Positions 1 to 53,064 of a DNA stretch of 53,064 nt are shown piece by piece (position 1 is the stretch's first letter; each line of letters begins with the position of its first letter). The stretch is taken from positions 1 to 53,064 of the IMG/VR virus record IMGVR_UViG_3300035205_000772. One strand, given 5' to 3'. Made by a program: the position numbers and the translations under genes. Below the pieces are notes generated by a model, which saw only the letters and a list, made by a program, of their open reading frames with translations, searched no databases and had not been told where the DNA came from. This stretch comes from a virus.

Positions 1-1198
1 GTATTTTTACTATTCTATTGTGTATTACTTTTCTTTTTGCTTTATCATATACTACGATAGACCAAGGCCCTGCTTTACTTCCTTTACGAACACTCGTCAT
101 AATTTTAGACCACTTACCTTCATTTACTGATTCCATTGGATGACTTTTCATATATTTAACAAATTGTCTTGCTCCGTCAATATATCCTAATAATTCTTTT
201 TTATCAACACCTTTAAAATGTCCACTCTTTAGTGCAAGATTTAGAAGAGCTCTTGTGGATTTACTTTTATTTCTCATTACTATTGCTTGTAATATATCTG
301 CTTGGTCTGAAGTTAATATACCCATTCCAGCTTCATTTACGGATTCATTAAACCCATAAACATATCCACTCTTACTTAAAGTGTTTACGAACTTTGCTAA
401 ATCTTTTTTGTTTCTAAAAGTTTTGATATCAAAGAAATCACTACCATCTTTGTGTTTCTTTTTTCCATTATGATAAGAGATTGTATATTTTGCTGAACCA
501 ACTCTATCTTGTTGATAGTATCTTTTTTTACCTTCATTTACGGATTCAGGTATAATCCATTTCTTCTTTAATGCTTGAGCCCAAGTTTTCTTTGTATGAA
601 ATTCTTTTCTATTACCTGGTGCAACAAACATATAACTTGTTCCTGCTGGATCTTCAGGTATTCCACGATTACCGTGTGTAATTTTTTTCAATGTATATAC
701 TTTTCGTGGATCACTCTTATATCTAATCTTTTGTCCAACTTTAAGTTTCGGGTCTTTGACTGCTTCTTTTACGGATTCAACCTTTTTCTTTTTACCTAAT
801 TCCACTGCAATTCTTGCAACCTCTTTATAACTTTTATTCCATCCCATTTCTTTCATATGAACTGCCAATTGACCAAGTACATGACCATATCCGATTCCTG
901 TACCTTTATGTTGTTTACTCCAATGTTTAATTCTACTAGCTAATGTATCATCAGTAAATTTAGCTTCTAACATAGTTATATTTTCTTTTTTTAATCTACT
1001 TTTTTCTGCTCTACCACGATTTTTAGATTCTGCTTCAAATCCTGCTATTCTACCACCTTTATGTGAAGCATCTTTACCATCACCATTACCATAAGTACCT
1101 TTTTTTCTATTATACTGATTTAACTCAGCTCTATATTTCTTTGCTTTGGTAGATGATTGAAATTTCTTGTATTCTGCTTTATAGTTACGTTCACTCAT
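1..1198 (-). CDS. Modular protein with repeated ESVNE-type linkers (3' end beyond window)
   Basis: The reading frame starts at ATG 1198, sharing one base with the stop of the upstream gene (TAATG), and stays open for at least 399 codons to the left edge. Four nearly identical linkers are visible: ESVKEA at residues 141-146, ESVNEG at 218-223, ESVNEA at 285-290 and ESVNEG at 356-361, so spacing is about 70 residues. Between them lie dissimilar small domains: a basic N-terminal region with a GKDASHK stretch, a VGQKIRY-type small beta-like domain, a YTISYHNGKK domain, a helical SDQADILQAIV domain and a final WSKIMTSVRKG domain. The linker has the aliphatic-x-Glu pattern cut by T4-type prohead proteases, and such a protease is encoded three genes upstream. 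I infer a packaged head-interior polyprotein. The product of each module is unknown; the frame itself is secure. Confidence 0.85.
   Translation of the reverse strand, partial: MSERNYKAEYKKFQSSTKAKKYRAELNQYNRKKGTYGNGDGKDASHKGGRIAGFEAESKNRGRAEKSRLKKENITMLEAKFTDDTLASRIKHWSKQHKGTGIGYGHVLGQLAVHMKEMGWNKSYKEVARIAVELGKKKKVESVKEAVKDPKLKVGQKIRYKSDPRKVYTLKKITHGNRGIPEDPAGTSYMFVAPGNRKEFHTKKTWAQALKKKWIIPESVNEGKKRYYQQDRVGSAKYTISYHNGKKKHKDGSDFFDIKTFRNKKDLAKFVNTLSKSGYVYGFNESVNEAGMGILTSDQADILQAIVMRNKSKSTRALLNLALKSGHFKGVDKKELLGYIDGARQFVKYMKSHPMESVNEGKWSKIMTSVRKGSKAGPWSIVVYDKAKRKVIHNRIVKI
117..778. repeat. Dispersed 17-bp coding repeat encoding ESVNE linkers
   Basis: A 17-base element close to CCTTCATTTACGGATTC on the plus strand (encoding ESVNEG on the minus strand) occurs at 117-133, 330-346, 531-547 and, more diverged, 762-778. 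A further copy at 2949-2965 lies in a different gene. Similarity extends beyond what the protein motif requires: the same serine (TCC) and valine (GTA) codons recur. This suggests recent shuffling or recombination at the linkers. Confidence 0.8.
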
Positions 1199-1575
1199 TA
1201 TCGTAATCCCATAGCCCGTCTTTTTCTCATAGACTTCATTCTCTTTCTTCTAATCATAGCAGACTTTCCTCTTTTCTTAATAGCTGCTCTTTTCATAGCC
1301 CTTCTTTTTTTAACTCTTTGTGCACCCGAAACTCTTACGCATTGCTTTTTTGATGCGACATATCTTTTATTTTTTGGACAAATAACTCTGAGTTTGAGTT
1401 TTTTATTGCGAATAACTCTCTTTTTTCTGAATTCTTGTAAGTTATTCATTATTTCACTAACAAAAACATCAACCATTGTGTTGAATTCTTGTTCGTCATT
1501 AAGAATATCTTCAGTTACTTCATCAAACCAGCCATTTGCTATAGATTCCTTGACTATTCGGTGTAATACAGACAT
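1198..1575 (-). CDS. Small protein with strongly basic C-terminus, head-region
   Basis: A 125-residue protein that begins at ATG 1575, sharing one base with the preceding stop (TAATG). Residues 1 to about 50 are mixed and helical in appearance. From about residue 50 onward it is extremely rich in Lys and Arg, with runs such as KKRRAMKRAAIKKRGK and RRKRMKSMRKRRAMGLR at the end. Such a tail would bind nucleic acid, as in phage internal head proteins. It lies between the prohead protease and the modular ESVNE protein, which fits a packaged or core role, but no family was recognised. A DNA-condensing internal protein is the favoured inference; a scaffold accessory protein is the alternative. Confidence 0.75.
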   Translation of the reverse strand: MSVLHRIVKESIANGWFDEVTEDILNDEQEFNTMVDVFVSEIMNNLQEFRKKRVIRNKKLKLRVICPKNKRYVASKKQCVRVSGAQRVKKRRAMKRAAIKKRGKSAMIRRKRMKSMRKRRAMGLR

Positions 1576-1817
1576 TACATTTCCGATAAAGCAAGTTTCA
1601 ATTCAAGAACATATTCCTTATATAACCCCATTAAACGTACAGCTTTTTTCTTATCACCACTTTCATGTATATCTTTAATCATCATTTTCAAGTTTTTCTC
1701 AAGACTTGATACATCTTTTAAAGCTGAAGATTTTGCTCCTTCATACATAGGTGGTATATCATCTAATCTAAAATCTTTCCACGTTTCCCACATTTTATCT
1801 ATTTTTGTTTTCGGCAT
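1575..1817 (-). CDS. Small helical protein downstream of prohead protease
   Basis: An 80-residue protein starting at ATG 1817, two bases after the stop of the protease gene, with the AGAGATG stretch at the end of that gene as the likely ribosome binding site. It is predicted by eye to be mostly helical with a charged, coiled-coil-like second half (SSLEKNLKMMIKDIHE and onward). No cysteine, signal peptide or catalytic motif is visible. In T4 small core proteins (gp67, gp68) sit close to the protease gene, but on its other side, and I cannot show homology. It is probably part of the prohead core or assembly module by position only. Confidence 0.7.
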   Translation of the reverse strand: MPKTKIDKMWETWKDFRLDDIPPMYEGAKSSALKDVSSLEKNLKMMIKDIHESGDKKKAVRLMGLYKEYVLELKLALSEM

Positions 1818-1819
1818 AA

Positions 1820-2473
1820 TTACATCTCTCTAATAATATCGTTAGCAATAGTTTCTACTTTACACCATTGTCCACATTCATTCGGATTTCTATCATCTAC
1901 TCTATAATCTACACTTTCATTAAGTCTACCCTCGTTTGTTGGGTGTAAGAAAGCGCCTTGTGTAGATGGATTAGATACAAAATCAAATGCTATAAGTTCA
2001 AAATCAGGTTGTACTGCTACAGTTTGTTTACCTGGGTCTTCATCATCTTTTTCATCTATAGTTTCTACTGAACCCATACCTCTTGAAGAGATACCTAATT
2101 TAATACCTGATCTGAATAATTCTTTTAAAATGTTTCCTGCGGGCGTAGGTAGAACTTCTACCTTTCCTACTAAATCATCATTTTCCCACCACATTTCTCT
2201 TATATTATGAGAAACATTTGCTAAGTTGACTACCGAGCTTTCGGGATGGTCTAATTCACCCATTGCTCTACGTTCTTTTATAAATGATTGACCATATTTT
2301 TTTGCTTCCCTTACTAGAATTTCTTTAGGGTAGATTCTACCATTTTGATTTTCAGCATTTGCTCTCTGCAATACACCCTTAACCATTAATTTCCCATTAT
2401 TGGATTTCATGGATTCAGTTATTGTCTCTGGCCTTACTTCAAATGGTAAGTAGTCTACTATAAGTTGTCTCAT
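1820..2473 (-). CDS. 21: Prohead core protein protease (T4 gp21-like)
   Basis: A 217-residue serine protease of the phage prohead family, close to the length of T4 gp21. Visible hallmarks are GELDHPE with the catalytic His near residue 76, GISSRGMGS with the nucleophilic Ser at 129 or 130, and DFVSNPST near 164-171. T4 gp21 cleaves scaffold, capsid and internal proteins after an aliphatic-x-Glu motif during head maturation. The protein itself carries ITE near residue 20 and LNE at 184-186, both possible self-processing sites. The portal lies upstream and capsid genes are expected downstream, as in T4. The start is ATG 2473 behind a GGTGAG ribosome binding site. The assignment is confident. 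Confidence 0.93.
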   Translation of the reverse strand: MRQLIVDYLPFEVRPETITESMKSNNGKLMVKGVLQRANAENQNGRIYPKEILVREAKKYGQSFIKERRAMGELDHPESSVVNLANVSHNIREMWWENDDLVGKVEVLPTPAGNILKELFRSGIKLGISSRGMGSVETIDEKDDEDPGKQTVAVQPDFELIAFDFVSNPSTQGAFLHPTNEGRLNESVDYRVDDRNPNECGQWCKVETIANDIIREM

Positions 2474-2488
2474 ATTTATCTCACCTTA

Positions 2489-2704
2489 TTAGCTTTTAAC
2501 TTTAATAATTTCAGTTCTAACCTCTTCAAGCTCTTCTATTAGCTTGTCAACTTTTTCTAACGCTTCCACCTTACTAAAACTATTTCGTTTTCCCTGTTTC
2601 AGCGATTCTTCACAAAACTTTTTTGTTATAGTTATAATATCCAAAAGTTTGTAAATAAGTTGAAACCTAAAATGTTCCCATTTTGGCTTTTCTTTCAACT
2701 TCAT
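2489..2704 (-). CDS. Small helical protein of the head module
   Basis: A 71-residue protein starting at ATG 2704. The composition is charged and helical: an N-terminal KLKEKPKWEHF segment, a central hydrophobic helix, and a C-terminal heptad-like stretch (VEALEKVDKLIEELEEVR) that could form a coiled coil. One Cys is present and no enzymatic motif. It sits 15 bases upstream of the protease gene and 6 bases downstream of a modular head-region protein. The ribosome binding site is weak, so it may be translated by coupling. No family was recognised; a prohead core or scaffold accessory role is inferred from position only. Confidence 0.7.
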   Translation of the reverse strand: MKLKEKPKWEHFRFQLIYKLLDIITITKKFCEESLKQGKRNSFSKVEALEKVDKLIEELEEVRTEIIKVKS

Positions 2705-2710
2705 AAAAAG

Positions 2711-3337
2711 TTAGTGTAATTGGCCGACTTTATTAGCTAATTTTACTAACCTTTCACTAATTTTTTTCATAGCAGAATGAGTTCGTTTCCAATAAGATGT
2801 AGAATCAACACCTAACTCGTTCTTTAACTTAATATTCATTTTAACTAATTTATCAAGCTCATTCAACTTATCACGAACTTCCATCATAGAACGACCAATC
2901 TTTTGTTTTGATGTTCTTGTTTTATCATTTCTATATTCGTGATATTTACCTTCATTTACATTTTCAAGTTTTTTATCAATCTGTTTTGCTTTACCTGCAT
3001 CAACTCTTTTTACACTAACAACTTTTTTAGCTCCACCTTTAAGTTGTTTAGCAACTACCATTTTTGCAGCACCTGCTGAACCTGCATTAACAATAATAGT
3101 AGCCGTATCACCCATTTCACTGCCTAACTGAAACTTGACTGCAAACTTAGCCTCTGCTAAAGCATATCCACTTTGTTTAGCATTTTTCTTTCGTCTATCT
3201 TTTCCTTTAGCAGTAAATGCGGCAGGTGTCATATAAGAACCACCAGCAGTTACAGTTGTAGAAGCCTCTTCTAACTCTTTTGTTAAAAGATCTCTAATAA
3301 TTTCTTTAAGTTTTGATAATTTAATTGTTTGCGACAT
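2711..3337 (-). CDS. Modular head-region protein with ENVNEGK linker
   Basis: A 208-residue protein with two parts. Residues 1-124 contain a TAGGSYMTPAAFTAKG segment, a glycine- and alanine-rich stretch and several lysines. Residues 131-208 are a helical charged domain. The parts are joined by ENVNEGK at 125-131, matching the repeated linkers of the protein encoded at 1-1198 in both protein and DNA sequence (plus-strand copy at 2949-2965). LEEA near residue 22 and LAEAKF near 60 are further aliphatic-x-Glu candidates for prohead-protease cleavage. ATG 3337 lies inside the upstream gene (17-base overlap) behind AGAGGAAAT. Function unknown; I infer a packaged, protease-processed head protein. 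Confidence 0.78.
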   Translation of the reverse strand: MSQTIKLSKLKEIIRDLLTKELEEASTTVTAGGSYMTPAAFTAKGKDRRKKNAKQSGYALAEAKFAVKFQLGSEMGDTATIIVNAGSAGAAKMVVAKQLKGGAKKVVSVKRVDAGKAKQIDKKLENVNEGKYHEYRNDKTRTSKQKIGRSMMEVRDKLNELDKLVKMNIKLKNELGVDSTSYWKRTHSAMKKISERLVKLANKVGQLH

Positions 3338-4178
3338 GATCTATTTCCTCTATAAGTTGGTAATACCTCATCATTGAAACAACCTGCTTATCAGAAACAA
3401 TTTTACCTTTTTTCAAACCATCAATTTGATTAACAACTTCTGTTAATTTAATTTGTGTAACTTTATCATCTACAGTTTGAACTTGTTTTTTTAATGACTT
3501 TTTAACTTTATCTACTTCAGTATTTACATACTCTCTTAATTTATTAGTATTAGAAATATTATTGATATATTCTTTTATTAATGTTTTTTGTTCATTATTT
3601 AAATTTTTATATTTTTTATTGAACTTATCTACTAAAGTTGAATATGCTAGTAATCTTAAATCTTTTTCTTGTTTTTTAAGGTATTCAAAAGTTTTATTCT
3701 TTTTAGCTGGTTTTGAATTAATAGTTAAATTTTCAACAATAGTATATTTTGATTTAACATACAATTCAGGCTGGACACTATCTTGAGTTTGAAACACATT
3801 ATATATTGATGCTAAAACTTTATAATTAGGAATTCGTGCATTAAAAAAGTCTCTTATATCATAACATTCTTTAATTTCTTTAATAGCATTATATTTTTCC
3901 TTTTTAATAGTAGAATTATTTAATTTTTTTCTGCTCTCTAAAACCGCATCAATCAAAGATTCTGCTCTCGATTCAGAACTGTATTTATTTTCAACTAAAA
4001 CTTTATATAATTGATATTCTTTTCCCAATTCTGTTTTATTATGAAAATATTTTTTTAAAATATCAACTGCCTTAGATTTATCCGACTCCATTAAATCTAC
4101 TGTAATTTGTCTTGTTAACAGTTCAAAAAGTATTCCAGCATTTTTTATCTTCGAATGCCCTAGTTTTCTATTTAACAT
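3321..4178 (-). CDS. Conserved helical phage protein of the head module, function unknown
   Basis: A 285-residue protein between portal and protease genes. I place the start at ATG 4178 (MLNRKLGHSK) because TGGAG stands six bases before it; an in-frame TTG four codons earlier overlaps that Shine-Dalgarno sequence and is unlikely to be used. The protein is lysine-rich and almost wholly helical, with an N-terminal AGILFELLTRQITVDLM segment that I recall as typical of T4-related marine phages. No catalytic motif, signal or membrane segment is visible. A 56-base gap with a promoter-like motif precedes it. A structural or assembly function is inferred from position. Confidence 0.8.
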   Translation of the reverse strand: MLNRKLGHSKIKNAGILFELLTRQITVDLMESDKSKAVDILKKYFHNKTELGKEYQLYKVLVENKYSSESRAESLIDAVLESRKKLNNSTIKKEKYNAIKEIKECYDIRDFFNARIPNYKVLASIYNVFQTQDSVQPELYVKSKYTIVENLTINSKPAKKNKTFEYLKKQEKDLRLLAYSTLVDKFNKKYKNLNNEQKTLIKEYINNISNTNKLREYVNTEVDKVKKSLKKQVQTVDDKVTQIKLTEVVNQIDGLKKGKIVSDKQVVSMMRYYQLIEEIDHVANN

Positions 4179-4205
4179 AGATTGCTCCAATCATTAAAAA
4201 GTGTG

Positions 4206-4218
4206 TCATATATAAATA
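4206..4218. promoter_or_regulatory. Promoter-like motif TCATATATAAATA (copy A)
   Basis: The gap at 4179-4233 contains TCATATATAAATA on the plus strand, with the T4 late-promoter octamer TATAAATA at 4211-4218. The same extended motif is present in the other two gaps longer than 40 bases. The octamer reads on the plus strand, whereas the adjacent genes are on the minus strand (where it reads TATTTATATATGA), so its direction of action is unclear. It lies about 28 bases upstream of the ATG at 4178. Confidence 0.45.
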
Positions 4219-4233
4219 TAAAAATATGAAAAA

Positions 4234-6057
4234 TTACTTTAATTTAGACTCCTCAAGTTCTTCTTTATATTCGTTTTCTATCATTTCAGCCTCATTTATT
4301 AACTTATAATCCTTTTTGGTGAATTTCTTCATATTTTTCTTTAATCCATCAAAATGTGCAAGTGCTAAATGCGGACTATAACTCTTTTTTCTATCATGCT
4401 TACCTATTGGATCTCTACCTCTTGCGCCACTATCTTTTCCATATTTTCCACCCTCTTTTGGTCTTCCTGCACCGTTCCAACCACCTGGAGGTGAACCACC
4501 TATATCATCCAACTCGTGTCCTGTCCTACCCGCTTGTGCATCTGAGGGTGTTCCTTGTGCTTCACCACTCTTTGCAGGATCATTACCCTCATTTTCTATC
4601 TGTGATCGTCTGAATTTCTGTTTGTAATCAAATACAATTTCATTATCCATTTCTTTAATTTCTTTATCCGTAAAATTAAATATATTCTTATAAATCCACT
4701 CTGTAGAAACTAAACCATCTTGTATCATAGACGAAGCTAATGTAGTTTTACTATTCCACAACTCAACTTTTTCAGTTTCATAAATTGTAGATGGATTTGT
4801 AAGATTTAATTCAAAGTTTACAAGTTCTTCATCTGTAAATCCTTGTGCATATAAATGAACTATTGCAATTTTCGTCAATTCAGATACAGTAATTCTTTGG
4901 ATTCTTTCAATCGTTCTTGCAAACCTTACATCTTCTGCTGCAAGTGTAGCTTTACTACCAAGTCCTTCTTCATATCCAAGAAATGCTTTTGGAACACGAA
5001 GTGCTGCTAGCATTTTATTTTTAAGATATTCAATATCTTCTATTGCTTCATAAGTCAATCCTGGCAAAGAATCAATTTGTGTTCCACTATCTCCACCACG
5101 TACAGGCAAGAAAAAATCTTCCGTAACATTTTGAATATTATATTTCAAATTATAATCACCTGTAGTATTATCAATTATAGGCGCTTTCTTCATCTTATTG
5201 ATGATTTTTTGCATATAGTTATCAACTTCAGCGGGTGGTATGTTTCCTATATCTACTCTAAACACTCTCTTTTCTGGTGCTCTCATAATACGGTGTATTA
5301 ACATAGCATCTTCCATCAACTGTAACTGCTTCCATACTTTTCTTCCTTGTTCAATCATAGACTTACCATATGGAAGATAATTAGAATCTGAAAGTAATCT
5401 GAAATGTGCTACTTCATAATTTTCAAGTTCATATGGTTTATCTTTACCAAACTGTATCCTACTTTGCATAGCATGTATATTTTCTGACTGTTCAAGGTGG
5501 AATTTAACAAGTTGTGGATTCTCTGCATCTATACCTTCTACTCTTACAACATCATATGCAGACATTGGATTTACATTTGTAATACCATATTTTTCATTAA
5601 TTTCTAATTGTAAAAAGAAATCTCCATATTTACACATATTACGAACCCAAGGCCACAAATTAAATTCAACATTCAATATATCATAAAAAAGATTATGTAA
5701 TATTTCTTTAATATTAGAATTATCACTATTAATTTCTATAACATTACCATATTCAGATTTCATTGTTGATTCATCTGCATAGATATCAAGTGCTGATGAG
5801 ATTATGCCATCACTATCCATTGTTTCATAATCTTTAAATAATCCTATTCTTTGTGCTTTTTTTGCTACGGCATCCGATACGGCAGAAACTCCATAACCAG
5901 AATACAATCTTGTATATCTGTCAATTAAGTTTCTTCTTGCCATCATTTGAGCTTTATCTGTATCTGCAACTTTTAATTTTCTACCACCAACGTTTCTAAC
6001 AATAACGTTTGTAGAAAATAATCTTTGTAGTCTACCAAATAATGATTTATCAGCCAT
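4234..6057 (-). CDS. 20: Portal vertex protein (T4 gp20-like)
   Basis: A 607-residue portal protein, somewhat longer than T4 gp20. Recognisable family segments include SLFGRLQRLF at the N-terminus, the DGIISSALDIYADES region, the long wing/stem region, and GLGSKATLAAEDVRFARTI followed by RIQRITVSELTKIA. Portals form the dodecameric ring at the special capsid vertex through which DNA enters and to which the tail attaches. After about residue 500 comes a Gly-, Pro- and Lys-rich, probably disordered stretch (DDIGGSPPGGWNGAG and similar), then a charged helical end, which is an extension on the core fold. The start is ATG 6057 behind GAGGT; the stop of the terminase gene is 11 bases upstream. Confidence 0.92.
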   Translation of the reverse strand: MADKSLFGRLQRLFSTNVIVRNVGGRKLKVADTDKAQMMARRNLIDRYTRLYSGYGVSAVSDAVAKKAQRIGLFKDYETMDSDGIISSALDIYADESTMKSEYGNVIEINSDNSNIKEILHNLFYDILNVEFNLWPWVRNMCKYGDFFLQLEINEKYGITNVNPMSAYDVVRVEGIDAENPQLVKFHLEQSENIHAMQSRIQFGKDKPYELENYEVAHFRLLSDSNYLPYGKSMIEQGRKVWKQLQLMEDAMLIHRIMRAPEKRVFRVDIGNIPPAEVDNYMQKIINKMKKAPIIDNTTGDYNLKYNIQNVTEDFFLPVRGGDSGTQIDSLPGLTYEAIEDIEYLKNKMLAALRVPKAFLGYEEGLGSKATLAAEDVRFARTIERIQRITVSELTKIAIVHLYAQGFTDEELVNFELNLTNPSTIYETEKVELWNSKTTLASSMIQDGLVSTEWIYKNIFNFTDKEIKEMDNEIVFDYKQKFRRSQIENEGNDPAKSGEAQGTPSDAQAGRTGHELDDIGGSPPGGWNGAGRPKEGGKYGKDSGARGRDPIGKHDRKKSYSPHLALAHFDGLKKNMKKFTKKDYKLINEAEMIENEYKEELEESKLK

Positions 6058-6068
6058 TTTTACCTCAC

Positions 6069-7646
6069 TTAGTTAATTAACCACTCCAATGACTCTTTTT
6101 CTTTCTCTGGGCCAACGTGCCAATCCCAAGAATCGGGTCTATTTTCTTCTGGAGTGTATATGCCTTCATTTAATTGAAAGCTATCTAAAGTTTTTCTCTG
6201 TAATTCAATTCCCTGTGCCTTTAATCTTAAAGCAGTTTCTCTTACCCACAAACCAATACCAAAAGATATAACCAAATCGTCGTTATATCCTCTCATTGCT
6301 TCTGCTTTACTTCCATTGTATATAAATACAAATAATTCATCTAATAACCGTTGAGAATAAATACTTACAGCTTTTTCTCTAAAAAATTCTTCTAATTTAG
6401 CAATAACTAATGGTCTTGTCTTCATAGACATTGTAAAACCAGGAGTCATTTTCTTTTCCTCTCTATAATGCTTATTAGTAATCTGTCTTTCAACATCTAC
6501 CCACTTTAAATCTTTACTTGAATAAAATAAATTAGGATATTCCCTATCTATTACTTGTTGAATTGCTGCCCAACCAATATTATTGTTTTCCACAACAAGT
6601 AATGCTTCATTATATTCATTAGAAATATTAACTAACATATTACCAAAATCTCTTGTAGATATTCTACCTTTATATTCTGCTACCTGTTTTACTTCTTCCA
6701 ATTCAATAACGTGAAAAGCAGAGTAGTCTGTAGAGTCTCCTCTACTAACGTCTGCACATACTAAATAATTTTTTGTATAATTTGGCGGCTCCCATACCCA
6801 AACATTACTATCTACTCCTCTTTTTTCAATTGGATCTACAATCATATTTTCTTTAATTTCTTCCAAAATTAAACCATCAATAACATTTTGCCCTGAAGTG
6901 ATAAAATCACAATCACATTCTTGTGCCGCCATTGAAGGGCCTAACAATTTATCTTGTTCATCTCTCCATTCTTGTTCTCTTTCAGGATGTAAAGACCAAT
7001 GTAGTCTAGTAAAATTAAAATCATTCAATCCGTCTTCTGCATCAACCCAAGTTCTATGAAACCAATTACCAACACCATTTGGTGTAGATAATGCAATACA
7101 TTGACCACCCGTTGAAAGTGTCTGAGATGCTGCTGCCCATATTGTATCAATTTTTTCAATAAATGCTGCCTCATCAAGTATCAATAATGACAATGCCTCT
7201 GAACGACCACTTTCATCACTACTTGAAATTGCTTTTACTTGTGATCCATTCTTATATCGTAATGAAAGTTTATTATCTTCAACACATGGTTGTTTTAACC
7301 AACTTGGAAGATTTGCGTGCATTACTCTAATTTTTGTTACAAGATTTTTAGCAGTATCTTGTTTAGTAGCAATAACCAATATATTCTTGTCTGATTGAAA
7401 AGTCATCATCCATAAAGAGTAGCCAGCAGTAATAGTAGATATACCAAGTTGTCGGGCTTTAAGAATTATTTGAAATCTATTTTCTTTAAACTCTTCTACT
7501 GTCTTCTCTTGAAAATCATAAAGATGAAATGGTATCTTACCTCGTATTGGGTGTTGAATATAAGAATACTTCTTTAAAAAATACACGGGATCTTGTGCAC
7601 ATTTTATATATTCCTTCTTTATAATATCTTTATAGTTTTTATCCAT
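6069..7646 (-). CDS. 17: Terminase large subunit (T4 gp17-like)
   Basis: A 525-residue DNA-packaging motor. The ATPase domain shows the Walker A variant ARQLGIST at 64-71, Walker B LLILDEAAF at about 154-162 with Asp158-Glu159, and the coupling motif STPNG near 187. The RNase H-like nuclease domain shows ADVSRGD (Asp299) and TDYSAF, VVENNN (Glu353) and YNDDLVISFG (Asp456/457). It cleaves concatemeric genomes and drives them through the portal encoded directly downstream. In the Walker A loop Ile stands where T4 has Lys before the Thr-Thr pair, a variant I recall from marine relatives. The start ATG 7646 shares one base with the preceding stop. Confidence 0.94.
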   Translation of the reverse strand: MDKNYKDIIKKEYIKCAQDPVYFLKKYSYIQHPIRGKIPFHLYDFQEKTVEEFKENRFQIILKARQLGISTITAGYSLWMMTFQSDKNILVIATKQDTAKNLVTKIRVMHANLPSWLKQPCVEDNKLSLRYKNGSQVKAISSSDESGRSEALSLLILDEAAFIEKIDTIWAAASQTLSTGGQCIALSTPNGVGNWFHRTWVDAEDGLNDFNFTRLHWSLHPEREQEWRDEQDKLLGPSMAAQECDCDFITSGQNVIDGLILEEIKENMIVDPIEKRGVDSNVWVWEPPNYTKNYLVCADVSRGDSTDYSAFHVIELEEVKQVAEYKGRISTRDFGNMLVNISNEYNEALLVVENNNIGWAAIQQVIDREYPNLFYSSKDLKWVDVERQITNKHYREEKKMTPGFTMSMKTRPLVIAKLEEFFREKAVSIYSQRLLDELFVFIYNGSKAEAMRGYNDDLVISFGIGLWVRETALRLKAQGIELQRKTLDSFQLNEGIYTPEENRPDSWDWHVGPEKEKESLEWLIN

Positions 7647-7945
7647 TATGCAAGCTTTGGATTACGTATAAGTACATATACTGCTTTTGCGTTACAAGCC
7701 ACTTCTTTTAGTGAAAAATCATACTGTGTTCCAACTGTCAAGTGTGCAAGATTTACTCTTCCACCACCTGATAAATCAGCGTGTCCAGTTGTTGATGCTT
7801 CTCCTACGATAAGTCCACCTGCTCCATAATCTGAACCTGTGAAACTTCCCGTTGCATTATTTACTATCTTTAATGAACGATATTTTCCAGGATGTCCAAA
7901 TTTTTGAAATTGAGTATAATCACTTGGATGGTCATTTATAGCCAT
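7646..7945 (-). CDS. Small Gly-rich phage protein, possibly virion-associated
   Basis: A 99-residue protein rich in Gly, Ser and Ala, with short beta-like segments (SLKIVNNATGSF, GAGGLIVGEAST, HADLSGGGRVNLAHLTVG, AVYVLIRNP). No signal peptide, membrane segment or catalytic motif is visible. Proteins with this general pattern occur among structural genes of marine phages, but I cannot name a family. It directly precedes the terminase gene (one-base TAATG overlap). ATG 7945 follows GGAGATTAAA and is the first gene after a 47-base gap with a promoter-like motif. A small beta-structured virion protein is the inference. Confidence 0.72.
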   Translation of the reverse strand: MAINDHPSDYTQFQKFGHPGKYRSLKIVNNATGSFTGSDYGAGGLIVGEASTTGHADLSGGGRVNLAHLTVGTQYDFSLKEVACNAKAVYVLIRNPKLA

Positions 7946-7977
7946 TTTAATCTCCTATTTAAGAGTTTATTTTCTGT

Positions 7978-7991
7978 CATATATATAAATA
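7978..7991. promoter_or_regulatory. Promoter-like motif CATATATATAAATA (copy B)
   Basis: In the 47-base gap at 7946-7992 the plus strand reads CATATATATAAATA, with TATAAATA at 7984-7991. It is about 33 bases upstream of ATG 7945 and abuts the stop of the zinc-finger gene. The same extended motif occurs at 4206-4218 and 36051-36062. The orientation problem is the same: the octamer reads on the strand opposite to the genes. Confidence 0.45.
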
Positions 7992-7992
7992 G

Positions 7993-8523
7993 TTATTCTA
8001 ATTCTTTTAGTTGTTTTCTGATGAACTCTTCAGCCTCATCAGCTATTTTATCTATGTTTTCTTGTGGTGTTTTCCAACTTTCACTCTCCATTTCAAGTTC
8101 AAGTGCACCAACTTCTTCTAAAAATTCTACTTTGGAAGCATTTTCCTTCCATTCTGCCAATGATTGTAACATATCCCTATAATATGACTTTTGGTTTTCT
8201 TTAATCTTATTTTCTGCCCATTCTTCATATTTTCCCTCAATACGAAGTTGAGTTTCAATTTTTACTTGACAATCAAAACAATGTCCAAATAATCTCCAAA
8301 ACTTATTATCAAGTTTTATCTTCATTGTCTTATCACACTCTGGACAAAACCAGGGCATTCTAACATCTTTCATTATCTCTGTTAGATGACTTTCTACCGT
8401 TTTTCCGTTACTTGATGATTTTTTTTCGGGTTCATACCCAACCATCACTCTTTTTTCAGGAGTTTCTCCTCGTAAAACAGCTTTCATAGCCTTATCTTGT
8501 CTTTCTGATTCTCTATTAGCCAT
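7993..8523 (-). CDS. Four-cysteine zinc-ribbon protein upstream of the terminase block
   Basis: A 176-residue protein. Residues about 60-85 form a probable zinc ribbon: CPEC at 60-63 and CFDC at 82-85, preceded by MPW and separated by a basic, aromatic-rich loop. The N-terminus is polar and probably unstructured; the C-terminal half is a long acidic helix ending in EEFIRKQLKELE. It may bind nucleic acid or a protein partner. It sits two bases after the large fusion gene and one gene away from large terminase. In T4 the small terminase precedes gp17, but no sequence link to gp16 can be shown here. ATG 8523 follows a good GTGAGGT ribosome binding site. Confidence 0.75.
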   Translation of the reverse strand: MANRESERQDKAMKAVLRGETPEKRVMVGYEPEKKSSSNGKTVESHLTEIMKDVRMPWFCPECDKTMKIKLDNKFWRLFGHCFDCQVKIETQLRIEGKYEEWAENKIKENQKSYYRDMLQSLAEWKENASKVEFLEEVGALELEMESESWKTPQENIDKIADEAEEFIRKQLKELE

Positions 8524-8524
8524 A

Positions 8525-11500
8525 TTACCTCACAAACTTCATTGCGCCCAATATTTGATTTACAGGTGCAAATAAACCCGTAAATTTATACATTTTACCT
8601 TTATATTTAAAAACTAAACCCTCTGATGGAACTATTGCAGACGATCCACCTAAAGAATTGATTTTTTCTAAATTTTTCTTTAATACATTTAATTTTTTTA
8701 TATCTTTTGATGATTTTAATACAGAAACTGCTCTTCCTAACTCATTTTTCAATTTTTTAGCGGCGCTTTTCGGATTTACTGCCAAAAATCCTTCCAAATT
8801 CTTTAAAATCTCAGCACCTAACTCTAAAAACAACAATTCAAATGGTTTTATATGGTCTTCTTGTAACTTTTTCAAATTAAACTTGTCAACTCCTTTTGCC
8901 CAACTTAAAAACTTATCATTTTCTATATTTTTATTATCCAATCTGAATGACTTATCTAAATAAGCCCACCTTCTTACTAATGACTCTAAAACTGGTCTTG
9001 ATATCTTATATTTATGTTGTTTTGCACCATTAAAGATATACTCTCTCCAATACATCTCATGATACATACCTAAAGTATCATTATCCTTTAGTTTATAAAT
9101 AGTCTGTAACTTTCTCAACTTAGATAAAAAATATTTTTTTCTTTTTGAATAATTTTGCACTTTTGGTAAACTTAATGCAATTGGTTTTGATATTTTAAAT
9201 TTTCTTTGTACGTGCTGGTTTACCTGTCTAATCATACCTTCTAACATTCTTGCACTACCTTTTGCTTGAGATATAGTTCTACCACTTTCATCTATCTCAA
9301 TACTTCCATGAAAAAATAGTTCAGAAACATCATAATCTATAATTCTTGGTGCTTTAGGATAAATCACTTCTAAATTCATCCACTTACTACCATTACCAAA
9401 TACTTTTTCTTTCTGTTTATCACTCAATGAACCTATTGCTTTTTCTAAATCTTTCATAGCAAATACAAAAGCATCTTTTATATTACCTCTACCTGCAAAT
9501 TTAGAAGCCATACCATTTATATCAAGAGAACTAGCACCAAAATTCTGTAAATTTCCTTTATTTCTAGCTGCTCTTAACTTACCATCTATCCAACTCACCA
9601 TTAAGTTTTGTCCATCAAGTTTCTCTGTAACGTTATCTTCTCTATTCAACTGTCCACTCAAACTCAAATCTATAATATTTTTAAAATCACCAAAAGTTAA
9701 ATGGTTGTCATCAAATGGATGACTCATATGACCTGCTGCTCCACCTTCAATTAATAAATTAACTTCATCATCTAAATTAATTTCGGATAACCCACTTGCA
9801 TATTTTTTTGCTGCTTTATTTCCTTTATTCTTTGCTACCCACCTAACTGCACTTTGGCGATTAACTGTTTTCTTCCTTCCTTTTGGATTAGGATTCTTTA
9901 CTGTATCGGGTGCTGATGTTTTTGCTTTCTTTTCAGCACCTGCTTTCTTTTGTTTACGTGCTTTATATGCTCTATATGCACCAAAACTAACACCTGCTGC
10001 CATAGTTCCAGCACTACCTAAAATCTTTGTATATGGTGCTGTCAAACCTGTAGTAGCACCTACTGCGGTTAATACTAAAAATTTAGTTCCCATTTTTCCC
10101 GAAAACAAATCTTGCATACTATATTCACCCATAGCGGCTGCTGATGCAGCTGATGATAAATCTAAATCATACTCAGGATCTCCGATGAATGTCATCTTAG
10201 TCCAAGCATAAGTTATACCTGCTGCAGCTGCTACACCCATTACTTTTTTTAGTTTTGGATGATTTTTCAAATAATCATCAAGTTTTGCCAAATGTTTTTC
10301 TTTAGATTTCCCAAATTTAGTTTGGTGTAATTTATCGGCTATTTTATCAGGAACATAATTTATAATTTTTTGATACTGCTTAAAACCTTTTTTTGCACCA
10401 TCTAATACTTTATCTACACTAAAATCATTTAATTTAGCAACAGAAAAAGCATTTTTATTCATCATTGTTTGTCTAACTTTATCTAATGGTTGTTTTCCTT
10501 TTTTAGCCCAATCTTTTAAAAAGTTATTAAACTTAACTCCTTCTTCTAACAACATTCCATCTACTTCAAGAAGAAATTCTACTTCTTTATCTAAATTAAC
10601 ACTTTCTTTTAAATCTGTATTCTTATCTGCATTATGTGCACCAGGTGAAACTTTTGATACTCCTATATCAACACCTGTAGTAGTATTATCATCCTTAATA
10701 CCCATCCATTGTACTATTTGCCAACCCAAATTTTGTAAAATTCTATCTTGAACGTGTTGTTTATATTTAGAAATAGCTTCTTTTTCACTTCCACCTGTTT
10801 TACCATATGATACTGCAGGAACAATGCTAGTTTTTAATGTTAAATCCCATCCAGGATCTTCCGCATTTTTACTAATCATATAATCTATTATTTGCCAACC
10901 AATATCTTCAAATGTTTTTCTTATCCACTTCTCAGTATTTATTTTATAATCTGAAAAACTATTATAAAATATAGGTGGTCCATCATCAACGGGAGCACCT
11001 GCCATAATACTACTCTCAACCAACATATGAAATTCATTCCGTACTTTATCTAAATTATTATCAACATATTCATATAATTTACCAAACCTATCTGTCATCA
11101 TTTTATAAACAGAAGCATTCCAATATCCAAAAAGTTTTTTAAACAATAATTGTCGTTGTTTTGGTTTTATTTTAGGATTTCCCAAAATAGTTCTCATAGT
11201 AGTTCCACTAATTTCTTTACCAGCAACATTTACTGATATATGTGGTGCTTGTAGAACATATCCGTGTGTACTAAATCCTTTTAAATCTTTTTTATTCTTT
11301 TTATAATCTTGAAAATATTTACCACCTGATAATCTACCCTTATCCTTCTTTCCAACTACAAATACGGCTACAGTTTTCTTTGGGTTAAATTTTCTATATA
11401 AACTAGCAGGTTTATATGGATTATCCATCAATATATTTTTTGAAGGAATTCCCATTTTAACCATATGTGCTTTTTTCTCTTTAAAATTTAAAGGGTGTCG

Positions 11501-11818
11501 AGGTGGTTTCTGAATATTAGAAGTTACAATATAAACATCATCAAATTGTTTTTGAAGTGATTTATATACTTTTAAATGATGTGGTCCAAATGGTTGAAAT
11601 CTACCTGGATATATAGCAATAATCTTATCCCAATCTTGTGCCTCATCAAGATGTTGTGTACTAAAAGTATCTGTATACTTTATCTGTTTATTTAATTGAT
11701 CTACTTTTTTCTTAGCTTTCTTTACGTATTTTTTACTAGGTGAAGGTAGTACACCTGCAGGTGCACCAAATTCCTCTTTCACATAAGGATCAATTAGCCA
11801 TTGAGTTAACTTATTCAT
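8525..11818 (-). CDS. Fusion of HIGH-type nucleotidylyltransferase and ligase-like nucleotidyltransferase
   Basis: A 1097-residue multidomain protein. Residues about 64-240 resemble the cytidylyltransferase/NMN adenylyltransferase superfamily: IYPGRFQPFGPHH at 69-81 (the HxxH-type ATP loop) and ISGTTMR at 203-209. The middle contains hydrophobic Ala/Gly-rich segments at about 525-545 and 580-620 that could insert in a membrane. The C-terminal part shows covalent nucleotidyltransferase motifs of RNA/DNA ligases: EKLDGQN with the candidate AMP-linked Lys733, then RAARNKG, a LEVIYP segment, and EGLVFK at 1066-1071 with YKFTG just after. No OB-fold follows. FLLE (ending at 418) and LLIE (ending at 691) before Val and Gly look like prohead-protease sites at domain boundaries. 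NAD metabolism or nucleic-acid repair is possible; the exact substrate is unknown. Confidence 0.85.
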   Translation of the reverse strand: MNKLTQWLIDPYVKEEFGAPAGVLPSPSKKYVKKAKKKVDQLNKQIKYTDTFSTQHLDEAQDWDKIIAIYPGRFQPFGPHHLKVYKSLQKQFDDVYIVTSNIQKPPRHPLNFKEKKAHMVKMGIPSKNILMDNPYKPASLYRKFNPKKTVAVFVVGKKDKGRLSGGKYFQDYKKNKKDLKGFSTHGYVLQAPHISVNVAGKEISGTTMRTILGNPKIKPKQRQLLFKKLFGYWNASVYKMMTDRFGKLYEYVDNNLDKVRNEFHMLVESSIMAGAPVDDGPPIFYNSFSDYKINTEKWIRKTFEDIGWQIIDYMISKNAEDPGWDLTLKTSIVPAVSYGKTGGSEKEAISKYKQHVQDRILQNLGWQIVQWMGIKDDNTTTGVDIGVSKVSPGAHNADKNTDLKESVNLDKEVEFLLEVDGMLLEEGVKFNNFLKDWAKKGKQPLDKVRQTMMNKNAFSVAKLNDFSVDKVLDGAKKGFKQYQKIINYVPDKIADKLHQTKFGKSKEKHLAKLDDYLKNHPKLKKVMGVAAAAGITYAWTKMTFIGDPEYDLDLSSAASAAAMGEYSMQDLFSGKMGTKFLVLTAVGATTGLTAPYTKILGSAGTMAAGVSFGAYRAYKARKQKKAGAEKKAKTSAPDTVKNPNPKGRKKTVNRQSAVRWVAKNKGNKAAKKYASGLSEINLDDEVNLLIEGGAAGHMSHPFDDNHLTFGDFKNIIDLSLSGQLNREDNVTEKLDGQNLMVSWIDGKLRAARNKGNLQNFGASSLDINGMASKFAGRGNIKDAFVFAMKDLEKAIGSLSDKQKEKVFGNGSKWMNLEVIYPKAPRIIDYDVSELFFHGSIEIDESGRTISQAKGSARMLEGMIRQVNQHVQRKFKISKPIALSLPKVQNYSKRKKYFLSKLRKLQTIYKLKDNDTLGMYHEMYWREYIFNGAKQHKYKISRPVLESLVRRWAYLDKSFRLDNKNIENDKFLSWAKGVDKFNLKKLQEDHIKPFELLFLELGAEILKNLEGFLAVNPKSAAKKLKNELGRAVSVLKSSKDIKKLNVLKKNLEKINSLGGSSAIVPSEGLVFKYKGKMYKFTGLFAPVNQILGAMKFVR

Positions 11819-11824
11819 TCATAA

Positions 11825-11989
11825 TTACCTTATTTGTCGTTCTGCTATTTCCTTTTTAACTAACTCTTTTAATTTTTTCTTAACTGCCAATTCAGTTAAA
11901 TCATTTTTAACCATATTTAACTCTTTTGGTGTTACTCTTAATCTCTTTTTTCCGATTTCTCTCGGTTCATCTATGTGAAATTTTCTCAT
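11825..11989 (-). CDS. 54-residue basic helical protein
   Basis: A short frame from ATG 11989 to TAA at 11825-11827, starting MRKFHIDEPREIG and continuing with a lysine-rich helix to the end (KKKLKELVKKEIAERQIR). AAAGG stands shortly before the start. It overlaps the stop of the CxxC-protein gene by four bases (ATGA), and its own stop lies six bases before the start of the 1097-residue fusion protein, so it fits the packed operon. No family was recognised. Overlap, ribosome binding site and lack of any competing frame support it as real. Confidence 0.65.
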   Translation of the reverse strand: MRKFHIDEPREIGKKRLRVTPKELNMVKNDLTELAVKKKLKELVKKEIAERQIR

Positions 11990-12150
11990 TTGTTTACCTT
12001 TTTATATGGTACTACTTTGTTTAAATAATCTTTTCTAAGCTCACATCCATTACATTCTTTAATTTTACCTACTGTAACAGTTTTTATAGCTCGAGACACA
12101 GTATCTCCTAACCCCTTATCATTTTTTATTAAATTTTTTAATTTAATCAT
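11986..12150 (-). CDS. 54-residue CxxC phage protein
   Basis: A short frame from ATG 12150 to TGA at 11986-11988. The product has a KGLGDTVSRAIKTVTVG segment and then ECNGCELRKDYLNKVVPYK. The pattern of Cys-x-x-Cys followed by xxRxxxLNxxxPYK is one I recall from many small proteins in tailed phages of diverse hosts, where the function is unknown. The two Cys could bind metal or form a disulfide. GAGAT precedes the start. It lies three bases after the putative papain-like gene and overlaps the next small gene by four bases, close to the endolysin. Confidence 0.75.
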   Translation of the reverse strand: MIKLKNLIKNDKGLGDTVSRAIKTVTVGKIKECNGCELRKDYLNKVVPYKKVNK

Positions 12151-12153
12151 AAT

Positions 12154-12483
12154 TTATCTCGGTGGTTTTAAATCCCAAGGACCCCAATGTTTATTTCTTA
12201 CCATAGCCAACCCTGTCTCTTCAGGACTATATTTATAAATCTTATATCCTTTAACTGGAAAATTACCTAATGCATAATATAATTTTTTTGGAAAATTTAT
12301 ATCTTGTCCATTACTTTGGTCAATACACCTACTACCATGTTCTACCCAGGCGTGTCCAAATGGTTTTCCATCTGATTGTAAAATTCCTACACCATGACAA
12401 AGTTTCCAATTCTTTGCATCAGAAGCAGACATTTTCTGCATTACAATTCTACCATTCGCCATATAGCAATCACCTTTTGGCAT
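12154..12483 (-). CDS. Small putative papain-like protein next to endolysin
   Basis: A 109-residue protein with a possible Cys-His-Asp triad: GDC with Cys6 at the N-terminus, FGHAWVE with His44, and CIDQSNG with Asp55. This order and spacing resemble very small papain or transglutaminase-like folds, where the nucleophile sits on the first helix and His and Asp on the following strands. The SNGQDINFP and LYYALGNFP segments also look family-conserved. It starts at ATG 12483, sharing a base with the stop of the endolysin gene (TAATG). It could cleave peptide or isopeptide bonds in cell wall or virion proteins; this is inference. The alternative is a non-enzymatic structural protein. Confidence 0.72.
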   Translation of the reverse strand: MPKGDCYMANGRIVMQKMSASDAKNWKLCHGVGILQSDGKPFGHAWVEHGSRCIDQSNGQDINFPKKLYYALGNFPVKGYKIYKYSPEETGLAMVRNKHWGPWDLKPPR

Positions 12484-12965
12484 TAGACCGACAATGCTCT
12501 ACGATACCAACCAAACAAAAATCTTTCTTGTTCAGGTTTCTTATTCACTATATCATAATAGTGTTTTAATCTGTAACAACGTACTCTTTCTAATTCAGGT
12601 GTATGTTTTGCTAATGCGGCTTTAGTACCTGGCCCAAATCCACCATCAACTGATATTTTTCCACCCTTACCATTAATTGCTCGTTGTAAAATCTTTACTG
12701 CAGTTCCTCTACCCTGGTTTACACACATATCAAAAAATATATGTTTTAAATTGTCTGGTAAATCATCTACTTTATTTCTATCCCAATAATCTTTTTTGTA
12801 GATTTCTTTAGCACCCTCTACGGTAAGATTTTTGATATCTACGTCAGGATAAAACCTTTTAGCAATACCAAAATTAGTCTCACCACCCAAATCTTTCGGA
12901 TCGTGGACATATCCACCCTCATGTTCTAGAGTTAACTCAATAATCTCATCGAATGTTGTTAACAT
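12483..12965 (-). CDS. Endolysin, glycoside hydrolase family 108-type muramidase
   Basis: A 160-residue lysozyme. The N-terminal half has the GH108 signature LEHEGGYVHDPKDLGGETNFGI at about residues 13-34, with catalytic Glu in HEGGY. The C-terminal half contains a peptidoglycan-binding-like region (DGGFGPGTKAAL). Enzymes of this family cut the glycan strands of peptidoglycan at lysis. I place the start at ATG 12965 behind AAGGAAAA; a longer in-frame reading extends into the upstream kinase gene and adds an implausible basic leader. No signal peptide or signal-arrest segment is visible, so it would need a holin, and none is recognised nearby. Confidence 0.9.
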   Translation of the reverse strand: MLTTFDEIIELTLEHEGGYVHDPKDLGGETNFGIAKRFYPDVDIKNLTVEGAKEIYKKDYWDRNKVDDLPDNLKHIFFDMCVNQGRGTAVKILQRAINGKGGKISVDGGFGPGTKAALAKHTPELERVRCYRLKHYYDIVNKKPEQERFLFGWYRRALSV

Positions 12966-12966
12966 A

Positions 12967-13716
12967 TTATTTTCCTTGTTTTTTAAGAATTTGTTGTTTT
13001 TTAACCCATTTTTTTGCAATAGCATTCTTAATAGGTTTCTTAATAAATTTACCAATACCTTTCCCCACTAACATATTAAATTTTCTTAACGCTTGTTTTG
13101 AATTTAATGTAGCATTATTATCAACTAATAAAAAATTAGCATTTCCAAATAAACCTTGAAAATATGCCATATTTTTTTGTACATCTTTCCAATACTTTTC
13201 TACAATCTCTGATGGAAGTTTTCTCGCTCTTTCCATATTTCTTTTTTGTGCTACATCTAAACTTGTATTCACAAAAACCATAAAAGTATCATAACCCATA
13301 TTAATCAATTTTTGTCGTTCTGCCTTTACATCACCATATTTATGACCTGTTCCATCAATAACGACTCCTAATCTACCATTAGTATAAAGTTTCAATCTTT
13401 GTTTACTTAATGCCTTTGTATGAGTTCTCATTCCACTATAATCATCAGATTTTGGATCAGTTAATTGTTTAAATAACTCATCAGGCATCATATCTATATC
13501 AACACTTCCAAAATACTTTTTCAAAAACATTTCCAACTCTGTATCTTGATTAACCATTTTAAGACCATAGGCAGAAATATTCACGTTATTTGGAATACCA
13601 AACAATTGACTAGCGACATATGATTTACCACTACCAGGTCCACCTGCAAGAAAAACTGCCTTGAATATTCCTGGATCGTTTATACCTTCGATTAATAAAT
13701 CCATTAATTTGATCAT
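12967..13716 (-). CDS. P-loop kinase with capsid-targeting-like N-terminus
   Basis: A 249-residue P-loop protein. The Walker A motif FLAGGPGSGKS covers residues about 22-32 (Lys31), and a later VVIDGTGHK segment resembles the second motif of zeta-toxin or polynucleotide-kinase-type small-molecule kinases. An RARKLP segment with nearby basic residues could form the lid. The C-terminal 40 residues are very basic (KKPIKNAIAKKWVKK). Residues 1-10, MIKLMDLLIE, followed by Gly, match the short hydrophobic capsid-targeting peptides of T4 internal proteins, which are cut after aliphatic-x-Glu. I infer a kinase that may be packaged and injected. The substrate is unknown. ATG 13716 follows GAGG. Confidence 0.85.
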   Translation of the reverse strand: MIKLMDLLIEGINDPGIFKAVFLAGGPGSGKSYVASQLFGIPNNVNISAYGLKMVNQDTELEMFLKKYFGSVDIDMMPDELFKQLTDPKSDDYSGMRTHTKALSKQRLKLYTNGRLGVVIDGTGHKYGDVKAERQKLINMGYDTFMVFVNTSLDVAQKRNMERARKLPSEIVEKYWKDVQKNMAYFQGLFGNANFLLVDNNATLNSKQALRKFNMLVGKGIGKFIKKPIKNAIAKKWVKKQQILKKQGK

Positions 13717-13736
13717 AAAAAAGCCTCATTATATTA

Positions 13737-15221
13737 CTAATAAATATCTTGTTTAGTAAAAACCTTTACTCCATAACGCTTTTGAAAATCTAAAGCATCT
13801 GTCTCATCATTAACAATTGGCTGTCCTTTTATGTTTAAACTTGTGTTTAATACCATAGGACACCTTGTTTCTTCAAAAAATTGTTTTATTAACTCATAAT
13901 AAGCAGGATTATCATCTTTACTTACCGTCTGAACTCTTGAAGTTCCATCCACATGACAAATAGCAGGATATTTTTCAGGATACTTACAATCTGCTACAAA
14001 CTGCATAAACTGAGATTTCCGAACAGGCATATCAAAGATTTCATGTGCATATTCCTCTAATACAGATGGTGCAAAAGGTCTAAATTCTTGTCTATGTTTA
14101 ATTTTGTTTACTTTATCTTTTATATCATCACCTCTTGGGTCAGCAAGTAAACTTCTATTCCCTAATGCTCTTGGTCCAAATTCTGCTTTACCATTTGCCA
14201 CACCAACTATGTTTCCCTTGAGTAGTTCTTTACTCACTTGAGTAACAGGGTACTCACCTTTTATATTATATCCTGTAAATGGTGTTTTCCAATTAATATG
14301 TTCACCATATACATATGCCGCACAACCAAGTGATGAACCTGCATCTCCTGGATTTGGAAATATCCATAAATTAGGATAATAATCTTTTGCTATAATTGAA
14401 TTAGCTACACAATTCAATGCTACTCCACCCATATAAACACAATTTTTAGTTTCGGGTACTAACCGTTGTGTTAATTTAAATATTTTTTGGATTTCTTCTT
14501 CACATATCCATTGTACATTTGCTGCTACATCAAATTTCCACTTATCACTATCATCGTCAGGATAAAAATCTAAATCCCAAGCCGAACATCCTCGATGAAG
14601 ATTCATACGAGTTCTAATTAAATCATCATATATTCTATTTTTTATTTTTTTATCTCTCTGACCCCAAGCATCCATTCCCATTAGAATATATTCATCTTCT
14701 TGTGGTTTCAATCCAAGTCTTTGTGTCATAGCTGAATAAAATAACCCAAGTGAATGTGGATACTTCTTTGACCAACGTTTTTCTAATTTATTTCCACACC
14801 CATACCATATAGACATTACATCCCATTCACCAATAGCATCTATAACTACAATTGCCGCTTCATCATAAGGTGAAGTGTAATATCCTGCTGAAGCATGAGA
14901 TAAATGATGTGGAACATACTGAACTTTATTATATATACCGAATTGTTTTAGATATTGAGATGGAATATTAGATGTATTAAATACTTCTCCGTATTGACCT
15001 GCCCAAAGTTGTCTTGTCTTTTTAAGATATGGTTTTTCAAACCATGCTACCTTATCAGGCATTCCATATGAAAGCGCTTCGTGTACCATTTCTTCATTTA
15101 ATTCAGCATCAAACTTTTTACCACTATATCTTTCTGAATGACCTGCGAAAAGTATTTCACCATCTTCTATAACACTTAAAGCTGCATCATGATTCAATGC
15201 ATTAAAACCAAATATTCTCAT
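13737..15221 (-). CDS. Carbamoyltransferase, NodU/CmcH/TobZ family
   Basis: A 494-residue enzyme of the O-carbamoyltransferase family. The N-terminal YrdC/Kae1-like domain shows NHDAALSVIEDG, the metal-binding VPHHLSHASAGY and VVIDAIGEWD; the middle has YMGGVALNC. The C-terminal domain shows GKAEFGPRALGNRSLLADPR and CPMVLNTSLNIKGQPIV. Such enzymes transfer a carbamoyl group from carbamoyl phosphate, through carbamoyl-adenylate, to hydroxyl groups of sugars or antibiotics. Length is near the shorter end of the family. It begins a long co-directional island of glycan enzymes and overlaps the upstream small gene by four bases (ATGA), so it probably decorates the same glycan. Relatives occur in several T4-like cyanophages. 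Confidence 0.92.
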   Translation of the reverse strand: MRIFGFNALNHDAALSVIEDGEILFAGHSERYSGKKFDAELNEEMVHEALSYGMPDKVAWFEKPYLKKTRQLWAGQYGEVFNTSNIPSQYLKQFGIYNKVQYVPHHLSHASAGYYTSPYDEAAIVVIDAIGEWDVMSIWYGCGNKLEKRWSKKYPHSLGLFYSAMTQRLGLKPQEDEYILMGMDAWGQRDKKIKNRIYDDLIRTRMNLHRGCSAWDLDFYPDDDSDKWKFDVAANVQWICEEEIQKIFKLTQRLVPETKNCVYMGGVALNCVANSIIAKDYYPNLWIFPNPGDAGSSLGCAAYVYGEHINWKTPFTGYNIKGEYPVTQVSKELLKGNIVGVANGKAEFGPRALGNRSLLADPRGDDIKDKVNKIKHRQEFRPFAPSVLEEYAHEIFDMPVRKSQFMQFVADCKYPEKYPAICHVDGTSRVQTVSKDDNPAYYELIKQFFEETRCPMVLNTSLNIKGQPIVNDETDALDFQKRYGVKVFTKQDIY

Positions 15222-15628
15222 ACCAAATGTTCTACTCCTGGATCACTTGGATCCCTTATATCTGCGCCTTCAACTATAACTCTTCTTCTTATATAAAGAC
15301 CTTTTTCAAAATCAGTTATCTTATCTAAAGTTTCTATTATTTCATTTTCTTTTGGCAATCTATTAAGTTCTCTTTTACTAAAAACAGTTGTAACATAGTT
15401 TTTTGGCCAAATTTCATTATATTCTGCATTTTTATCTTGAGGCCCTTTTATATAAACTTCAAAAACATCAAATGTATTACGTGATTCCATTTGAAAATTA
15501 TCTACGAAATTTTTATAATCTGATATCAACCGCTTTCCAGGCATATGAGAAAAATAATTAATTATTTCTTCTCTTGTACTAACTGCAATATCTTTATAAC
15601 TTTTATTATATAAAATTGCCATTATCAT
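15218..15628 (-). CDS. Unrecognised 136-residue protein of the glycan island
   Basis: A soluble, mixed alpha/beta-looking protein of 136 residues starting at ATG 15628; a second in-frame ATG two codons later is also possible. It has no Cys and no obvious nucleotide-, metal- or sugar-binding motif. The most distinctive stretches are KSYKDIAVSTREEIINYF and LYIRRRVIVEGADIRDP. It is locked between a B12-type radical SAM gene and the carbamoyltransferase gene, overlapping the latter by four bases, which suggests coupled translation and a shared pathway. I do not recognise a family; a partner or small accessory enzyme of the modification pathway is possible. Confidence 0.75.
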   Translation of the reverse strand: MIMAILYNKSYKDIAVSTREEIINYFSHMPGKRLISDYKNFVDNFQMESRNTFDVFEVYIKGPQDKNAEYNEIWPKNYVTTVFSKRELNRLPKENEIIETLDKITDFEKGLYIRRRVIVEGADIRDPSDPGVEHLV

Positions 15629-15631
15629 AAA

Positions 15632-16918
15632 TTATCCATTAAAAGAACTATACTCCATAGATTCTGGATTTAATTTGTTTAACCAATGATACAAATCTTC
15701 AAACCTTTCTTCTAAATCTTTATTTGTTGCCAATATCTCACCATTACCTATCTTTTTAAGATTTACATGACTCTTTGATGGGTAAGACTGAACATATTCT
15801 CTAAACCTTTTATGTATTATCTCTACACCATAGAAATCAGGATTCATATAAATAGGTGTACCAGGATATGGTGTGAATAATAAACAAATCCATTTATCAG
15901 GTTTTACATCTTCTATAAATTTCTTAACTGCCTCTATAGACTTATCTGTTTCTCCTGGTAGTCCTGTAATAATATAAACTTTTGCTTTTATTCCCCATTT
16001 TTGTATAAGTTTAACAGCGTTTCTGTGCATATCAGTAGTGGCTTTTCCTGCTTTATTAACAACCTCTAATATTTCATCGTCTGCAGATTCAAATCCAATT
16101 CCAACTTCTCTACAACCTGCATAATATAATAATTCCATATATTCATCACTCACCAATACTGAACTAATAGAACACCTAAACCTAATATCCAAATCATGTA
16201 ACTTGGGAGCTAATTTTTGAAATCTTTTTTTATCAATAATAACATTATCATCTAAAAATCTAAAATGTCTACACCCATACTTTTCAATCATTAGTTCTAT
16301 TTCTTCTATAACATTTTCTGCACTTCTAAATCTTGTTTTCTGTTGTAGGTTGGCACAAAAAGCACAAGCGAAAGGACAACCTCTACTTGTCATTAATGTT
16401 GCACCAATAACTTCACTTTCGTAGTTATATCCACCCCATAAATCTGCACTTGCTGCTCTATGGTCAGGAAGTAAGTGTCTTGCTGGATGTGGGATTGTGT
16501 CTAAATCTACTATCCTATCACCTCTTTGTAATCCTTTTGGTTTCTCTGTGCATATTTTAGTTATAATACTCTCTGCCTCATCTTGAACCACACAATCAAA
16601 GTCATCCACACAATCATCTGGTAACCAAGTTGCGTGTGGGCCACCTAAAATGGTATATGCCTTATCACCATACTTCTTTTTAATATTACGAGCCACTTCT
16701 TTCATATCATCTATTTGTGGTGTAACGGCAGTAATACAGTAGATATCACCTTTTGGTGGATTATCATACGAATTGTAATCTTCTCTTAAATCCCACAACT
16801 CACATTCAAAACCATCTCTCTCTAAGACAGCGGCAATGTATAATGGACCCAAAGGTGCATATGCAAATTGTTTTGCATCCATTTTAGCATCAGGGTTTAC
16901 TATGATTACTTTTTCCAT
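15632..16918 (-). CDS. B12-binding-domain radical SAM enzyme
   Basis: A 428-residue protein with an N-terminal cobalamin-binding-like domain (residues about 1-130: APLGPLYIAAVLE, ILGGPHATWLP, VVQDEAE) and a radical SAM core with CxxxCxxC at Cys181, Cys185, Cys188 in SRGCPFACAFC. Later segments IGFESADDEIL and ITGLPGETDKSIE are typical of the class B/MiaB-like core. Members methylate unreactive carbons or rearrange substrates. I choose ATG 16918, which shares a base with the preceding stop and follows GGAGAG; a start five codons earlier would overlap the upstream gene further. The next upstream gene encodes an amidinotransferase. Substrate unknown. Confidence 0.88.
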   Translation of the reverse strand: MEKVIIVNPDAKMDAKQFAYAPLGPLYIAAVLERDGFECELWDLREDYNSYDNPPKGDIYCITAVTPQIDDMKEVARNIKKKYGDKAYTILGGPHATWLPDDCVDDFDCVVQDEAESIITKICTEKPKGLQRGDRIVDLDTIPHPARHLLPDHRAASADLWGGYNYESEVIGATLMTSRGCPFACAFCANLQQKTRFRSAENVIEEIELMIEKYGCRHFRFLDDNVIIDKKRFQKLAPKLHDLDIRFRCSISSVLVSDEYMELLYYAGCREVGIGFESADDEILEVVNKAGKATTDMHRNAVKLIQKWGIKAKVYIITGLPGETDKSIEAVKKFIEDVKPDKWICLLFTPYPGTPIYMNPDFYGVEIIHKRFREYVQSYPSKSHVNLKKIGNGEILATNKDLEERFEDLYHWLNKLNPESMEYSSFNG

Positions 16919-17937
16919 TAATTTTCTCTCCACATATCAGTAGTTACACAATGAAATGAGCCACCAAGTGTTCTCGAATGTCTTATTCGTAATGGTAAAC
17001 TATCAACATTATGCTTTTTCAATAATTTATGTAACTCTACTTGACTTTCATCTACAATAACAGTATTTTCATCAATTGATAACAAATTTAACCCAATCCA
17101 AGTAGATGCGTGGTTAAAATTACCATAATATCCAATATCTACACAAGGTGGACACCAAATCTTATCCCACGACTTTAAAATTTCAGGCATATTGTCATCA
17201 TTCACTCTTTCTGGGTTCAATAAACACAATCCTTCCCTTAAAAGTGCTATAGTTGAATCAATATGAACATAAGAATACATATTTTCAAGAACATGAACCT
17301 TATATTCATCACCTAAAAAGTTTTGTAACCATTTTGCACCAAGTTTATTACCTGTGTTCGATAATAAATATAATATGTCTTTATTACACCGTAAAATGTT
17401 AGCCGCATCAAAAACGGGTTCTACATTTGTAAGTGTTAATTTAGTTAAATCTCTTCTTTGATAATTATCATCGGTTAATCTTGGTTTTGGTGCTGATACC
17501 CACCTTGCACCATCTTCCATATACTCAATAAACTGATCTCTAAATCCAAATGTCTCAAAATATCGTGAACGTAACGTCATTGGTGATTCTATAATCGTAT
17601 CTCCAATTACTGTAACACTATCTCTCGGACAAAATGTATAATATCCATCTGAAACCCAATCAATTGTTTGAAATATTTTATTATTTTGATTCGGTTTCAT
17701 TCTACGAACTTTAATATCAAAAAAAGATTTTAAAGATTGTACAAGAATATCTAAATCTTCTTTTGTTTCTTCTATAACTTGTTCAGGATAATAACCCTCT
17801 TTTACATCATCTATATTATTTTTATCTGCATAATTAATCGCATGTAAATCTTTACCTTTAATTGGATTATTTGCATTTTCTACTGTACCAACGAATACTT
17901 CTCTTAACCTATCCCATTCGTTATTAACTCTTACCAT
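16918..17937 (-). CDS. Glycine/inosamine-type amidinotransferase
   Basis: A 339-residue member of the amidinotransferase (pentein-fold) family. The catalytic residues are visible: the FDAAN segment with Asp177, YVHIDST with His225 and Asp227, and the C-terminal GGSFHC with the nucleophile Cys330. These enzymes move an amidino group from arginine to an amine, as in creatine and streptomycin biosynthesis. Together with the carbamoyltransferase it resembles decoration steps of aminocyclitol or amino-sugar pathways. The start ATG 17937 shares a base with the previous stop and follows AAAGGA. Guanidinylation of a sugar amine is plausible; arginine deiminase-like hydrolysis is the main alternative. 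Confidence 0.88.
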   Translation of the reverse strand: MVRVNNEWDRLREVFVGTVENANNPIKGKDLHAINYADKNNIDDVKEGYYPEQVIEETKEDLDILVQSLKSFFDIKVRRMKPNQNNKIFQTIDWVSDGYYTFCPRDSVTVIGDTIIESPMTLRSRYFETFGFRDQFIEYMEDGARWVSAPKPRLTDDNYQRRDLTKLTLTNVEPVFDAANILRCNKDILYLLSNTGNKLGAKWLQNFLGDEYKVHVLENMYSYVHIDSTIALLREGLCLLNPERVNDDNMPEILKSWDKIWCPPCVDIGYYGNFNHASTWIGLNLLSIDENTVIVDESQVELHKLLKKHNVDSLPLRIRHSRTLGGSFHCVTTDMWREN

Positions 17938-19082
17938 TAAAAAAATCCTTTTTCATGACCTGTTCTTATTTCATTTTCTGAATACTTGTAATAACCATCA
18001 CTAACTCTAGCCGAAAACTTATTATAATCATAATATCTACATTGACTATCACATTTTCTCCAATCAATAAAATTTTTCATTTTATCAAGTAATCCCTTTT
18101 CTTCTAAAAATGATAATCCATTATCTATCCAATTATCTACCACATAATCTTTATTTCCTAAATGTTCACAGCACCACAAAATATCGCCGTTTGAATTAAC
18201 AACCACATAAAATAAAGGTGCAAAACATTGTTTTACCATATGAGTTTGAGTTGATTGATTCCATTCATAATTTTCTATATTGGAATCAGCATTTCTAATT
18301 AATTTAGAATGCCTTTGTTTTCCAAATGTACCTTTATATGAAATTCCTTTCTTTTCACAATAATCTCTAACTTCATTTTCAACTTCTTCCCACGTATATC
18401 CTTTAGGTGGTTTTAATGTTCTATTACCTGCTCCTTCCATATCTTCTGTTCTATAACCAAAATAAACTATTCTCTGAAAATATTCATCAAATCCCATTTC
18501 TACTGCTAAATCAACGCTAGCTTTTAAATCTTCTATTTCTGAATTATAATCATTAATTAAAACTTTATAAGTAAAAAAAGTACCATAACTTTGAAACTCA
18601 CTCATTTTTTCAGAAATACTTTTCTTTACTTTTTCTAAATTACCTTTTCTTATTTGAAAATATTTTTTAGAATCTGCAGTATCAAAATCAATACCTACCC
18701 AATTTGGTCTATATTCTTTTGTAAAATTTAAATGTCTAAATCTTGCTCCATTAGTTATCAATCCTACCTTATATCCCTTATGTAAAACATAATTTATAAT
18801 TTTATCTGCATCTAAATGATCTAATGGTTCTCCACCTCCCGAAAAGGTAACATCTTTAATTCCTTCAGGTAAATTATCTATAAAATTTATCCAATCTTCA
18901 GTAGTTGCTTTATCAGGATTATGTTCTCTAAATATTTCTGAATTACAATAATAGCAGGCTTGATGGCAAGTATTAGTTATTTGTAACTCAAGACTCAAAG
19001 GAACAGGTATTCTACTACCATTAATAGTATCATTTAATCTTTCAAAATGATATTGCGCTTTATTAACTAATCCTTCACTCAT
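17937..19082 (-). CDS. Radical SAM protein with C-terminal SPASM/twitch-like region
   Basis: A 381-residue protein. The radical SAM motif is Cys39, Cys43, Cys46 in TNTCHQACYYC, followed by TFSGGGEPL, the SAM-contacting motif, near residue 80. A C-terminal region with QCFAPLFYV, ILWCCEHLG and WRKCDSQCRYYDYN supplies Cys for one or more auxiliary iron-sulfur clusters, as in SPASM/twitch enzymes that modify peptides or sugars. It lies between the amidinotransferase and an SGNH hydrolase, overlapping the latter by four bases. The reaction cannot be deduced; oxidation or epimerisation of a sugar or peptide intermediate would fit. Confidence 0.86.
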   Translation of the reverse strand: MSEGLVNKAQYHFERLNDTINGSRIPVPLSLELQITNTCHQACYYCNSEIFREHNPDKATTEDWINFIDNLPEGIKDVTFSGGGEPLDHLDADKIINYVLHKGYKVGLITNGARFRHLNFTKEYRPNWVGIDFDTADSKKYFQIRKGNLEKVKKSISEKMSEFQSYGTFFTYKVLINDYNSEIEDLKASVDLAVEMGFDEYFQRIVYFGYRTEDMEGAGNRTLKPPKGYTWEEVENEVRDYCEKKGISYKGTFGKQRHSKLIRNADSNIENYEWNQSTQTHMVKQCFAPLFYVVVNSNGDILWCCEHLGNKDYVVDNWIDNGLSFLEEKGLLDKMKNFIDWRKCDSQCRYYDYNKFSARVSDGYYKYSENEIRTGHEKGFF

Positions 19083-19951
19083 AACATTTTCTTTACATTA
19101 GGTATTAATTCGTCTACTACTTGGCTGTGTGCTAACTTACCATCATGTCTTAAATCTCTAGCTTTATCCTTATTCGGTGTTGTTATTTCTATCTTTTGTA
19201 CACTTTTAATATCTAACTGTAATTCAAAATCTTGTAAATAAGACCAATGTAAAACAGGTATATCTAATGCTTTCCACATATTATTTATTGCACAAAAATT
19301 AATATAATGATCTCTATACATTTCACCATTTTCTCTCAAATATCTTGTTCTAAACCAAGTATAATCTCTATCACTAGCTACCGTATTTATATTATAATGT
19401 GTAAACTCTAAATCTGTAGTTTTTCTATCATAATTAACATTAACATGAGCAAAACTTCTTCTAAAACTTTGAGGCCATTGATAAATTATTAAATTTGGTT
19501 TTTTCTTTCCGAGTTTTGGATATATGTTTTTAATAAATAAAACAGTATTGATATAAAGAGTATCTGGTCCAACTCCCCCTTTACCCAAATTTAAAATATC
19601 TATATCTAATGCTTGACTAAGTTGATGACACCATATATCATTTTTATGTAATCCAACTCCTTCTGTAATACTACAACCCATTACTAATATATTATCTTTA
19701 TCTAAATAATCTAATTCTTTTGCTCTATAACCCCAACTATTAAAATCATATCGCAATGTTTTTTCACTATCTGCATATTCCCAATCTGAACCAAGTTCTT
19801 CTAAATTCATTTTAAAGAATTCTTCTTTATCAGTACTGTGCCATTTAAGATCCCTAATACCCACTTTATTAGTATCAATTAATAAAGGAAATTGATTCCA
19901 CTTAAAACCTTTATGATCACTATTATATAATGTTAAATTACCTCGTCCCAT
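19079..19951 (-). CDS. SGNH/GDSL-type hydrolase-like protein
   Basis: A 290-residue protein with SGNH blocks: VMGCSITEG with candidate nucleophile Ser94, NLGKGGVGPD with block II Gly around residues 121-130, and DLRHDGKLAH near the C-terminus providing an Asp/His pair. Most glycan-associated members add or remove O-acyl groups. About 85 residues precede block I and carry no recognisable domain. No signal peptide is present, so action in the cytoplasm is likely. It is linked by short overlaps to a DegT-like aminotransferase upstream and a radical SAM gene downstream. Two other SGNH-like genes occur in the island (34492-35433 and 46410-47036), with little overall similarity by eye. Confidence 0.82.
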   Translation of the reverse strand: MGRGNLTLYNSDHKGFKWNQFPLLIDTNKVGIRDLKWHSTDKEEFFKMNLEELGSDWEYADSEKTLRYDFNSWGYRAKELDYLDKDNILVMGCSITEGVGLHKNDIWCHQLSQALDIDILNLGKGGVGPDTLYINTVLFIKNIYPKLGKKKPNLIIYQWPQSFRRSFAHVNVNYDRKTTDLEFTHYNINTVASDRDYTWFRTRYLRENGEMYRDHYINFCAINNMWKALDIPVLHWSYLQDFELQLDIKSVQKIEITTPNKDKARDLRHDGKLAHSQVVDELIPNVKKML

Positions 19952-20670
19952 TATTTATTAAAAACCTCTTTATCTGATACGTCATAATAGTTTTCCCAAC
20001 TATAAACATCTTCGTTTACTTCTGGTACTGAATCCATTAATAATATTCCTCTAGCAGCATCTTCGGGTAACATATACATATGCCATCCTATCATAGCAAA
20101 ATCATCATCTCCATAATGAACATTAACATTACGACCATCATGACTTGCAAGTTTTATCCATTCATATGCTTTTTTATCGTCAGTTAATACCATTCCACCT
20201 GCACCTATTGGTATTCTCTTTTTAATATTAAAAGATACTACTTGTAAAGCATTATCACCAACATACATATCCTTTGTCCATCTACAAGCACCATCCCATA
20301 TAGTATATGGTTTTAATTGATAAATACCTTTCCATTTTAAATCCTCAAACTCTACTTTATATCCTGCATTGATAATTGTCATTGGAACTGAAACATAAGT
20401 TCTACCAGGAATTTTTACTGTTTGAGGAAAATTTCTCATCCCATAAAACTGATCCCAATAATATTTTAAACAAAGAAACAATCCACTACTTGAACTATTT
20501 ACAGCACAAGCATATTTACTTCCTGCAAATTTTGCTACTTTTTTCTCAAAAATATCTATAACATCAAATGGATCTGAAAATTCATATCCAGCATCTTTTA
20601 ATTCAGTAAGTTCTGGACGTTCTTTACTTCCTAATTTTCCATAAGGCCAAGCTAAATACTTAACTTTCAT
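19951..20670 (-). CDS. Shortened DegT/DnrJ/EryC1/StrS aminotransferase
   Basis: A 239-residue protein with the large domain of a PLP sugar aminotransferase. VNSSSSGLFLCL resembles the phosphate-binding loop, VKIPGRTYVSVPMTI the conserved substrate segment, DGACRW the Asp that contacts the pyridine nitrogen, and SFNIKKRIPIGAGG carries the PLP lysine (Lys151). The family is normally about 360-400 residues; here the C-terminal small domain is missing just after a GWHMYMLPEDAARG segment. I place the start at ATG 20670, behind AGAGGAG and overlapping the kinase gene by four bases (ATGA). It may be a degenerate or partner-dependent enzyme in amino-sugar synthesis. Confidence 0.84.
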   Translation of the reverse strand: MKVKYLAWPYGKLGSKERPELTELKDAGYEFSDPFDVIDIFEKKVAKFAGSKYACAVNSSSSGLFLCLKYYWDQFYGMRNFPQTVKIPGRTYVSVPMTIINAGYKVEFEDLKWKGIYQLKPYTIWDGACRWTKDMYVGDNALQVVSFNIKKRIPIGAGGMVLTDDKKAYEWIKLASHDGRNVNVHYGDDDFAMIGWHMYMLPEDAARGILLMDSVPEVNEDVYSWENYYDVSDKEVFNK

Positions 20671-21455
20671 AAAATCTCCTCTAATGTAACTGTTGCAACT
20701 CCATGTTTCTGTACAACTACTGTAGTACATTTCTGTGCAAACTTAATTGCTTCATATATGTTATTGGTATCTAAATAACCACGAACTAATCCTGCAATAA
20801 ATGTATCCCCTGCTCCACTTACATCCCTTACAGGAACTTCTTTTACTGGATATTCTAATCCTTTATATCTACAACCTTTACTACCTAATGTAACAATAAG
20901 TTTATCTCTAAATCCTTTATCTGATAATAACTCGTAATTCTTTTTATATTCTAACTCATTTATTTTAATATAATCTGCGTCTTTAATCCACTTACCGAGT
21001 TTCTTTTTAGTATCCACGAATACATTTTTATTGTATTTACAAATATGTTCTATATCACTTTCTTCTAAAAATCCTTTACAATAATCTGAAATAATAATTG
21101 CATCAATTTTATCTATATTACCACCCAACCCATAAGATTTAAATTTATTATTTTTTATACCTTGTAATTTTTTTATTTCTACTCTATCACAATAATCATG
21201 TTCATCAACTCTTAATACCATTTGTCCTGAACGATTATCTACATATCGTTTTTTCACAATTGTATTTTCATTTGTAACTGTATAGATAGTCATTTCTAAT
21301 GATTCTACATTGTTTACAACATTTTTTGCCATACCACCATTTGATTCTTTATGTGTTGGTTTAAAAACTGGTATAGGTGCTTCTGGACTTATTCTTTCTA
21401 TGTCTCCATAAATAAAAATATCATTACAACTATCTCCTATAACTACTACATTCAT
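20667..21455 (-). CDS. PfkB-family sugar kinase, heptose-7-phosphate kinase-like
   Basis: A 262-residue kinase resembling the N-terminal domain of HldE/RfaE. The diagnostic RISPEAPIPVF is at residues 21-31, NGGMAKNVVNN stands in place of the GGAAN motif, KINELEY follows, and the catalytic DVSGAGDTF has Asp217. HldE domain 1 phosphorylates D-glycero-D-manno-heptose 7-phosphate on the way to NDP-heptose. It is shorter than the usual domain (about 315), mainly through loss between residues 55 and 90. The adenylyltransferase half of HldE is absent here. The gene overlaps its neighbours by four bases on each side. A heptose or other sugar-phosphate kinase role is likely; the exact sugar is uncertain. 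Confidence 0.87.
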   Translation of the reverse strand: MNVVVIGDSCNDIFIYGDIERISPEAPIPVFKPTHKESNGGMAKNVVNNVESLEMTIYTVTNENTIVKKRYVDNRSGQMVLRVDEHDYCDRVEIKKLQGIKNNKFKSYGLGGNIDKIDAIIISDYCKGFLEESDIEHICKYNKNVFVDTKKKLGKWIKDADYIKINELEYKKNYELLSDKGFRDKLIVTLGSKGCRYKGLEYPVKEVPVRDVSGAGDTFIAGLVRGYLDTNNIYEAIKFAQKCTTVVVQKHGVATVTLEEIL

Positions 21456-22603
21456 GATTCAATAACCTTTATATAAGCTTGTTTATCTTCTTCATTAAAT
21501 TTATCTTGTGGAAAAATTCCAGGTATAATTTTATAATCTTGTGCAAATGTACTAAAAGTTGAATCTCCAAATGCAATTAAAAAATAAGAATTAGCTAATG
21601 AAAACAAATCCACTACATTTTTTAAAACATATTGGTGGAATCCTTCAGGTGGATGTAAAGTTTTAGTACGTCTAAAATGTCTTCTCATCAATGGCGATTC
21701 GTTCATAATTGTATCAAAATCAATAATGTCATAATTATCATAAAATATTTTCAAATTCTTTTTATTAACATCACTACTAATGTAAAATTTTTGATTGGGA
21801 TTTATTTTTAACATCTCATCCATTATATACATATATACACTATTATTCACAGCAGTATATCCCACAGGATCTCCTGAGTACTGTAAAAGTAACTTTCCAT
21901 CTTTCATAGGGCTTTTTAATTGTCTTAATCTCTCCTTTACCACTTCAGAGTCATCTTTAAGAAAGTAAAGATTATCTGGTGGCTTTCCTGCAATTCCTAC
22001 ATTTTCTAAATTTAACAAATCTGATTCGTCAACTTCCCAATCTACAGGTTCTCCATCTCTAAATCCTTTAACATCATCTTCATCTCTAAAAACTCCCGTT
22101 GGCCACCTTCGTATATGTAATCCTACAGTTTTTTCTGTATATTTTTTGATAAACATTTCAAGAAACTGATCTTGAAGTGTTATTAACTGAGATGGTCTAG
22201 ATAATAATGCACCTGTATCTTCATCAAAATCACTAAACTCATCAATAAAATGAAATCCAAAATTAGAATAATAATCTTTACTTATATTTAATTTATAATT
22301 CTTTTTATCCGACATTTGTTTTAATTTTTTATAAGTAATCGGCGTAGTACCTTTATAAAATTTAGAACTAACATAATTATATTTTTCATCTCTTAACTCA
22401 TCATGATGTACTCCTTTTGTATATGGAAGTTCTATATATTGTAATTCTGGCCAATAATTTTCTTCTAATAATATATTAAATTTAAAATCATTAGCTTTAC
22501 ATAAACCATATGCTATTTCCCAATGGAAAAGTCTATTGCACAATCCCGTATCTTCAGGACTCATAGAACCACCCCAGGGTTCTCTCCATCTTAAATTATT
22601 CAT
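21452..22603 (-). CDS. Fucosyltransferase-like GT-B protein (NodZ/O-FucT type)
   Basis: A 383-residue protein. VGLHIRRWPTG, with His163, Arg165 and Arg166, matches the HxRR GDP-fucose-binding motif shared by alpha-1,6- and protein O-fucosyltransferases. FYISSD near residue 280 and the late FGDSTFSTFAQDY segment match the other conserved nucleotide-binding motifs. An N-terminal NRLFHWEIAYGL stretch fits the start of the first Rossmann-like domain. The product would transfer fucose or a related 6-deoxy sugar in the cytoplasm. No membrane segment is present. The gene is translationally coupled to both the kinase and the oxygenase genes. Donor and acceptor are unknown. Confidence 0.83.
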   Translation of the reverse strand: MNNLRWREPWGGSMSPEDTGLCNRLFHWEIAYGLCKANDFKFNILLEENYWPELQYIELPYTKGVHHDELRDEKYNYVSSKFYKGTTPITYKKLKQMSDKKNYKLNISKDYYSNFGFHFIDEFSDFDEDTGALLSRPSQLITLQDQFLEMFIKKYTEKTVGLHIRRWPTGVFRDEDDVKGFRDGEPVDWEVDESDLLNLENVGIAGKPPDNLYFLKDDSEVVKERLRQLKSPMKDGKLLLQYSGDPVGYTAVNNSVYMYIMDEMLKINPNQKFYISSDVNKKNLKIFYDNYDIIDFDTIMNESPLMRRHFRRTKTLHPPEGFHQYVLKNVVDLFSLANSYFLIAFGDSTFSTFAQDYKIIPGIFPQDKFNEEDKQAYIKVIES

Positions 22604-23256
22604 ACTATCACCGAAATATCTTTTCTATTTTTCCAAGTTGCAGGCAATTCTTCATCATTTTTAACACAGAATCCGATAAGATTATTTCTATCTTCTTTTG
22701 CAAAAGTATATGTTGGATTTACCCAATGTGGTATTCTTAATGAATGGTTAATTAACACCAATCTATTTGGATCAGGAAAAATAGAAAGTATTTCTCCACC
22801 ACTTGAAACTTGTAGTTGGCCGCCCCAATCATATTTCCAAAGTTCTTTTGTTAAATATAATATGTACCCAGCCTCTCCCATATAATCATCATAATGACAT
22901 CGTATGTAATCCTTACCATTATTTTTAATCTTTGTTGCTTGATGTCTAAATTGCCCTAAGGCATCTCCATTAACCTCTTTTATTATAGGTTTTATATATT
23001 CATCAAATACCCCTAATACATAATCATCAGATGCTACATCATGACTCGACCAAAAATGTGCCAAATAATCTTCGGGTGAATCAGGAAATCGTTTATCATT
23101 GGAAGTCTCCCACAATTTATATCTACCTTCTCTGATTTGATCAATTTCTACAAAATCTTTTGCAGAATTAAATATTTCAACCATTTCACTATAAACCTCT
23201 AATGGTAAGAAATTATCTATTATTACGTAACCATTTTTTTTGTACTCACTTAACAT
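22600..23256 (-). CDS. 2-oxoglutarate/Fe(II)-dependent oxygenase
   Basis: A 218-residue dioxygenase with a full set of ligands: HYD with His121 and Asp123, the distal His177 in RIPHWV, and Arg190 in KEDRNNLIGF for 2-oxoglutarate. The YILYLTKELW and DWGGQLQV strands before the distal His are typical of the prolyl 4-hydroxylase-like group common in T4-like marine phages. It would hydroxylate a peptide, sugar or lipid with 2-oxoglutarate and oxygen. It is coupled to the fucosyltransferase-like gene (four-base overlap) and to an SDR gene (11-base overlap), which favours a glycan-related substrate, but a protein substrate cannot be excluded. Confidence 0.88.
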   Translation of the reverse strand: MLSEYKKNGYVIIDNFLPLEVYSEMVEIFNSAKDFVEIDQIREGRYKLWETSNDKRFPDSPEDYLAHFWSSHDVASDDYVLGVFDEYIKPIIKEVNGDALGQFRHQATKIKNNGKDYIRCHYDDYMGEAGYILYLTKELWKYDWGGQLQVSSGGEILSIFPDPNRLVLINHSLRIPHWVNPTYTFAKEDRNNLIGFCVKNDEELPATWKNRKDISVIV

Positions 23257-24154
23257 AATTTTCTTTATACCATTTAATTGTTTTTTCTAATCCCTCTTTC
23301 AACGTATACTTACATTCCCAACCAAGTTCATTCATTATTTTAGTTGAGTCAATTTTACGAACTGGTATCATTGGTTTCATACCACCTACGTATTCTATTG
23401 GTGCATCATAGTTTTCAATTTCCATACACATTGATAATACTTCATTTACAGAATGAGCTGTATTACTTCCAATGTTCCATATAGAATAATCATCTACTTT
23501 TCTAACAATAAGTTCTAAAGCAGTAACCACATCATCTATATGAATCAAATCTCTTATTTCAGAACCATCTCCCCAAACTTTAATTGGATTGTGTTTATCT
23601 ACTACTTTTCTAATTGTAGCAGGTGTTACATGACATTTATCAAAATCCCATTTATCTCCAGGTCCAAATATATTCGCAGGTCTAACAACTATACACTGCA
23701 TAGTTTTATCTAAACGATTAGAATACATATCACATAATACTTCTGCATATCTTTTCATCCAACCAACAGGAAAATATGCAGGATATGGTTCATCAAAAAT
23801 ATAGTCAGTTTCTTTTACTGATCTCTCATTTGATGGTGGATAAATTGTAGAACTACTGATAAAAATGAACTTCTTAACACCACTATGATAAGAAGCATCC
23901 ATTACATTAGCATTCATAGCAACATTTGGTGTAACGTGAACCAATGGTGATTTCTCTGTATCAAAAGCGTTTGATGTATTTGCTGCACAATGAACAATTG
24001 TATCATAACCTTGTATCAAATCTTTACAAACATCAAGTGATGTTAAATCTCCATCTTTAGATGATATTCCATCTACTTCATAATTATTTTCTTTTAATAG
24101 TCTATAAAGATTAGAACCTATTAAACCTGTTACTCCTGTTATTAGTATTTTCAT
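23246..24154 (-). CDS. Extended SDR (NDP-sugar epimerase-like) with Val at the catalytic Tyr position
   Basis: A 302-residue extended short-chain dehydrogenase. GVTGLIGSN at about 7-15 is the NAD-binding GxxGxxG, VHCAANTSN and FIFISSSTIYPP follow, and VVRPANIFGPGD and VWGDGSEIRDLIHIDDV are typical of NDP-sugar epimerases and reductases. In the YxxxK active site the Lys is Lys134 (GWMKRYAE), but the Tyr position is Val130. DNA at this codon reads GTT with no sign of a frame problem. Either the protein uses another acid, binds without full catalysis, or is a specialised variant. It overlaps the oxygenase gene by 11 bases and the next SDR gene by four. Confidence 0.88.
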   Translation of the reverse strand: MKILITGVTGLIGSNLYRLLKENNYEVDGISSKDGDLTSLDVCKDLIQGYDTIVHCAANTSNAFDTEKSPLVHVTPNVAMNANVMDASYHSGVKKFIFISSSTIYPPSNERSVKETDYIFDEPYPAYFPVGWMKRYAEVLCDMYSNRLDKTMQCIVVRPANIFGPGDKWDFDKCHVTPATIRKVVDKHNPIKVWGDGSEIRDLIHIDDVVTALELIVRKVDDYSIWNIGSNTAHSVNEVLSMCMEIENYDAPIEYVGGMKPMIPVRKIDSTKIMNELGWECKYTLKEGLEKTIKWYKENYVK

Positions 24155-25116
24155 AATGCTGCCCCATATGTTAAAGGAAATCCATTTCTAAAATGACTTG
24201 TATCATTATTTATTATTATTTGATAAGCCATTATTAATTCTTTTATACCATCGTGTAAAGTATATTTAGGTAGCCAACCTGTGCTTTCTACTTTTTCATT
24301 ACTTACAATGTAATCTCTTTTGTCAGGATCCTCATAATAATCAGAATAAGTAATAGCAAAATCTGAAATATATTTTTTAATCATTTCAGCTAATTGTTGT
24401 TTATTGATATTAGCGTTTGATAATCCTACATTGAATATCTCACCTCTATGTATATCACGAAGAACAACCATCCATTCAAATACTGAAGCTACATCTCTGA
24501 TATGAATATAGTTACGAACTGCTTTTCTTTCAAAGATAGTAATATATTTATCCGTCAATGCTTTATAAACAAATTCATTAACTAATAAATCTAATCTCAT
24601 TCTTGGTGATACACCAAACACCGTAGCAAATCTAAAGATAATTGCATTACCATTTTGTAATAATATATCTTCTGCATTACATTTGGTTATTCCATAATGA
24701 CTAATTGGTTGTAATTTTTGATCTTCCGTACATATACCACTTGAACGAGTTCCATAACCACTATTTGTATTTGGAAAAATAATAGTTTGTTCTTTAGATG
24801 TATTAGTTATTAAATCATATATCTGATTATAATTTACCTCTTCTGCTAATTGTTTATCTTTTTCACAAGCAGGAAAACCAACTATCGCAGCCAATGGTAT
24901 TATCACATCTGCTTTCTGTACATACTCATTTAATTTTTTATAATCTCTAACATCTCCATATACAAATTTAAAATTAGATTTATAACATAAATCACTCAAT
25001 GTTAACTGATTATACATCAAATTATCATATACGGTTACATCATAACCTTTATCTAATAACAAAGGAACAATTACTGAACCAAGATATCCTGCACCACCTG
25101 TAACTAATATATTCAA
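24151..25116 (-). CDS. NAD-dependent epimerase/dehydratase (extended SDR)
   Basis: A 321-residue extended SDR with intact motifs: TGGAGYLGS at 6-14, VIIPLAAIVG, FPNTNSGYG with Ser119, the active site YGITK with Tyr141 and Lys145, and FRFATVFG and RNYIHIRDVA downstream. This pattern is typical of UDP-glucose 4-epimerase-like and 4,6-dehydratase-like enzymes; the precise reaction is not determined. It is the only one of the three SDRs in the window with a complete catalytic triad. The gene overlaps its neighbours by four bases on both sides, upstream being the ParB/PLP fusion. Confidence 0.9.
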   Translation of the reverse strand: MNILVTGGAGYLGSVIVPLLLDKGYDVTVYDNLMYNQLTLSDLCYKSNFKFVYGDVRDYKKLNEYVQKADVIIPLAAIVGFPACEKDKQLAEEVNYNQIYDLITNTSKEQTIIFPNTNSGYGTRSSGICTEDQKLQPISHYGITKCNAEDILLQNGNAIIFRFATVFGVSPRMRLDLLVNEFVYKALTDKYITIFERKAVRNYIHIRDVASVFEWMVVLRDIHRGEIFNVGLSNANINKQQLAEMIKKYISDFAITYSDYYEDPDKRDYIVSNEKVESTGWLPKYTLHDGIKELIMAYQIIINNDTSHFRNGFPLTYGAAL

Positions 25117-26489
25117 AAACTATCTCCAATGTCGTTAACAATGCACAATCTATTTACTTCCGTACCTCTATTTAATTCTTTATATTCATCTCCACCAAAA
25201 ACAAATCCAACACAATCAGTTTCTTCAAAATTATTATATTTACAATATCTTTTATATTCTTCACCCCATTTTGTCCAAGCATAATCTGGACCAAATTTAT
25301 TCAATAATTGAATTCCAACATATGCTGATAGATAATTATATTGTTTCCATTCATTCATAATATTAATATTATCATCGTAATAATTTCTTGAATATCTAAT
25401 ACCTGCTCTCAATTTAGGTGCGTCATAAAATCCCTTACTCAAACTAAAAGTTATATCTTCAATACAAGTATATTTTGAAAAATCAAATTTTATATTTTTT
25501 GCAATTAAATACCAAGCACAATCAATCAAAACAGGAACTTTTAACTCTTCACACTTATCTAACACTTCTATCATTTTAGGGTGTATTTTACAATAATCAC
25601 TAAATGGGAAACTAATAACTACTGCATCATTAGAACTAACACCCGTATCTTCTATATAATCCCACCTATAATATTTTCTCCAATTTGCTTTATGATAAAA
25701 GAACTCCCCTTTAAAACATTTAAATCTTTTATCTTTATGTCTCATCCAAAATGAATCAAATGCTTGACTTGTTCCATTAGTATAAGATTTATATTTATAA
25801 TCATCCAACCCTTTTAATTTATTTAATTTAGATGCTTTAATGTACTTATGAAATACGTTACAAAATGCTTGTGATAAACTTGTCAATGAAAAAATATAAC
25901 TAATATCTATTTCTTTATTAATAGTTTTCCAAAATTCATTAACTTCCATATCTGGAACTGCTGTAGCTCCTTTATATCGTTCCATCCCAAAATCTATAGT
26001 CTTTTCAAATTCTTTAGCTCTATCTTTTACTTTATAATATTCTTCAAGTTGATCTTCAAAAGTTTCTCTCTCTATACAAGGTATTTCTACTTCATTAATA
26101 TCAACTTCAGGATGTCTTATTAATAAAATATGTTTTATAGTTACCATGCGATGAGACCCATCCCACATTTCATAATCTCCTGTATCAAATCTAGGTCTAA
26201 TCATAATAGGTTCTTTCAAACCATGTTTAAGAATACTTTCTTCCATAAGTTCATATTCCCAATTTTCTTGATTCTCAAAATCTTCCGAACTATACCAATT
26301 ATGAATAAACATTTCAGCATCAACCGCAGAAACTCTTTTTTTACTTGGATGATTACCTGGTTTATAGTTTCCATCCTTATCAATCCACTCTCCTGTTCTA
26401 ATTACTAAATGTTTCATCTTTATATGAACAACTTCATCTCTAACCTCTTCAAAAAGATTGTCTACTGATAAAAATTTAAAATCTTCCAT
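25113..26489 (-). CDS. ParB-like domain fused to PLP aminotransferase-like domain
   Basis: A 458-residue two-domain protein. Residues about 50-135 look like a ParB/sulfiredoxin-type domain: ILKHGLKEPIMIRP, then YEMWDGSHRMVTIKH with the DGSHR core at 110-114. Residues about 185-458 look like a fold-type I PLP enzyme: VLIDCAWY with Asp323 for the pyridine nitrogen, TFSLSKGF with the candidate PLP lysine Lys352, and RAGIRYSR just after. ParB-like domains are best known for DNA segregation, but some are amino-acid kinases (SerK/SbnI making O-phosphoserine), which would pair naturally with a PLP enzyme. That coupling is inference. ATG 26489 follows GGAG and overlaps the upstream radical SAM gene by 14 bases. 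Confidence 0.8.
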   Translation of the reverse strand: MEDFKFLSVDNLFEEVRDEVVHIKMKHLVIRTGEWIDKDGNYKPGNHPSKKRVSAVDAEMFIHNWYSSEDFENQENWEYELMEESILKHGLKEPIMIRPRFDTGDYEMWDGSHRMVTIKHILLIRHPEVDINEVEIPCIERETFEDQLEEYYKVKDRAKEFEKTIDFGMERYKGATAVPDMEVNEFWKTINKEIDISYIFSLTSLSQAFCNVFHKYIKASKLNKLKGLDDYKYKSYTNGTSQAFDSFWMRHKDKRFKCFKGEFFYHKANWRKYYRWDYIEDTGVSSNDAVVISFPFSDYCKIHPKMIEVLDKCEELKVPVLIDCAWYLIAKNIKFDFSKYTCIEDITFSLSKGFYDAPKLRAGIRYSRNYYDDNINIMNEWKQYNYLSAYVGIQLLNKFGPDYAWTKWGEEYKRYCKYNNFEETDCVGFVFGGDEYKELNRGTEVNRLCIVNDIGDSF

Positions 26490-28434
26490 TATAACTCCTT
26501 ATTATTGACTTATATCTACCTTCTTTTCTTCCCCACCAATACAACTCACGACACCATTTTATCATATTTCCTTTATAATTTTTTGACTTCGGCATTCCAT
26601 CAATATCACATACATGACCACTATTCGTCAAATTTTTATTATTTCTTACTACATCATGAATATTATAATCTAAATTTAATTTATATGGATATTGTTTATC
26701 GGGAATAATCAATGCGTTCTCTTGATATTCCATTACTGAATCTACGACTTCTAAATCATCTGTATATATTTCTTCAACAATAAACTTTTTAATTTCTTTA
26801 TAAAATTTATCTTTTTGTTTAAAAATTCTAAACATACTGCCTTCATCAAATTCCCATGTTCTACCATCTTCCAAATACCACCCCCAATATCTTAACTCAT
26901 TAAAAACTTCATCTATTGCTACTTTAAACTTTTTAATTTCTTCTCCTAAAACAGTATCTTCTTTTTTTGTAAAATACTCATATAATTTATCATAAAAACT
27001 TTCATAAGAAACATCTAAATAATTTTTGAAAAATCTTGCTATAAATTGAGTAGTTCCAAAAAAATGACAAACCATCATAAACCATCTAAAATTATAAGCC
27101 TCTAATACTTCTTCGTGTGTCATAGTATTTGATTCATAAACAATTTGTTCATCTTCTTGTTCACTCATCTCTGTTTTTGTAATATGATAATAAAGAGCTT
27201 TAGTAGTTTTATATTTTATTCCATATTTTTTAGTATACTCAGGATCACCAAATGGTGTATTTGGTAAAATACTTAATGGATAAACACCAATATAGTTATG
27301 TTGATTATGATTTATTAAAGTGAATATACCCTTTTTAAATGATTCTAATGTTTCTTCGGGTAAACCAACAATAAGTTCACAATATACAGGAAGATTTTCT
27401 TCTTTACATCTTTTTAAAAACCCATCTATATCTTTTCCACTCACATTCTTTCTCATTATTGCTTTTAAAGTTGGTTCGTGTAATGATTGTAGTGCTAAAG
27501 TCAATCCTTTATTTAAATCTCCCTCTTTTAAAACCTTTGCAATAGGTATACATTGTTCACCTCTATCTTTTGCCCAATCATTTCTAAAACGAATTGGGTA
27601 TCCATTTTTATTTTTCAATTCAACTAAAAGTTTTGCTGTTTTTAAATCCCTATCCGCAAAAAGTCCAAAATTCGAATCTCCATTATCAACATAATCAATA
27701 TTATTCTTTGAAATCCACTCAAACTCTCTTTTTAACTTTTTAAAACTCTGTTTTTGTAATTTTTGAAAATATAAACTACCTATTTCACAATAAGTACATC
27801 TATATGGACACCCTCTTGTACCTTCTACTGTACAAGTGAAATTAAAATCTTTATTTTTATATTTTTTAAGAATTTTATCAAAAGTTCCATCTAAATATGG
27901 ACTTGGCATAGAATCTATATCTGTAATTCTTGGTGTTGTTAAAGTTGTAACAAATTTATAATCATTTGTTTGATAAGTTATACCTGTTACTTTAGACCAA
28001 TCCTTTTCCTCTAAATTTTCTAAAAGAATTTGTTCAAAAGTTAACTCACCTTCACCATGAACTAACATATCTACATATGGGTGTCTTTCAAAAAAATCTT
28101 TTTCGTGTTTTAACCTATCTACAGAAGGTTGATGTTGTCCACCATATACAATAACACAATCAGGATACCTTTCTTTTACTATTTTAGCTACTTCATTATT
28201 GAATGCCCAATTCCAAACAAAGCAAGAGAAACCAATTATTGATGGATTTTCTATTTCATTAATAAAATCATCTACATCAGTTCTAATAAATAAATAATCT
28301 GCCAATTCATAATTTTCTTTAATAGTTTTGTTTAATCTACAATGAGACCAAAGCAAACCTGTAGAATAAGGCAATCTTACTTGAATGTCTTCGAATAAAA
28401 ATGATGGTTCAACTAAATATAATTTATTTTTCAC
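26476..28434 (-). CDS. Large B12-binding-domain radical SAM protein
   Basis: A 652-residue protein. An N-terminal cobalamin-binding-like domain (IIGFSCFVWNW, VIVYGGQHQPS, MLVHGEGELTFEQIL) precedes a radical SAM core with Cys209, Cys213 and Cys216 in TRGCPYRCTYC. ALQSLHEPTLKAI and ELIVGLPEETLESF follow the usual core layout. The last 270 residues are rich in aromatic residues, with no known domain. The start appears to be GTG 28434 (preceded by GGTGA), overlapping the end of the dehydrogenase gene by 11 bases; no ATG fits nearby. Members of this class do methylation or ring-forming chemistry; the substrate is unknown. Confidence 0.86.
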   Translation of the reverse strand: MKNKLYLVEPSFLFEDIQVRLPYSTGLLWSHCRLNKTIKENYELADYLFIRTDVDDFINEIENPSIIGFSCFVWNWAFNNEVAKIVKERYPDCVIVYGGQHQPSVDRLKHEKDFFERHPYVDMLVHGEGELTFEQILLENLEEKDWSKVTGITYQTNDYKFVTTLTTPRITDIDSMPSPYLDGTFDKILKKYKNKDFNFTCTVEGTRGCPYRCTYCEIGSLYFQKLQKQSFKKLKREFEWISKNNIDYVDNGDSNFGLFADRDLKTAKLLVELKNKNGYPIRFRNDWAKDRGEQCIPIAKVLKEGDLNKGLTLALQSLHEPTLKAIMRKNVSGKDIDGFLKRCKEENLPVYCELIVGLPEETLESFKKGIFTLINHNQHNYIGVYPLSILPNTPFGDPEYTKKYGIKYKTTKALYYHITKTEMSEQEDEQIVYESNTMTHEEVLEAYNFRWFMMVCHFFGTTQFIARFFKNYLDVSYESFYDKLYEYFTKKEDTVLGEEIKKFKVAIDEVFNELRYWGWYLEDGRTWEFDEGSMFRIFKQKDKFYKEIKKFIVEEIYTDDLEVVDSVMEYQENALIIPDKQYPYKLNLDYNIHDVVRNNKNLTNSGHVCDIDGMPKSKNYKGNMIKWCRELYWWGRKEGRYKSIIRSYNGRF

Positions 28435-29671
28435 TTATATTATCACCTAATTTAATTATTGTACATCTATCCACCTCAGATATATACCGCCATGGATCAA
28501 TAATTATTGATTCTATAGGAAAGTTAAATGTTGCGAACTCTTGATGTTTTGTTGCTATAAAAAATGTTCTTGGTCTATCAATATCTAACTGATAATCATC
28601 TACATATGGATCCCAATGTATAGTTTCTATATTTCTTTCCTTCAATATATTAACTAACAAATGTGCAGGGCTTCCTGTTTCTATATTAGTTTCCGATTTA
28701 AAAGATTTTCCCAATATTATAACTTCTCCAGGTAAGTGATGATATTCAATTAAGTCTGCTAACCACTCTGTTTGAACTTCTCTCTGTTTCATTATATTAT
28801 CAAACCAATTAAATCTCAATCCAAGTTCATCACTTAACCAACTCAATGCTATATTATCTCTTGGATGACAACCACCACCATCTCCCATACCACCACTTAA
28901 ATACTTGTCTGATATAATACGTTTATTACACATCTTCAATCCGTTCATAACCTCATCTACATTTGTATTTGGTAAAAGATGACACATCTCCATAAGTGTA
29001 TTTACATATGCTATCTTAGTTCCTATAAAAGTATTATACGCAACCTTAATTAATTCTGCATTCTCAATCGTTGTTTCATAAAATGGTGCGTGATTAATGG
29101 TTCTATAAAACTTCTTTGCCTTCTTTGCAGCTTCTTCATCATCTACACCAAATAAAATAATCTCTGGTCTAAGAAAATCTTCTATTACAGTTCCCATAGC
29201 AATAAAAAATGGATTATAACATAATTTAGTGTGCTTACTTAAAATTGGTAAAATCTCTCTACGAATTGTTCCTGGTAAAACTGTAGAAATTACTACTACA
29301 ACTACTTTTTTATCCTGTCTTTGCAATTCAGCATCTAAATCTATAAGTCCTTTCTTTAAATAAGAATAATCAAAATCTTTTCTTTCATCGGGTATTCTTG
29401 TAGCTCCCTCAAACTTTGGATCGTGTGGTGTTTGTATTGGAACAAAAATAATATCAGAATGTTTAACTACTTCTTCTATTTCCTTTATTTCTATTTTACT
29501 TTTATCTAAATAATCTTGAGCAAAAACTTCTTTATATGGTAATTTTTTCTCTGCAATTATTTTTTGAACTTCAGATGAAGGATCATATCCTATAACATCA
29601 TGCCCCTTCATTTCAACTGCTAAAGCTACAGGTAATCCTAATTTCCCTAATCCTACAAATCCTACATTCAT
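28424..29671 (-). CDS. UDP-glucose/GDP-mannose 6-dehydrogenase family protein
   Basis: A 415-residue nucleotide-sugar dehydrogenase. The N-terminal GLGKLGLPVALA is the NAD-binding turn. Lys209 and Asn213 in LIKVAYNTFIGTKIAYVN match catalytic residues of UGDH. The catalytic Cys is Cys268 in GGGCHPRDN, where most family members read GSCFPKD; Cys and Asp272 are kept, Lys is replaced by Arg. The C-terminal part has ILGKSFKSETNIETGSP, the usual start of the third domain. It would oxidise an NDP-hexose to the uronic acid, giving precursor for acidic glycans. It is coupled to a DESYD-family gene by a four-base overlap. Confidence 0.9.
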   Translation of the reverse strand: MNVGFVGLGKLGLPVALAVEMKGHDVIGYDPSSEVQKIIAEKKLPYKEVFAQDYLDKSKIEIKEIEEVVKHSDIIFVPIQTPHDPKFEGATRIPDERKDFDYSYLKKGLIDLDAELQRQDKKVVVVVISTVLPGTIRREILPILSKHTKLCYNPFFIAMGTVIEDFLRPEIILFGVDDEEAAKKAKKFYRTINHAPFYETTIENAELIKVAYNTFIGTKIAYVNTLMEMCHLLPNTNVDEVMNGLKMCNKRIISDKYLSGGMGDGGGCHPRDNIALSWLSDELGLRFNWFDNIMKQREVQTEWLADLIEYHHLPGEVIILGKSFKSETNIETGSPAHLLVNILKERNIETIHWDPYVDDYQLDIDRPRTFFIATKHQEFATFNFPIESIIIDPWRYISEVDRCTIIKLGDNISEK

Positions 29672-30783
29672 TTTGATATCTCCGTTAAATCTTTTATAAA
29701 TTTTCTTTCAAAAACTAAATCAAAATTTAAAAAATTATTTTTATTATGTATTAATTTATCTTCTACACTCTTATATAATTCAGATAAATGTTCATTACTC
29801 ATATTACACAATCTTGTAATTTCTTTTTGTATAAATCTAAATCTTGCATCATTATCTTCTATCTCATCATATGATTCATCAAACCATTCTGGAAAAGTTT
29901 CGAATCCATATTTTTTTAATAATTTTAAATAACCAACATCATTATTATTAAATACCATAAATGGATGACAATGAACTATTGGTTTTAGTATTTTCTCTGA
30001 AAGCATCAGTCCACTACCAGTTTCAGCAACTACAGAAAAATAAGAATCTTGATGATACTGTACTAAATTATCTATCGAAAAATTTGACTCACTTTTTAAA
30101 ATTCTTTTTTTATCAGCTTCCGTTTTCCAACTATTTGGTAAAACAATATTTTTTCCTAGATAAGAAATGTGCCCTTGTTCTTTTATAAATTTATTATTTT
30201 CATAAAAATTCCACATTGTAGATCTTGAATACGTTTTTCCACCCATCAAAGCTATAAATTTTTTGTTAGGTTTCTTGCTTTCTATTGTATCTAAATTTTT
30301 AATCTTTACATTCATATTCGGATTAGAATTGTTACGTGATGTATAATGTATACCATAAAACGTGTCTAACATCCTACATACAAAAAATGGTAAAGACAAA
30401 ACATTTATCTTTTCTTTAATACCCATTGTTTCACACCAATCAGAATAATGTTTATCAACATGATAATCATTAGTAATAAATAAAATATCTTGTGGTGGTA
30501 TCTTTGCTTCTTCAAGAACTTTATGTAAATTTATATGAAGTTTACTCTCAAACCAATGTCCTTCTGTATCTTCGATTATTACAACGAATCTTTTATTTTG
30601 TTCTTTCATCTCACTATGTTTTTCAATAAACAAATCCACATATAAGCTATCAGCGATATCTGCTTTAAATCTATTTTTATCTGGATACACAACACAATTA
30701 TCAAGTAAATATTTCCAAGAATTTGAAGTCATTGTTTCTTCATAATCGTCAAACATCATAAATCCTTTTATTCCTATTTTCAT
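29668..30783 (-). CDS. DESYD-family putative glycosyltransferase (paralogue 1)
   Basis: A 371-residue protein of a family found six times in this window. Conserved marks: LFITND near residue 101, KKFIALMGGKTYSRS at about 174-188, DSYFSVVAETGSG at 246-258, SEKILKPIVHCHPF with Glu263-Lys264 and His271/His273, and GFETFPEWFDESYDE with DESYD at 302-306. The EK followed by a HPF strand resembles the donor-binding C-terminal domain of GT-B enzymes such as GT10 fucosyltransferases and exostosin-like GT47. No membrane segment is seen, so it would act in the cytoplasm. The glycosyltransferase role is inference. It is closest by eye to the proteins at 31381 and 52006. Confidence 0.75.
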   Translation of the reverse strand: MKIGIKGFMMFDDYEETMTSNSWKYLLDNCVVYPDKNRFKADIADSLYVDLFIEKHSEMKEQNKRFVVIIEDTEGHWFESKLHINLHKVLEEAKIPPQDILFITNDYHVDKHYSDWCETMGIKEKINVLSLPFFVCRMLDTFYGIHYTSRNNSNPNMNVKIKNLDTIESKKPNKKFIALMGGKTYSRSTMWNFYENNKFIKEQGHISYLGKNIVLPNSWKTEADKKRILKSESNFSIDNLVQYHQDSYFSVVAETGSGLMLSEKILKPIVHCHPFMVFNNNDVGYLKLLKKYGFETFPEWFDESYDEIEDNDARFRFIQKEITRLCNMSNEHLSELYKSVEDKLIHNKNNFLNFDLVFERKFIKDLTEISK

Positions 30784-31388
30784 ATAATCTTCTCTTTTTT
30801 CTGTTGCATTACTCCATACTCATCTGCATCATATTCTTCTTTACTTTTTATCTGTCCATTCTCGTGCCAATGAGTTATTATTCCATCTTTTACACTTATC
30901 ACTTTCCATGATCCGTGAGATTTCATCTGTCCATTCTCATACCACTCTGTCCAAGTTCCAGCAAGTCTGCCTTTACTGAACGTTCTTTCTCTCCAATGCT
31001 GTCCATTCTGATACCGTTCATCGTATAATCCATCCCATTTCCCATCCTTGAAACTTATTGCTTGTTTTAAATTACCATTTGGCCACCAACCTCTCGATAC
31101 TCCATCTGCCCTTTTTCCGTCTTTATAATACCATTCATATCTAAGTTTTCCGTTTGGCCAATGTACTTGAAATAAACCATCAGTTGGTATATCATATTCA
31201 ATGCCTGGACCACCTTCATTTGCGACTCTATCTTCATATTTGACATCTTCAGTTACAGAACACATTACAGGTACATCAACTATATTACTTAACTTATCCT
31301 CAAAATCTTCTGCTATTGCTTCATAATCAAGCCCTTTAGTACCATCTTTTTCTTTACGGTAATATAATGTTATTTCTATTTTACCCAT
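30780..31388 (-). CDS. MORN-type repeat protein
   Basis: A 202-residue protein. After an N-terminal domain of about 70 residues (MGKIEITLYYRKEK and onward) come five MORN_2-like repeats recognisable by PNGKLR, PNGNLK, QNGQHW, ENGQMK and ENGQIK, each preceded by an aromatic pair and followed by a DG turn. Such repeats form an extended beta sheet that binds proteins or lipids; in bacteria they appear in YwqK-type putative antitoxins. I place the start at ATG 31388, eight bases inside the upstream gene; a TTG four codons earlier is less likely. It is sandwiched between two DESYD-family genes, so a scaffold for glycosyltransferases is conceivable. Confidence 0.82.
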   Translation of the reverse strand: MGKIEITLYYRKEKDGTKGLDYEAIAEDFEDKLSNIVDVPVMCSVTEDVKYEDRVANEGGPGIEYDIPTDGLFQVHWPNGKLRYEWYYKDGKRADGVSRGWWPNGNLKQAISFKDGKWDGLYDERYQNGQHWRERTFSKGRLAGTWTEWYENGQMKSHGSWKVISVKDGIITHWHENGQIKSKEEYDADEYGVMQQKKEKII

Positions 31389-32481
31389 TTGTTTCCACAA
31401 TATTTTTTAACTTACTTAATAATTCTTCGCCTGGTATTTTAAGATTAAGTAAAGTTTTTTGATTATGAACACATTTTTCATAAACACTATCATATAATTT
31501 ACTTAATTCTTTATCATCTTTTAATAAACAAAATTTTATAATTTCTTTTTTAATATACTCTATTCTTTCTCTCCAATCTTCTATATCATCATAACTTTCG
31601 TCAAATAATTCAGGAAAAGTTTCAAATCCCCAAGATTTTAACAATTTAAGAATTCCGTGTGTTCCTACTACAATAAATGGATGACCATGATATAATACTT
31701 TAGTTATTTTCTCTGTTACCCATTTCTCTCCATGATCTACAGTATTTTCAGGAACTATAGAAAAATAAGTATCTTCATAATATTGTTCTAAACTATCAAT
31801 TCCTACATATGAACGACCTTCTAAAACATCTTTTTTAGATGTTTTATAACTATTTGGTAAAACTATATTTTTTGCAATATTAGAAACATATCCACAATCT
31901 TTTATTTCTTTCCACATATTAAACCAATTCCAAAGTAAACTTCTTTCTGTAGTTTCTTTTCCTATCAAACATAAAAACTTTTTTGTTGGATTTTTATATT
32001 TTTTTATGTCAAATAAATCGTAACCAGTATAACCTTCTTTATAATATAATGAAATATATCTTTGAAAAAGCATTGGATAACTAAGTACATTAATTTTCTT
32101 TTTATAATTACTTGTTTTAAACCACTCGTTATATCTATTCTCAATTTCAGCATCATTACTAATAAAAATAAATTTATCTGCTGAAATACTATATTTTTCA
32201 CACAAATTGTGTATTCTTATATGAACTTCATTTTCATACCAATTTGCTTCTCCTGCATCAATAGTTACAATGAGAGGTTTACCTTTACTCGTAAAAAGTA
32301 CAATTCGACGTTGTACCCATTCTATCTCATTTTCATTTTCAATTTCATTTATCCAAGTACCCCAAGATCCATCATCAGTACATATCGTATTTTGTTCAAT
32401 ATATTCACAAATCTCTAATGGAAGTACACCTACGTCTTTTAAATCTTGTATGTTTTGTTTTTGTAATGATTCGTCAAACAT
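31381..32481 (-). CDS. DESYD-family putative glycosyltransferase (paralogue 2)
   Basis: A 366-residue paralogue. The family blocks are FIFISND at about 104-110, KKFLCLIGKETTERS, DTYFSIVPE near 237-245, TEKITKVLYHGHPF with Glu257-Lys258, and GFETFPELFDESYDD with DESYD at 294-298, followed by a helical tail ending in a KxVHNQKTLLN segment shared with paralogue 6. The N-terminal 90 residues differ from paralogue 1 but keep an LVTIDAGEANWYE-like acidic strand at the same place. It overlaps the SDR gene upstream by eight bases. The functional role is inferred as for paralogue 1. Confidence 0.75.
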   Translation of the reverse strand: MFDESLQKQNIQDLKDVGVLPLEICEYIEQNTICTDDGSWGTWINEIENENEIEWVQRRIVLFTSKGKPLIVTIDAGEANWYENEVHIRIHNLCEKYSISADKFIFISNDAEIENRYNEWFKTSNYKKKINVLSYPMLFQRYISLYYKEGYTGYDLFDIKKYKNPTKKFLCLIGKETTERSLLWNWFNMWKEIKDCGYVSNIAKNIVLPNSYKTSKKDVLEGRSYVGIDSLEQYYEDTYFSIVPENTVDHGEKWVTEKITKVLYHGHPFIVVGTHGILKLLKSWGFETFPELFDESYDDIEDWRERIEYIKKEIIKFCLLKDDKELSKLYDSVYEKCVHNQKTLLNLKIPGEELLSKLKNIVETNG

Positions 32482-33391
32482 TTGTATACCAATCTATAGT
32501 TTCTTTGATTCCATCTTCTAAAGTATACTTTGGTTTAAATCCAACCGACTCTGCTCTACGTGTATCCATTTGTCGTCTCATATCACCATTTGGTTTTAAT
32601 TTATCATACTTAACTTCTTTATCAAAATATTCTCCAATTGTATTTGCTATATCTGAAATTTTTACTTCTACTCCACTACCAAGATTTACTGGTACATTTA
32701 TTTTATTCTGTACCATATGTAACATTCCTTGTGCAACATCTTTAGAATAAATAAAATCTCTTATTGGTTCTCCATCACCCCAAACATTTATTACATCATC
32801 ATTATATCCTTTTTTGATTAGTGAAGCTATAACTGTAGATTCATCTCCAAAATTATCATAAGGCCCATAAATATTTGCAGGTCTTACAATAGAAATATTT
32901 TCATATCCATATGTTGCTCTAATCGCATAACAACTCAACTCACCCATTCGTTTTATATAAGCTGGAACTCTATCATTTTCACTTGGAACTTTATGCCAAA
33001 CTAAATTTTCTCTATATTCTTCCATAGGTGGATATACACCAATAGTGCTTGTATATAAAAACCAATCTGGTTGATAATAACCAACTGCTTCAATAACATT
33101 TGAATCAAACTGTAACATTGGTAAATAATCGGCAGGCTTCTCTTTTGCTCTAAGTGGTGATCCTTTAATTCCTGCTAAATGATAAACGTGATCAAACTCT
33201 CCTATAATACTTGCATTTGATTTAAATGTTAAATCTGCTTGTTGATACTTAACTCCTTGTAATAAATCTTGTGGTGTCCTATAATCTAAATCTACAACAC
33301 AAACCTCACCATATTCTTTAGAACATAATTTAGTAAGTTGTCTACCTACCATTCCCATTCCACCAATAATAAGTGCACTCTTATTTTTCAT
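32474..33391 (-). CDS. Extended SDR without Tyr at the usual catalytic position
   Basis: A 305-residue extended SDR. The NAD-binding motif is IIGGMGMVGRQ near residues 8-18, followed by DHVYHLAGIKG, FLYTSTIGVYPP with the Ser/Thr of the triad, SIVRPANIYGPYDNFGDES and VWGDGEPIRDFIYSKDV, typical of GDP-sugar and UDP-sugar epimerases and reductases. The active-site Lys is Lys147 in AYIKRMGE, but four residues before it stands Pro143, while a Tyr lies only two residues before (Tyr145). I choose ATG 33391 behind GGGGTGA, overlapping the TPP-enzyme gene by 11 bases; a start seven codons earlier is possible. A sugar epimerase or reductase variant is likely. Confidence 0.88.
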   Translation of the reverse strand: MKNKSALIIGGMGMVGRQLTKLCSKEYGEVCVVDLDYRTPQDLLQGVKYQQADLTFKSNASIIGEFDHVYHLAGIKGSPLRAKEKPADYLPMLQFDSNVIEAVGYYQPDWFLYTSTIGVYPPMEEYRENLVWHKVPSENDRVPAYIKRMGELSCYAIRATYGYENISIVRPANIYGPYDNFGDESTVIASLIKKGYNDDVINVWGDGEPIRDFIYSKDVAQGMLHMVQNKINVPVNLGSGVEVKISDIANTIGEYFDKEVKYDKLKPNGDMRRQMDTRRAESVGFKPKYTLEDGIKETIDWYTNV

Positions 33392-33911
33392 TGTAGTAAT
33401 CACCCCATTCAATTAACAATGTAGAACAATCTGTATTATATGCTTCCTCAAATTCAGGAAATATTTGTTCTGGTTCATTTAACAACACCACATTAACTTC
33501 ATGTAACATTCTTTTTATTGGGTCTGTATAATCTTGTGTATGTTGTACACCACCATTTAATGGATCTGTAGAACCTATAGAAGTTCTCATTATAACTTTA
33601 GGTTTAAATGTTCCCTCTGTCATATGTTGCATTTTATCTAAATGGTTTACTAAAGCATCCATACATCTTAATATAAAATCAAATCGTGGAAAACAACAAA
33701 TAGGAACTATACCATTCATTGCCATTCCTGTACACATACCCATTTGAACTTCTTCGAATACTGGTACTTCAATTCTCTTTTCAATGTCTATTGTTTTTAA
33801 AGTATTGTATATTGCATTACCACTATATGCAACTGATTGTCCGATGAAAGTGGTATCATCCTTTTCAGCTAACCACTCCATACTTCTTATTAATTCGTCT
33901 TTATACTTCAT
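33381..33911 (-). CDS. TPP enzyme, pyrimidine-binding (E1 beta-like) subunit
   Basis: A 176-residue protein corresponding to the pyrimidine-binding domain of transketolase/E1-beta enzymes. FIGQSVAYSGNAIYNTL starts the domain; VPVFEEVQMGMCTGMAMNG carries the conserved Glu that activates thiamine diphosphate; VPICCFPRFDFILRCMDALVNHLDKM and PKVIMRTSIGSTDPLNGGVQHTQ match the following strands and loop. The C-terminal transketolase domain is missing, so it is shorter than a standard E1 beta chain (about 320). It starts at ATG 33911, sharing one base with the stop of its partner gene, so the two subunits are probably made in equal amounts. Confidence 0.87.
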   Translation of the reverse strand: MKYKDELIRSMEWLAEKDDTTFIGQSVAYSGNAIYNTLKTIDIEKRIEVPVFEEVQMGMCTGMAMNGIVPICCFPRFDFILRCMDALVNHLDKMQHMTEGTFKPKVIMRTSIGSTDPLNGGVQHTQDYTDPIKRMLHEVNVVLLNEPEQIFPEFEEAYNTDCSTLLIEWGDYYNEK

Positions 33912-34504
33912 TAGAATAACACCCATGTTCCCGTACCATGATGTGGATAATCACTTTTATATTCATAGTAATATACATCTGCTGGTACTTGTTGTTTTCC
34001 ACCCCAAGTTTCATCAACTGGAGTATTTGTAGAAAGATTATTATCTTCAACCACAAACTCTAAAGGTAATCCAAAGTTTCTGGCATATTTATATGTCTCA
34101 TAAAACAATCCTGTTTCAAAAGTCATATCACCTACAAAACACCAAACCTTATTCTTTTCTTCTTTCATCGTGATTGACATAGCAGTTCCAAGAGCTATCG
34201 GTAATATTCCACCAACAATAGATGATGAATAGAATTTTGGTTTATCTGAATATACACTCATACTCTTACCACGAACAATCATATCCATAAGTGTATCTCT
34301 TGGAATACCATGCAGTAATGCATGATAATGATTTCTCCAACTACAAAATACCCAATCATCTTTATCAACATCTTTGAATATCTCTATAAGTTGTTCTTCA
34401 TTATTAGAACTTAAATGTACAGGTGCTTTAATTTCTCCTGCTTCATATCGTTCTTTTACTTCTGTTTCAAAGTCTATTAAATATTGTTTATCTATTTTAC
34501 CCAT
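33911..34504 (-). CDS. TPP enzyme, diphosphate-binding (E1 alpha-like) subunit
   Basis: A 197-residue protein with the thiamine-diphosphate motif GDMTFETG at 125-132 and the closing EDNNLSTN near 153-160, giving the GDx(about 27)NN spacing of the superfamily. WRNHYHALLHG near 56-66 matches the conserved His region of E1 alpha chains, and SIVGGILPIALGTA the glycine-rich core. It pairs with the beta-like protein encoded directly after it. Such split enzymes perform decarboxylation or ketol transfer. In a sugar island the product might be a branched-chain or C2-extended sugar, but this is inference. It overlaps the upstream SGNH gene by 13 bases. Confidence 0.87.
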   Translation of the reverse strand: MGKIDKQYLIDFETEVKERYEAGEIKAPVHLSSNNEEQLIEIFKDVDKDDWVFCSWRNHYHALLHGIPRDTLMDMIVRGKSMSVYSDKPKFYSSSIVGGILPIALGTAMSITMKEEKNKVWCFVGDMTFETGLFYETYKYARNFGLPLEFVVEDNNLSTNTPVDETWGGKQQVPADVYYYEYKSDYPHHGTGTWVLF

Positions 34505-35433
34505 TTTTTTACTACCTGTTTTGCAAATTCTTTGTGTGCTTTATCTGAAGGGTGAGAATCCAATGGTGAACCATCTTCATAAGTTCTATCTCCTGTAATA
34601 TATCTATCTTTAAATGGTAAATTATTATCTGACCATTCAGTTATTCCACCATATCCAGATATATATGGATGCTGAGTAGTTGATTGAAACCAAAAATTAT
34701 CCCAATCAACCATTTCCCATAAAGTATATAATTCTTTAAAATTTGATTTTAAATAACTACCTAAATGTTTACTTGCTATATTTGTTTCTCTTTGATTCAT
34801 ATCAAAATCTTCGGTTACTGCTGAAGTTTGACCTGTAAAGATATTCCATCCTGAAAATATTTTATAATTAATCTTATGTAATTTTAAATACCATTGTAAT
34901 CTTAATATTTGTTCAATTGTTTCTACAAATGAACTTTCTTTACTATTATAATATTTGTACCAATACTTCATAATAGAATCTTCACTATATGAATGTTTTA
35001 TCCACAATTTATTAAGATTATGTTTTTTAACATTTTCCCATTGTATACCACCATCTTTTCTTTTAAACTGAGCATCTAATGTGGTTATGTAATGAATCAA
35101 TAAATTTTTATCTGTTTCACTGCTAGCGTCATCTACATCTAATAATAATTCTTTTCTATCCATTGAAGTTAATTGTACAAAAACCTGTGGCTTTATTCCT
35201 TCTCTTAACAACTTATCAACTTTCCATATAACAGATCTTATAATATAACCATTACCAGCACCAGGAACTGCCATATTATGTACTTTAGAATTTGAAACTA
35301 CATCTTCTAAATGTAATGGCCAAGGTTTATATGTATCATACTCAAGATTATCATAAGATACACCCTTAACTGTATAGTCAACACAATTTTTAGTTTCTGA
35401 AAAACTGCAGCCACTTGTTACTATATGTTTCAT
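34492..35433 (-). CDS. SGNH-type hydrolase-like protein
   Basis: A 313-residue protein with SGNH blocks: VTSGCSFSE at residues 5-13 with candidate nucleophile Ser10, AVPGAGNGYI (block II), FVQLTSMDRKE (block III-like), and DSHPSDKAHKEF near the C-terminus with the Asp-x-His pair. This is close to the SGNH-like proteins often found beside surface-glycan genes, where they add or remove acetyl groups. A long middle insertion of unknown fold separates blocks III and V. There is no signal peptide. It overlaps the RmlC-like gene by four bases and the TPP alpha gene by 13. Acyl transfer or deacetylation of a sugar is the favoured inference. Confidence 0.83.
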   Translation of the reverse strand: MKHIVTSGCSFSETKNCVDYTVKGVSYDNLEYDTYKPWPLHLEDVVSNSKVHNMAVPGAGNGYIIRSVIWKVDKLLREGIKPQVFVQLTSMDRKELLLDVDDASSETDKNLLIHYITTLDAQFKRKDGGIQWENVKKHNLNKLWIKHSYSEDSIMKYWYKYYNSKESSFVETIEQILRLQWYLKLHKINYKIFSGWNIFTGQTSAVTEDFDMNQRETNIASKHLGSYLKSNFKELYTLWEMVDWDNFWFQSTTQHPYISGYGGITEWSDNNLPFKDRYITGDRTYEDGSPLDSHPSDKAHKEFAKQVVKKWVK

Positions 35434-35933
35434 TTATCTCTCCAATTTAATATTGGATTATCTATTGGCCAATTTATTCCAATTCTTTCATCATTCCATT
35501 TTAAAGCATCTTGATCCATCCAATCAACATAATCTTTTGGATAAGATTGTGTGTAATGAAATAAACATTCATCACTTAAACACAAATGACCGTTTAAAAA
35601 ATTAGGTGGTACTAAAACACTTGTATGATTTCTCTCTGATATAATAAAACTATCCCATTTTAAATAATTTTTAGATTCTGGTCTGTTATCAACTACTACT
35701 AAGTAAATTTCTCCCCAAACACAAGTAATATGCTTCCAAGTTACATTATCACCATGTAATCCACGAAGAACATTTTTTCTTGAACGAGTAAATTTAGAAA
35801 TTTTTTCTTTTGGTGTATCGTATGTTGATTCCCAAAAAGTCCACATTTCACCACGATAATCAAACCAGGAATCTGGCTGAAAGATTTTAACTTCAGGAAA
35901 TACTTCCGATTTTGTAACATTAGTTTTAAACAT
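35430..35933 (-). CDS. RmlC-like cupin, NDP-4-keto-sugar 3,5-epimerase family
   Basis: A 167-residue single-domain cupin. FDYRGEMWTFWEST, KFTRSRKNVLRGLHGD (with the active-site His in RGLHGD), WGEIYLVVVDNRPESK and VLVPPNFLNGHLCLSDE follow the RmlC pattern, where the enzyme epimerises dTDP-4-keto-6-deoxyglucose on the way to dTDP-rhamnose. I choose ATG 35933 because TTGGAGG stands just before it; the frame could extend five codons upstream into the leader. Both the ribosome binding site and the T7 tract before the ATG belong to a terminator-like hairpin, so expression is probably controlled there. It is the first gene after the longest gap of the window. Confidence 0.86.
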   Translation of the reverse strand: MFKTNVTKSEVFPEVKIFQPDSWFDYRGEMWTFWESTYDTPKEKISKFTRSRKNVLRGLHGDNVTWKHITCVWGEIYLVVVDNRPESKNYLKWDSFIISERNHTSVLVPPNFLNGHLCLSDECLFHYTQSYPKDYVDWMDQDALKWNDERIGINWPIDNPILNWRDK

Positions 35934-35959
35934 AAAAAAAGCCTCCAATTAATGAAGGC
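35934..35959 (-). terminator. Intrinsic terminator-like hairpin overlapping the RmlC-like ribosome binding site
   Basis: On the minus strand GCCTTC (35959-35954) pairs with GGAGGC (35946-35941), one G-U pair included, closing a seven-base AT loop, and is followed at once by seven T (35940-35934) and the ATG. The 3' arm contains the GGAGG ribosome binding site, so the same structure could stop transcription or block translation initiation. It competes with the upstream hairpin at 35957-35975 for the GCC at 35959-35957. Confidence 0.62.
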
Positions 35960-36050
35960 ATCAACATTTGATGCCACCCATGTTTTATAGTCTTATATTG
36001 TAGAGGGTTTGGACTTTCAAGTTCTTTACTCGCGTTAGCTCTACCCGACT
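35934..36050 (-). promoter_or_regulatory. Structured leader, candidate attenuator or riboswitch
   Basis: This leader of about 117 bases precedes the RmlC-like gene and holds no reading frame. On the minus strand GTAGAG (36044-36039) pairs with CTCTAC (36005-36000), and the flanking AGTC (36050-36047) pairs with GACT (35992-35989), enclosing ACGCGAGTAAAGAACTTGAA and a possible small ACT-TGAA-AGT hairpin. Next comes a perfect 8-bp hairpin GGCATCAA-ATG-TTGATGCC (35975-35957), whose 3' arm shares GCC with the terminator-like hairpin. The two cannot form together, as in anti-terminator/terminator switches. The glycan context recalls the wcaG motif known from marine phage DNA, but I cannot confirm a match. 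Confidence 0.5.
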
Positions 36051-36062
36051 CATATATAAATA
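36051..36062. promoter_or_regulatory. Promoter-like motif CATATATAAATA (copy C)
   Basis: The plus strand reads CATATATAAATA at 36051-36062, with TATAAATA at 36055-36062; the minus strand reads TATTTATATATG. It sits at the upstream edge of the structured leader, about where a promoter for the RmlC-like transcript is expected, and it repeats the motif of the two other gaps (4206-4218, 7978-7991). The direction is ambiguous, as in the other copies. Confidence 0.45.
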
Positions 36063-36082
36063 TCATACTCATTAATAAAACA

Positions 36083-37363
36083 TCATAATAACTTAGTGTA
36101 CATTTTTAAAAAAGGATTTGGATTATAATACAATATTCGCTCCCAATTATGAAGTAATACGAGTTTCATACTTAAATACCACCTATGAATCTCATTATAA
36201 TTCATATCACATAATCTTTTTATCTCATTCACTATCATCAACATTCGTTTTTCACAATCTTCTTCCTTATCATATGACTCATCAATCCAGGGAGAAAATG
36301 ATTTAAACCCTAATTTTCTTAAATTATCTAATGAATTTGGTGGACCAATCCAAATAAACGGATGAAACTGACCAAGTGGTTTCCAAAACTTTTCATCAGG
36401 ATGAAACCAGGGTGTATCAAAACTTGTAGAGGTAACTAAAGAAAAATAAGATTGATTATATATTGTAGGATCTATTCCTATCCAAGAAGATATATAACCA
36501 TCAATCATCACTTCACTTGAAAGATCAACTGTCATTGGCGACATTTCTTTTACTTTTTCCCAATATGGCATAATTTCTTTTTTTAATTCAGAATATATTG
36601 GCGTTCTCCAATTTCTTGAACTTTCTTGCCAATTGCTCCCCTCTTCTGTATTTATCTTATCCATAGGTCCTAAACTAACCAATCCTTTATCTAACAAGTT
36701 TTCTTTCAATAAAAATGATATTAGTATAGTTCTATGCAACTTTGGTGATCTATTAAAACATAAAAAATAGTTATCTCTTATTTTATCATAATCAAGATTT
36801 TCTAATTTATTAATTCTACAATCATCTTTTGCATATCTATAATCATTTTGATAAACCGTAGATACGTGGTTATAATAATAATCTATACTAAAAATATTAT
36901 CTGTTTGTTTTATATTTGGATTGTTAGTTACAAACATAAAATTGTTTTTAGAAATAGAATTATCATCTAAAAACTTATTCACATCTTCATAAAAAGTTTT
37001 ATGGTGGTCTCCCTCTTGAATATAAGAGATACATAATATGGCGTTATCATTTTGAATATCTTTAAATACGTCTTTATTAATAAGTTCTGGCAAAAATTCG
37101 AATAAATCAGTATGTACACTTTGTGGTTCTACTACATAAACATATTTCTGACTTCTATCATTAGTTAATGTTATTTCAAATTTATTCTTATATTCTTTCC
37201 AATTTTCTTTACCCGTAGCTTTTGTTATCAAAAAACCAAAATGGCTAAATGTGAATCCTTTATCATTTGGCATACAATTTGGAATTAAATTTATTTCTTC
37301 TTGGTTGTCATTCCAAATTATATCTTCTGTTAAGCAATCGTAATATAATCTTAATTGTTTCAT
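36083..37363 (-). CDS. DESYD-family putative glycosyltransferase (paralogue 3)
   Basis: A 426-residue paralogue. FMFVTNNPNI, NYFLCFNRSPKLHRT, QSYFSLVTSTS, PDEKFWKPLGQFHPFIW and GFKSFSPWIDESYDKEED keep the family order; the tail has a long helix with WYLSMKLVLLHNWERIL. The N-terminal 110 residues (MKQLRLYYDCLTED and onward) differ from paralogues 1 and 2. The LCFNRSPKLHRT segment is especially typical of this group in marine viruses as far as I recall. It is the last gene before the structured leader and is coupled to paralogue 4 by a four-base overlap. The glycosyltransferase role is inferred. Confidence 0.74.
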   Translation of the reverse strand: MKQLRLYYDCLTEDIIWNDNQEEINLIPNCMPNDKGFTFSHFGFLITKATGKENWKEYKNKFEITLTNDRSQKYVYVVEPQSVHTDLFEFLPELINKDVFKDIQNDNAILCISYIQEGDHHKTFYEDVNKFLDDNSISKNNFMFVTNNPNIKQTDNIFSIDYYYNHVSTVYQNDYRYAKDDCRINKLENLDYDKIRDNYFLCFNRSPKLHRTILISFLLKENLLDKGLVSLGPMDKINTEEGSNWQESSRNWRTPIYSELKKEIMPYWEKVKEMSPMTVDLSSEVMIDGYISSWIGIDPTIYNQSYFSLVTSTSFDTPWFHPDEKFWKPLGQFHPFIWIGPPNSLDNLRKLGFKSFSPWIDESYDKEEDCEKRMLMIVNEIKRLCDMNYNEIHRWYLSMKLVLLHNWERILYYNPNPFLKMYTKLL

Positions 37364-38910
37364 TTAACTACTTTATCATAAACCTTTAAAAATTCTGCAC
37401 CACTATTCTCAAGATGTGTGTTATTCATAAAATGATTATAATTATGAATCAATATATCTGATTGTTCTCCATACCAATCTAATAATTTATTAATTGGCAT
37501 ATCACATAACCTTTGCATTTCTTTTAATAAAAATACACTTCTAACATCAGGATCAACTTGATTATCATAATCTTCATTTATCCAGGGAGAAAATGTCTTA
37601 TATCCATTTTTTCTTAAAAACTCCATTGTTTGTGGATTAGCCCAAGCCAATATTGGATGAAAATTTAAAATAGCTTTATAAATCTTTTCTGAATAAAAAA
37701 CCATATTTGTAGATAAACACCAAGTTTCATATATATAAGAAAAAATAGTATCTTTATATATTTTACTATCCCAATGATGAAATGAATCTAAAGTATCAAA
37801 AGTTTTTCTATCTACTACCAATGGAAGTTTCTTTAAAAAACTTTTAATGTTTTCAGAACTACGAACTTGCCACAAATATTTATTATTACCCAATGATGTA
37901 AGATCAGATCTTAATCTTGTTTTAAACTCATCTGTAGCAACGTTTAACAATGAACTATGTCTTAAATTTTTATTAAAATCATAATCATCTGAAGTTGCAC
38001 AATCACTAAAAGTTACCTCACCTTCGTGTGCCATTTCAAGTTTTGTTCTATCTACATCTGGAAAGATACTCCACAAATCCCATCTTGACAATATACCTGA
38101 AACAGACCCTTTATCTAATAAATCAAAATAATTTAATGCCATATGATGAAACACTCTTGGCATCTTCCATCTTCTCATTAAACAAAGATAGTGTTTTAAT
38201 TTATCTATATTATCTTTTTTATAATTGAAATTGTCTTCAAATGTATCTTCTAAATGTTCATAGTCGGAAGAAATGGCTCTCTCACACCAATCAAGTAAAA
38301 TCCAATTAACAGGTGTTTTATTATTTTTTTCACACCACTTTTTATAATTTTCAGGATCTTTATGATTAGCACTTAAAAAAACAATATTTTCAATTGGAAA
38401 TTTTTCTATTTCTGCTCTACTATGTAGTTGTTCTGCTATATGTGGGTGGTTTCCCATATCTATTGTACTCAATCTATCAGTTCCATCCATTGGAAATCCC
38501 TCAAAAGATAAATCAATAGTAACAAGTACTTTACCTTTTCTAATATATTCTTTTGTATGTTCTTTTATATTATGAAATAAAGTATTTCTTTCTGTATCAC
38601 CACCACACCAATCTTTTGGTCCCCCATTAGTGGCTATTAAATAAATAAAAGATTCATCGTCTTTTATAAAATCTACAGTATCTTTATGTATTAATTCATT
38701 TCTTTCAGGTAAATGTCTCCATAAAATATTGACAAGATTGTGCCAAGCATTTGTCGGTTGATAATTTGAATCAAATAGTGGAAGTGTATCTGAATCATTT
38801 GGGTAAGTTCCATCAGGACTAAATCCTTGAAAATTCTTACTTATAATCTCTTTTATCTCTGGTTGTTGAGAATAATTATAATAATCCCAACCAAGTTTAA
38901 TTTTCTTCAT
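37360..38910 (-). CDS. DESYD-family putative glycosyltransferase (paralogue 4)
   Basis: A 516-residue, longer paralogue. It starts with KLGWDYYNYSQQPEIKEII, closely matching the start of paralogue 5, so these two genes are a tandem duplication. Family blocks: IVFLSANHKDP, HYLCLMRRWKMPRVFH, DTIFSYIYETW, SEKIYKAILNFHPILAW, and GYKTFSPWINEDYDNQ, where DESYD has become NEDYD. A conserved WYGEQSDILIHNYNHF tail follows. An extra VTIDLSFEGFPMDGTDRLS segment after residue 130 is shared only with paralogue 5. It is coupled to both neighbours by four-base overlaps. A glycosyltransferase with altered specificity is the inference. Confidence 0.74.
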   Translation of the reverse strand: MKKIKLGWDYYNYSQQPEIKEIISKNFQGFSPDGTYPNDSDTLPLFDSNYQPTNAWHNLVNILWRHLPERNELIHKDTVDFIKDDESFIYLIATNGGPKDWCGGDTERNTLFHNIKEHTKEYIRKGKVLVTIDLSFEGFPMDGTDRLSTIDMGNHPHIAEQLHSRAEIEKFPIENIVFLSANHKDPENYKKWCEKNNKTPVNWILLDWCERAISSDYEHLEDTFEDNFNYKKDNIDKLKHYLCLMRRWKMPRVFHHMALNYFDLLDKGSVSGILSRWDLWSIFPDVDRTKLEMAHEGEVTFSDCATSDDYDFNKNLRHSSLLNVATDEFKTRLRSDLTSLGNNKYLWQVRSSENIKSFLKKLPLVVDRKTFDTLDSFHHWDSKIYKDTIFSYIYETWCLSTNMVFYSEKIYKAILNFHPILAWANPQTMEFLRKNGYKTFSPWINEDYDNQVDPDVRSVFLLKEMQRLCDMPINKLLDWYGEQSDILIHNYNHFMNNTHLENSGAEFLKVYDKVVK

Positions 38911-40487
38911 AATATTTTATATAACGTTACTATATCATCAACTGTCTTTTTTGAAGGATTTGATTTAACAAAATGCTTAAAATTAAACAATAATATATCT
39001 GATTGTTTTTCATACCAAGTTAAAAGTTCTTTCTTACTCATCTTACACAATTTATTCATTTCTAAAAACAGTGCTTCTGACCTCAAATCAAAATCTGCTA
39101 AATTATCATATCGTTCATCTATAAAAGGTGAGTGTGTTTTATATCCTAACTTTCTTAACTGTTTAAGTGATCCTGGATTTGAAACTAAAATTGTTGGATG
39201 AAAACACATTATATCCTTCCAAATTTTTTCTGTTAAATGTATAGTCTTATTACTTATAGCAAAAGTGTTATATGTATAAGAAAAGAAAGTGTCATTATAA
39301 AAACTTTCATCCCAATTAGTAAATCCACTAATAGGTGTTCCATCATCTTGTTTAAAAGATTTTAAATCAACATACAAAGGTAACTTCTCAAATAAATTCT
39401 TAATGTTATTTTTAGTTTTAACCTTTTTTAATGAAGTTTTCTTTCCAAATAAACTACATTGTAATATTACAGTTTCTATATATTCATCTAATAAATCATC
39501 TTCTATTAAACTAGTATTAAACTTATAATCTAACATTTCTTTTTTATTTTCAACTTTTCCTACCATATAAGGTGATGAAATCAATTTTTCTCTTGACAAT
39601 ATTAATGAAGTTAAACCTTTTTCATGCAATCCATAATAGTTTAATCCTAATGAATGAAATAATCTCCAATCTTTTACTAACTTACAAAGACATAAAAAAC
39701 TTTTCATATTTTCTAAATTATCTTTTTTATAATTGAAAATCTTTTCAAATCTTTTTTCTGCCCAATCATCTAAAGTTATGTCTCCCAAATCTGCAATATC
39801 AGTTCCATAACCATTCCATGTATCTATAGTACTTAAATGATATTGATTTAATTTTGGAATTGGGTTTGGGGAACTATTTTTCATAATAAGTTCTGTCCAG
39901 GGTAACACCATTTGTTTAATTGATTTATACTTTTTAGCAATTTTATAATTTGAAGTTAAATAAACTATATTTTCTAATGGAAAATCTTCTTGTAATGCTT
40001 TTTTATAAACTTCTTCTCCTATATGTTCATAATAACCTACTTCTGAAACTGTCATTTCTTCTGTAGATTCCATTGGAAATCCTTCATCAGACATATCAAC
40101 AACCAATAATACTTTACCTTTTTTAATATAATCTTTAGTGTGTTGTTTTATATTAAGAAATAATTTAGCTCTATCTTCTGACCAAGTAAATGGTCCAGAT
40201 TTTGTTCCAATTACATAAATAAAGGGTATATCTTCTTTTATTAAATCACTTGTATCTCTGTCATGAATTTCATAATTTTGATTATAAAAATATCGTATTA
40301 CAGAATATAAGTTATGCCAACCATTTGGAATATCATAACTGTCATCAAATAATGGCAACGTATCTGCATCATTTGGCCAAACATTTTTTGGTCTACAATC
40401 TGTAAACTTTTTTTCAATTATATTTTTAACTTCAGATTTTTGAGAATAGTTATAATAATCCCAACCAAAATATATATTAAGACTCAT
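38907..40487 (-). CDS. DESYD-family putative glycosyltransferase (paralogue 5)
   Basis: A 526-residue paralogue whose N-terminus, YFGWDYYNYSQKSEVKNII, and internal VVDMSDEGFPMESTEEMT and WYEKQSDILLFNFKHF segments match paralogue 4 across the whole length. Its family blocks read IVYLTSNYKI, FLCLCKLVKDWRLFH, DTFFSYTYNTF, TEKIWKDIMCFHPTIL and GYKTHSPFIDERYDN, where DESYD has become DERYD. I start it at ATG 40487, 11 bases inside the upstream radical SAM gene; a TTG two codons earlier is less likely. The divergence from paralogue 4 is substantial, so the duplication is not recent. Confidence 0.74.
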   Translation of the reverse strand: MSLNIYFGWDYYNYSQKSEVKNIIEKKFTDCRPKNVWPNDADTLPLFDDSYDIPNGWHNLYSVIRYFYNQNYEIHDRDTSDLIKEDIPFIYVIGTKSGPFTWSEDRAKLFLNIKQHTKDYIKKGKVLLVVDMSDEGFPMESTEEMTVSEVGYYEHIGEEVYKKALQEDFPLENIVYLTSNYKIAKKYKSIKQMVLPWTELIMKNSSPNPIPKLNQYHLSTIDTWNGYGTDIADLGDITLDDWAEKRFEKIFNYKKDNLENMKSFLCLCKLVKDWRLFHSLGLNYYGLHEKGLTSLILSREKLISSPYMVGKVENKKEMLDYKFNTSLIEDDLLDEYIETVILQCSLFGKKTSLKKVKTKNNIKNLFEKLPLYVDLKSFKQDDGTPISGFTNWDESFYNDTFFSYTYNTFAISNKTIHLTEKIWKDIMCFHPTILVSNPGSLKQLRKLGYKTHSPFIDERYDNLADFDLRSEALFLEMNKLCKMSKKELLTWYEKQSDILLFNFKHFVKSNPSKKTVDDIVTLYKIL

Positions 40488-41745
40488 AAACAAAATACTC
40501 TAATTCAGGAATATAATTACTTATATGTTGTTTTCTATTCATATCCAATTTTTTTGTATAAATTTTAAATCTAGCAATAGCATCATATTGTTCTGTTTCA
40601 GGTAACTCATCTTTTAAAGTTACTAAATTACTTTTCAAAATACCTAACCATTGTTCTTCACCTACATCCCACTTAACATCTTTTTTACTATCAAGAAATT
40701 TATTTACTCTCTCTACAGCAATATCTTTTAAATCATCAGGTAATATTCTGCAATCATACCAAGAAGGATATGTTACCCAATTAGCAAATGGTATTCTCCA
40801 AAAACCTAAATCACCTAATGAATATACCCACTCTAACAACTTATCATAGTTTAAAACATTTAATACTTGAAATGTTGCATGAATCTGTAAGTCCATACTA
40901 AGATCTTTTTTCCATTTAGAAACTTTCTTTATATTCTTTTCTAACTTTGCCCACTTAGATGGGTATCTAATATAATCATCTACTTCTTTATAACCATCTA
41001 TACTCACACCAAGATAAATGTGTCTAAATTCTTCCCACAAATCAAATAACTCATCTTTTACTGTTGTTAAATTTGTTGTATAAAATAATACTATATTTTG
41101 ACTTATATCAAATTTAATACATTGTTTCAAAAAATCAATATGTTCTTGTATAATTAATGGTTCACCACCAAGAAAATTAACTTGCTTTAAATGCGTTAAA
41201 TTAGTTGCAAAAAATTCATCACTTAAAAAATCTTCATTTACAGATACGGTAGATTCAGGTATATTTAATTCTTGATTTGGATAAAGTAATTTAGATTCTT
41301 TTTCCCATATATGTGAATTATCTACATTACACATTCTACATATTAAATTACACTTATTACCAAGAGTAAAATCTAAAAAAGTAACATATGGATCATCAAT
41401 GTAACCATCTGAATTTACAGACTCTAGCATTATATCTTTATAAAACCCACTTGCTAAAGTATTATTCCAAATAGTTCTATAACTCTCTGCTCCATTATCT
41501 TCTGTTTGCCAACATCTAATACAACCAGGATCTTGTTTATTTGCTAATATATTTTTTCTAATTCTCATATGAACATCACTCGCAAAAGCTTTTTTCATAC
41601 TAAAATCTTCGTCTGTAACTAATATTGGTTTCCCATTCTCATCTTTTGGTATTTCATAATTATTACAACATACCCTAACTCGACCTCTTTGATCAAAACT
41701 TAAAGAAGTGAAAAGATGTGAACAAAAATATTTTAAATCTTCCAT
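40477..41745 (-). CDS. Radical SAM protein with N-terminal twitch-like cysteines (copy 1)
   Basis: A 422-residue protein. Before the core stand extra cysteines, Cys8, the pair Cys26-Cys27 in VRVCCNN, and Cys75/Cys78 in CIRCW, which look like ligands of an auxiliary iron-sulfur cluster placed at the N-terminus. The radical SAM motif is Cys132, Cys136, Cys139 in GNKCNLICRMC. FLGGEPL and VSIDGYKEVDDYIRYPSKW follow. The layout equals that of the genes at 44993, 47744 and 49068. Relatives are frequent in marine bacteria and viruses and usually unnamed beyond the twitch label. It ends inside the DESYD paralogue 5 gene. Oxidation or rearrangement of a sugar or peptide is possible. Confidence 0.86.
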   Translation of the reverse strand: MEDLKYFCSHLFTSLSFDQRGRVRVCCNNYEIPKDENGKPILVTDEDFSMKKAFASDVHMRIRKNILANKQDPGCIRCWQTEDNGAESYRTIWNNTLASGFYKDIMLESVNSDGYIDDPYVTFLDFTLGNKCNLICRMCNVDNSHIWEKESKLLYPNQELNIPESTVSVNEDFLSDEFFATNLTHLKQVNFLGGEPLIIQEHIDFLKQCIKFDISQNIVLFYTTNLTTVKDELFDLWEEFRHIYLGVSIDGYKEVDDYIRYPSKWAKLEKNIKKVSKWKKDLSMDLQIHATFQVLNVLNYDKLLEWVYSLGDLGFWRIPFANWVTYPSWYDCRILPDDLKDIAVERVNKFLDSKKDVKWDVGEEQWLGILKSNLVTLKDELPETEQYDAIARFKIYTKKLDMNRKQHISNYIPELEYFVYES

Positions 41746-43976
41746 TAATGTTTTCCTGTCATAAAAGTTCTTTTTAAATTAAGTTTATATTTTTCTATAT
41801 CTAATGCATCAAGATAATTTGGTACTCCATATTTTTTCCGAAAATAATCTTCGTCTTCATACTTATCATTCATATTTCCAACATCGTGATACTTATCATG
41901 AAAACTAATATCATAAAAAGTTACCATAGTACCATCCTTATTAATTTTTAAATGATCACCTATATGTAAAGGTTCTTCATCTTCATGAAATCTTCTCGCT
42001 ATTTGTTTTTTTCTTTTTTTCCACATTTCTTTATCACTATGTTTTAATTCTATAGGTAATTGTATATGAATAGTTCTTTTTGCTCTTTTATCTATTGTCA
42101 ATTTATTATCTATTGATAATCTATAACTACCATCCATTTCTGATTGAAATTTAAATTTACTAATCATTCTAGCACCATCTATATTTCGTTCACTATAATC
42201 TTCATCAAACTCCACTTCAATATCAAATGGTCCGGCTATCTGATACATTAGCCAACACCAAACTCTTATTTCGTTTCTTGTTTGTATTTTTATAGTATCT
42301 TCAATACTAACTGAAGCATCGTATTCTCCTGTATCAGCTTTATTAGCAAATTCTAAATATGGTACATTATAATTTAAGTTTCTAATCTTAAATTGTTCTC
42401 TATTTCCATGCCAATTATGTCTCTGTTGCCAAAATGTTCCATTTGCTCTTTGATCCCATTCTTGATACTGTTCTTTATTAAACATTGATTTAGGATCTTT
42501 AAATTTTATGTGTTTAATATTCTCTCTTACAGTCCAAAATCCCGAATAGTAAATTTTCCATATTTCTAAAAACATATGACATAACTTCACTCTTAAAAAT
42601 CTATTAACATAAGTATTTTTTACATCATTACTAACCCAATCATAAAATATATTTCCTAATGGTGAAATATTAAATACGTCTCTATATTGATCAAGTGCTG
42701 TACCTGGAGTTACTCCTGCAGGAAACTGATTTGCTGCTACTACGGGTATATAATGTTTATTCTTATATAAAAAATGTAAACTCATTATCCAATCAATATG
42801 ATTTTCTTTTGGATAGCCAGAAATCCAATTAGCATCCATACGTATTCCATGTCTCCAACAAGCTTTCCACAATTGTTCGATTCCCTCAACTGTTTGTCTT
42901 TTCTCTATAACCTCAAGTATTTTAGGCGTTCCACTTTCCACTCCAATAGATAACCATTTAAATCCTGCTTTAGCAGCCTTTCTCATCAATTTACTATCCA
43001 TTTCTTTATGAGTTCTAGCATATCCACCAAGACTTAATTCTTTCAATTTTGGATCTTTTACAACCTCTTCTGCTAATTCATTTACTAATATTTTAAATTG
43101 TGGCATTGAACCATTAATAAGAGAATCAACAAATGAAAAATGAGTAATTCCATATTTTCTTGTTTGTTCTAAAATTTCTTCTTTAATCTTTCTACCTTTC
43201 TTAAATCTAAAAATTCTTGTCTCTGAACAAAATGTGCATTTATAGGTACAACCTCTTGAACCTTGTAATGGTAAATGTGCATGTCCTGAATAGTGATGTT
43301 TAGCGTAAATTTCCAAATCTACACCATCCCAAATAGGCGTTGGTATTATATCTAACTCTTTTTGTGGTATTCTCATACCTGTAAATTTATGTCTATCTTT
43401 AGAAGTTGAACCAAATGTCCATATTCCTTGTACAGTTTCATAACTAATACCTTTCTCATAACAATCTACCAAATCATTAATAACAATTTCTCCTTCATTA
43501 TCACATGATAATTTTATCCAATACCTATCGGGTTCACCATCGGGTGATGATATACAAAGTCCACCTTTAGGTGCATTCCAACAATATGGTCCACCATAAA
43601 AAATATGAAGTTTTGGATTAGCCTTATATAATCTTTCAGCAAAATAATCAGTAACAACTATATTAGAAAAATATGTTGTAAAAGTAACTATATCATAATC
43701 TTTAAGTTCATCTATCAAACTATCCCAATATTCTTTATAAGTAGGAAGAATTTTATCATTGAATGAATGGTCATTAGTCCAAAAGAAGTGACCCGTAGGT
43801 GCCCATAATTCTTCTCTAGCTTCTTCATCTACATATTCAGCAGATAGTAAGTTAATATGAAATTGTTTCGCAACCCTATCTCTTGTTTTTAAAGCACCAG
43901 CTAACAAACCAAGACTAAGTGGTGGTGTCTCTAAAGACCAAGCTGGCAACATACAAACTGCTATCTTAGGTTGCAT
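41745..43976 (-). CDS. B12-binding-domain radical SAM protein with long C-terminal extension
   Basis: A 743-residue protein, the largest in the glycan island. Residues 1-200 look like a cobalamin-binding-type domain (PPLSLGLLAGALK, IVTFTTYFSNIV, HIFYGGPYCW, DNEGEIVINDLV), though the usual DxHxxG cobalamin ligand is not evident. The radical SAM core has Cys243, Cys247 and Cys250 in SRGCTYKCTFC, then SIGVESGTPKIL and WISGYPKENH. The final 200 residues hold beta-rich sequence (YDASVSIEDTIKIQT, FDIEVEFDEDYSE, YRLSIDNKLTID) suggestive of an additional jelly-roll-like domain. It overlaps the neighbouring radical SAM gene by 11 bases. Substrate unknown. Confidence 0.85.
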   Translation of the reverse strand: MQPKIAVCMLPAWSLETPPLSLGLLAGALKTRDRVAKQFHINLLSAEYVDEEAREELWAPTGHFFWTNDHSFNDKILPTYKEYWDSLIDELKDYDIVTFTTYFSNIVVTDYFAERLYKANPKLHIFYGGPYCWNAPKGGLCISSPDGEPDRYWIKLSCDNEGEIVINDLVDCYEKGISYETVQGIWTFGSTSKDRHKFTGMRIPQKELDIIPTPIWDGVDLEIYAKHHYSGHAHLPLQGSRGCTYKCTFCSETRIFRFKKGRKIKEEILEQTRKYGITHFSFVDSLINGSMPQFKILVNELAEEVVKDPKLKELSLGGYARTHKEMDSKLMRKAAKAGFKWLSIGVESGTPKILEVIEKRQTVEGIEQLWKACWRHGIRMDANWISGYPKENHIDWIMSLHFLYKNKHYIPVVAANQFPAGVTPGTALDQYRDVFNISPLGNIFYDWVSNDVKNTYVNRFLRVKLCHMFLEIWKIYYSGFWTVRENIKHIKFKDPKSMFNKEQYQEWDQRANGTFWQQRHNWHGNREQFKIRNLNYNVPYLEFANKADTGEYDASVSIEDTIKIQTRNEIRVWCWLMYQIAGPFDIEVEFDEDYSERNIDGARMISKFKFQSEMDGSYRLSIDNKLTIDKRAKRTIHIQLPIELKHSDKEMWKKRKKQIARRFHEDEEPLHIGDHLKINKDGTMVTFYDISFHDKYHDVGNMNDKYEDEDYFRKKYGVPNYLDALDIEKYKLNLKRTFMTGKH

Positions 43977-45000
43977 TTATATTTTCCTTTTTAATAATCT
44001 TATAATCTCCTACATCTTTATAAACTTTTGGATTTATTTTTGGTATTATTACATCTGTACCACAAGTACAATGATTCTTTGGACAAATAACAGGATTTCC
44101 TAAATTTTCTAAATCTTCTTGTTTCCATGTGTTTATATTAGTAAATATATCACTAACACCACAACTACCAGCGCTAACATCACCCCTTGTATTTATAAAA
44201 ATAGCATCATTTAAAAAACAAGTCCATCCTTGAAAGTTAGTTAACTTCTCTGCTGATAATCTATTAGAGTTTACAGGTCTAATTTTACCATCACTCCAAA
44301 CCTCTAAACTATAAGCAGGTTTAAACTTTCGTCTTTCATTTACTTTTCCCCATTTTCTCATATAACCATCCGTCTTTTTGAAAAAATCATTTTTCCATTC
44401 TTCGTCATAATCCCACATTTCTGCATCTACTGATAAATCTTTAAGTAGTGGGACCCATTCTACAACACAATTATCCATGTCGCTATACATCTTTCTACCA
44501 ATATCAATACACTCTTGAAACCTACTTTCTTCCATCATAATTCTCAATGCTAAATAATTTACTCTATCTTGTAAAAACTTAGCATTCTTAATATACTTAT
44601 TGTATTTAATATATTCAATATGATAACTAGCTACAACATCTTGAAAGTAATAATAATTATCTAACCACCAACTCAAAGGATTGCTTAAATTTGTATTTAT
44701 AGCTAATAATGGTTTATCACATTTTTTATGTAAAAATTTTGCTATTGGTATTAATGATTTCCAATATGTTGGTTCTCCTCCCGAAAAAAAGAATTTAAAA
44801 GACTCATAACCAAATGATTGATATTTTGATATCAAAGAATCTAAAAACTCTATGTACTTATCTGTATCTTTATTTAAATTGTTACCACCCCAATTACCCT
44901 CATTACAATAAGAACATCTAAAATTACACCAATCATTTACTTGCCAAGTTACATTTATATACTTATTTTCACCTGGTAATATTTTTAATAACTCAGTCAT
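43966..45000 (-). CDS. Radical SAM protein with C-terminal auxiliary-cluster cysteines
   Basis: A 344-residue protein. The radical SAM motif lies very near the N-terminus: Cys25, Cys29, Cys32 in DWCNFRCSYC. FFFSGGEPTYW follows at about residue 70. The C-terminal region has WTCFLND, GSCGVSD and the cluster-like ICPKNHCTCGTD, which could hold one or two auxiliary iron-sulfur clusters, although the order differs from classical SPASM. No N-terminal twitch cysteines are present, unlike its neighbours. It overlaps the upstream gene by eight bases and the B12-type gene by 11, so three radical SAM proteins are translated in series here. Confidence 0.85.
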   Translation of the reverse strand: MTELLKILPGENKYINVTWQVNDWCNFRCSYCNEGNWGGNNLNKDTDKYIEFLDSLISKYQSFGYESFKFFFSGGEPTYWKSLIPIAKFLHKKCDKPLLAINTNLSNPLSWWLDNYYYFQDVVASYHIEYIKYNKYIKNAKFLQDRVNYLALRIMMEESRFQECIDIGRKMYSDMDNCVVEWVPLLKDLSVDAEMWDYDEEWKNDFFKKTDGYMRKWGKVNERRKFKPAYSLEVWSDGKIRPVNSNRLSAEKLTNFQGWTCFLNDAIFINTRGDVSAGSCGVSDIFTNINTWKQEDLENLGNPVICPKNHCTCGTDVIIPKINPKVYKDVGDYKIIKKENINAT

Positions 45001-46444
45001 CTATCCACCAATTAGGTGTTACTATTTTTTTATCAAGACTGTTTTCATATTCTTCTCTCAATTCTTCAAATTGAATAAAAGTTTTAAAAAAATCTGTATC
45101 TCTACACCTATCCATAAAATTTGTATATTGATAAAACATATATCTTTGATTTACTTCTGTTTGTTCTACACCTTGACAATATTTTCCATAACTACCGTGC
45201 GCTTCCCAATCACTTTCTAAATAAGAAATAATTCTATTAGCTGCACCATGTAAGTCTAAGTATTTATTATCATATGTTGAATAATCATAAAATTCTCTAT
45301 ATAATTCCATAGCTTTATCTCTTAAAGACCAGGGAATTATATTTGATCTTAAATGTAATGGTTGATCTATTAATATAGGCCAAAAAGATACATGCCTTTT
45401 TAAACTCAAAGAGTCTAACCATTTCATTAATTTATATGTTTCAAACATATTATAAATCTGAAATACATTATATATCTGAATTCTTACTTTATCTGGTAAT
45501 TCTACCAACCTTTTAAAATTTGTTTCTATATCTTCCCAAGCTGAACCATATCTTATATACTCTTGTGATTCTTTATAACCATCAATACTAACCTGAACTT
45601 CACTCTTATCAAAGAAAGATAGTTTCTCATATAAATTTATATTCCAAGTCGTAAGATTAGTAGTGAATGATACATGACATTCTTTATTACCTATTTCAAT
45701 TAAATGATTTATCATATCATCATTTGCTTTTATAATACTTGGTTCTCCACCTGTTACATATAATCTTTTTAATGTAGGTGCTACTTTTTTAAAGTTGTCT
45801 AAAAACTGCGGATTTTCATGCCACATCATATTGATTTTGGATATGTTATACTCGGCTGGATACCACATATCATATAACCATACTGGCATTTTTGATCCAT
45901 ACTTTTTTACTATGTCTAATCGTTCAGCGTTAATTCTACTACTACTATATCCCCAACACATTGTACACTTTAAATTACAATGATTTCCTAATCTAAGTTC
46001 TAAACTATTAAGTGTATCTTTAATAAATCCATCATCATCCATCATCTTAATATTATTTTCTATAACCTCTTTCATATGCGAATAAATACCATCTTCTTCC
46101 ATATAACTTTTAATACTATCTAATCTTGTACTTGTTGGTGCTTCATGACCACCATATGTTTTTTCTAAATTTTCTACATTCCAACACACGTTACATTCTT
46201 GTATTTGCTCTCCATTCAAAAGTTTCTTTCTGATATCTCTCATATGCTTTGAATTCCAAACCTCATCTATATTATCAGTAGCGACATTAAATGTAGAACC
46301 ATCATCTTTCTTTAAATGTAAGTTTTCATTTTGAGCACAACATATCTTCATAGAACCATCAGTATTATTATTGAGATTCATAAAAGGAAAAGGACAAAAT
46401 GTTTTAGATTTAATATTCAAGATTGAACTCCACCACATCACCAT
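44993..46444 (-). CDS. Radical SAM protein with N-terminal twitch-like cysteines (copy 2)
   Basis: A 483-residue protein of the same layout as the gene at 40477: FCPFPFMNL near residue 16, MKICC at 32-36, CNVCW at 84-88, and the radical SAM motif Cys156, Cys160, Cys163 in GNHCNLKCTMC. VTGGEPSI and VSIDGYKESQEYIRYGSAW follow. The start is uncertain: ATG 46444 lacks a good ribosome binding site and gives a leader rich in Trp, while an in-frame TTG at 46420 follows GGTGGAG by seven bases and gives an N-terminus like the paralogues. Either way it overlaps the SGNH gene (35 or 11 bases). Confidence 0.84.
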   Translation of the reverse strand: MVMWWSSILNIKSKTFCPFPFMNLNNNTDGSMKICCAQNENLHLKKDDGSTFNVATDNIDEVWNSKHMRDIRKKLLNGEQIQECNVCWNVENLEKTYGGHEAPTSTRLDSIKSYMEEDGIYSHMKEVIENNIKMMDDDGFIKDTLNSLELRLGNHCNLKCTMCWGYSSSRINAERLDIVKKYGSKMPVWLYDMWYPAEYNISKINMMWHENPQFLDNFKKVAPTLKRLYVTGGEPSIIKANDDMINHLIEIGNKECHVSFTTNLTTWNINLYEKLSFFDKSEVQVSIDGYKESQEYIRYGSAWEDIETNFKRLVELPDKVRIQIYNVFQIYNMFETYKLMKWLDSLSLKRHVSFWPILIDQPLHLRSNIIPWSLRDKAMELYREFYDYSTYDNKYLDLHGAANRIISYLESDWEAHGSYGKYCQGVEQTEVNQRYMFYQYTNFMDRCRDTDFFKTFIQFEELREEYENSLDKKIVTPNWWIDD

Positions 46445-47036
46445 TATTTAATGATTCGTCTTTTAATACTTTATTAAGTTGTTTAGCAAATGATTCGTGA
46501 ACTTGAGGTGCCATATGTAATAATCTAATATCTTTTGTAAAATTAAAATCTAATAACTTCGAAAATTCTAAAAGTTCTGGTTTTATATTTATTCCTTGTT
46601 CAAATATATGAGGATAAAAATCAAAATGTATATTGTTCTTGTTTAAAATATTCACTTCATGGCCCGATCCGTCATCTGAAATATAATCTGATTCTTTAAA
46701 AGAATATAAATGAATAATTTTTTTATCTGAATAATTTTTTTGTAAAAATCTATCAAACCATTGTAATAAAGCAATTCCTTTTAAAAAAATATAATCATTC
46801 GAATCTTTTTTTATATCCATTTCTCTGTGTAAGGTGGACCAAGCAAAGAAACAAATATCAAAATCTTTATCATAATCTAAAAAATTCATTATTGTGCTCC
46901 AAGGACCAATACCACCTACACCTCGTGAATCAAGTATTAAATCATTTTCTTGACAAACATAATCTAACCAGGTCAATGGTTCTATATGAACAGATTGTTC
47001 CACAAAACTATCTCCAAATGTAACTAACTTATTCAT
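46410..47036 (-). CDS. Small SGNH-like hydrolase
   Basis: A 208-residue protein starting MNKLVTFGDSFVEQ, where GDSF is SGNH block I with candidate nucleophile Ser10. SRGVGGIGPWSTIMNFL matches block II, FFAWSTLHRE the block III region, and LLHMAPQVHESFAKQL supplies a late His. The Asp of the usual DxxH pair is not evident, so activity is less certain than for the two other SGNH genes. I choose ATG 47036 behind GAGG; the frame could extend four codons. It is coupled to a DUF115-like gene upstream and a radical SAM gene downstream. A sugar O-acyl hydrolase or transferase is plausible. Confidence 0.78.
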   Translation of the reverse strand: MNKLVTFGDSFVEQSVHIEPLTWLDYVCQENDLILDSRGVGGIGPWSTIMNFLDYDKDFDICFFAWSTLHREMDIKKDSNDYIFLKGIALLQWFDRFLQKNYSDKKIIHLYSFKESDYISDDGSGHEVNILNKNNIHFDFYPHIFEQGINIKPELLEFSKLLDFNFTKDIRLLHMAPQVHESFAKQLNKVLKDESLNNGDVVEFNLEY

Positions 47037-47751
47037 AAACATCCTCAAACATTCCTTTTAATCCCTTTGGATTAATAGATATTATTTTTACATCTTTAAA
47101 ATTTATATCAACAAACTCTTTAAATTCTTTCCAAAATGAAATAGTTCCTTCTGTTTTATTTTTTATATCATGATCCCATCGTTTATTTGGTTCTAAATAA
47201 GAAGCACCATATCCACAATCACATCCAACCAAATATATTTCTTTAACTCCTGTATAAAGTAAAAATTGTAATGCAGGAAAAACAATTCTTCTATCATATA
47301 ATGGATTAGTATTTATATCAATTTGAAATGCTGATACTCCTCTTTCCGTATGACATTCGAAAGAAATTGCACCTAACATTTGAATTTCTTCATTTGTAAA
47401 AAGTTCATCATTAGCTTTATCTACCCACGTTGGTTTATTTTGTATATCATACACTATTTTATTTAATAGAAAAATTTCCATTTCATCTTTTCTTTTATCC
47501 AACTGATTAAATATTGGTGATTTAATTTCTAAATCATGATGTGGATGATTCCAACTTTCTCTCCTTACATTTTGTCCACCAAAAAAATAATCTAATTTTA
47601 AATCTTCTTTATAAATTACAGAATTAACCCCTACTCTAACCCAATCCTTAGAAGAATCAAAGTTATATAATTCTAAGGTTGGACCACTTGCAAATAAAAT
47701 AGCAGTTTTATCCTTGTGTTTATTCTTATAAAATATAAATTCTCTATTCAT
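47029..47751 (-). CDS. DUF115/MptE-like protein, possible sialyl-type transferase relative
   Basis: A 240-residue protein with TAILFASGPTLELYNF at about 15-30 (the SGPS/T-L nucleotide-binding start of DUF115 and GT42-like folds), VRVGVNSVIY, LDYFFGGQNV, and later FPALQFLLYTGVKEIYLVGCDCGYG, which matches the second conserved strand-turn of this group. Related proteins include flagellin nonulosonate transferases (Maf) and bacterial sialyltransferases; others are pterin diphosphokinases. In this context transfer of an acidic sugar from a CMP-activated donor is the more likely role, but it remains inference. No membrane segment. It overlaps both neighbouring genes by eight bases. Confidence 0.76.
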   Translation of the reverse strand: MNREFIFYKNKHKDKTAILFASGPTLELYNFDSSKDWVRVGVNSVIYKEDLKLDYFFGGQNVRRESWNHPHHDLEIKSPIFNQLDKRKDEMEIFLLNKIVYDIQNKPTWVDKANDELFTNEEIQMLGAISFECHTERGVSAFQIDINTNPLYDRRIVFPALQFLLYTGVKEIYLVGCDCGYGASYLEPNKRWDHDIKNKTEGTISFWKEFKEFVDINFKDVKIISINPKGLKGMFEDVYE

Positions 47752-48979
47752 AATCTTTTAAAAACTTTAATTCAGTACAAACATCAAATAAAGATTCTTC
47801 TCTTGTTTTATCTAATGCTTTATTTCTATTAATAAAATTAGATATACTATCTTCATAATTACCTTGTTCTAAAAAATCTAATATAGACATAAATCCATTT
47901 TTAGCAACACCTTCACCAAAATTATCATCAATCCATTTTATATGTTCATTATACTTGTCTATAAATTTCTTTCTTTCTTCTTTTGGTATAATTTGTATTC
48001 TATAATCTTCTGGATGTGTTAATATATTTACTCTTATATTATTTGGTTCTAAAAGTTCTTTATCTACCCAATCCTTATGAAAGTCTGGTAGATGATACAC
48101 ATTCATAATACTAACTGTAGGTGTTATTTCAAAATATACATCAGGACATTCTTTTATCATTTGTCTACGATTGTCTTCTATAACATTCCATTCCATTCCT
48201 GCCCTAATCAACTCACCTCTTTTACCCATAGCATCAATACTTGCAGCTATTCTAACATCATTAAAAGAATTCCAATACTCTAATATACTTTTTTTCTTAA
48301 AATAAAGATTACTAAAATTTGTTGTATATCTTAATCTAACATCTTTCATGTTATTTTCAATCCAAAAGTCTAATATCTTATAATGTTCTTCTGTAATAAT
48401 TGGTTCTCCGCCTGCCCAACACGCTTCCTCTACCGTAAATAATAATGGTTGTAAATCTTTCCAAAACCTTTCATTATTTGCTATATTCATTATCTTAGGC
48501 CATTGTGGTTTTTCCCCATAAAGTTTAATATGATCTTCATGCCAAGCACTACTCAACTCTGGACCACAAGTTCTACATCTGAAATTACATATATTAGAAA
48601 CTCTAATATCCATATATCCCATATTTACTTCTTCTACCGTACCATCATCTTGTGTTGTCTCTACTCTATCCCAATGCTTATCATATGTCTGATTTACCAT
48701 TTTTCGTAAAGTCCACACATTGGATTTCTCCATTTCATAACATCTATTACATTCTAAACTTTCTTTTTCATTTAACATATTTAAACGAAGTTGTTTATAC
48801 TTTTCATCATTCCAAATCTCTGCTAAACTATTATCATTTAAATTACCATATTCAACTGTACTATCCGACATACAACAAGGAAATGCTTTACCACTTGGCC
48901 ACACGTGTGTATGTATCCAGGGCATCATACAAAAAACCTTAGATCCTTTTAACTTTTTATATTTTTCTCTAATACTCAT
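47744..48979 (-). CDS. Radical SAM protein with N-terminal twitch-like cysteines (copy 3)
   Basis: A 411-residue protein. FCMMPWIHTHVWPSGKAFPCC at about 16-36, LECNRCYEME at 76-85 and the radical SAM motif Cys131, Cys135, Cys138 in SNICNFRCRTC give the layout shared with the genes at 40477, 44993 and 49068. The segment GNLNDNSLAEIWNDEKYKQL matches the linker of the classical SPASM region, here before rather than after the core. WAGGEPII and AASIDAMGKRGELIRAGMEW follow. This copy is closest to the marine bacterial consensus I remember. The start ATG 48979 lies directly after the stop of a tiny gene (TAAATG). Confidence 0.87.
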   Translation of the reverse strand: MSIREKYKKLKGSKVFCMMPWIHTHVWPSGKAFPCCMSDSTVEYGNLNDNSLAEIWNDEKYKQLRLNMLNEKESLECNRCYEMEKSNVWTLRKMVNQTYDKHWDRVETTQDDGTVEEVNMGYMDIRVSNICNFRCRTCGPELSSAWHEDHIKLYGEKPQWPKIMNIANNERFWKDLQPLLFTVEEACWAGGEPIITEEHYKILDFWIENNMKDVRLRYTTNFSNLYFKKKSILEYWNSFNDVRIAASIDAMGKRGELIRAGMEWNVIEDNRRQMIKECPDVYFEITPTVSIMNVYHLPDFHKDWVDKELLEPNNIRVNILTHPEDYRIQIIPKEERKKFIDKYNEHIKWIDDNFGEGVAKNGFMSILDFLEQGNYEDSISNFINRNKALDKTREESLFDVCTELKFLKDYE

Positions 48980-49084
48980 TTATTTGTATATAAAAGGATC
49001 TCTTTTTTTAAGTTCTTTAATTTTTTTACGATATCTTATTTCTAATTTTATTTTAGTAATCAATCGTTTAATTCGTTTTATCAT
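48980..49084 (-). CDS. 34-residue basic protein ending RDPFIYK
   Basis: A very short frame from ATG 49084 to TAA at 48980-48982, fully between two radical SAM genes: it overlaps the end of the upstream one by 17 bases, and its stop directly precedes the ATG of the next. The product is one basic helix (IKRIKRLITKIKLEIRYRK) with a KKRDPFIYK end. I recall similar tiny basic proteins with an RDPFIY end from marine T4-like phages. A strong AAGGAG site five bases before the start supports translation. Function unknown. Confidence 0.78.
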   Translation of the reverse strand: MIKRIKRLITKIKLEIRYRKKIKELKKRDPFIYK

Positions 49085-50597
49085 TTTTTCTCCTTCTCTC
49101 TAATAATCTCATTCTTTTTTCAGCTAACCTAGAACTTCTAGCAGTATTAATTATTTCACTCTTGCAAGAATTAAAAAACTCTGTGTATTCGGGAAAAGAT
49201 TTTAAAAAATTTGTTCCCCTTCTATTATCGTGTTCCTTAAAAAAATTATAAAAATCACTTCTTCCTTTCTTAATATATTCCTCAACGGTTGGATATGGTC
49301 TATGTTCTATCTCTGAACTTTTAAAATAATCTACAACCCTTCTAAATTTTTCAACTTCTATAGTTCTAAATTTTGTATTGTCCTCATCATCTTGATTGTC
49401 AATCATAAACTTTAAATGATCATCCATATAATGTGTAAACTCTTCTTTAGGTAAAATATTCATATCATAATGTGGCGGTTCTTTTAAATATGGTGTATCT
49501 ATTTGAATTCTCTGTAAAGGTATAGGTTGATTAACATTTCCTTTTTCTCTAGCTGCTTTAGTATTATATTTTTCTCTCCACACTAATATTTGTTCTAATA
49601 AAGAATCAAAGTTAGAAACACATAAGTTATTAAATGTTATCATTAAAGATAATTTTGAATTATCAATTTCAGTTAAATACTTATTAAAATTTCTTTCAAA
49701 TAAATCTAAATCTAAACCATACCTCATATATTCAGCTTTAGGTTTATCCCAGCTATCTATAGAAGTAAATAACTTGAACTCTCTAACTTTCTTTTCTTCT
49801 ATAATTGGTTTTAACTTCTCTACAAATTTATCAAAAAGTTTTGGATTTGCACCAAGATTAGAATTTATATTCAATTCAAGATTTGGCATAGGGTTTTTAT
49901 TAATCTCATCTAATAATCTATAAGTACTACCATGAATTGTTGGTTCACCACCTGTAATTCTCAATATATTTAATGTCTTAGAAACTTCTGGCCACCATTT
50001 CCACCAAGCCTTTACATATGGATTATCTTCATCATTTTTATATAACCTATCTTCAAACCACTCAACATCATATTTGCCTGTATAATTTTTGTAATAAGAA
50101 CCATATTCTTTAATTTCATCATAAAATCTTGAACTATATCTTGGATGACAATAACCACATTTAAAATTACATTGATTACCAAAAGAAAGTTCGATATATT
50201 CAGGATTAACATTCATATCCCAGGGATTATTTATAATATCATCTAATCTACTCTTATCTCCCTCATATATAGAAAGAGTTCTTTGTTTCCTATCACTTAT
50301 ATAATCTTCACCTAATGCTTCTACATTCCAACAATAAGTACATCCTTCAGGTTTCTTACCCTCTAACATCTGCTTTCTTTCAAACTTCTTCATACTTGTA
50401 TTATGTAATGCTGAAGGATTGTTTTTTAACTCTTCTAAAGAAATTGCGTGTGGTTGTGGGTGATAACAACTATGAGTTTCACCTAAATGTAGATAGATAG
50501 TAACATGGTGCCATTTAGCAAGACAAAATGTTGGTGAAGTCTTTGCCTCTATTTGAGGTAAAACTTTCTTTATTCTTTCATGTTCGTAATTACTCAT
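49068..50597 (-). CDS. Radical SAM protein with N-terminal twitch-like cysteines (copy 4)
   Basis: A 509-residue protein, the longest of the four. FCLAKWHHVTIYLHLGETHSC at about 24-44, GCTYCWNVEALGED at 85-98 and the radical SAM motif Cys143, Cys147, Cys150 in GNQCNFKCGYC. RITGGEPTIHG follows. The double Cys of the other copies is replaced by HSCYHPQPH, so one possible cluster ligand is a His. The C-terminus is helical and basic (RLAEKRMRLLERRRK). ATG 50597 shares one base with the stop of the galactosyltransferase-like gene. Substrate unknown; the four copies may act on successive positions. Confidence 0.85.
   Translation of the reverse strand: MSNYEHERIKKVLPQIEAKTSPTFCLAKWHHVTIYLHLGETHSCYHPQPHAISLEELKNNPSALHNTSMKKFERKQMLEGKKPEGCTYCWNVEALGEDYISDRKQRTLSIYEGDKSRLDDIINNPWDMNVNPEYIELSFGNQCNFKCGYCHPRYSSRFYDEIKEYGSYYKNYTGKYDVEWFEDRLYKNDEDNPYVKAWWKWWPEVSKTLNILRITGGEPTIHGSTYRLLDEINKNPMPNLELNINSNLGANPKLFDKFVEKLKPIIEEKKVREFKLFTSIDSWDKPKAEYMRYGLDLDLFERNFNKYLTEIDNSKLSLMITFNNLCVSNFDSLLEQILVWREKYNTKAAREKGNVNQPIPLQRIQIDTPYLKEPPHYDMNILPKEEFTHYMDDHLKFMIDNQDDEDNTKFRTIEVEKFRRVVDYFKSSEIEHRPYPTVEEYIKKGRSDFYNFFKEHDNRRGTNFLKSFPEYTEFFNSCKSEIINTARSSRLAEKRMRLLERRRKNDKTN
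49090..49095 (-). promoter_or_regulatory. Strong ribosome binding site of the 34-residue gene
   Basis: AAGGAG on the minus strand, five A residues before ATG 49084. It lies inside the last codons of the upstream radical SAM gene and decides in favour of the tiny frame being translated. Confidence 0.7.
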
Positions 50598-52009
50598 TAG
50601 AACTTTACATTAACCATTTTATGATAATTATAACAATCTTCTATACTAACTAATTCATATTCCATATTTTTTACTCCATACTCATCTGTATCTATATCTA
50701 TTTTTTTCTGTTGCATCTTTAACTTATATATTCTTTCATTTCTAGGTGTAGTATCACTCACAAAATTTCCTTTAACAATACCTTCATCTTCATGAAATAA
50801 ACATTCAAATTTACTAAACCTTCTATGTGGTACAACTGTAAATGGTATTTTATCAACAACTTCCTTTTTTATCTTACAACCATTCATAATTCCATTATTA
50901 TCATTACCACTCTTATCAATAACTATATTATCTATAACTTCATCAAAGTCATAATGTAAAACTACTTTATCTCTATTATTTTTTATTTTAATATGTGCTA
51001 TATCTCCCATAAAATTTTGTTGTTTTGCATTATTACTATTTGCTTTACCAAGATAAATCGGAGACCCACCATATCTTTTAAGTGGCATATTATATACTAA
51101 TGGTGATTCTGTTCCTGTTCCATGTCGTGCATCTGTTTCTTCTCCATTAATTAACAATCTAATTTCTCTTTTAACATCATCAACTTTTACATTAACTAAT
51201 GTCCATTCATTCGGATATCTTTTAGCCCAATTATATAATAAATCATTTTTCCAAGTCCAAATCATACTTGATATAGCTTTTGAATTATTATAACTTATAC
51301 TATAATCCCAACCATATCTAATAAAAATAGGATATTCAATATATTTTTTATTTTCATCTCCTATCAAATATTGTTTTTCAGCAAATTGATGTGGTCTTAC
51401 TAATAACTCAATTTCATGACTTCTACTACCAATACTATGAAGCGTTCTAGAAGAAGGTATTTGTATAAAATCTGATTCACCATTTAGTGTACAAATATTT
51501 GTTTCACCTGGTCCTTCTAAATATCTATCATTTGTCATTCCTTTTAAATGGCATCTCCAAAATAAATCATCGTCTTCCATTCCCCAACCCCAATAATTGG
51601 TATGATATCCGTTAACTGCCTCAAATTGTTCTATAGTAAACAACACCACACCACCAAAATATTCTACATCTCTAAGATTATAATCCCATTGTGAAAGATA
51701 AGTTGCTATATGAATTGGATTATCTTCAGGATAACTATAATCTGCACCATCTTCAGGTAACATATCAACATCGTGCATTGCTATATAATCACAACCCTCT
51801 TCTTTGGCTGCTAAAAATGCGGCATTCTTTGTACCACTACGATTAAATAACTTATCATCTACTTGATGACCAATAAACATTTTATGTTTTATATTCCTTT
51901 CGTCAAGAAACTTAGTAAGATAAGGAACTAATGTATCTAAATGTTTTTTTCTTACACCATCTCCGTTATCTCTATAAGGAATACATACTCCTAAGTAATG
52001 TTCTTTCAT
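50597..52009 (-). CDS. Beta-1,4-galactosyltransferase-type GT7 enzyme fused to LamG-like domain
   Basis: A 470-residue protein. Residues 1-160 carry the GT7 set: GVCIPYRDNG, FNRSGTKNAAF at 55-65, AMHDVDMLP with the metal-binding DVD at 80-82, YFGGVVLFTIEQFEAVNGY, and NYWGWGMEDDDLFWR with the catalytic region at 140-148. This is very close in motif to animal beta-1,4-galactosyltransferases. Residues about 215-385 resemble a LamG/concanavalin-like domain (NEWTLVNVKVDD, REIRLLINGEE, IYLGKANSN, GDIAHIKIKNNR, IDKSGNDNNG), likely carbohydrate-binding. The last 85 residues look like a return to the transferase or an extra domain. It overlaps its upstream neighbour by four bases. The transferase call is confident, donor and acceptor unknown. 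Confidence 0.9.
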   Translation of the reverse strand: MKEHYLGVCIPYRDNGDGVRKKHLDTLVPYLTKFLDERNIKHKMFIGHQVDDKLFNRSGTKNAAFLAAKEEGCDYIAMHDVDMLPEDGADYSYPEDNPIHIATYLSQWDYNLRDVEYFGGVVLFTIEQFEAVNGYHTNYWGWGMEDDDLFWRCHLKGMTNDRYLEGPGETNICTLNGESDFIQIPSSRTLHSIGSRSHEIELLVRPHQFAEKQYLIGDENKKYIEYPIFIRYGWDYSISYNNSKAISSMIWTWKNDLLYNWAKRYPNEWTLVNVKVDDVKREIRLLINGEETDARHGTGTESPLVYNMPLKRYGGSPIYLGKANSNNAKQQNFMGDIAHIKIKNNRDKVVLHYDFDEVIDNIVIDKSGNDNNGIMNGCKIKKEVVDKIPFTVVPHRRFSKFECLFHEDEGIVKGNFVSDTTPRNERIYKLKMQQKKIDIDTDEYGVKNMEYELVSIEDCYNYHKMVNVKF

Positions 52010-53064
52010 TTTAATATATCCGTAAAGGGTTTTTGTGTTAATTTCATATTAAATAAAGTTTTCTGATTATGGACAAGTTTTTCATATACAGAATCACGCA
52101 ACTTTTGTAATTCTTTCATATCCATTTTACACAATCTTAAAATTTCATTTTCTATATGAGACACTCTATCTAAACTACTATCCATTTCATCATATGATTC
52201 ATCAAACATTTCTGGAAAAGTTTCAAATCCCCACTCTCTCATCTTCTTTAATATTCCACACCCAAGTGGCGATAAAATCATAAATGGGTGTCCATGATAT
52301 ATAGGTTTTACCCACTTTTCTGATAACATTGTTCCACTTAAACATTCTGGTACTATAGAAAAATAAGAATCTTCATAATAGTATTCTAACTTATCTGTTA
52401 ATGGTCCTGACCTACCATGCAAAATATTTTCTCTGGGCGTTAAGGAATTTCCAGTATCTATATCATGATAACTATTTTCTAAAATTACATCTTCTGCAAC
52501 ATAAGATATATGACCACTTTCTTGTAATAAATTTGCTATTTCTTTGTTCTCTTTCTTATGTTTTGTTTTATGAACTGCATAGTTAAAAGCATCCTCAGAA
52601 AAATAATTTGTTTTTGAATCAACAACTTTCCCCCATTTTGTAGATAATTTTCTGGATTTAATTAGTTCAACCATTGTATTTAAAATATCAACATTAACAC
52701 CATTTTGAAAATATTTCCAAAAAAAACTTCTTTCATTTGTACCTCTTCCCATAAGACATATAAATTTCTTATTTGGTTTTAATCTACGTTTCGGTTTATA
52801 AATGTGTTTTTGAAAATCAATAACAGGAATATATTTACCCGATTCAAGTGTAGTACGACCAAATCTAGTACTTGAATGTTCATTATATAAACTTCTTGCC
52901 ATTTTTTCATAAAAATCCGCTGACAATCTATTTACATAACAAGGATAACTTACAATATTAAGTTTTGTTTCATATTTTTTTATTTTTTCAAACCAATTAT
53001 CATAATCAGATTTAGCATTAATATCATTAGTAATTATTAATATTTTTTCTACAGGAATTTCTGT
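52006..53064 (-). CDS. DESYD-family putative glycosyltransferase (paralogue 6, 5' end beyond window)
   Basis: The frame is open to the right edge, so the gene start lies outside; the visible part is 352 residues. The first residues (VEKILIITNDINAK) match the LFITND block of the paralogues, showing that the frame continues upstream rather than starting inside the window. KKFICLMGRGTNERSF, DSYFSIVPECLSG, SEKWVKPIYHGHPFMI and GFETFPEMFDESYDEM follow, with a KLVHNQKTLFNMK tail. It is most similar by eye to paralogues 1 and 2 but has an insertion of about 40 residues after the NERSFFWK segment. Its stop overlaps the galactosyltransferase-like gene by four bases. Confidence 0.76.
   Translation of the reverse strand, partial: TEIPVEKILIITNDINAKSDYDNWFEKIKKYETKLNIVSYPCYVNRLSADFYEKMARSLYNEHSSTRFGRTTLESGKYIPVIDFQKHIYKPKRRLKPNKKFICLMGRGTNERSFFWKYFQNGVNVDILNTMVELIKSRKLSTKWGKVVDSKTNYFSEDAFNYAVHKTKHKKENKEIANLLQESGHISYVAEDVILENSYHDIDTGNSLTPRENILHGRSGPLTDKLEYYYEDSYFSIVPECLSGTMLSEKWVKPIYHGHPFMILSPLGCGILKKMREWGFETFPEMFDESYDEMDSSLDRVSHIENEILRLCKMDMKELQKLRDSVYEKLVHNQKTLFNMKLTQKPFTDILK

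Follow-up and report, generated by a model that had tools for sequence, protein, structure and literature searches.

The DNA analysed here (the window) is an entire linear viral fragment of 53,064 bases, and its last gene raises the question of why a single reading frame should carry one short motif, ESV(N/K)E(G/A), at four places between separate small modules. Our reading is that the frame probably encodes a string of unrelated head proteins (beads), which would be cut apart at these linkers in the prohead, in part retained and injected, and exchanged at the same linkers.

The polyprotein and its modules

Because the window is the entire fragment and the frame reaches its end, the polyprotein is truncated. 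Its parts are as follows; L numbers denote related viral loci, and a vertical arrow marks the bond after the Glu at which a cut is predicted.

2-1198, minus strand: polyprotein gene, an open frame of at least 399 aa that runs off the contig end; the last gene of the window
986-1198, minus strand: module 1, residues 1-71; PHROG 6437 family (E=3.9e-14)
965-973, minus strand: candidate cut site MLE↓A at the boundary of modules 1 and 1b, residues 76-78; relatives have 1 or 1b alone
779-964, minus strand: module 1b, residues 79-140; relatives occur in other contexts
764-778, minus strand: linker 1, ESVKE↓A, residues 141-145; L003 homology stops at 763, the L005 block begins at 778
548-763, minus strand: module 2, residues 146-217; replaced by other modules in L003
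533-547, minus strand: linker 2, ESVNE↓G, residues 218-222
347-532, minus strand: module 3, residues 223-284; predicted strands plus helix
332-346, minus strand: linker 3, ESVNE↓A, residues 285-289; pLDDT <50 in the model
134-331, minus strand: module 4, residues 290-355; three helices predicted
119-133, minus strand: linker 4, ESVNE↓G, residues 356-360
2-118, minus strand: module 5, incomplete, residues 361-399; full in L002, also in L005

A first-pass annotation of this DNA had reported the motif at four residues, and frame 2-1198 confirms all of them (ESVKEA starting at residue 141, ESVNEG at 218, ESVNEA at 285, ESVNEG at 356); in 20,000 shuffles of the same polyprotein the average is 0.00035 motifs. 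As a list of boundaries the four linkers stand, but MLE↓A, indicated by the relatives with either half alone, had been left out. The N-terminus, MSERNYKAEY, is not a T4-type 10-residue capsid targeting sequence ending in aliphatic-x-Glu. The L002 contig, 99.92% identical to the window over 11,198 nt, carries the polyprotein on with a fifth ESVNE and another module, and a complete polyprotein is present in the relative L003.

PHROG 6437, a family of no assigned function, is the sole PHROG match of the polyprotein, and Pfam gave no match above cut-off. By tblastn, relatives of module 1 are found as a small separate protein in T7-like cyanophages; a search of named phages with the whole polyprotein matched nothing beyond this module, and modules 3-5 gave one match only against named phages, at chance level (E=4). 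In the AlphaFold2 model of modules 3-4, one domain has strands plus a helix and the other three helices, both at a pLDDT near 80, with pLDDT <50 at all three linkers. One continuous fold across the linkers, which had been named as the observation that would speak against separate modules, is thus not what the model shows for modules 3-4, which are predicted as separate folds with disordered linkers, while the model of modules 1-2 was poor and not usable for this comparison. A PDB fold search with the model of modules 3-4 returned nothing significant (best E 0.039), and a PADLOC scan for defence-related beads gave one weak HTH match only.

Position among the head genes

The genes upstream of the polyprotein encode the terminase, the portal, two head-cluster proteins, the S77 protease and a basic gp68-like protein, among them:

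1198-1575, minus strand: basic prohead protein, N-terminus MSVLHRIVKE↓S; PHROG head scaffolding (E=0.0015)
1820-2473, minus strand: prohead protease of gp21/S77 type; Peptidase_S77 PF03420 (E=8.8e-29, above cut-off)
2711-3337, minus strand: second head-cluster protein, with an ENVNE↓G junction ahead of a conserved C-terminal module
4234-6057, minus strand: T4-type portal (gp20); Pfam E=7.9e-78
6069-7646, minus strand: large terminase subunit; PHROG E=1.1e-46

By inspection alongside T4 gp68, the C-terminus of the 1198-1575 protein is like that of gp68. The gp21-like protease proposed earlier is borne out not only by the S77 profile but also by PHROG head maturation protease (E=5.7e-53) and the T4 protease structure 5jbl (E=1.1e-14). 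Its His and Ser line up with those of T4 (GELDHP versus GELNHP, GISSRG versus GVSSRG), that is with His85 and Ser140, which we take to be the catalytic residues of gp21. In the 216-kb contig L003 the order is terminase, portal, protease, gp68-like protein and polyprotein, followed by three small proteins, an acidic scaffold-like protein and a gp23-like capsid protein. Judged by portal and protease, Microcystis phage Mel-JY01 and Flavobacterium phage immuto come closest among isolates; the array is absent from the corresponding head region of both. In the Mel-JY01 homologue of 2711-3337, AVNE↓V takes the place of the window's ENVNE↓G junction, and in L013 and L015 array modules are located at the junction matching this VNE↓G.

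Three other features of these genomes were observed in passing. The immuto scaffold (L256 9955-11196) contains a tandem duplicate of ~70 residues, copy 1 behind GVNE↓G and copy 2 behind NLEE↓G. In the uncultured phage LR756508 (L257) the portal and prohead protease frames (11986-16146, 22703-24427) have long intein-like insertions. The window itself carries at ~13.7-53 kb, on the minus strand, a long gene run, unusually large for a phage, in which we recognized by eye only resemblances to radical SAM, sugar-nucleotide epimerase, carbamoyltransferase, split transketolase and glycosyltransferase-like genes.

Related arrays

Searching by protein yielded 37 viral loci, and linker DNA patterns gave many more. 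The resulting set comprises at least 170 non-redundant array frames, each with at least 2 strict linkers, in related contigs; a search for other proteins with the linker had been suggested by the first-pass annotation. The phages that carry the arrays are large, T4-like and marine. For 142 of the 170 listed arrays, the same locus also contains a gene of head formation or packaging (terminase, portal, protease or capsid); strand agreement with head genes holds in 471 of 471 comparisons and for all 142, and the capsid gene lies downstream of the array in 40 of 40 cases among the matches listed. Together with the neighbours in the window, these figures support the earlier placement of the polyprotein among prohead genes.

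Among the arrays in the matches listed, internal modules have a median length of 69 aa and contain 16% Lys versus 7% Glu. The modules form at least 363 clusters (a small sample, with a few non-array frames included), 138 of them with at least 2 members, and most are without match to an annotated family. Module families are met with many different neighbours: module 3, in its 16 array copies, has 14 distinct neighbours on the left and 11 on the right, and the order of module 2 differs in L005, L009 and L013. Modules found apart, in other order and with other neighbours in relatives argue for the separate small modules that had been claimed for this frame.

Bacterial and archaeal genomes in the collection searched lack the double-linker DNA pattern, which leaves an origin of the arrays in prophages or hosts unsupported. 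The array sequences derive mostly from metagenome contigs and have a repeated 15-nt word in common, as they would if the arrays were assembly chimeras formed at the repeated linker. We regard this explanation as extremely improbable: the shared word is only ~15 nt, shorter than the usual assembly words; the same order recurs across contigs (window and L002 at 99.92% through the whole array, one order from L024 to L026); and in isolates, too, related modules are found at comparable junctions (ESVQE↓S in phage C48C1, LDE↓G in Methylophilales phage Melnitz).

Linkers as points of exchange

The strongest point of this analysis, missed by the earlier reading, is that the linkers are points of module exchange among phages. 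The window and L003 share 99.26% DNA identity across 10,436 nt, from 11198 down to 763; position 763 is the first base beyond linker 1, and from there the L003 modules diverge. The segment 569-325 (module 3 with both flanking linkers) is common again to L003 at 95.5%, while the remaining modules differ, and L005 displays the same pattern against the window with other modules. When DNA homology is defined as ≥90% identity over ≥100 nt, 49% of its ends fall ≤6 nt from a linker in both partners, versus 0.5% at random; this holds for arrays among the matches listed, and the pairs compared are not mutually independent. Protein comparison puts 11-17% of homology ends inside linkers of both partners, versus 0.2-0.7%.

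At synonymous positions, conservation of the linker DNA is unusually high. Because many arrays were collected by linker DNA, codon statistics were restricted to the loci gathered by protein: the linker serine codon is TCC in 49% of cases versus 4% elsewhere in the same proteins, the valine codon is GTA in 99% versus 47%, and all 15 bases are identical in 31% of ESVNE linker pairs versus 4.5% expected. Two linker spellings, GAATCCGTAAATGAA and GAATCAGTAAACGAA, tend to accompany different locus sets, which suggests copying of linkers within lineages; the latter is found for instance in L016, L018, L022 and L024, and the former in L003, L005, L006 and L013. The codon conservation agrees with linker DNA being copied or recombined; a function of the linker at the DNA level is possible and is not needed for the explanation. 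For the modules, pN/pS falls only moderately short of 1, with several families close to 1, and is not decisive.

Linkers as candidate protease sites

T4 gp21 cuts after L/I-x-E, with a preference for L or I at P3 (PMC9026906). In the arrays the linker Glu is preceded by V/I-x, and in 67% of 520 distinct contexts an A, G or S follows it, versus 20% background for the arrays listed; counting each module family once gives 64%. Where modules are without a preceding ESxxE, an aliphatic-x-Glu is retained in 71% versus 8-17% at shifted control positions; the same junction test by family gives 68% versus 7% (one control). The excess of A/G/S and the retained aliphatic-x-Glu lend support to the earlier proposal that VNE or VKE before Gly or Ala are gp21-type cleavage sites. 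The P3 residue of the linkers, mostly V, unlike the reported T4 gp21 preference, is a point against the cleavage reading, although V at P3 also occurs at the capsid-protein site of these phages. The capsid proteins of the group have a conserved NQAxQ[LI][LIV]xE↓[AS] where T4 gp23 has FLTE↓A, and it is from this site and the junction statistics that we infer an aliphatic-x-Glu specificity for the 1820-2473 protease, the proposed cutter. In our judgement cleavage at the linkers by the S77 protease is well founded enough, from sequence comparison, to be called likely with good confidence.

If instead the modules stayed joined in a multidomain structural protein, ESVNE would serve either as a flexible linker or as a binding motif that recurs, and its DNA would be merely a recombination seam. 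The conservation of synonymous positions would agree with this, and exchange at linkers is possible without cleavage. Yet the A/G/S after the Glu and the kept aliphatic-x-Glu fit a protease site and not a plain linker, and the linker and the cut site of a T4-like signal stand at the same position relative to the module, so that we consider permanently joined modules very unlikely. Module 4 offers an example of this equivalence: it occurs alone in L147 as MIKLKDLIKE↓GGMGIL, beginning at the same residue as after the linker.

Targeting-like N-termini and virion proteins

T4 IPII and IPIII start with MKTYQEFIAE↓A. Among 2,062 deduplicated frames in the loci, 183 have [FLIM][ILV]xE with Glu at position 10, versus 20-63 frames at the control positions 7-9 and 11-19. 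Many of these N-termini read M(I/A)KLKDLLxE, in genes partly related to each other. For 97 Glu-10 frames with cargo like array modules, 18 align at offset -1 to +1, including module 4 in L147. In the 216-kb contig, 4 of 6 frames with a targeting-like N-terminus (Glu/Asp at 10) fall within 51-66 kb, a stretch in or beside the head region. An amphipathic-helix N-terminus, MKITKxQLRxxIREE, is present in few frames only.

The window has two further frames of this kind, both on the minus strand. The P-loop protein at 12967-13716 (GGPGSGKS) begins MIKLMDLLIE↓G, with Glu at position 10, and is a candidate head cargo enzyme. The 1097-aa protein at 8525-11818, with a cytidylyltransferase-like domain, starts MNKLTQWLID, with Asp at position 10; its C-terminal part contains, by eye, EKLDGQN as in nucleotidyltransferase-type ligases, and is found behind a targeting-like N-terminus in relatives (L124).

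A good share of arrays open with a DUF3008-type domain, a stand-alone relative of which in cyanophage S-SCSM1 (ORF93) is annotated as a virion protein. So is the adjoining ORF91, an NMN adenylyltransferase starting MKSFLQFLKE↓A; NMN adenylyltransferases are reported in cyanophage virions, and the measured virion proteome of S-SCSM1 includes this enzyme (PMC9602691). ORF92 of the same phage (L285 2436-3998), also annotated as a virion protein, has about seven aliphatic-x-Glu↓A/G/S sites and is perhaps a distant multi-cut head protein.

These virion annotations bear on a third explanation, in which the polyprotein is a prohead core or filler like T4 gp22, gp67 and gp68, whose pieces leave the head with nothing delivered. 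The array gene does sit among core genes, and T4 core proteins have several aliphatic-x-Glu sites and fragments that mostly exit the head (PMC9026906). The beads, by contrast, resemble folded domains of a size like mature T4 IPI (76 residues, PMC3012670), they differ between close relatives, unlike core genes, and the stand-alone relative of the frequent first bead is the S-SCSM1 virion protein mentioned above; on balance we find a core role unlikely.

Proposed mechanism

The modular architecture, the location with head genes, the site-like constraints on residues and the exchange breakpoints at linkers are established in this analysis, and we judge the reading of architecture, place and exchange taken together as very likely. 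For cleavage, entry into the head, retention and delivery, and for what the individual beads do, we infer the following. The frame would code for small, lysine-rich head proteins that are unrelated to one another and strung together by gp21-type sites, ESVNE↓A/G. As a precursor, the whole string would go into the prohead core, where the phage S77 protease would cleave after each linker Glu, freeing the beads inside the head. At least some beads might then remain with the DNA and reach the host, by analogy with T4 internal proteins; retention and delivery have, in our judgement, slightly better than even chances. The linker would also be an exchange point, its short conserved DNA permitting in-frame swap, gain or loss of whole modules, with each exchanged bead keeping a cut site on either side. 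Besides the V at P3, several observations weigh against this reading: the window polyprotein bears no T4-like targeting signal, the closest isolates are devoid of arrays, and module pN/pS is only moderately below 1 or near it.

More tentatively, and with the odds somewhat against it, the arrays could be a cassette system for injected head proteins, a variable-length string of host-directed small proteins in which a 15-nt linker is at once seam and protease site; a foreign bead would thus need no separate targeting signal in order to be packed and released.

Comparison with known systems

Cleavage of polyproteins by a viral protease is typical of many eukaryotic viruses. In the open literature, leaving aside subscription papers and preprints, we found no description of the motif or of prohead-protease polyproteins, and a phage cargo polyprotein with beads exchanged at predicted cut sites has no earlier account in the searchable literature. 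If the proposal is true, the linker by itself suffices to recognise the beads as probable virion cargo, of which there would be a large pool.

In the giant phages SPN3US and phiKZ, ejection proteins are likewise head proteins cut after a short x-x-Glu motif; the gp21-like protease of SPN3US cuts after AXE, and long propeptides are cut several times (PMC10052503). These cuts mostly take off N-terminal propeptides, and no chain of unrelated modules joined by one standard linker is reported there (PMC10052503). Protein-fragment shuffling in phages (PMC10684548) resembles the arrays in that parts of proteins are exchanged; in the arrays the exchange seam coincides with a predicted protease site.

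The closest comparisons are with T4. Its core proteins gp22, gp67 and gp68 share with the polyprotein the prohead cluster and several predicted protease sites per chain: gp22 and gp67 show several aliphatic-x-Glu sites, the window polyprotein four ESV(N/K)E↓(A/G), and gp21 cleaves the T4 core proteins into multiple fragments (PMC9026906). T4 core proteins are conserved among relatives, whereas the array consists of exchangeable unrelated modules, and no sequence relation of the polyprotein to them was detected with Pfam and PHROG profiles. The internal proteins IPI, IPII and IPIII are, like the beads, small, basic and varying among relatives (for the arrays, a median of 69 aa, 16% Lys, and differences between phages 99.3% identical), and they are cut after aliphatic-x-Glu by a gp21-type protease, as is predicted for the beads. 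The array phages also share T4-like starts, with many genes beginning like MIKLKDLIKE. Each T4 internal protein is encoded by a gene of its own and bears its own signal, while the arrays have many beads in one frame and the window polyprotein is without a signal N-terminus. T4 internal proteins are injected and block GmrSD nucleases (PMC12373910); this anti-restriction role is known for T4 and for the beads only suggests a test. By these analogies, the array would be like a fusion of two T4 features, the internal proteins and the multi-cut core proteins.

Follow-up and report, generated by a model that had tools for sequence, protein, structure and literature searches.

Gene content of the window

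The window analysed here, 53,064 nucleotides covering positions 1 to 53,064 of the IMG/VR virus record IMGVR_UViG_3300035205_000772, carries head genes of the T4 type followed by an island of sugar-related and radical SAM (rSAM) genes (Table 1). The source record is that of a T4-like phage, with Pfam matches to the T4-type portal (PF07230, 263 bits) and terminase (PF03237, 45 bits). The T4 late promoter TATAAATA was not enriched, with 14 occurrences observed versus 18 expected.

A PF04055 search of the record matched nine places and no others (E 2e-28 to 1e-5), confirming the nine minus-strand rSAM open reading frames named in a preliminary description of this DNA, and the canonical CxxxCxxC cluster motif could be read by eye in every protein. 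Six of them reach the Pfam gathering score. Of the other three, two (47744 and 49068) are backed by the NCBIfam twitch-rSAM model NF033640, against which these two together with 40477 and 44993 score 297-385 bits (curated cut-off, 170 bits), and 43966 is backed by conservation, so that by sequence all nine are assigned to the radical SAM superfamily. The dN/dS values of the rSAM genes versus their relatives are mostly 0.04-0.25 and similar to those of the portal and terminase, which points to purifying selection on most of them, as on the portal gene; the gene at 26476 evolves faster (0.2-0.4 versus its orthologues).

The island is densely packed, with 91% of adjacent same-strand pairs overlapping, compared to 31% in the structural genes of the window and 46% outside the island in a 216-kb relative. 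Of the nine rSAM genes, only 47744 fails to overlap its upstream neighbor, from which it is separated by 88 nt. The preliminary description had most of the nine translationally coupled to glycan genes; the overlaps are there, but several of the partners are other rSAM genes. It had also seen B12-binding-like N-termini in three proteins, which is clear for 15632 (PF02310, 45 bits; cut-off 32.1), falls below the PF02310 cut-off for 26476, and for 41745, which has no PF02310 match itself, comes down to the similarity of its family profile (A3) to OxsB (6e-12), TokK, and CysS.

Table 1. Features of the window, with the evidence for each assignment; single numbers are gene starts
Position	Strand	Feature	Evidence
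1820..7646	-	T4-like head genes: prohead protease 1820, portal 4234, terminase large subunit 6069	PHROG/Pfam-type profile matches
13737..15221	-	NolO-type carbamoyltransferase, edge of island	PF02543/PF16861; phrog_1601
15632..16933	-	Accessory B12-binding rSAM, 433 aa	PF02310 and PF04055 over cut-off
16918..17937	-	StrB1-type (inosamine-phosphate) amidinotransferase	1bwd, E 4.8e-111
17937..19082	-	Accessory rSAM, MoaA/SkfB/PqqE-like, 381 aa	PF04055, 67 bits
19951..20730	-	Short DegT/StrS-type aminotransferase	PF01041
20667..21455	-	PfkB sugar kinase, heptose-7-phosphate-kinase-like N-terminus	PF00294; 4e84, E 4e-12 over residues 3-52
21452..22603	-	Putative fucosyltransferase-like protein	HxRR motif by eye; no family match in Pfam or PHROGs
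within 22600..26489	-	2OG-Fe(II) oxygenase 22600; SDR epimerases 23246, 24151	Pfam
within 22600..26489	-	25113, ParB-like and PLP-enzyme-like stretches	By eye
26476..28434	-	Accessory B12-type rSAM, KedN5-like, 652 aa	NF033712, 254 bits, under that model's cut-off of 700
28424..29671	-	UDP-glucose/GDP-mannose dehydrogenase family	PF03721, PF00984
29668..32481	-	DESYD-family proteins 29668, 31381; MORN-repeat protein 30780 between them	
within 32474..35948	-	SDR epimerase 32474; dTDP-sugar isomerase 35430	Pfam
within 32474..35948	-	Split E1/transketolase-type TPP enzyme 33381 + 33911	33381 just under PF02779 cut-off
within 32474..35948	-	SGNH-like 34492	By eye
36083..40493	-	Three tandem DESYD-family proteins 36083, 37360, 38907, putative GT-B glycosyltransferases	
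40477..41745	-	Class T4, twitch-domain rSAM, 422 aa	NF033640, 315 bits; orthologous clade
41745..43976	-	Class B, ~740-aa B12-type rSAM	PF04055; profile A3 similarity to OxsB, TokK, CysS, and AprD4
43966..45000	-	Class S, short rSAM, 344 aa, conserved C-terminal cysteines	PF04055 sub-cut-off; motif conservation
44993..46444	-	Class T3, twitch-domain rSAM, 483 aa	NF033640, 297 bits; orthologous clade across phages
46410..47048	-	SGNH-like (GDSL) protein, 212 aa	GDS motif by eye; orthologue in G015; no Pfam match
47029..47751	-	DUF115/MptE-like protein, lineage-specific insertion within core	Sub-threshold PF01973; no match in G002/G003/G015
47744..48979	-	Class T2, twitch-domain rSAM, 411 aa	NF033640, 384 bits; SPASM PF13186 at N-terminus
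49068..50597	-	Class T1, twitch-domain rSAM, 509 aa, leads most arrays	NF033640, 309 bits; own clade in tree
50597..52009	-	GT7-type glycosyltransferase, LamG-like C-terminus, 1-nt overlap with T1	Above cut-off for PF02709 and PF13733, slightly under it for PF13385
52006..53064	-	DESYD-family protein, incomplete at contig end	

A core cassette and its accessory genes

Six of the rSAM genes (49068, 47744, 44993, 43966, 41745, and 40477) form a mostly overlapping, ordered cassette, T1-T2-(T3)-S-(B)-(T4), made up of four ancient twitch-rSAM classes, one rSAM of ~330 aa, and one of the B12 type. In a phylogenetic tree, T1 to T4 are old paralogues that each form their own clade across phages. The rSAM cysteines of T2 are invariant across nine sequences, as are its N-terminal cysteines, and the class S protein keeps CxxxCxxC and SGGEP across eight sequences at identities down to 38%, along with five C-terminal cysteines that are invariant in the class S alignment (A2).

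The rSAM genes at 15632, 17937, and 26476 are accessory to this core. The first is 87-92% identical in four relatives, and the second matches SkfB, PqqE, and cytosylglucuronate decarboxylase and adjoins the amidinotransferase gene, near the short DegT aminotransferase. For this amidinotransferase the closest solved structure is that of StrB1, to which it is identical at 164 of 335 positions (49%) over its full length, with the FDAAN, H-[IV]-D-S-T, and FHC motifs aligned and kept. The amidinotransferase and DegT genes co-occur across loci (Fisher p 2.3e-8) and make up a second sub-cassette, from which a guanidino-sugar is predicted.

Recurrence in other phages

The core recurs, with gain and loss, across 68 non-redundant viral loci. 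At least two twitch genes are present in 98% of the non-redundant loci carrying class S, adjacent core pairs are on the same strand in 100% of cases and overlap in 88%, and T1 leads 37 of the 43 arrays that hold both T1 and S. Six of eight compared phages share 52-54% identity with the window in T1, 40-44% in S, and 36-50% in T2, and their portals are only 24-29% identical; because T1 is usually so much closer than the portal, the cassette probably spreads horizontally. Close matches were not found among 50,697 deposited phage records, nor did class S have any match among deposited phages.

The possibility that these are unrelated auxiliary genes, collected in a hypervariable host-recognition region and lacking a common product, was weighed against this pattern. 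Pelagimyophage host-recognition regions are known to change by gaining rSAM cassettes (PMC7029224), and parts of the present island fit this picture, including the faster evolution of 26476. A relative designated G015 keeps the core block but lacks both 17937 and 26476 (21% identity at best for the latter), and its copy of 15632 lies ~10 kb off, adjoining a UDP-sugar dehydrogenase gene; in another, G004, most of the core block is missing despite a terminase 71% identical to that of the window. A single pathway using all nine enzymes, as first envisaged, is therefore not upheld. The patchy, independent occurrence that had been named as evidence against a common pathway does not, however, describe the other six, which recur together as a block, in largely fixed order and with overlapping ends, in phages whose portals are 24-29% identical, and we consider a chance collection of genes unlikely. 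The expected association of the rSAM genes with the DESYD family was found in part, as DESYD proteins occur in 82% of loci of at least 15 kb with class S, but co-presence over all loci was not significant (p 0.2).

Phage genomes rich in rSAM genes are already known, and it is the structure of the island that is less so. The preliminary description had presented nine such enzymes as an exceptional load, yet Campylobacter phages CP220 and CPt10 encode 11 and 12 (PMC2853527), the marine T4-like genome TARA_ERS488813_N000010 encodes 12 (PMC5332604), and we found IMG/VR viral records with 14, 17, and 21. Nor is the system wholly undescribed, given that five of the rSAM genes of CP220/CPt10 form a cluster that also holds an amidinotransferase gene and is exchangeable (PMC2853527) and that rSAM cassettes distinguish the host-recognition regions of pelagimyophages (PMC7029224). 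CP220 and CPt10 are distantly T4-like phages and resemble the present case in that their rSAM genes are clustered and exchanged as a block, with an amidinotransferase and proteins with an NDP-sugar-transferase fold nearby. In the 41-kb cluster region of CP220, by contrast, none of the T1-T4 and B profiles matches a gene, the S profile matches one weakly (29.5 bits), and the amidinotransferase is 31% identical to ours. Compared by description only, TARA_ERS488813_N000010 (PMC5332604) and the pelagimyophages (PMC7029224) are marine and T4-like, with up to 12 rSAM genes and with LPS-type genes and rSAM cassettes in a variable region. In the former there is an Fe-S A-type carrier gene as well (PMC5332604), but a search for the corresponding family, PF01521, returned nothing from the near relatives of the window and a match in just one of 15 records (G025), and iron-sulphur assembly was dropped as a common theme. 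Synechococcus phage S-SCSM2R (PQ898602) shares with the window glycosyltransferases, a short DegT gene, one SkfB-like rSAM, a 2OG oxygenase, and an amidinotransferase that is 45% identical, but it lacks the twitch array and has two rSAM matches genome-wide.

Possible products of the island

Taken together, the region is very probably a modular glycan-tailoring island of exchangeable sub-cassettes. The core is surrounded by SDR, UDP-sugar dehydrogenase, dTDP-sugar isomerase, carbamoyltransferase, GT7, PfkB, and DegT genes, and S-SCSM2R has glycan genes of the same kinds beside its amidinotransferase, both of which favor this reading. In most of the deeply diverged T4-like phages that carry it, moreover, the core stands next to the DESYD proteins, which are putative GT-B glycosyltransferases. 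A sequence search with DESYD against solved structures gave nothing significant, and the top PDB folds for its AlphaFold model (pLDDT 75) were GT-B enzymes, though weakly so (best E 1e-3, TM about 0.3).

We also predict, with some reservation, that the rSAM enzymes act on the sugars. The N-terminal profile of T2 matches the C-terminal region of BtrN, the twitch profile also matches BtrN (5e-4), and class B resembles OxsB and AprD4, all of which is consistent with sugar chemistry. Aminocyclitol antibiotic pathways, whose enzymes include StrB1, StrS/DegT, BtrN, and AprD4, are among the closest known systems, the twitch domain resembling BtrN and class B resembling AprD4 among others; however, the rSAM similarity is remote and no cyclitol synthase was recognised. 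The model of T2 (pLDDT 79.5) counts against the prediction, as do the weak GT-B matches of DESYD, because the folds it matched, at TM <0.5, came from rSAM enzymes of every sort, among them viperin, anSME, and EpeE, with sugars not singled out. In bacteria, T2 homologues mostly occur as lone genes, often with housekeeping genes as neighbors, or in arrays of no clear function, and the twitch arrays of Bdellovibrionota lack obvious glycan genes, so that a target other than sugars is possible for the core.

One such target would be a peptide or protein of the phage or of its host, modified by the twitch/SPASM and B12 enzymes. Sub-cut-off similarity to the PapB, anaerobic sulfatase maturase, and rSAM_ocin_1 models fits this, as does the presence of anSME, a sactisynthase, and EpeE among the fold matches of T2, but sugar genes surround the core and class B matches AprD4 and OxsB as well. 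Almost every gene of the island overlaps another, and neither of the two larger gaps that we checked (88 and 134 nt) holds a convincing precursor gene; a stop-free stretch in the latter (35949-36082) was judged to be due to chance. This search covered the island gaps, and a distant precursor is possible, but since the genes of the island leave hardly any space between them for a precursor, the modified peptide raised in the preliminary description becomes less likely, and we regard it as improbable.

Known phage base modifications involve rSAM enzymes and glycosyltransferases, and two of the twitch proteins have weak QueE-like PHROG matches, which might suggest hypermodification of bases in phage DNA or RNA or in tRNA. 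To our knowledge, however, such pathways include neither NDP-sugar biosynthesis nor amidino chemistry, and a PF00303-type thymidylate synthase/hydroxymethylase gene is absent from both the 216-kb relative and G015. DNA hypermodification was set aside for lack of PF00303 in these close relatives, and we consider base modification in general very unlikely.

If the island does tailor glycans, the host would supply SAM, reductant, and cobalamin during infection, and the NDP-sugar genes would make the precursors on which the rSAM enzymes could carry out C-H chemistry. The twitch enzymes may perform dehydrogenation, epimerisation, or deoxygenation, by analogy with BtrN or AprD4, and the B12 enzymes C-methylation or rearrangement. 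In the second sub-cassette, oxidation followed by DegT transamination and amidino transfer would yield a guanidino-sugar. The glycosyltransferases could then attach the sugars either to the virion or to the host envelope, where they would block superinfection. Going further, we tentatively propose that T1-T2-S-B-T4 may act as an assembly line of rSAM enzymes, exchanged horizontally and almost confined to uncultured phages and a few bacterial lineages, for a class of heavily C-H-modified (dehydrogenated, deoxygenated, C-methylated, guanidinylated) sugars that are unknown in cellular glycans and that alter the surface of the infected cell or the virion. Were the reading of radical chemistry on sugars right, an uncultured and widespread group of T4-like phages would spend tens of kilobases on it, known viral glycan chemistry would expand, and a set of enzymes that lack characterised close relatives would become available. 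Because the gene classes are ordered and the amidinotransferase and DegT genes form a pair, small constructs should be enough to test this, and scattered reports of rSAM-rich phages would resolve into one defined cassette to follow through metagenomic data. In IMG/VR, class S was confirmed in 242 stretches and class B in 281.

The rSAM island and its nearest relatives

All nine genes of the window reported as radical SAM (rSAM) enzymes in the preliminary description are real open reading frames with rSAM domain or motif support, and they are under purifying selection, which indicates that they are functional. All main genes of this 53,064-base IMG/VR virus record lie on the minus strand, and gene overlap in the island is 91%, versus 31-46% in other phage genes. 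Coupling of the rSAM genes to glycan genes held in part, as eight of the nine overlap their upstream neighbour, but some of those neighbours are other rSAM genes. Among the three B12-binding-like N-termini described, that of 15632 (genes are named by start coordinate) is firm, that of 26476 is probable, and that of 41745 is putative, based on a profile.

Features of the window and of related records
Feature	Record	Position	Remark
T4-type portal, terminase, prohead protease	window	1.8-7.6 kb	
1097-aa protein	window	8525-11818	nucleotidyltransferase (CTP_transf_like) N-terminus and C-terminal KLDG motif resembling nucleic-acid ligase/nucleotidyltransferase; possible fusion
MORN-repeat protein	window	30780-31400	flanked by two DESYD genes; patchy in relatives
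E1/transketolase-type TPP enzyme	window	33381-34504	split over two overlapping genes among sugar genes; 81-98% conserved in near relatives
Two ORFs matching the terminase gene	G003	34840-36144	possibly a frameshift or insertion
Tryptophan-halogenase-family protein	L186	6438-7694	adjoins the G018 rSAM array

The nine genes had been presented as one island, but comparison with related viral records does not support a single unit. Nine rSAM matches are found in G001 (216 kb; terminase 98% identical to the window's) and in each of G002 and G003 (80-86%); G015 (72%) has twelve, and G004 (71%), missing most of a six-gene block, has three rSAM genes. As G015 has no orthologues of 17937 and 26476, and its 15632 orthologue (89% identical) adjoins a UDP-sugar dehydrogenase about 10 kb from the block, the window's nine rSAM genes divide into a block of six and three accessory genes (15632, 17937, and 26476). 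In both G004 and G015, large structural-looking genes border the island on one side and lysozyme/terminase genes on the other, a location that resembles, and may be equivalent to, the variable host-recognition cluster described in pelagimyophages (PMC7029224).

Composition and distribution of the core cassette

The block comprises four classes of twitch-domain rSAM genes (T1, 49068; T2, 47744; T3, 44993; T4, 40477), a short rSAM (S, 43966), and a B12-type rSAM of about 740 aa (B, 41745). The twitch tree, well supported for most clades but with some long-branch rows of uncertain placement, recovered orthologues of each class in separate phages, and together with S and B these classes form arrays in unrelated phages. 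Pattern-limited scans confirmed 242 IMG/VR stretches with S and 281 with B. At least two twitch genes occur in 98% of 40 non-redundant S loci (33/33 of those of at least 15 kb) and B in 45%; neighbouring core genes there are 100% same-strand and 88% overlapping. Across 68 non-redundant loci of at least 12 kb, T1 leads 37 of the 43 arrays containing T1 and S, and T3 is associated with T4 (p = 4e-7) and S with twitch arrays (p = 7e-6); associations of S with B and with DESYD, the island's family of putative GT-B glycosyltransferases, were not significant. Because the loci were retrieved with core queries, co-presence is partly expected, and order, overlap, and associations between non-query families are the stronger evidence.

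T4-type portal genes were present in 16 of 25 records examined, and eight distant portals were 24-29% identical to the window's. In the records carrying them, identity to the window's genes was 52-54% for T1 (6/8), 40-44% for S (6/7), and 36-50% for T2 (6/8), a sequence comparison that suggests horizontal exchange or unusual constraint; G036 and G038 have only distant versions. Neither S nor DESYD had a match among 50,697 deposited phage records, where T1 and T2 matched only at 20-27% identity.

A single search of genome contigs identified T2 relatives at 26 loci, mainly in Bdellovibrionota, Elusimicrobia, and Flavobacteriales. Bdellovibrionota and similar MAGs contain tandem twitch arrays, some including S, and T2 is solitary elsewhere; these bacterial surroundings do not clearly point to glycans. 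Five Bdellovibrionota MAG contigs (L199, L196, L197, L202, and L204) carry up to eight twitch genes in tandem, and an Elusimicrobia contig (L203) has about 14 rSAM-motif proteins within 21 kb. Contig L207, labelled Rhodobacteraceae MAG NAT686, is phage-like, and many of its genes share 62-76% identity with the G025/G024 arrays.

The amidino cassette and the glycan reading

Adjoining rSAM 17937 is an amidinotransferase (16918) with full-length similarity to the streptomycin-biosynthesis enzyme StrB1 (164/335 identical, conserved motifs aligned), with a short DegT aminotransferase (19951) and a PfkB kinase (20667) nearby. Amidinotransferase and short DegT co-occur across loci (p = 2.3e-8) at a spacing of 1-5 genes, and Synechococcus phage S-SCSM2R has the same kinds of gene amid glycosyltransferases. 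Streptidine and related aminocyclitols are made by oxidation, transamination, and amidination. By analogy, the cassette would follow these three steps to a predicted guanidino-sugar, a product to which we give an even chance; an rSAM enzyme may make the ketone. We consider the region very probably a glycan island and its rSAM enzymes fairly likely to act on the island's sugars; the glycan may be destined for the host surface or the virion.

High rSAM headcounts are already known, as Campylobacter phages CP220 and CPt10 have 11 and 12, five of which cluster with an amidinotransferase in an exchangeable unit (PMC2853527), and 12 are described in a T4-like genome of marine origin (PMC5332604). 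The CP220 cluster genes fall outside the core families. Within the open-access literature and collections searched, what appears to be new is the defined cassette, with its gene classes and their order, as well as the link between amidinotransferase and DegT. Among viral records, rSAM matches reach 21 in G034 (the 170-kb record of L280) and 17 in G038 (the 151-kb record of L339), both above the published genomes cited.
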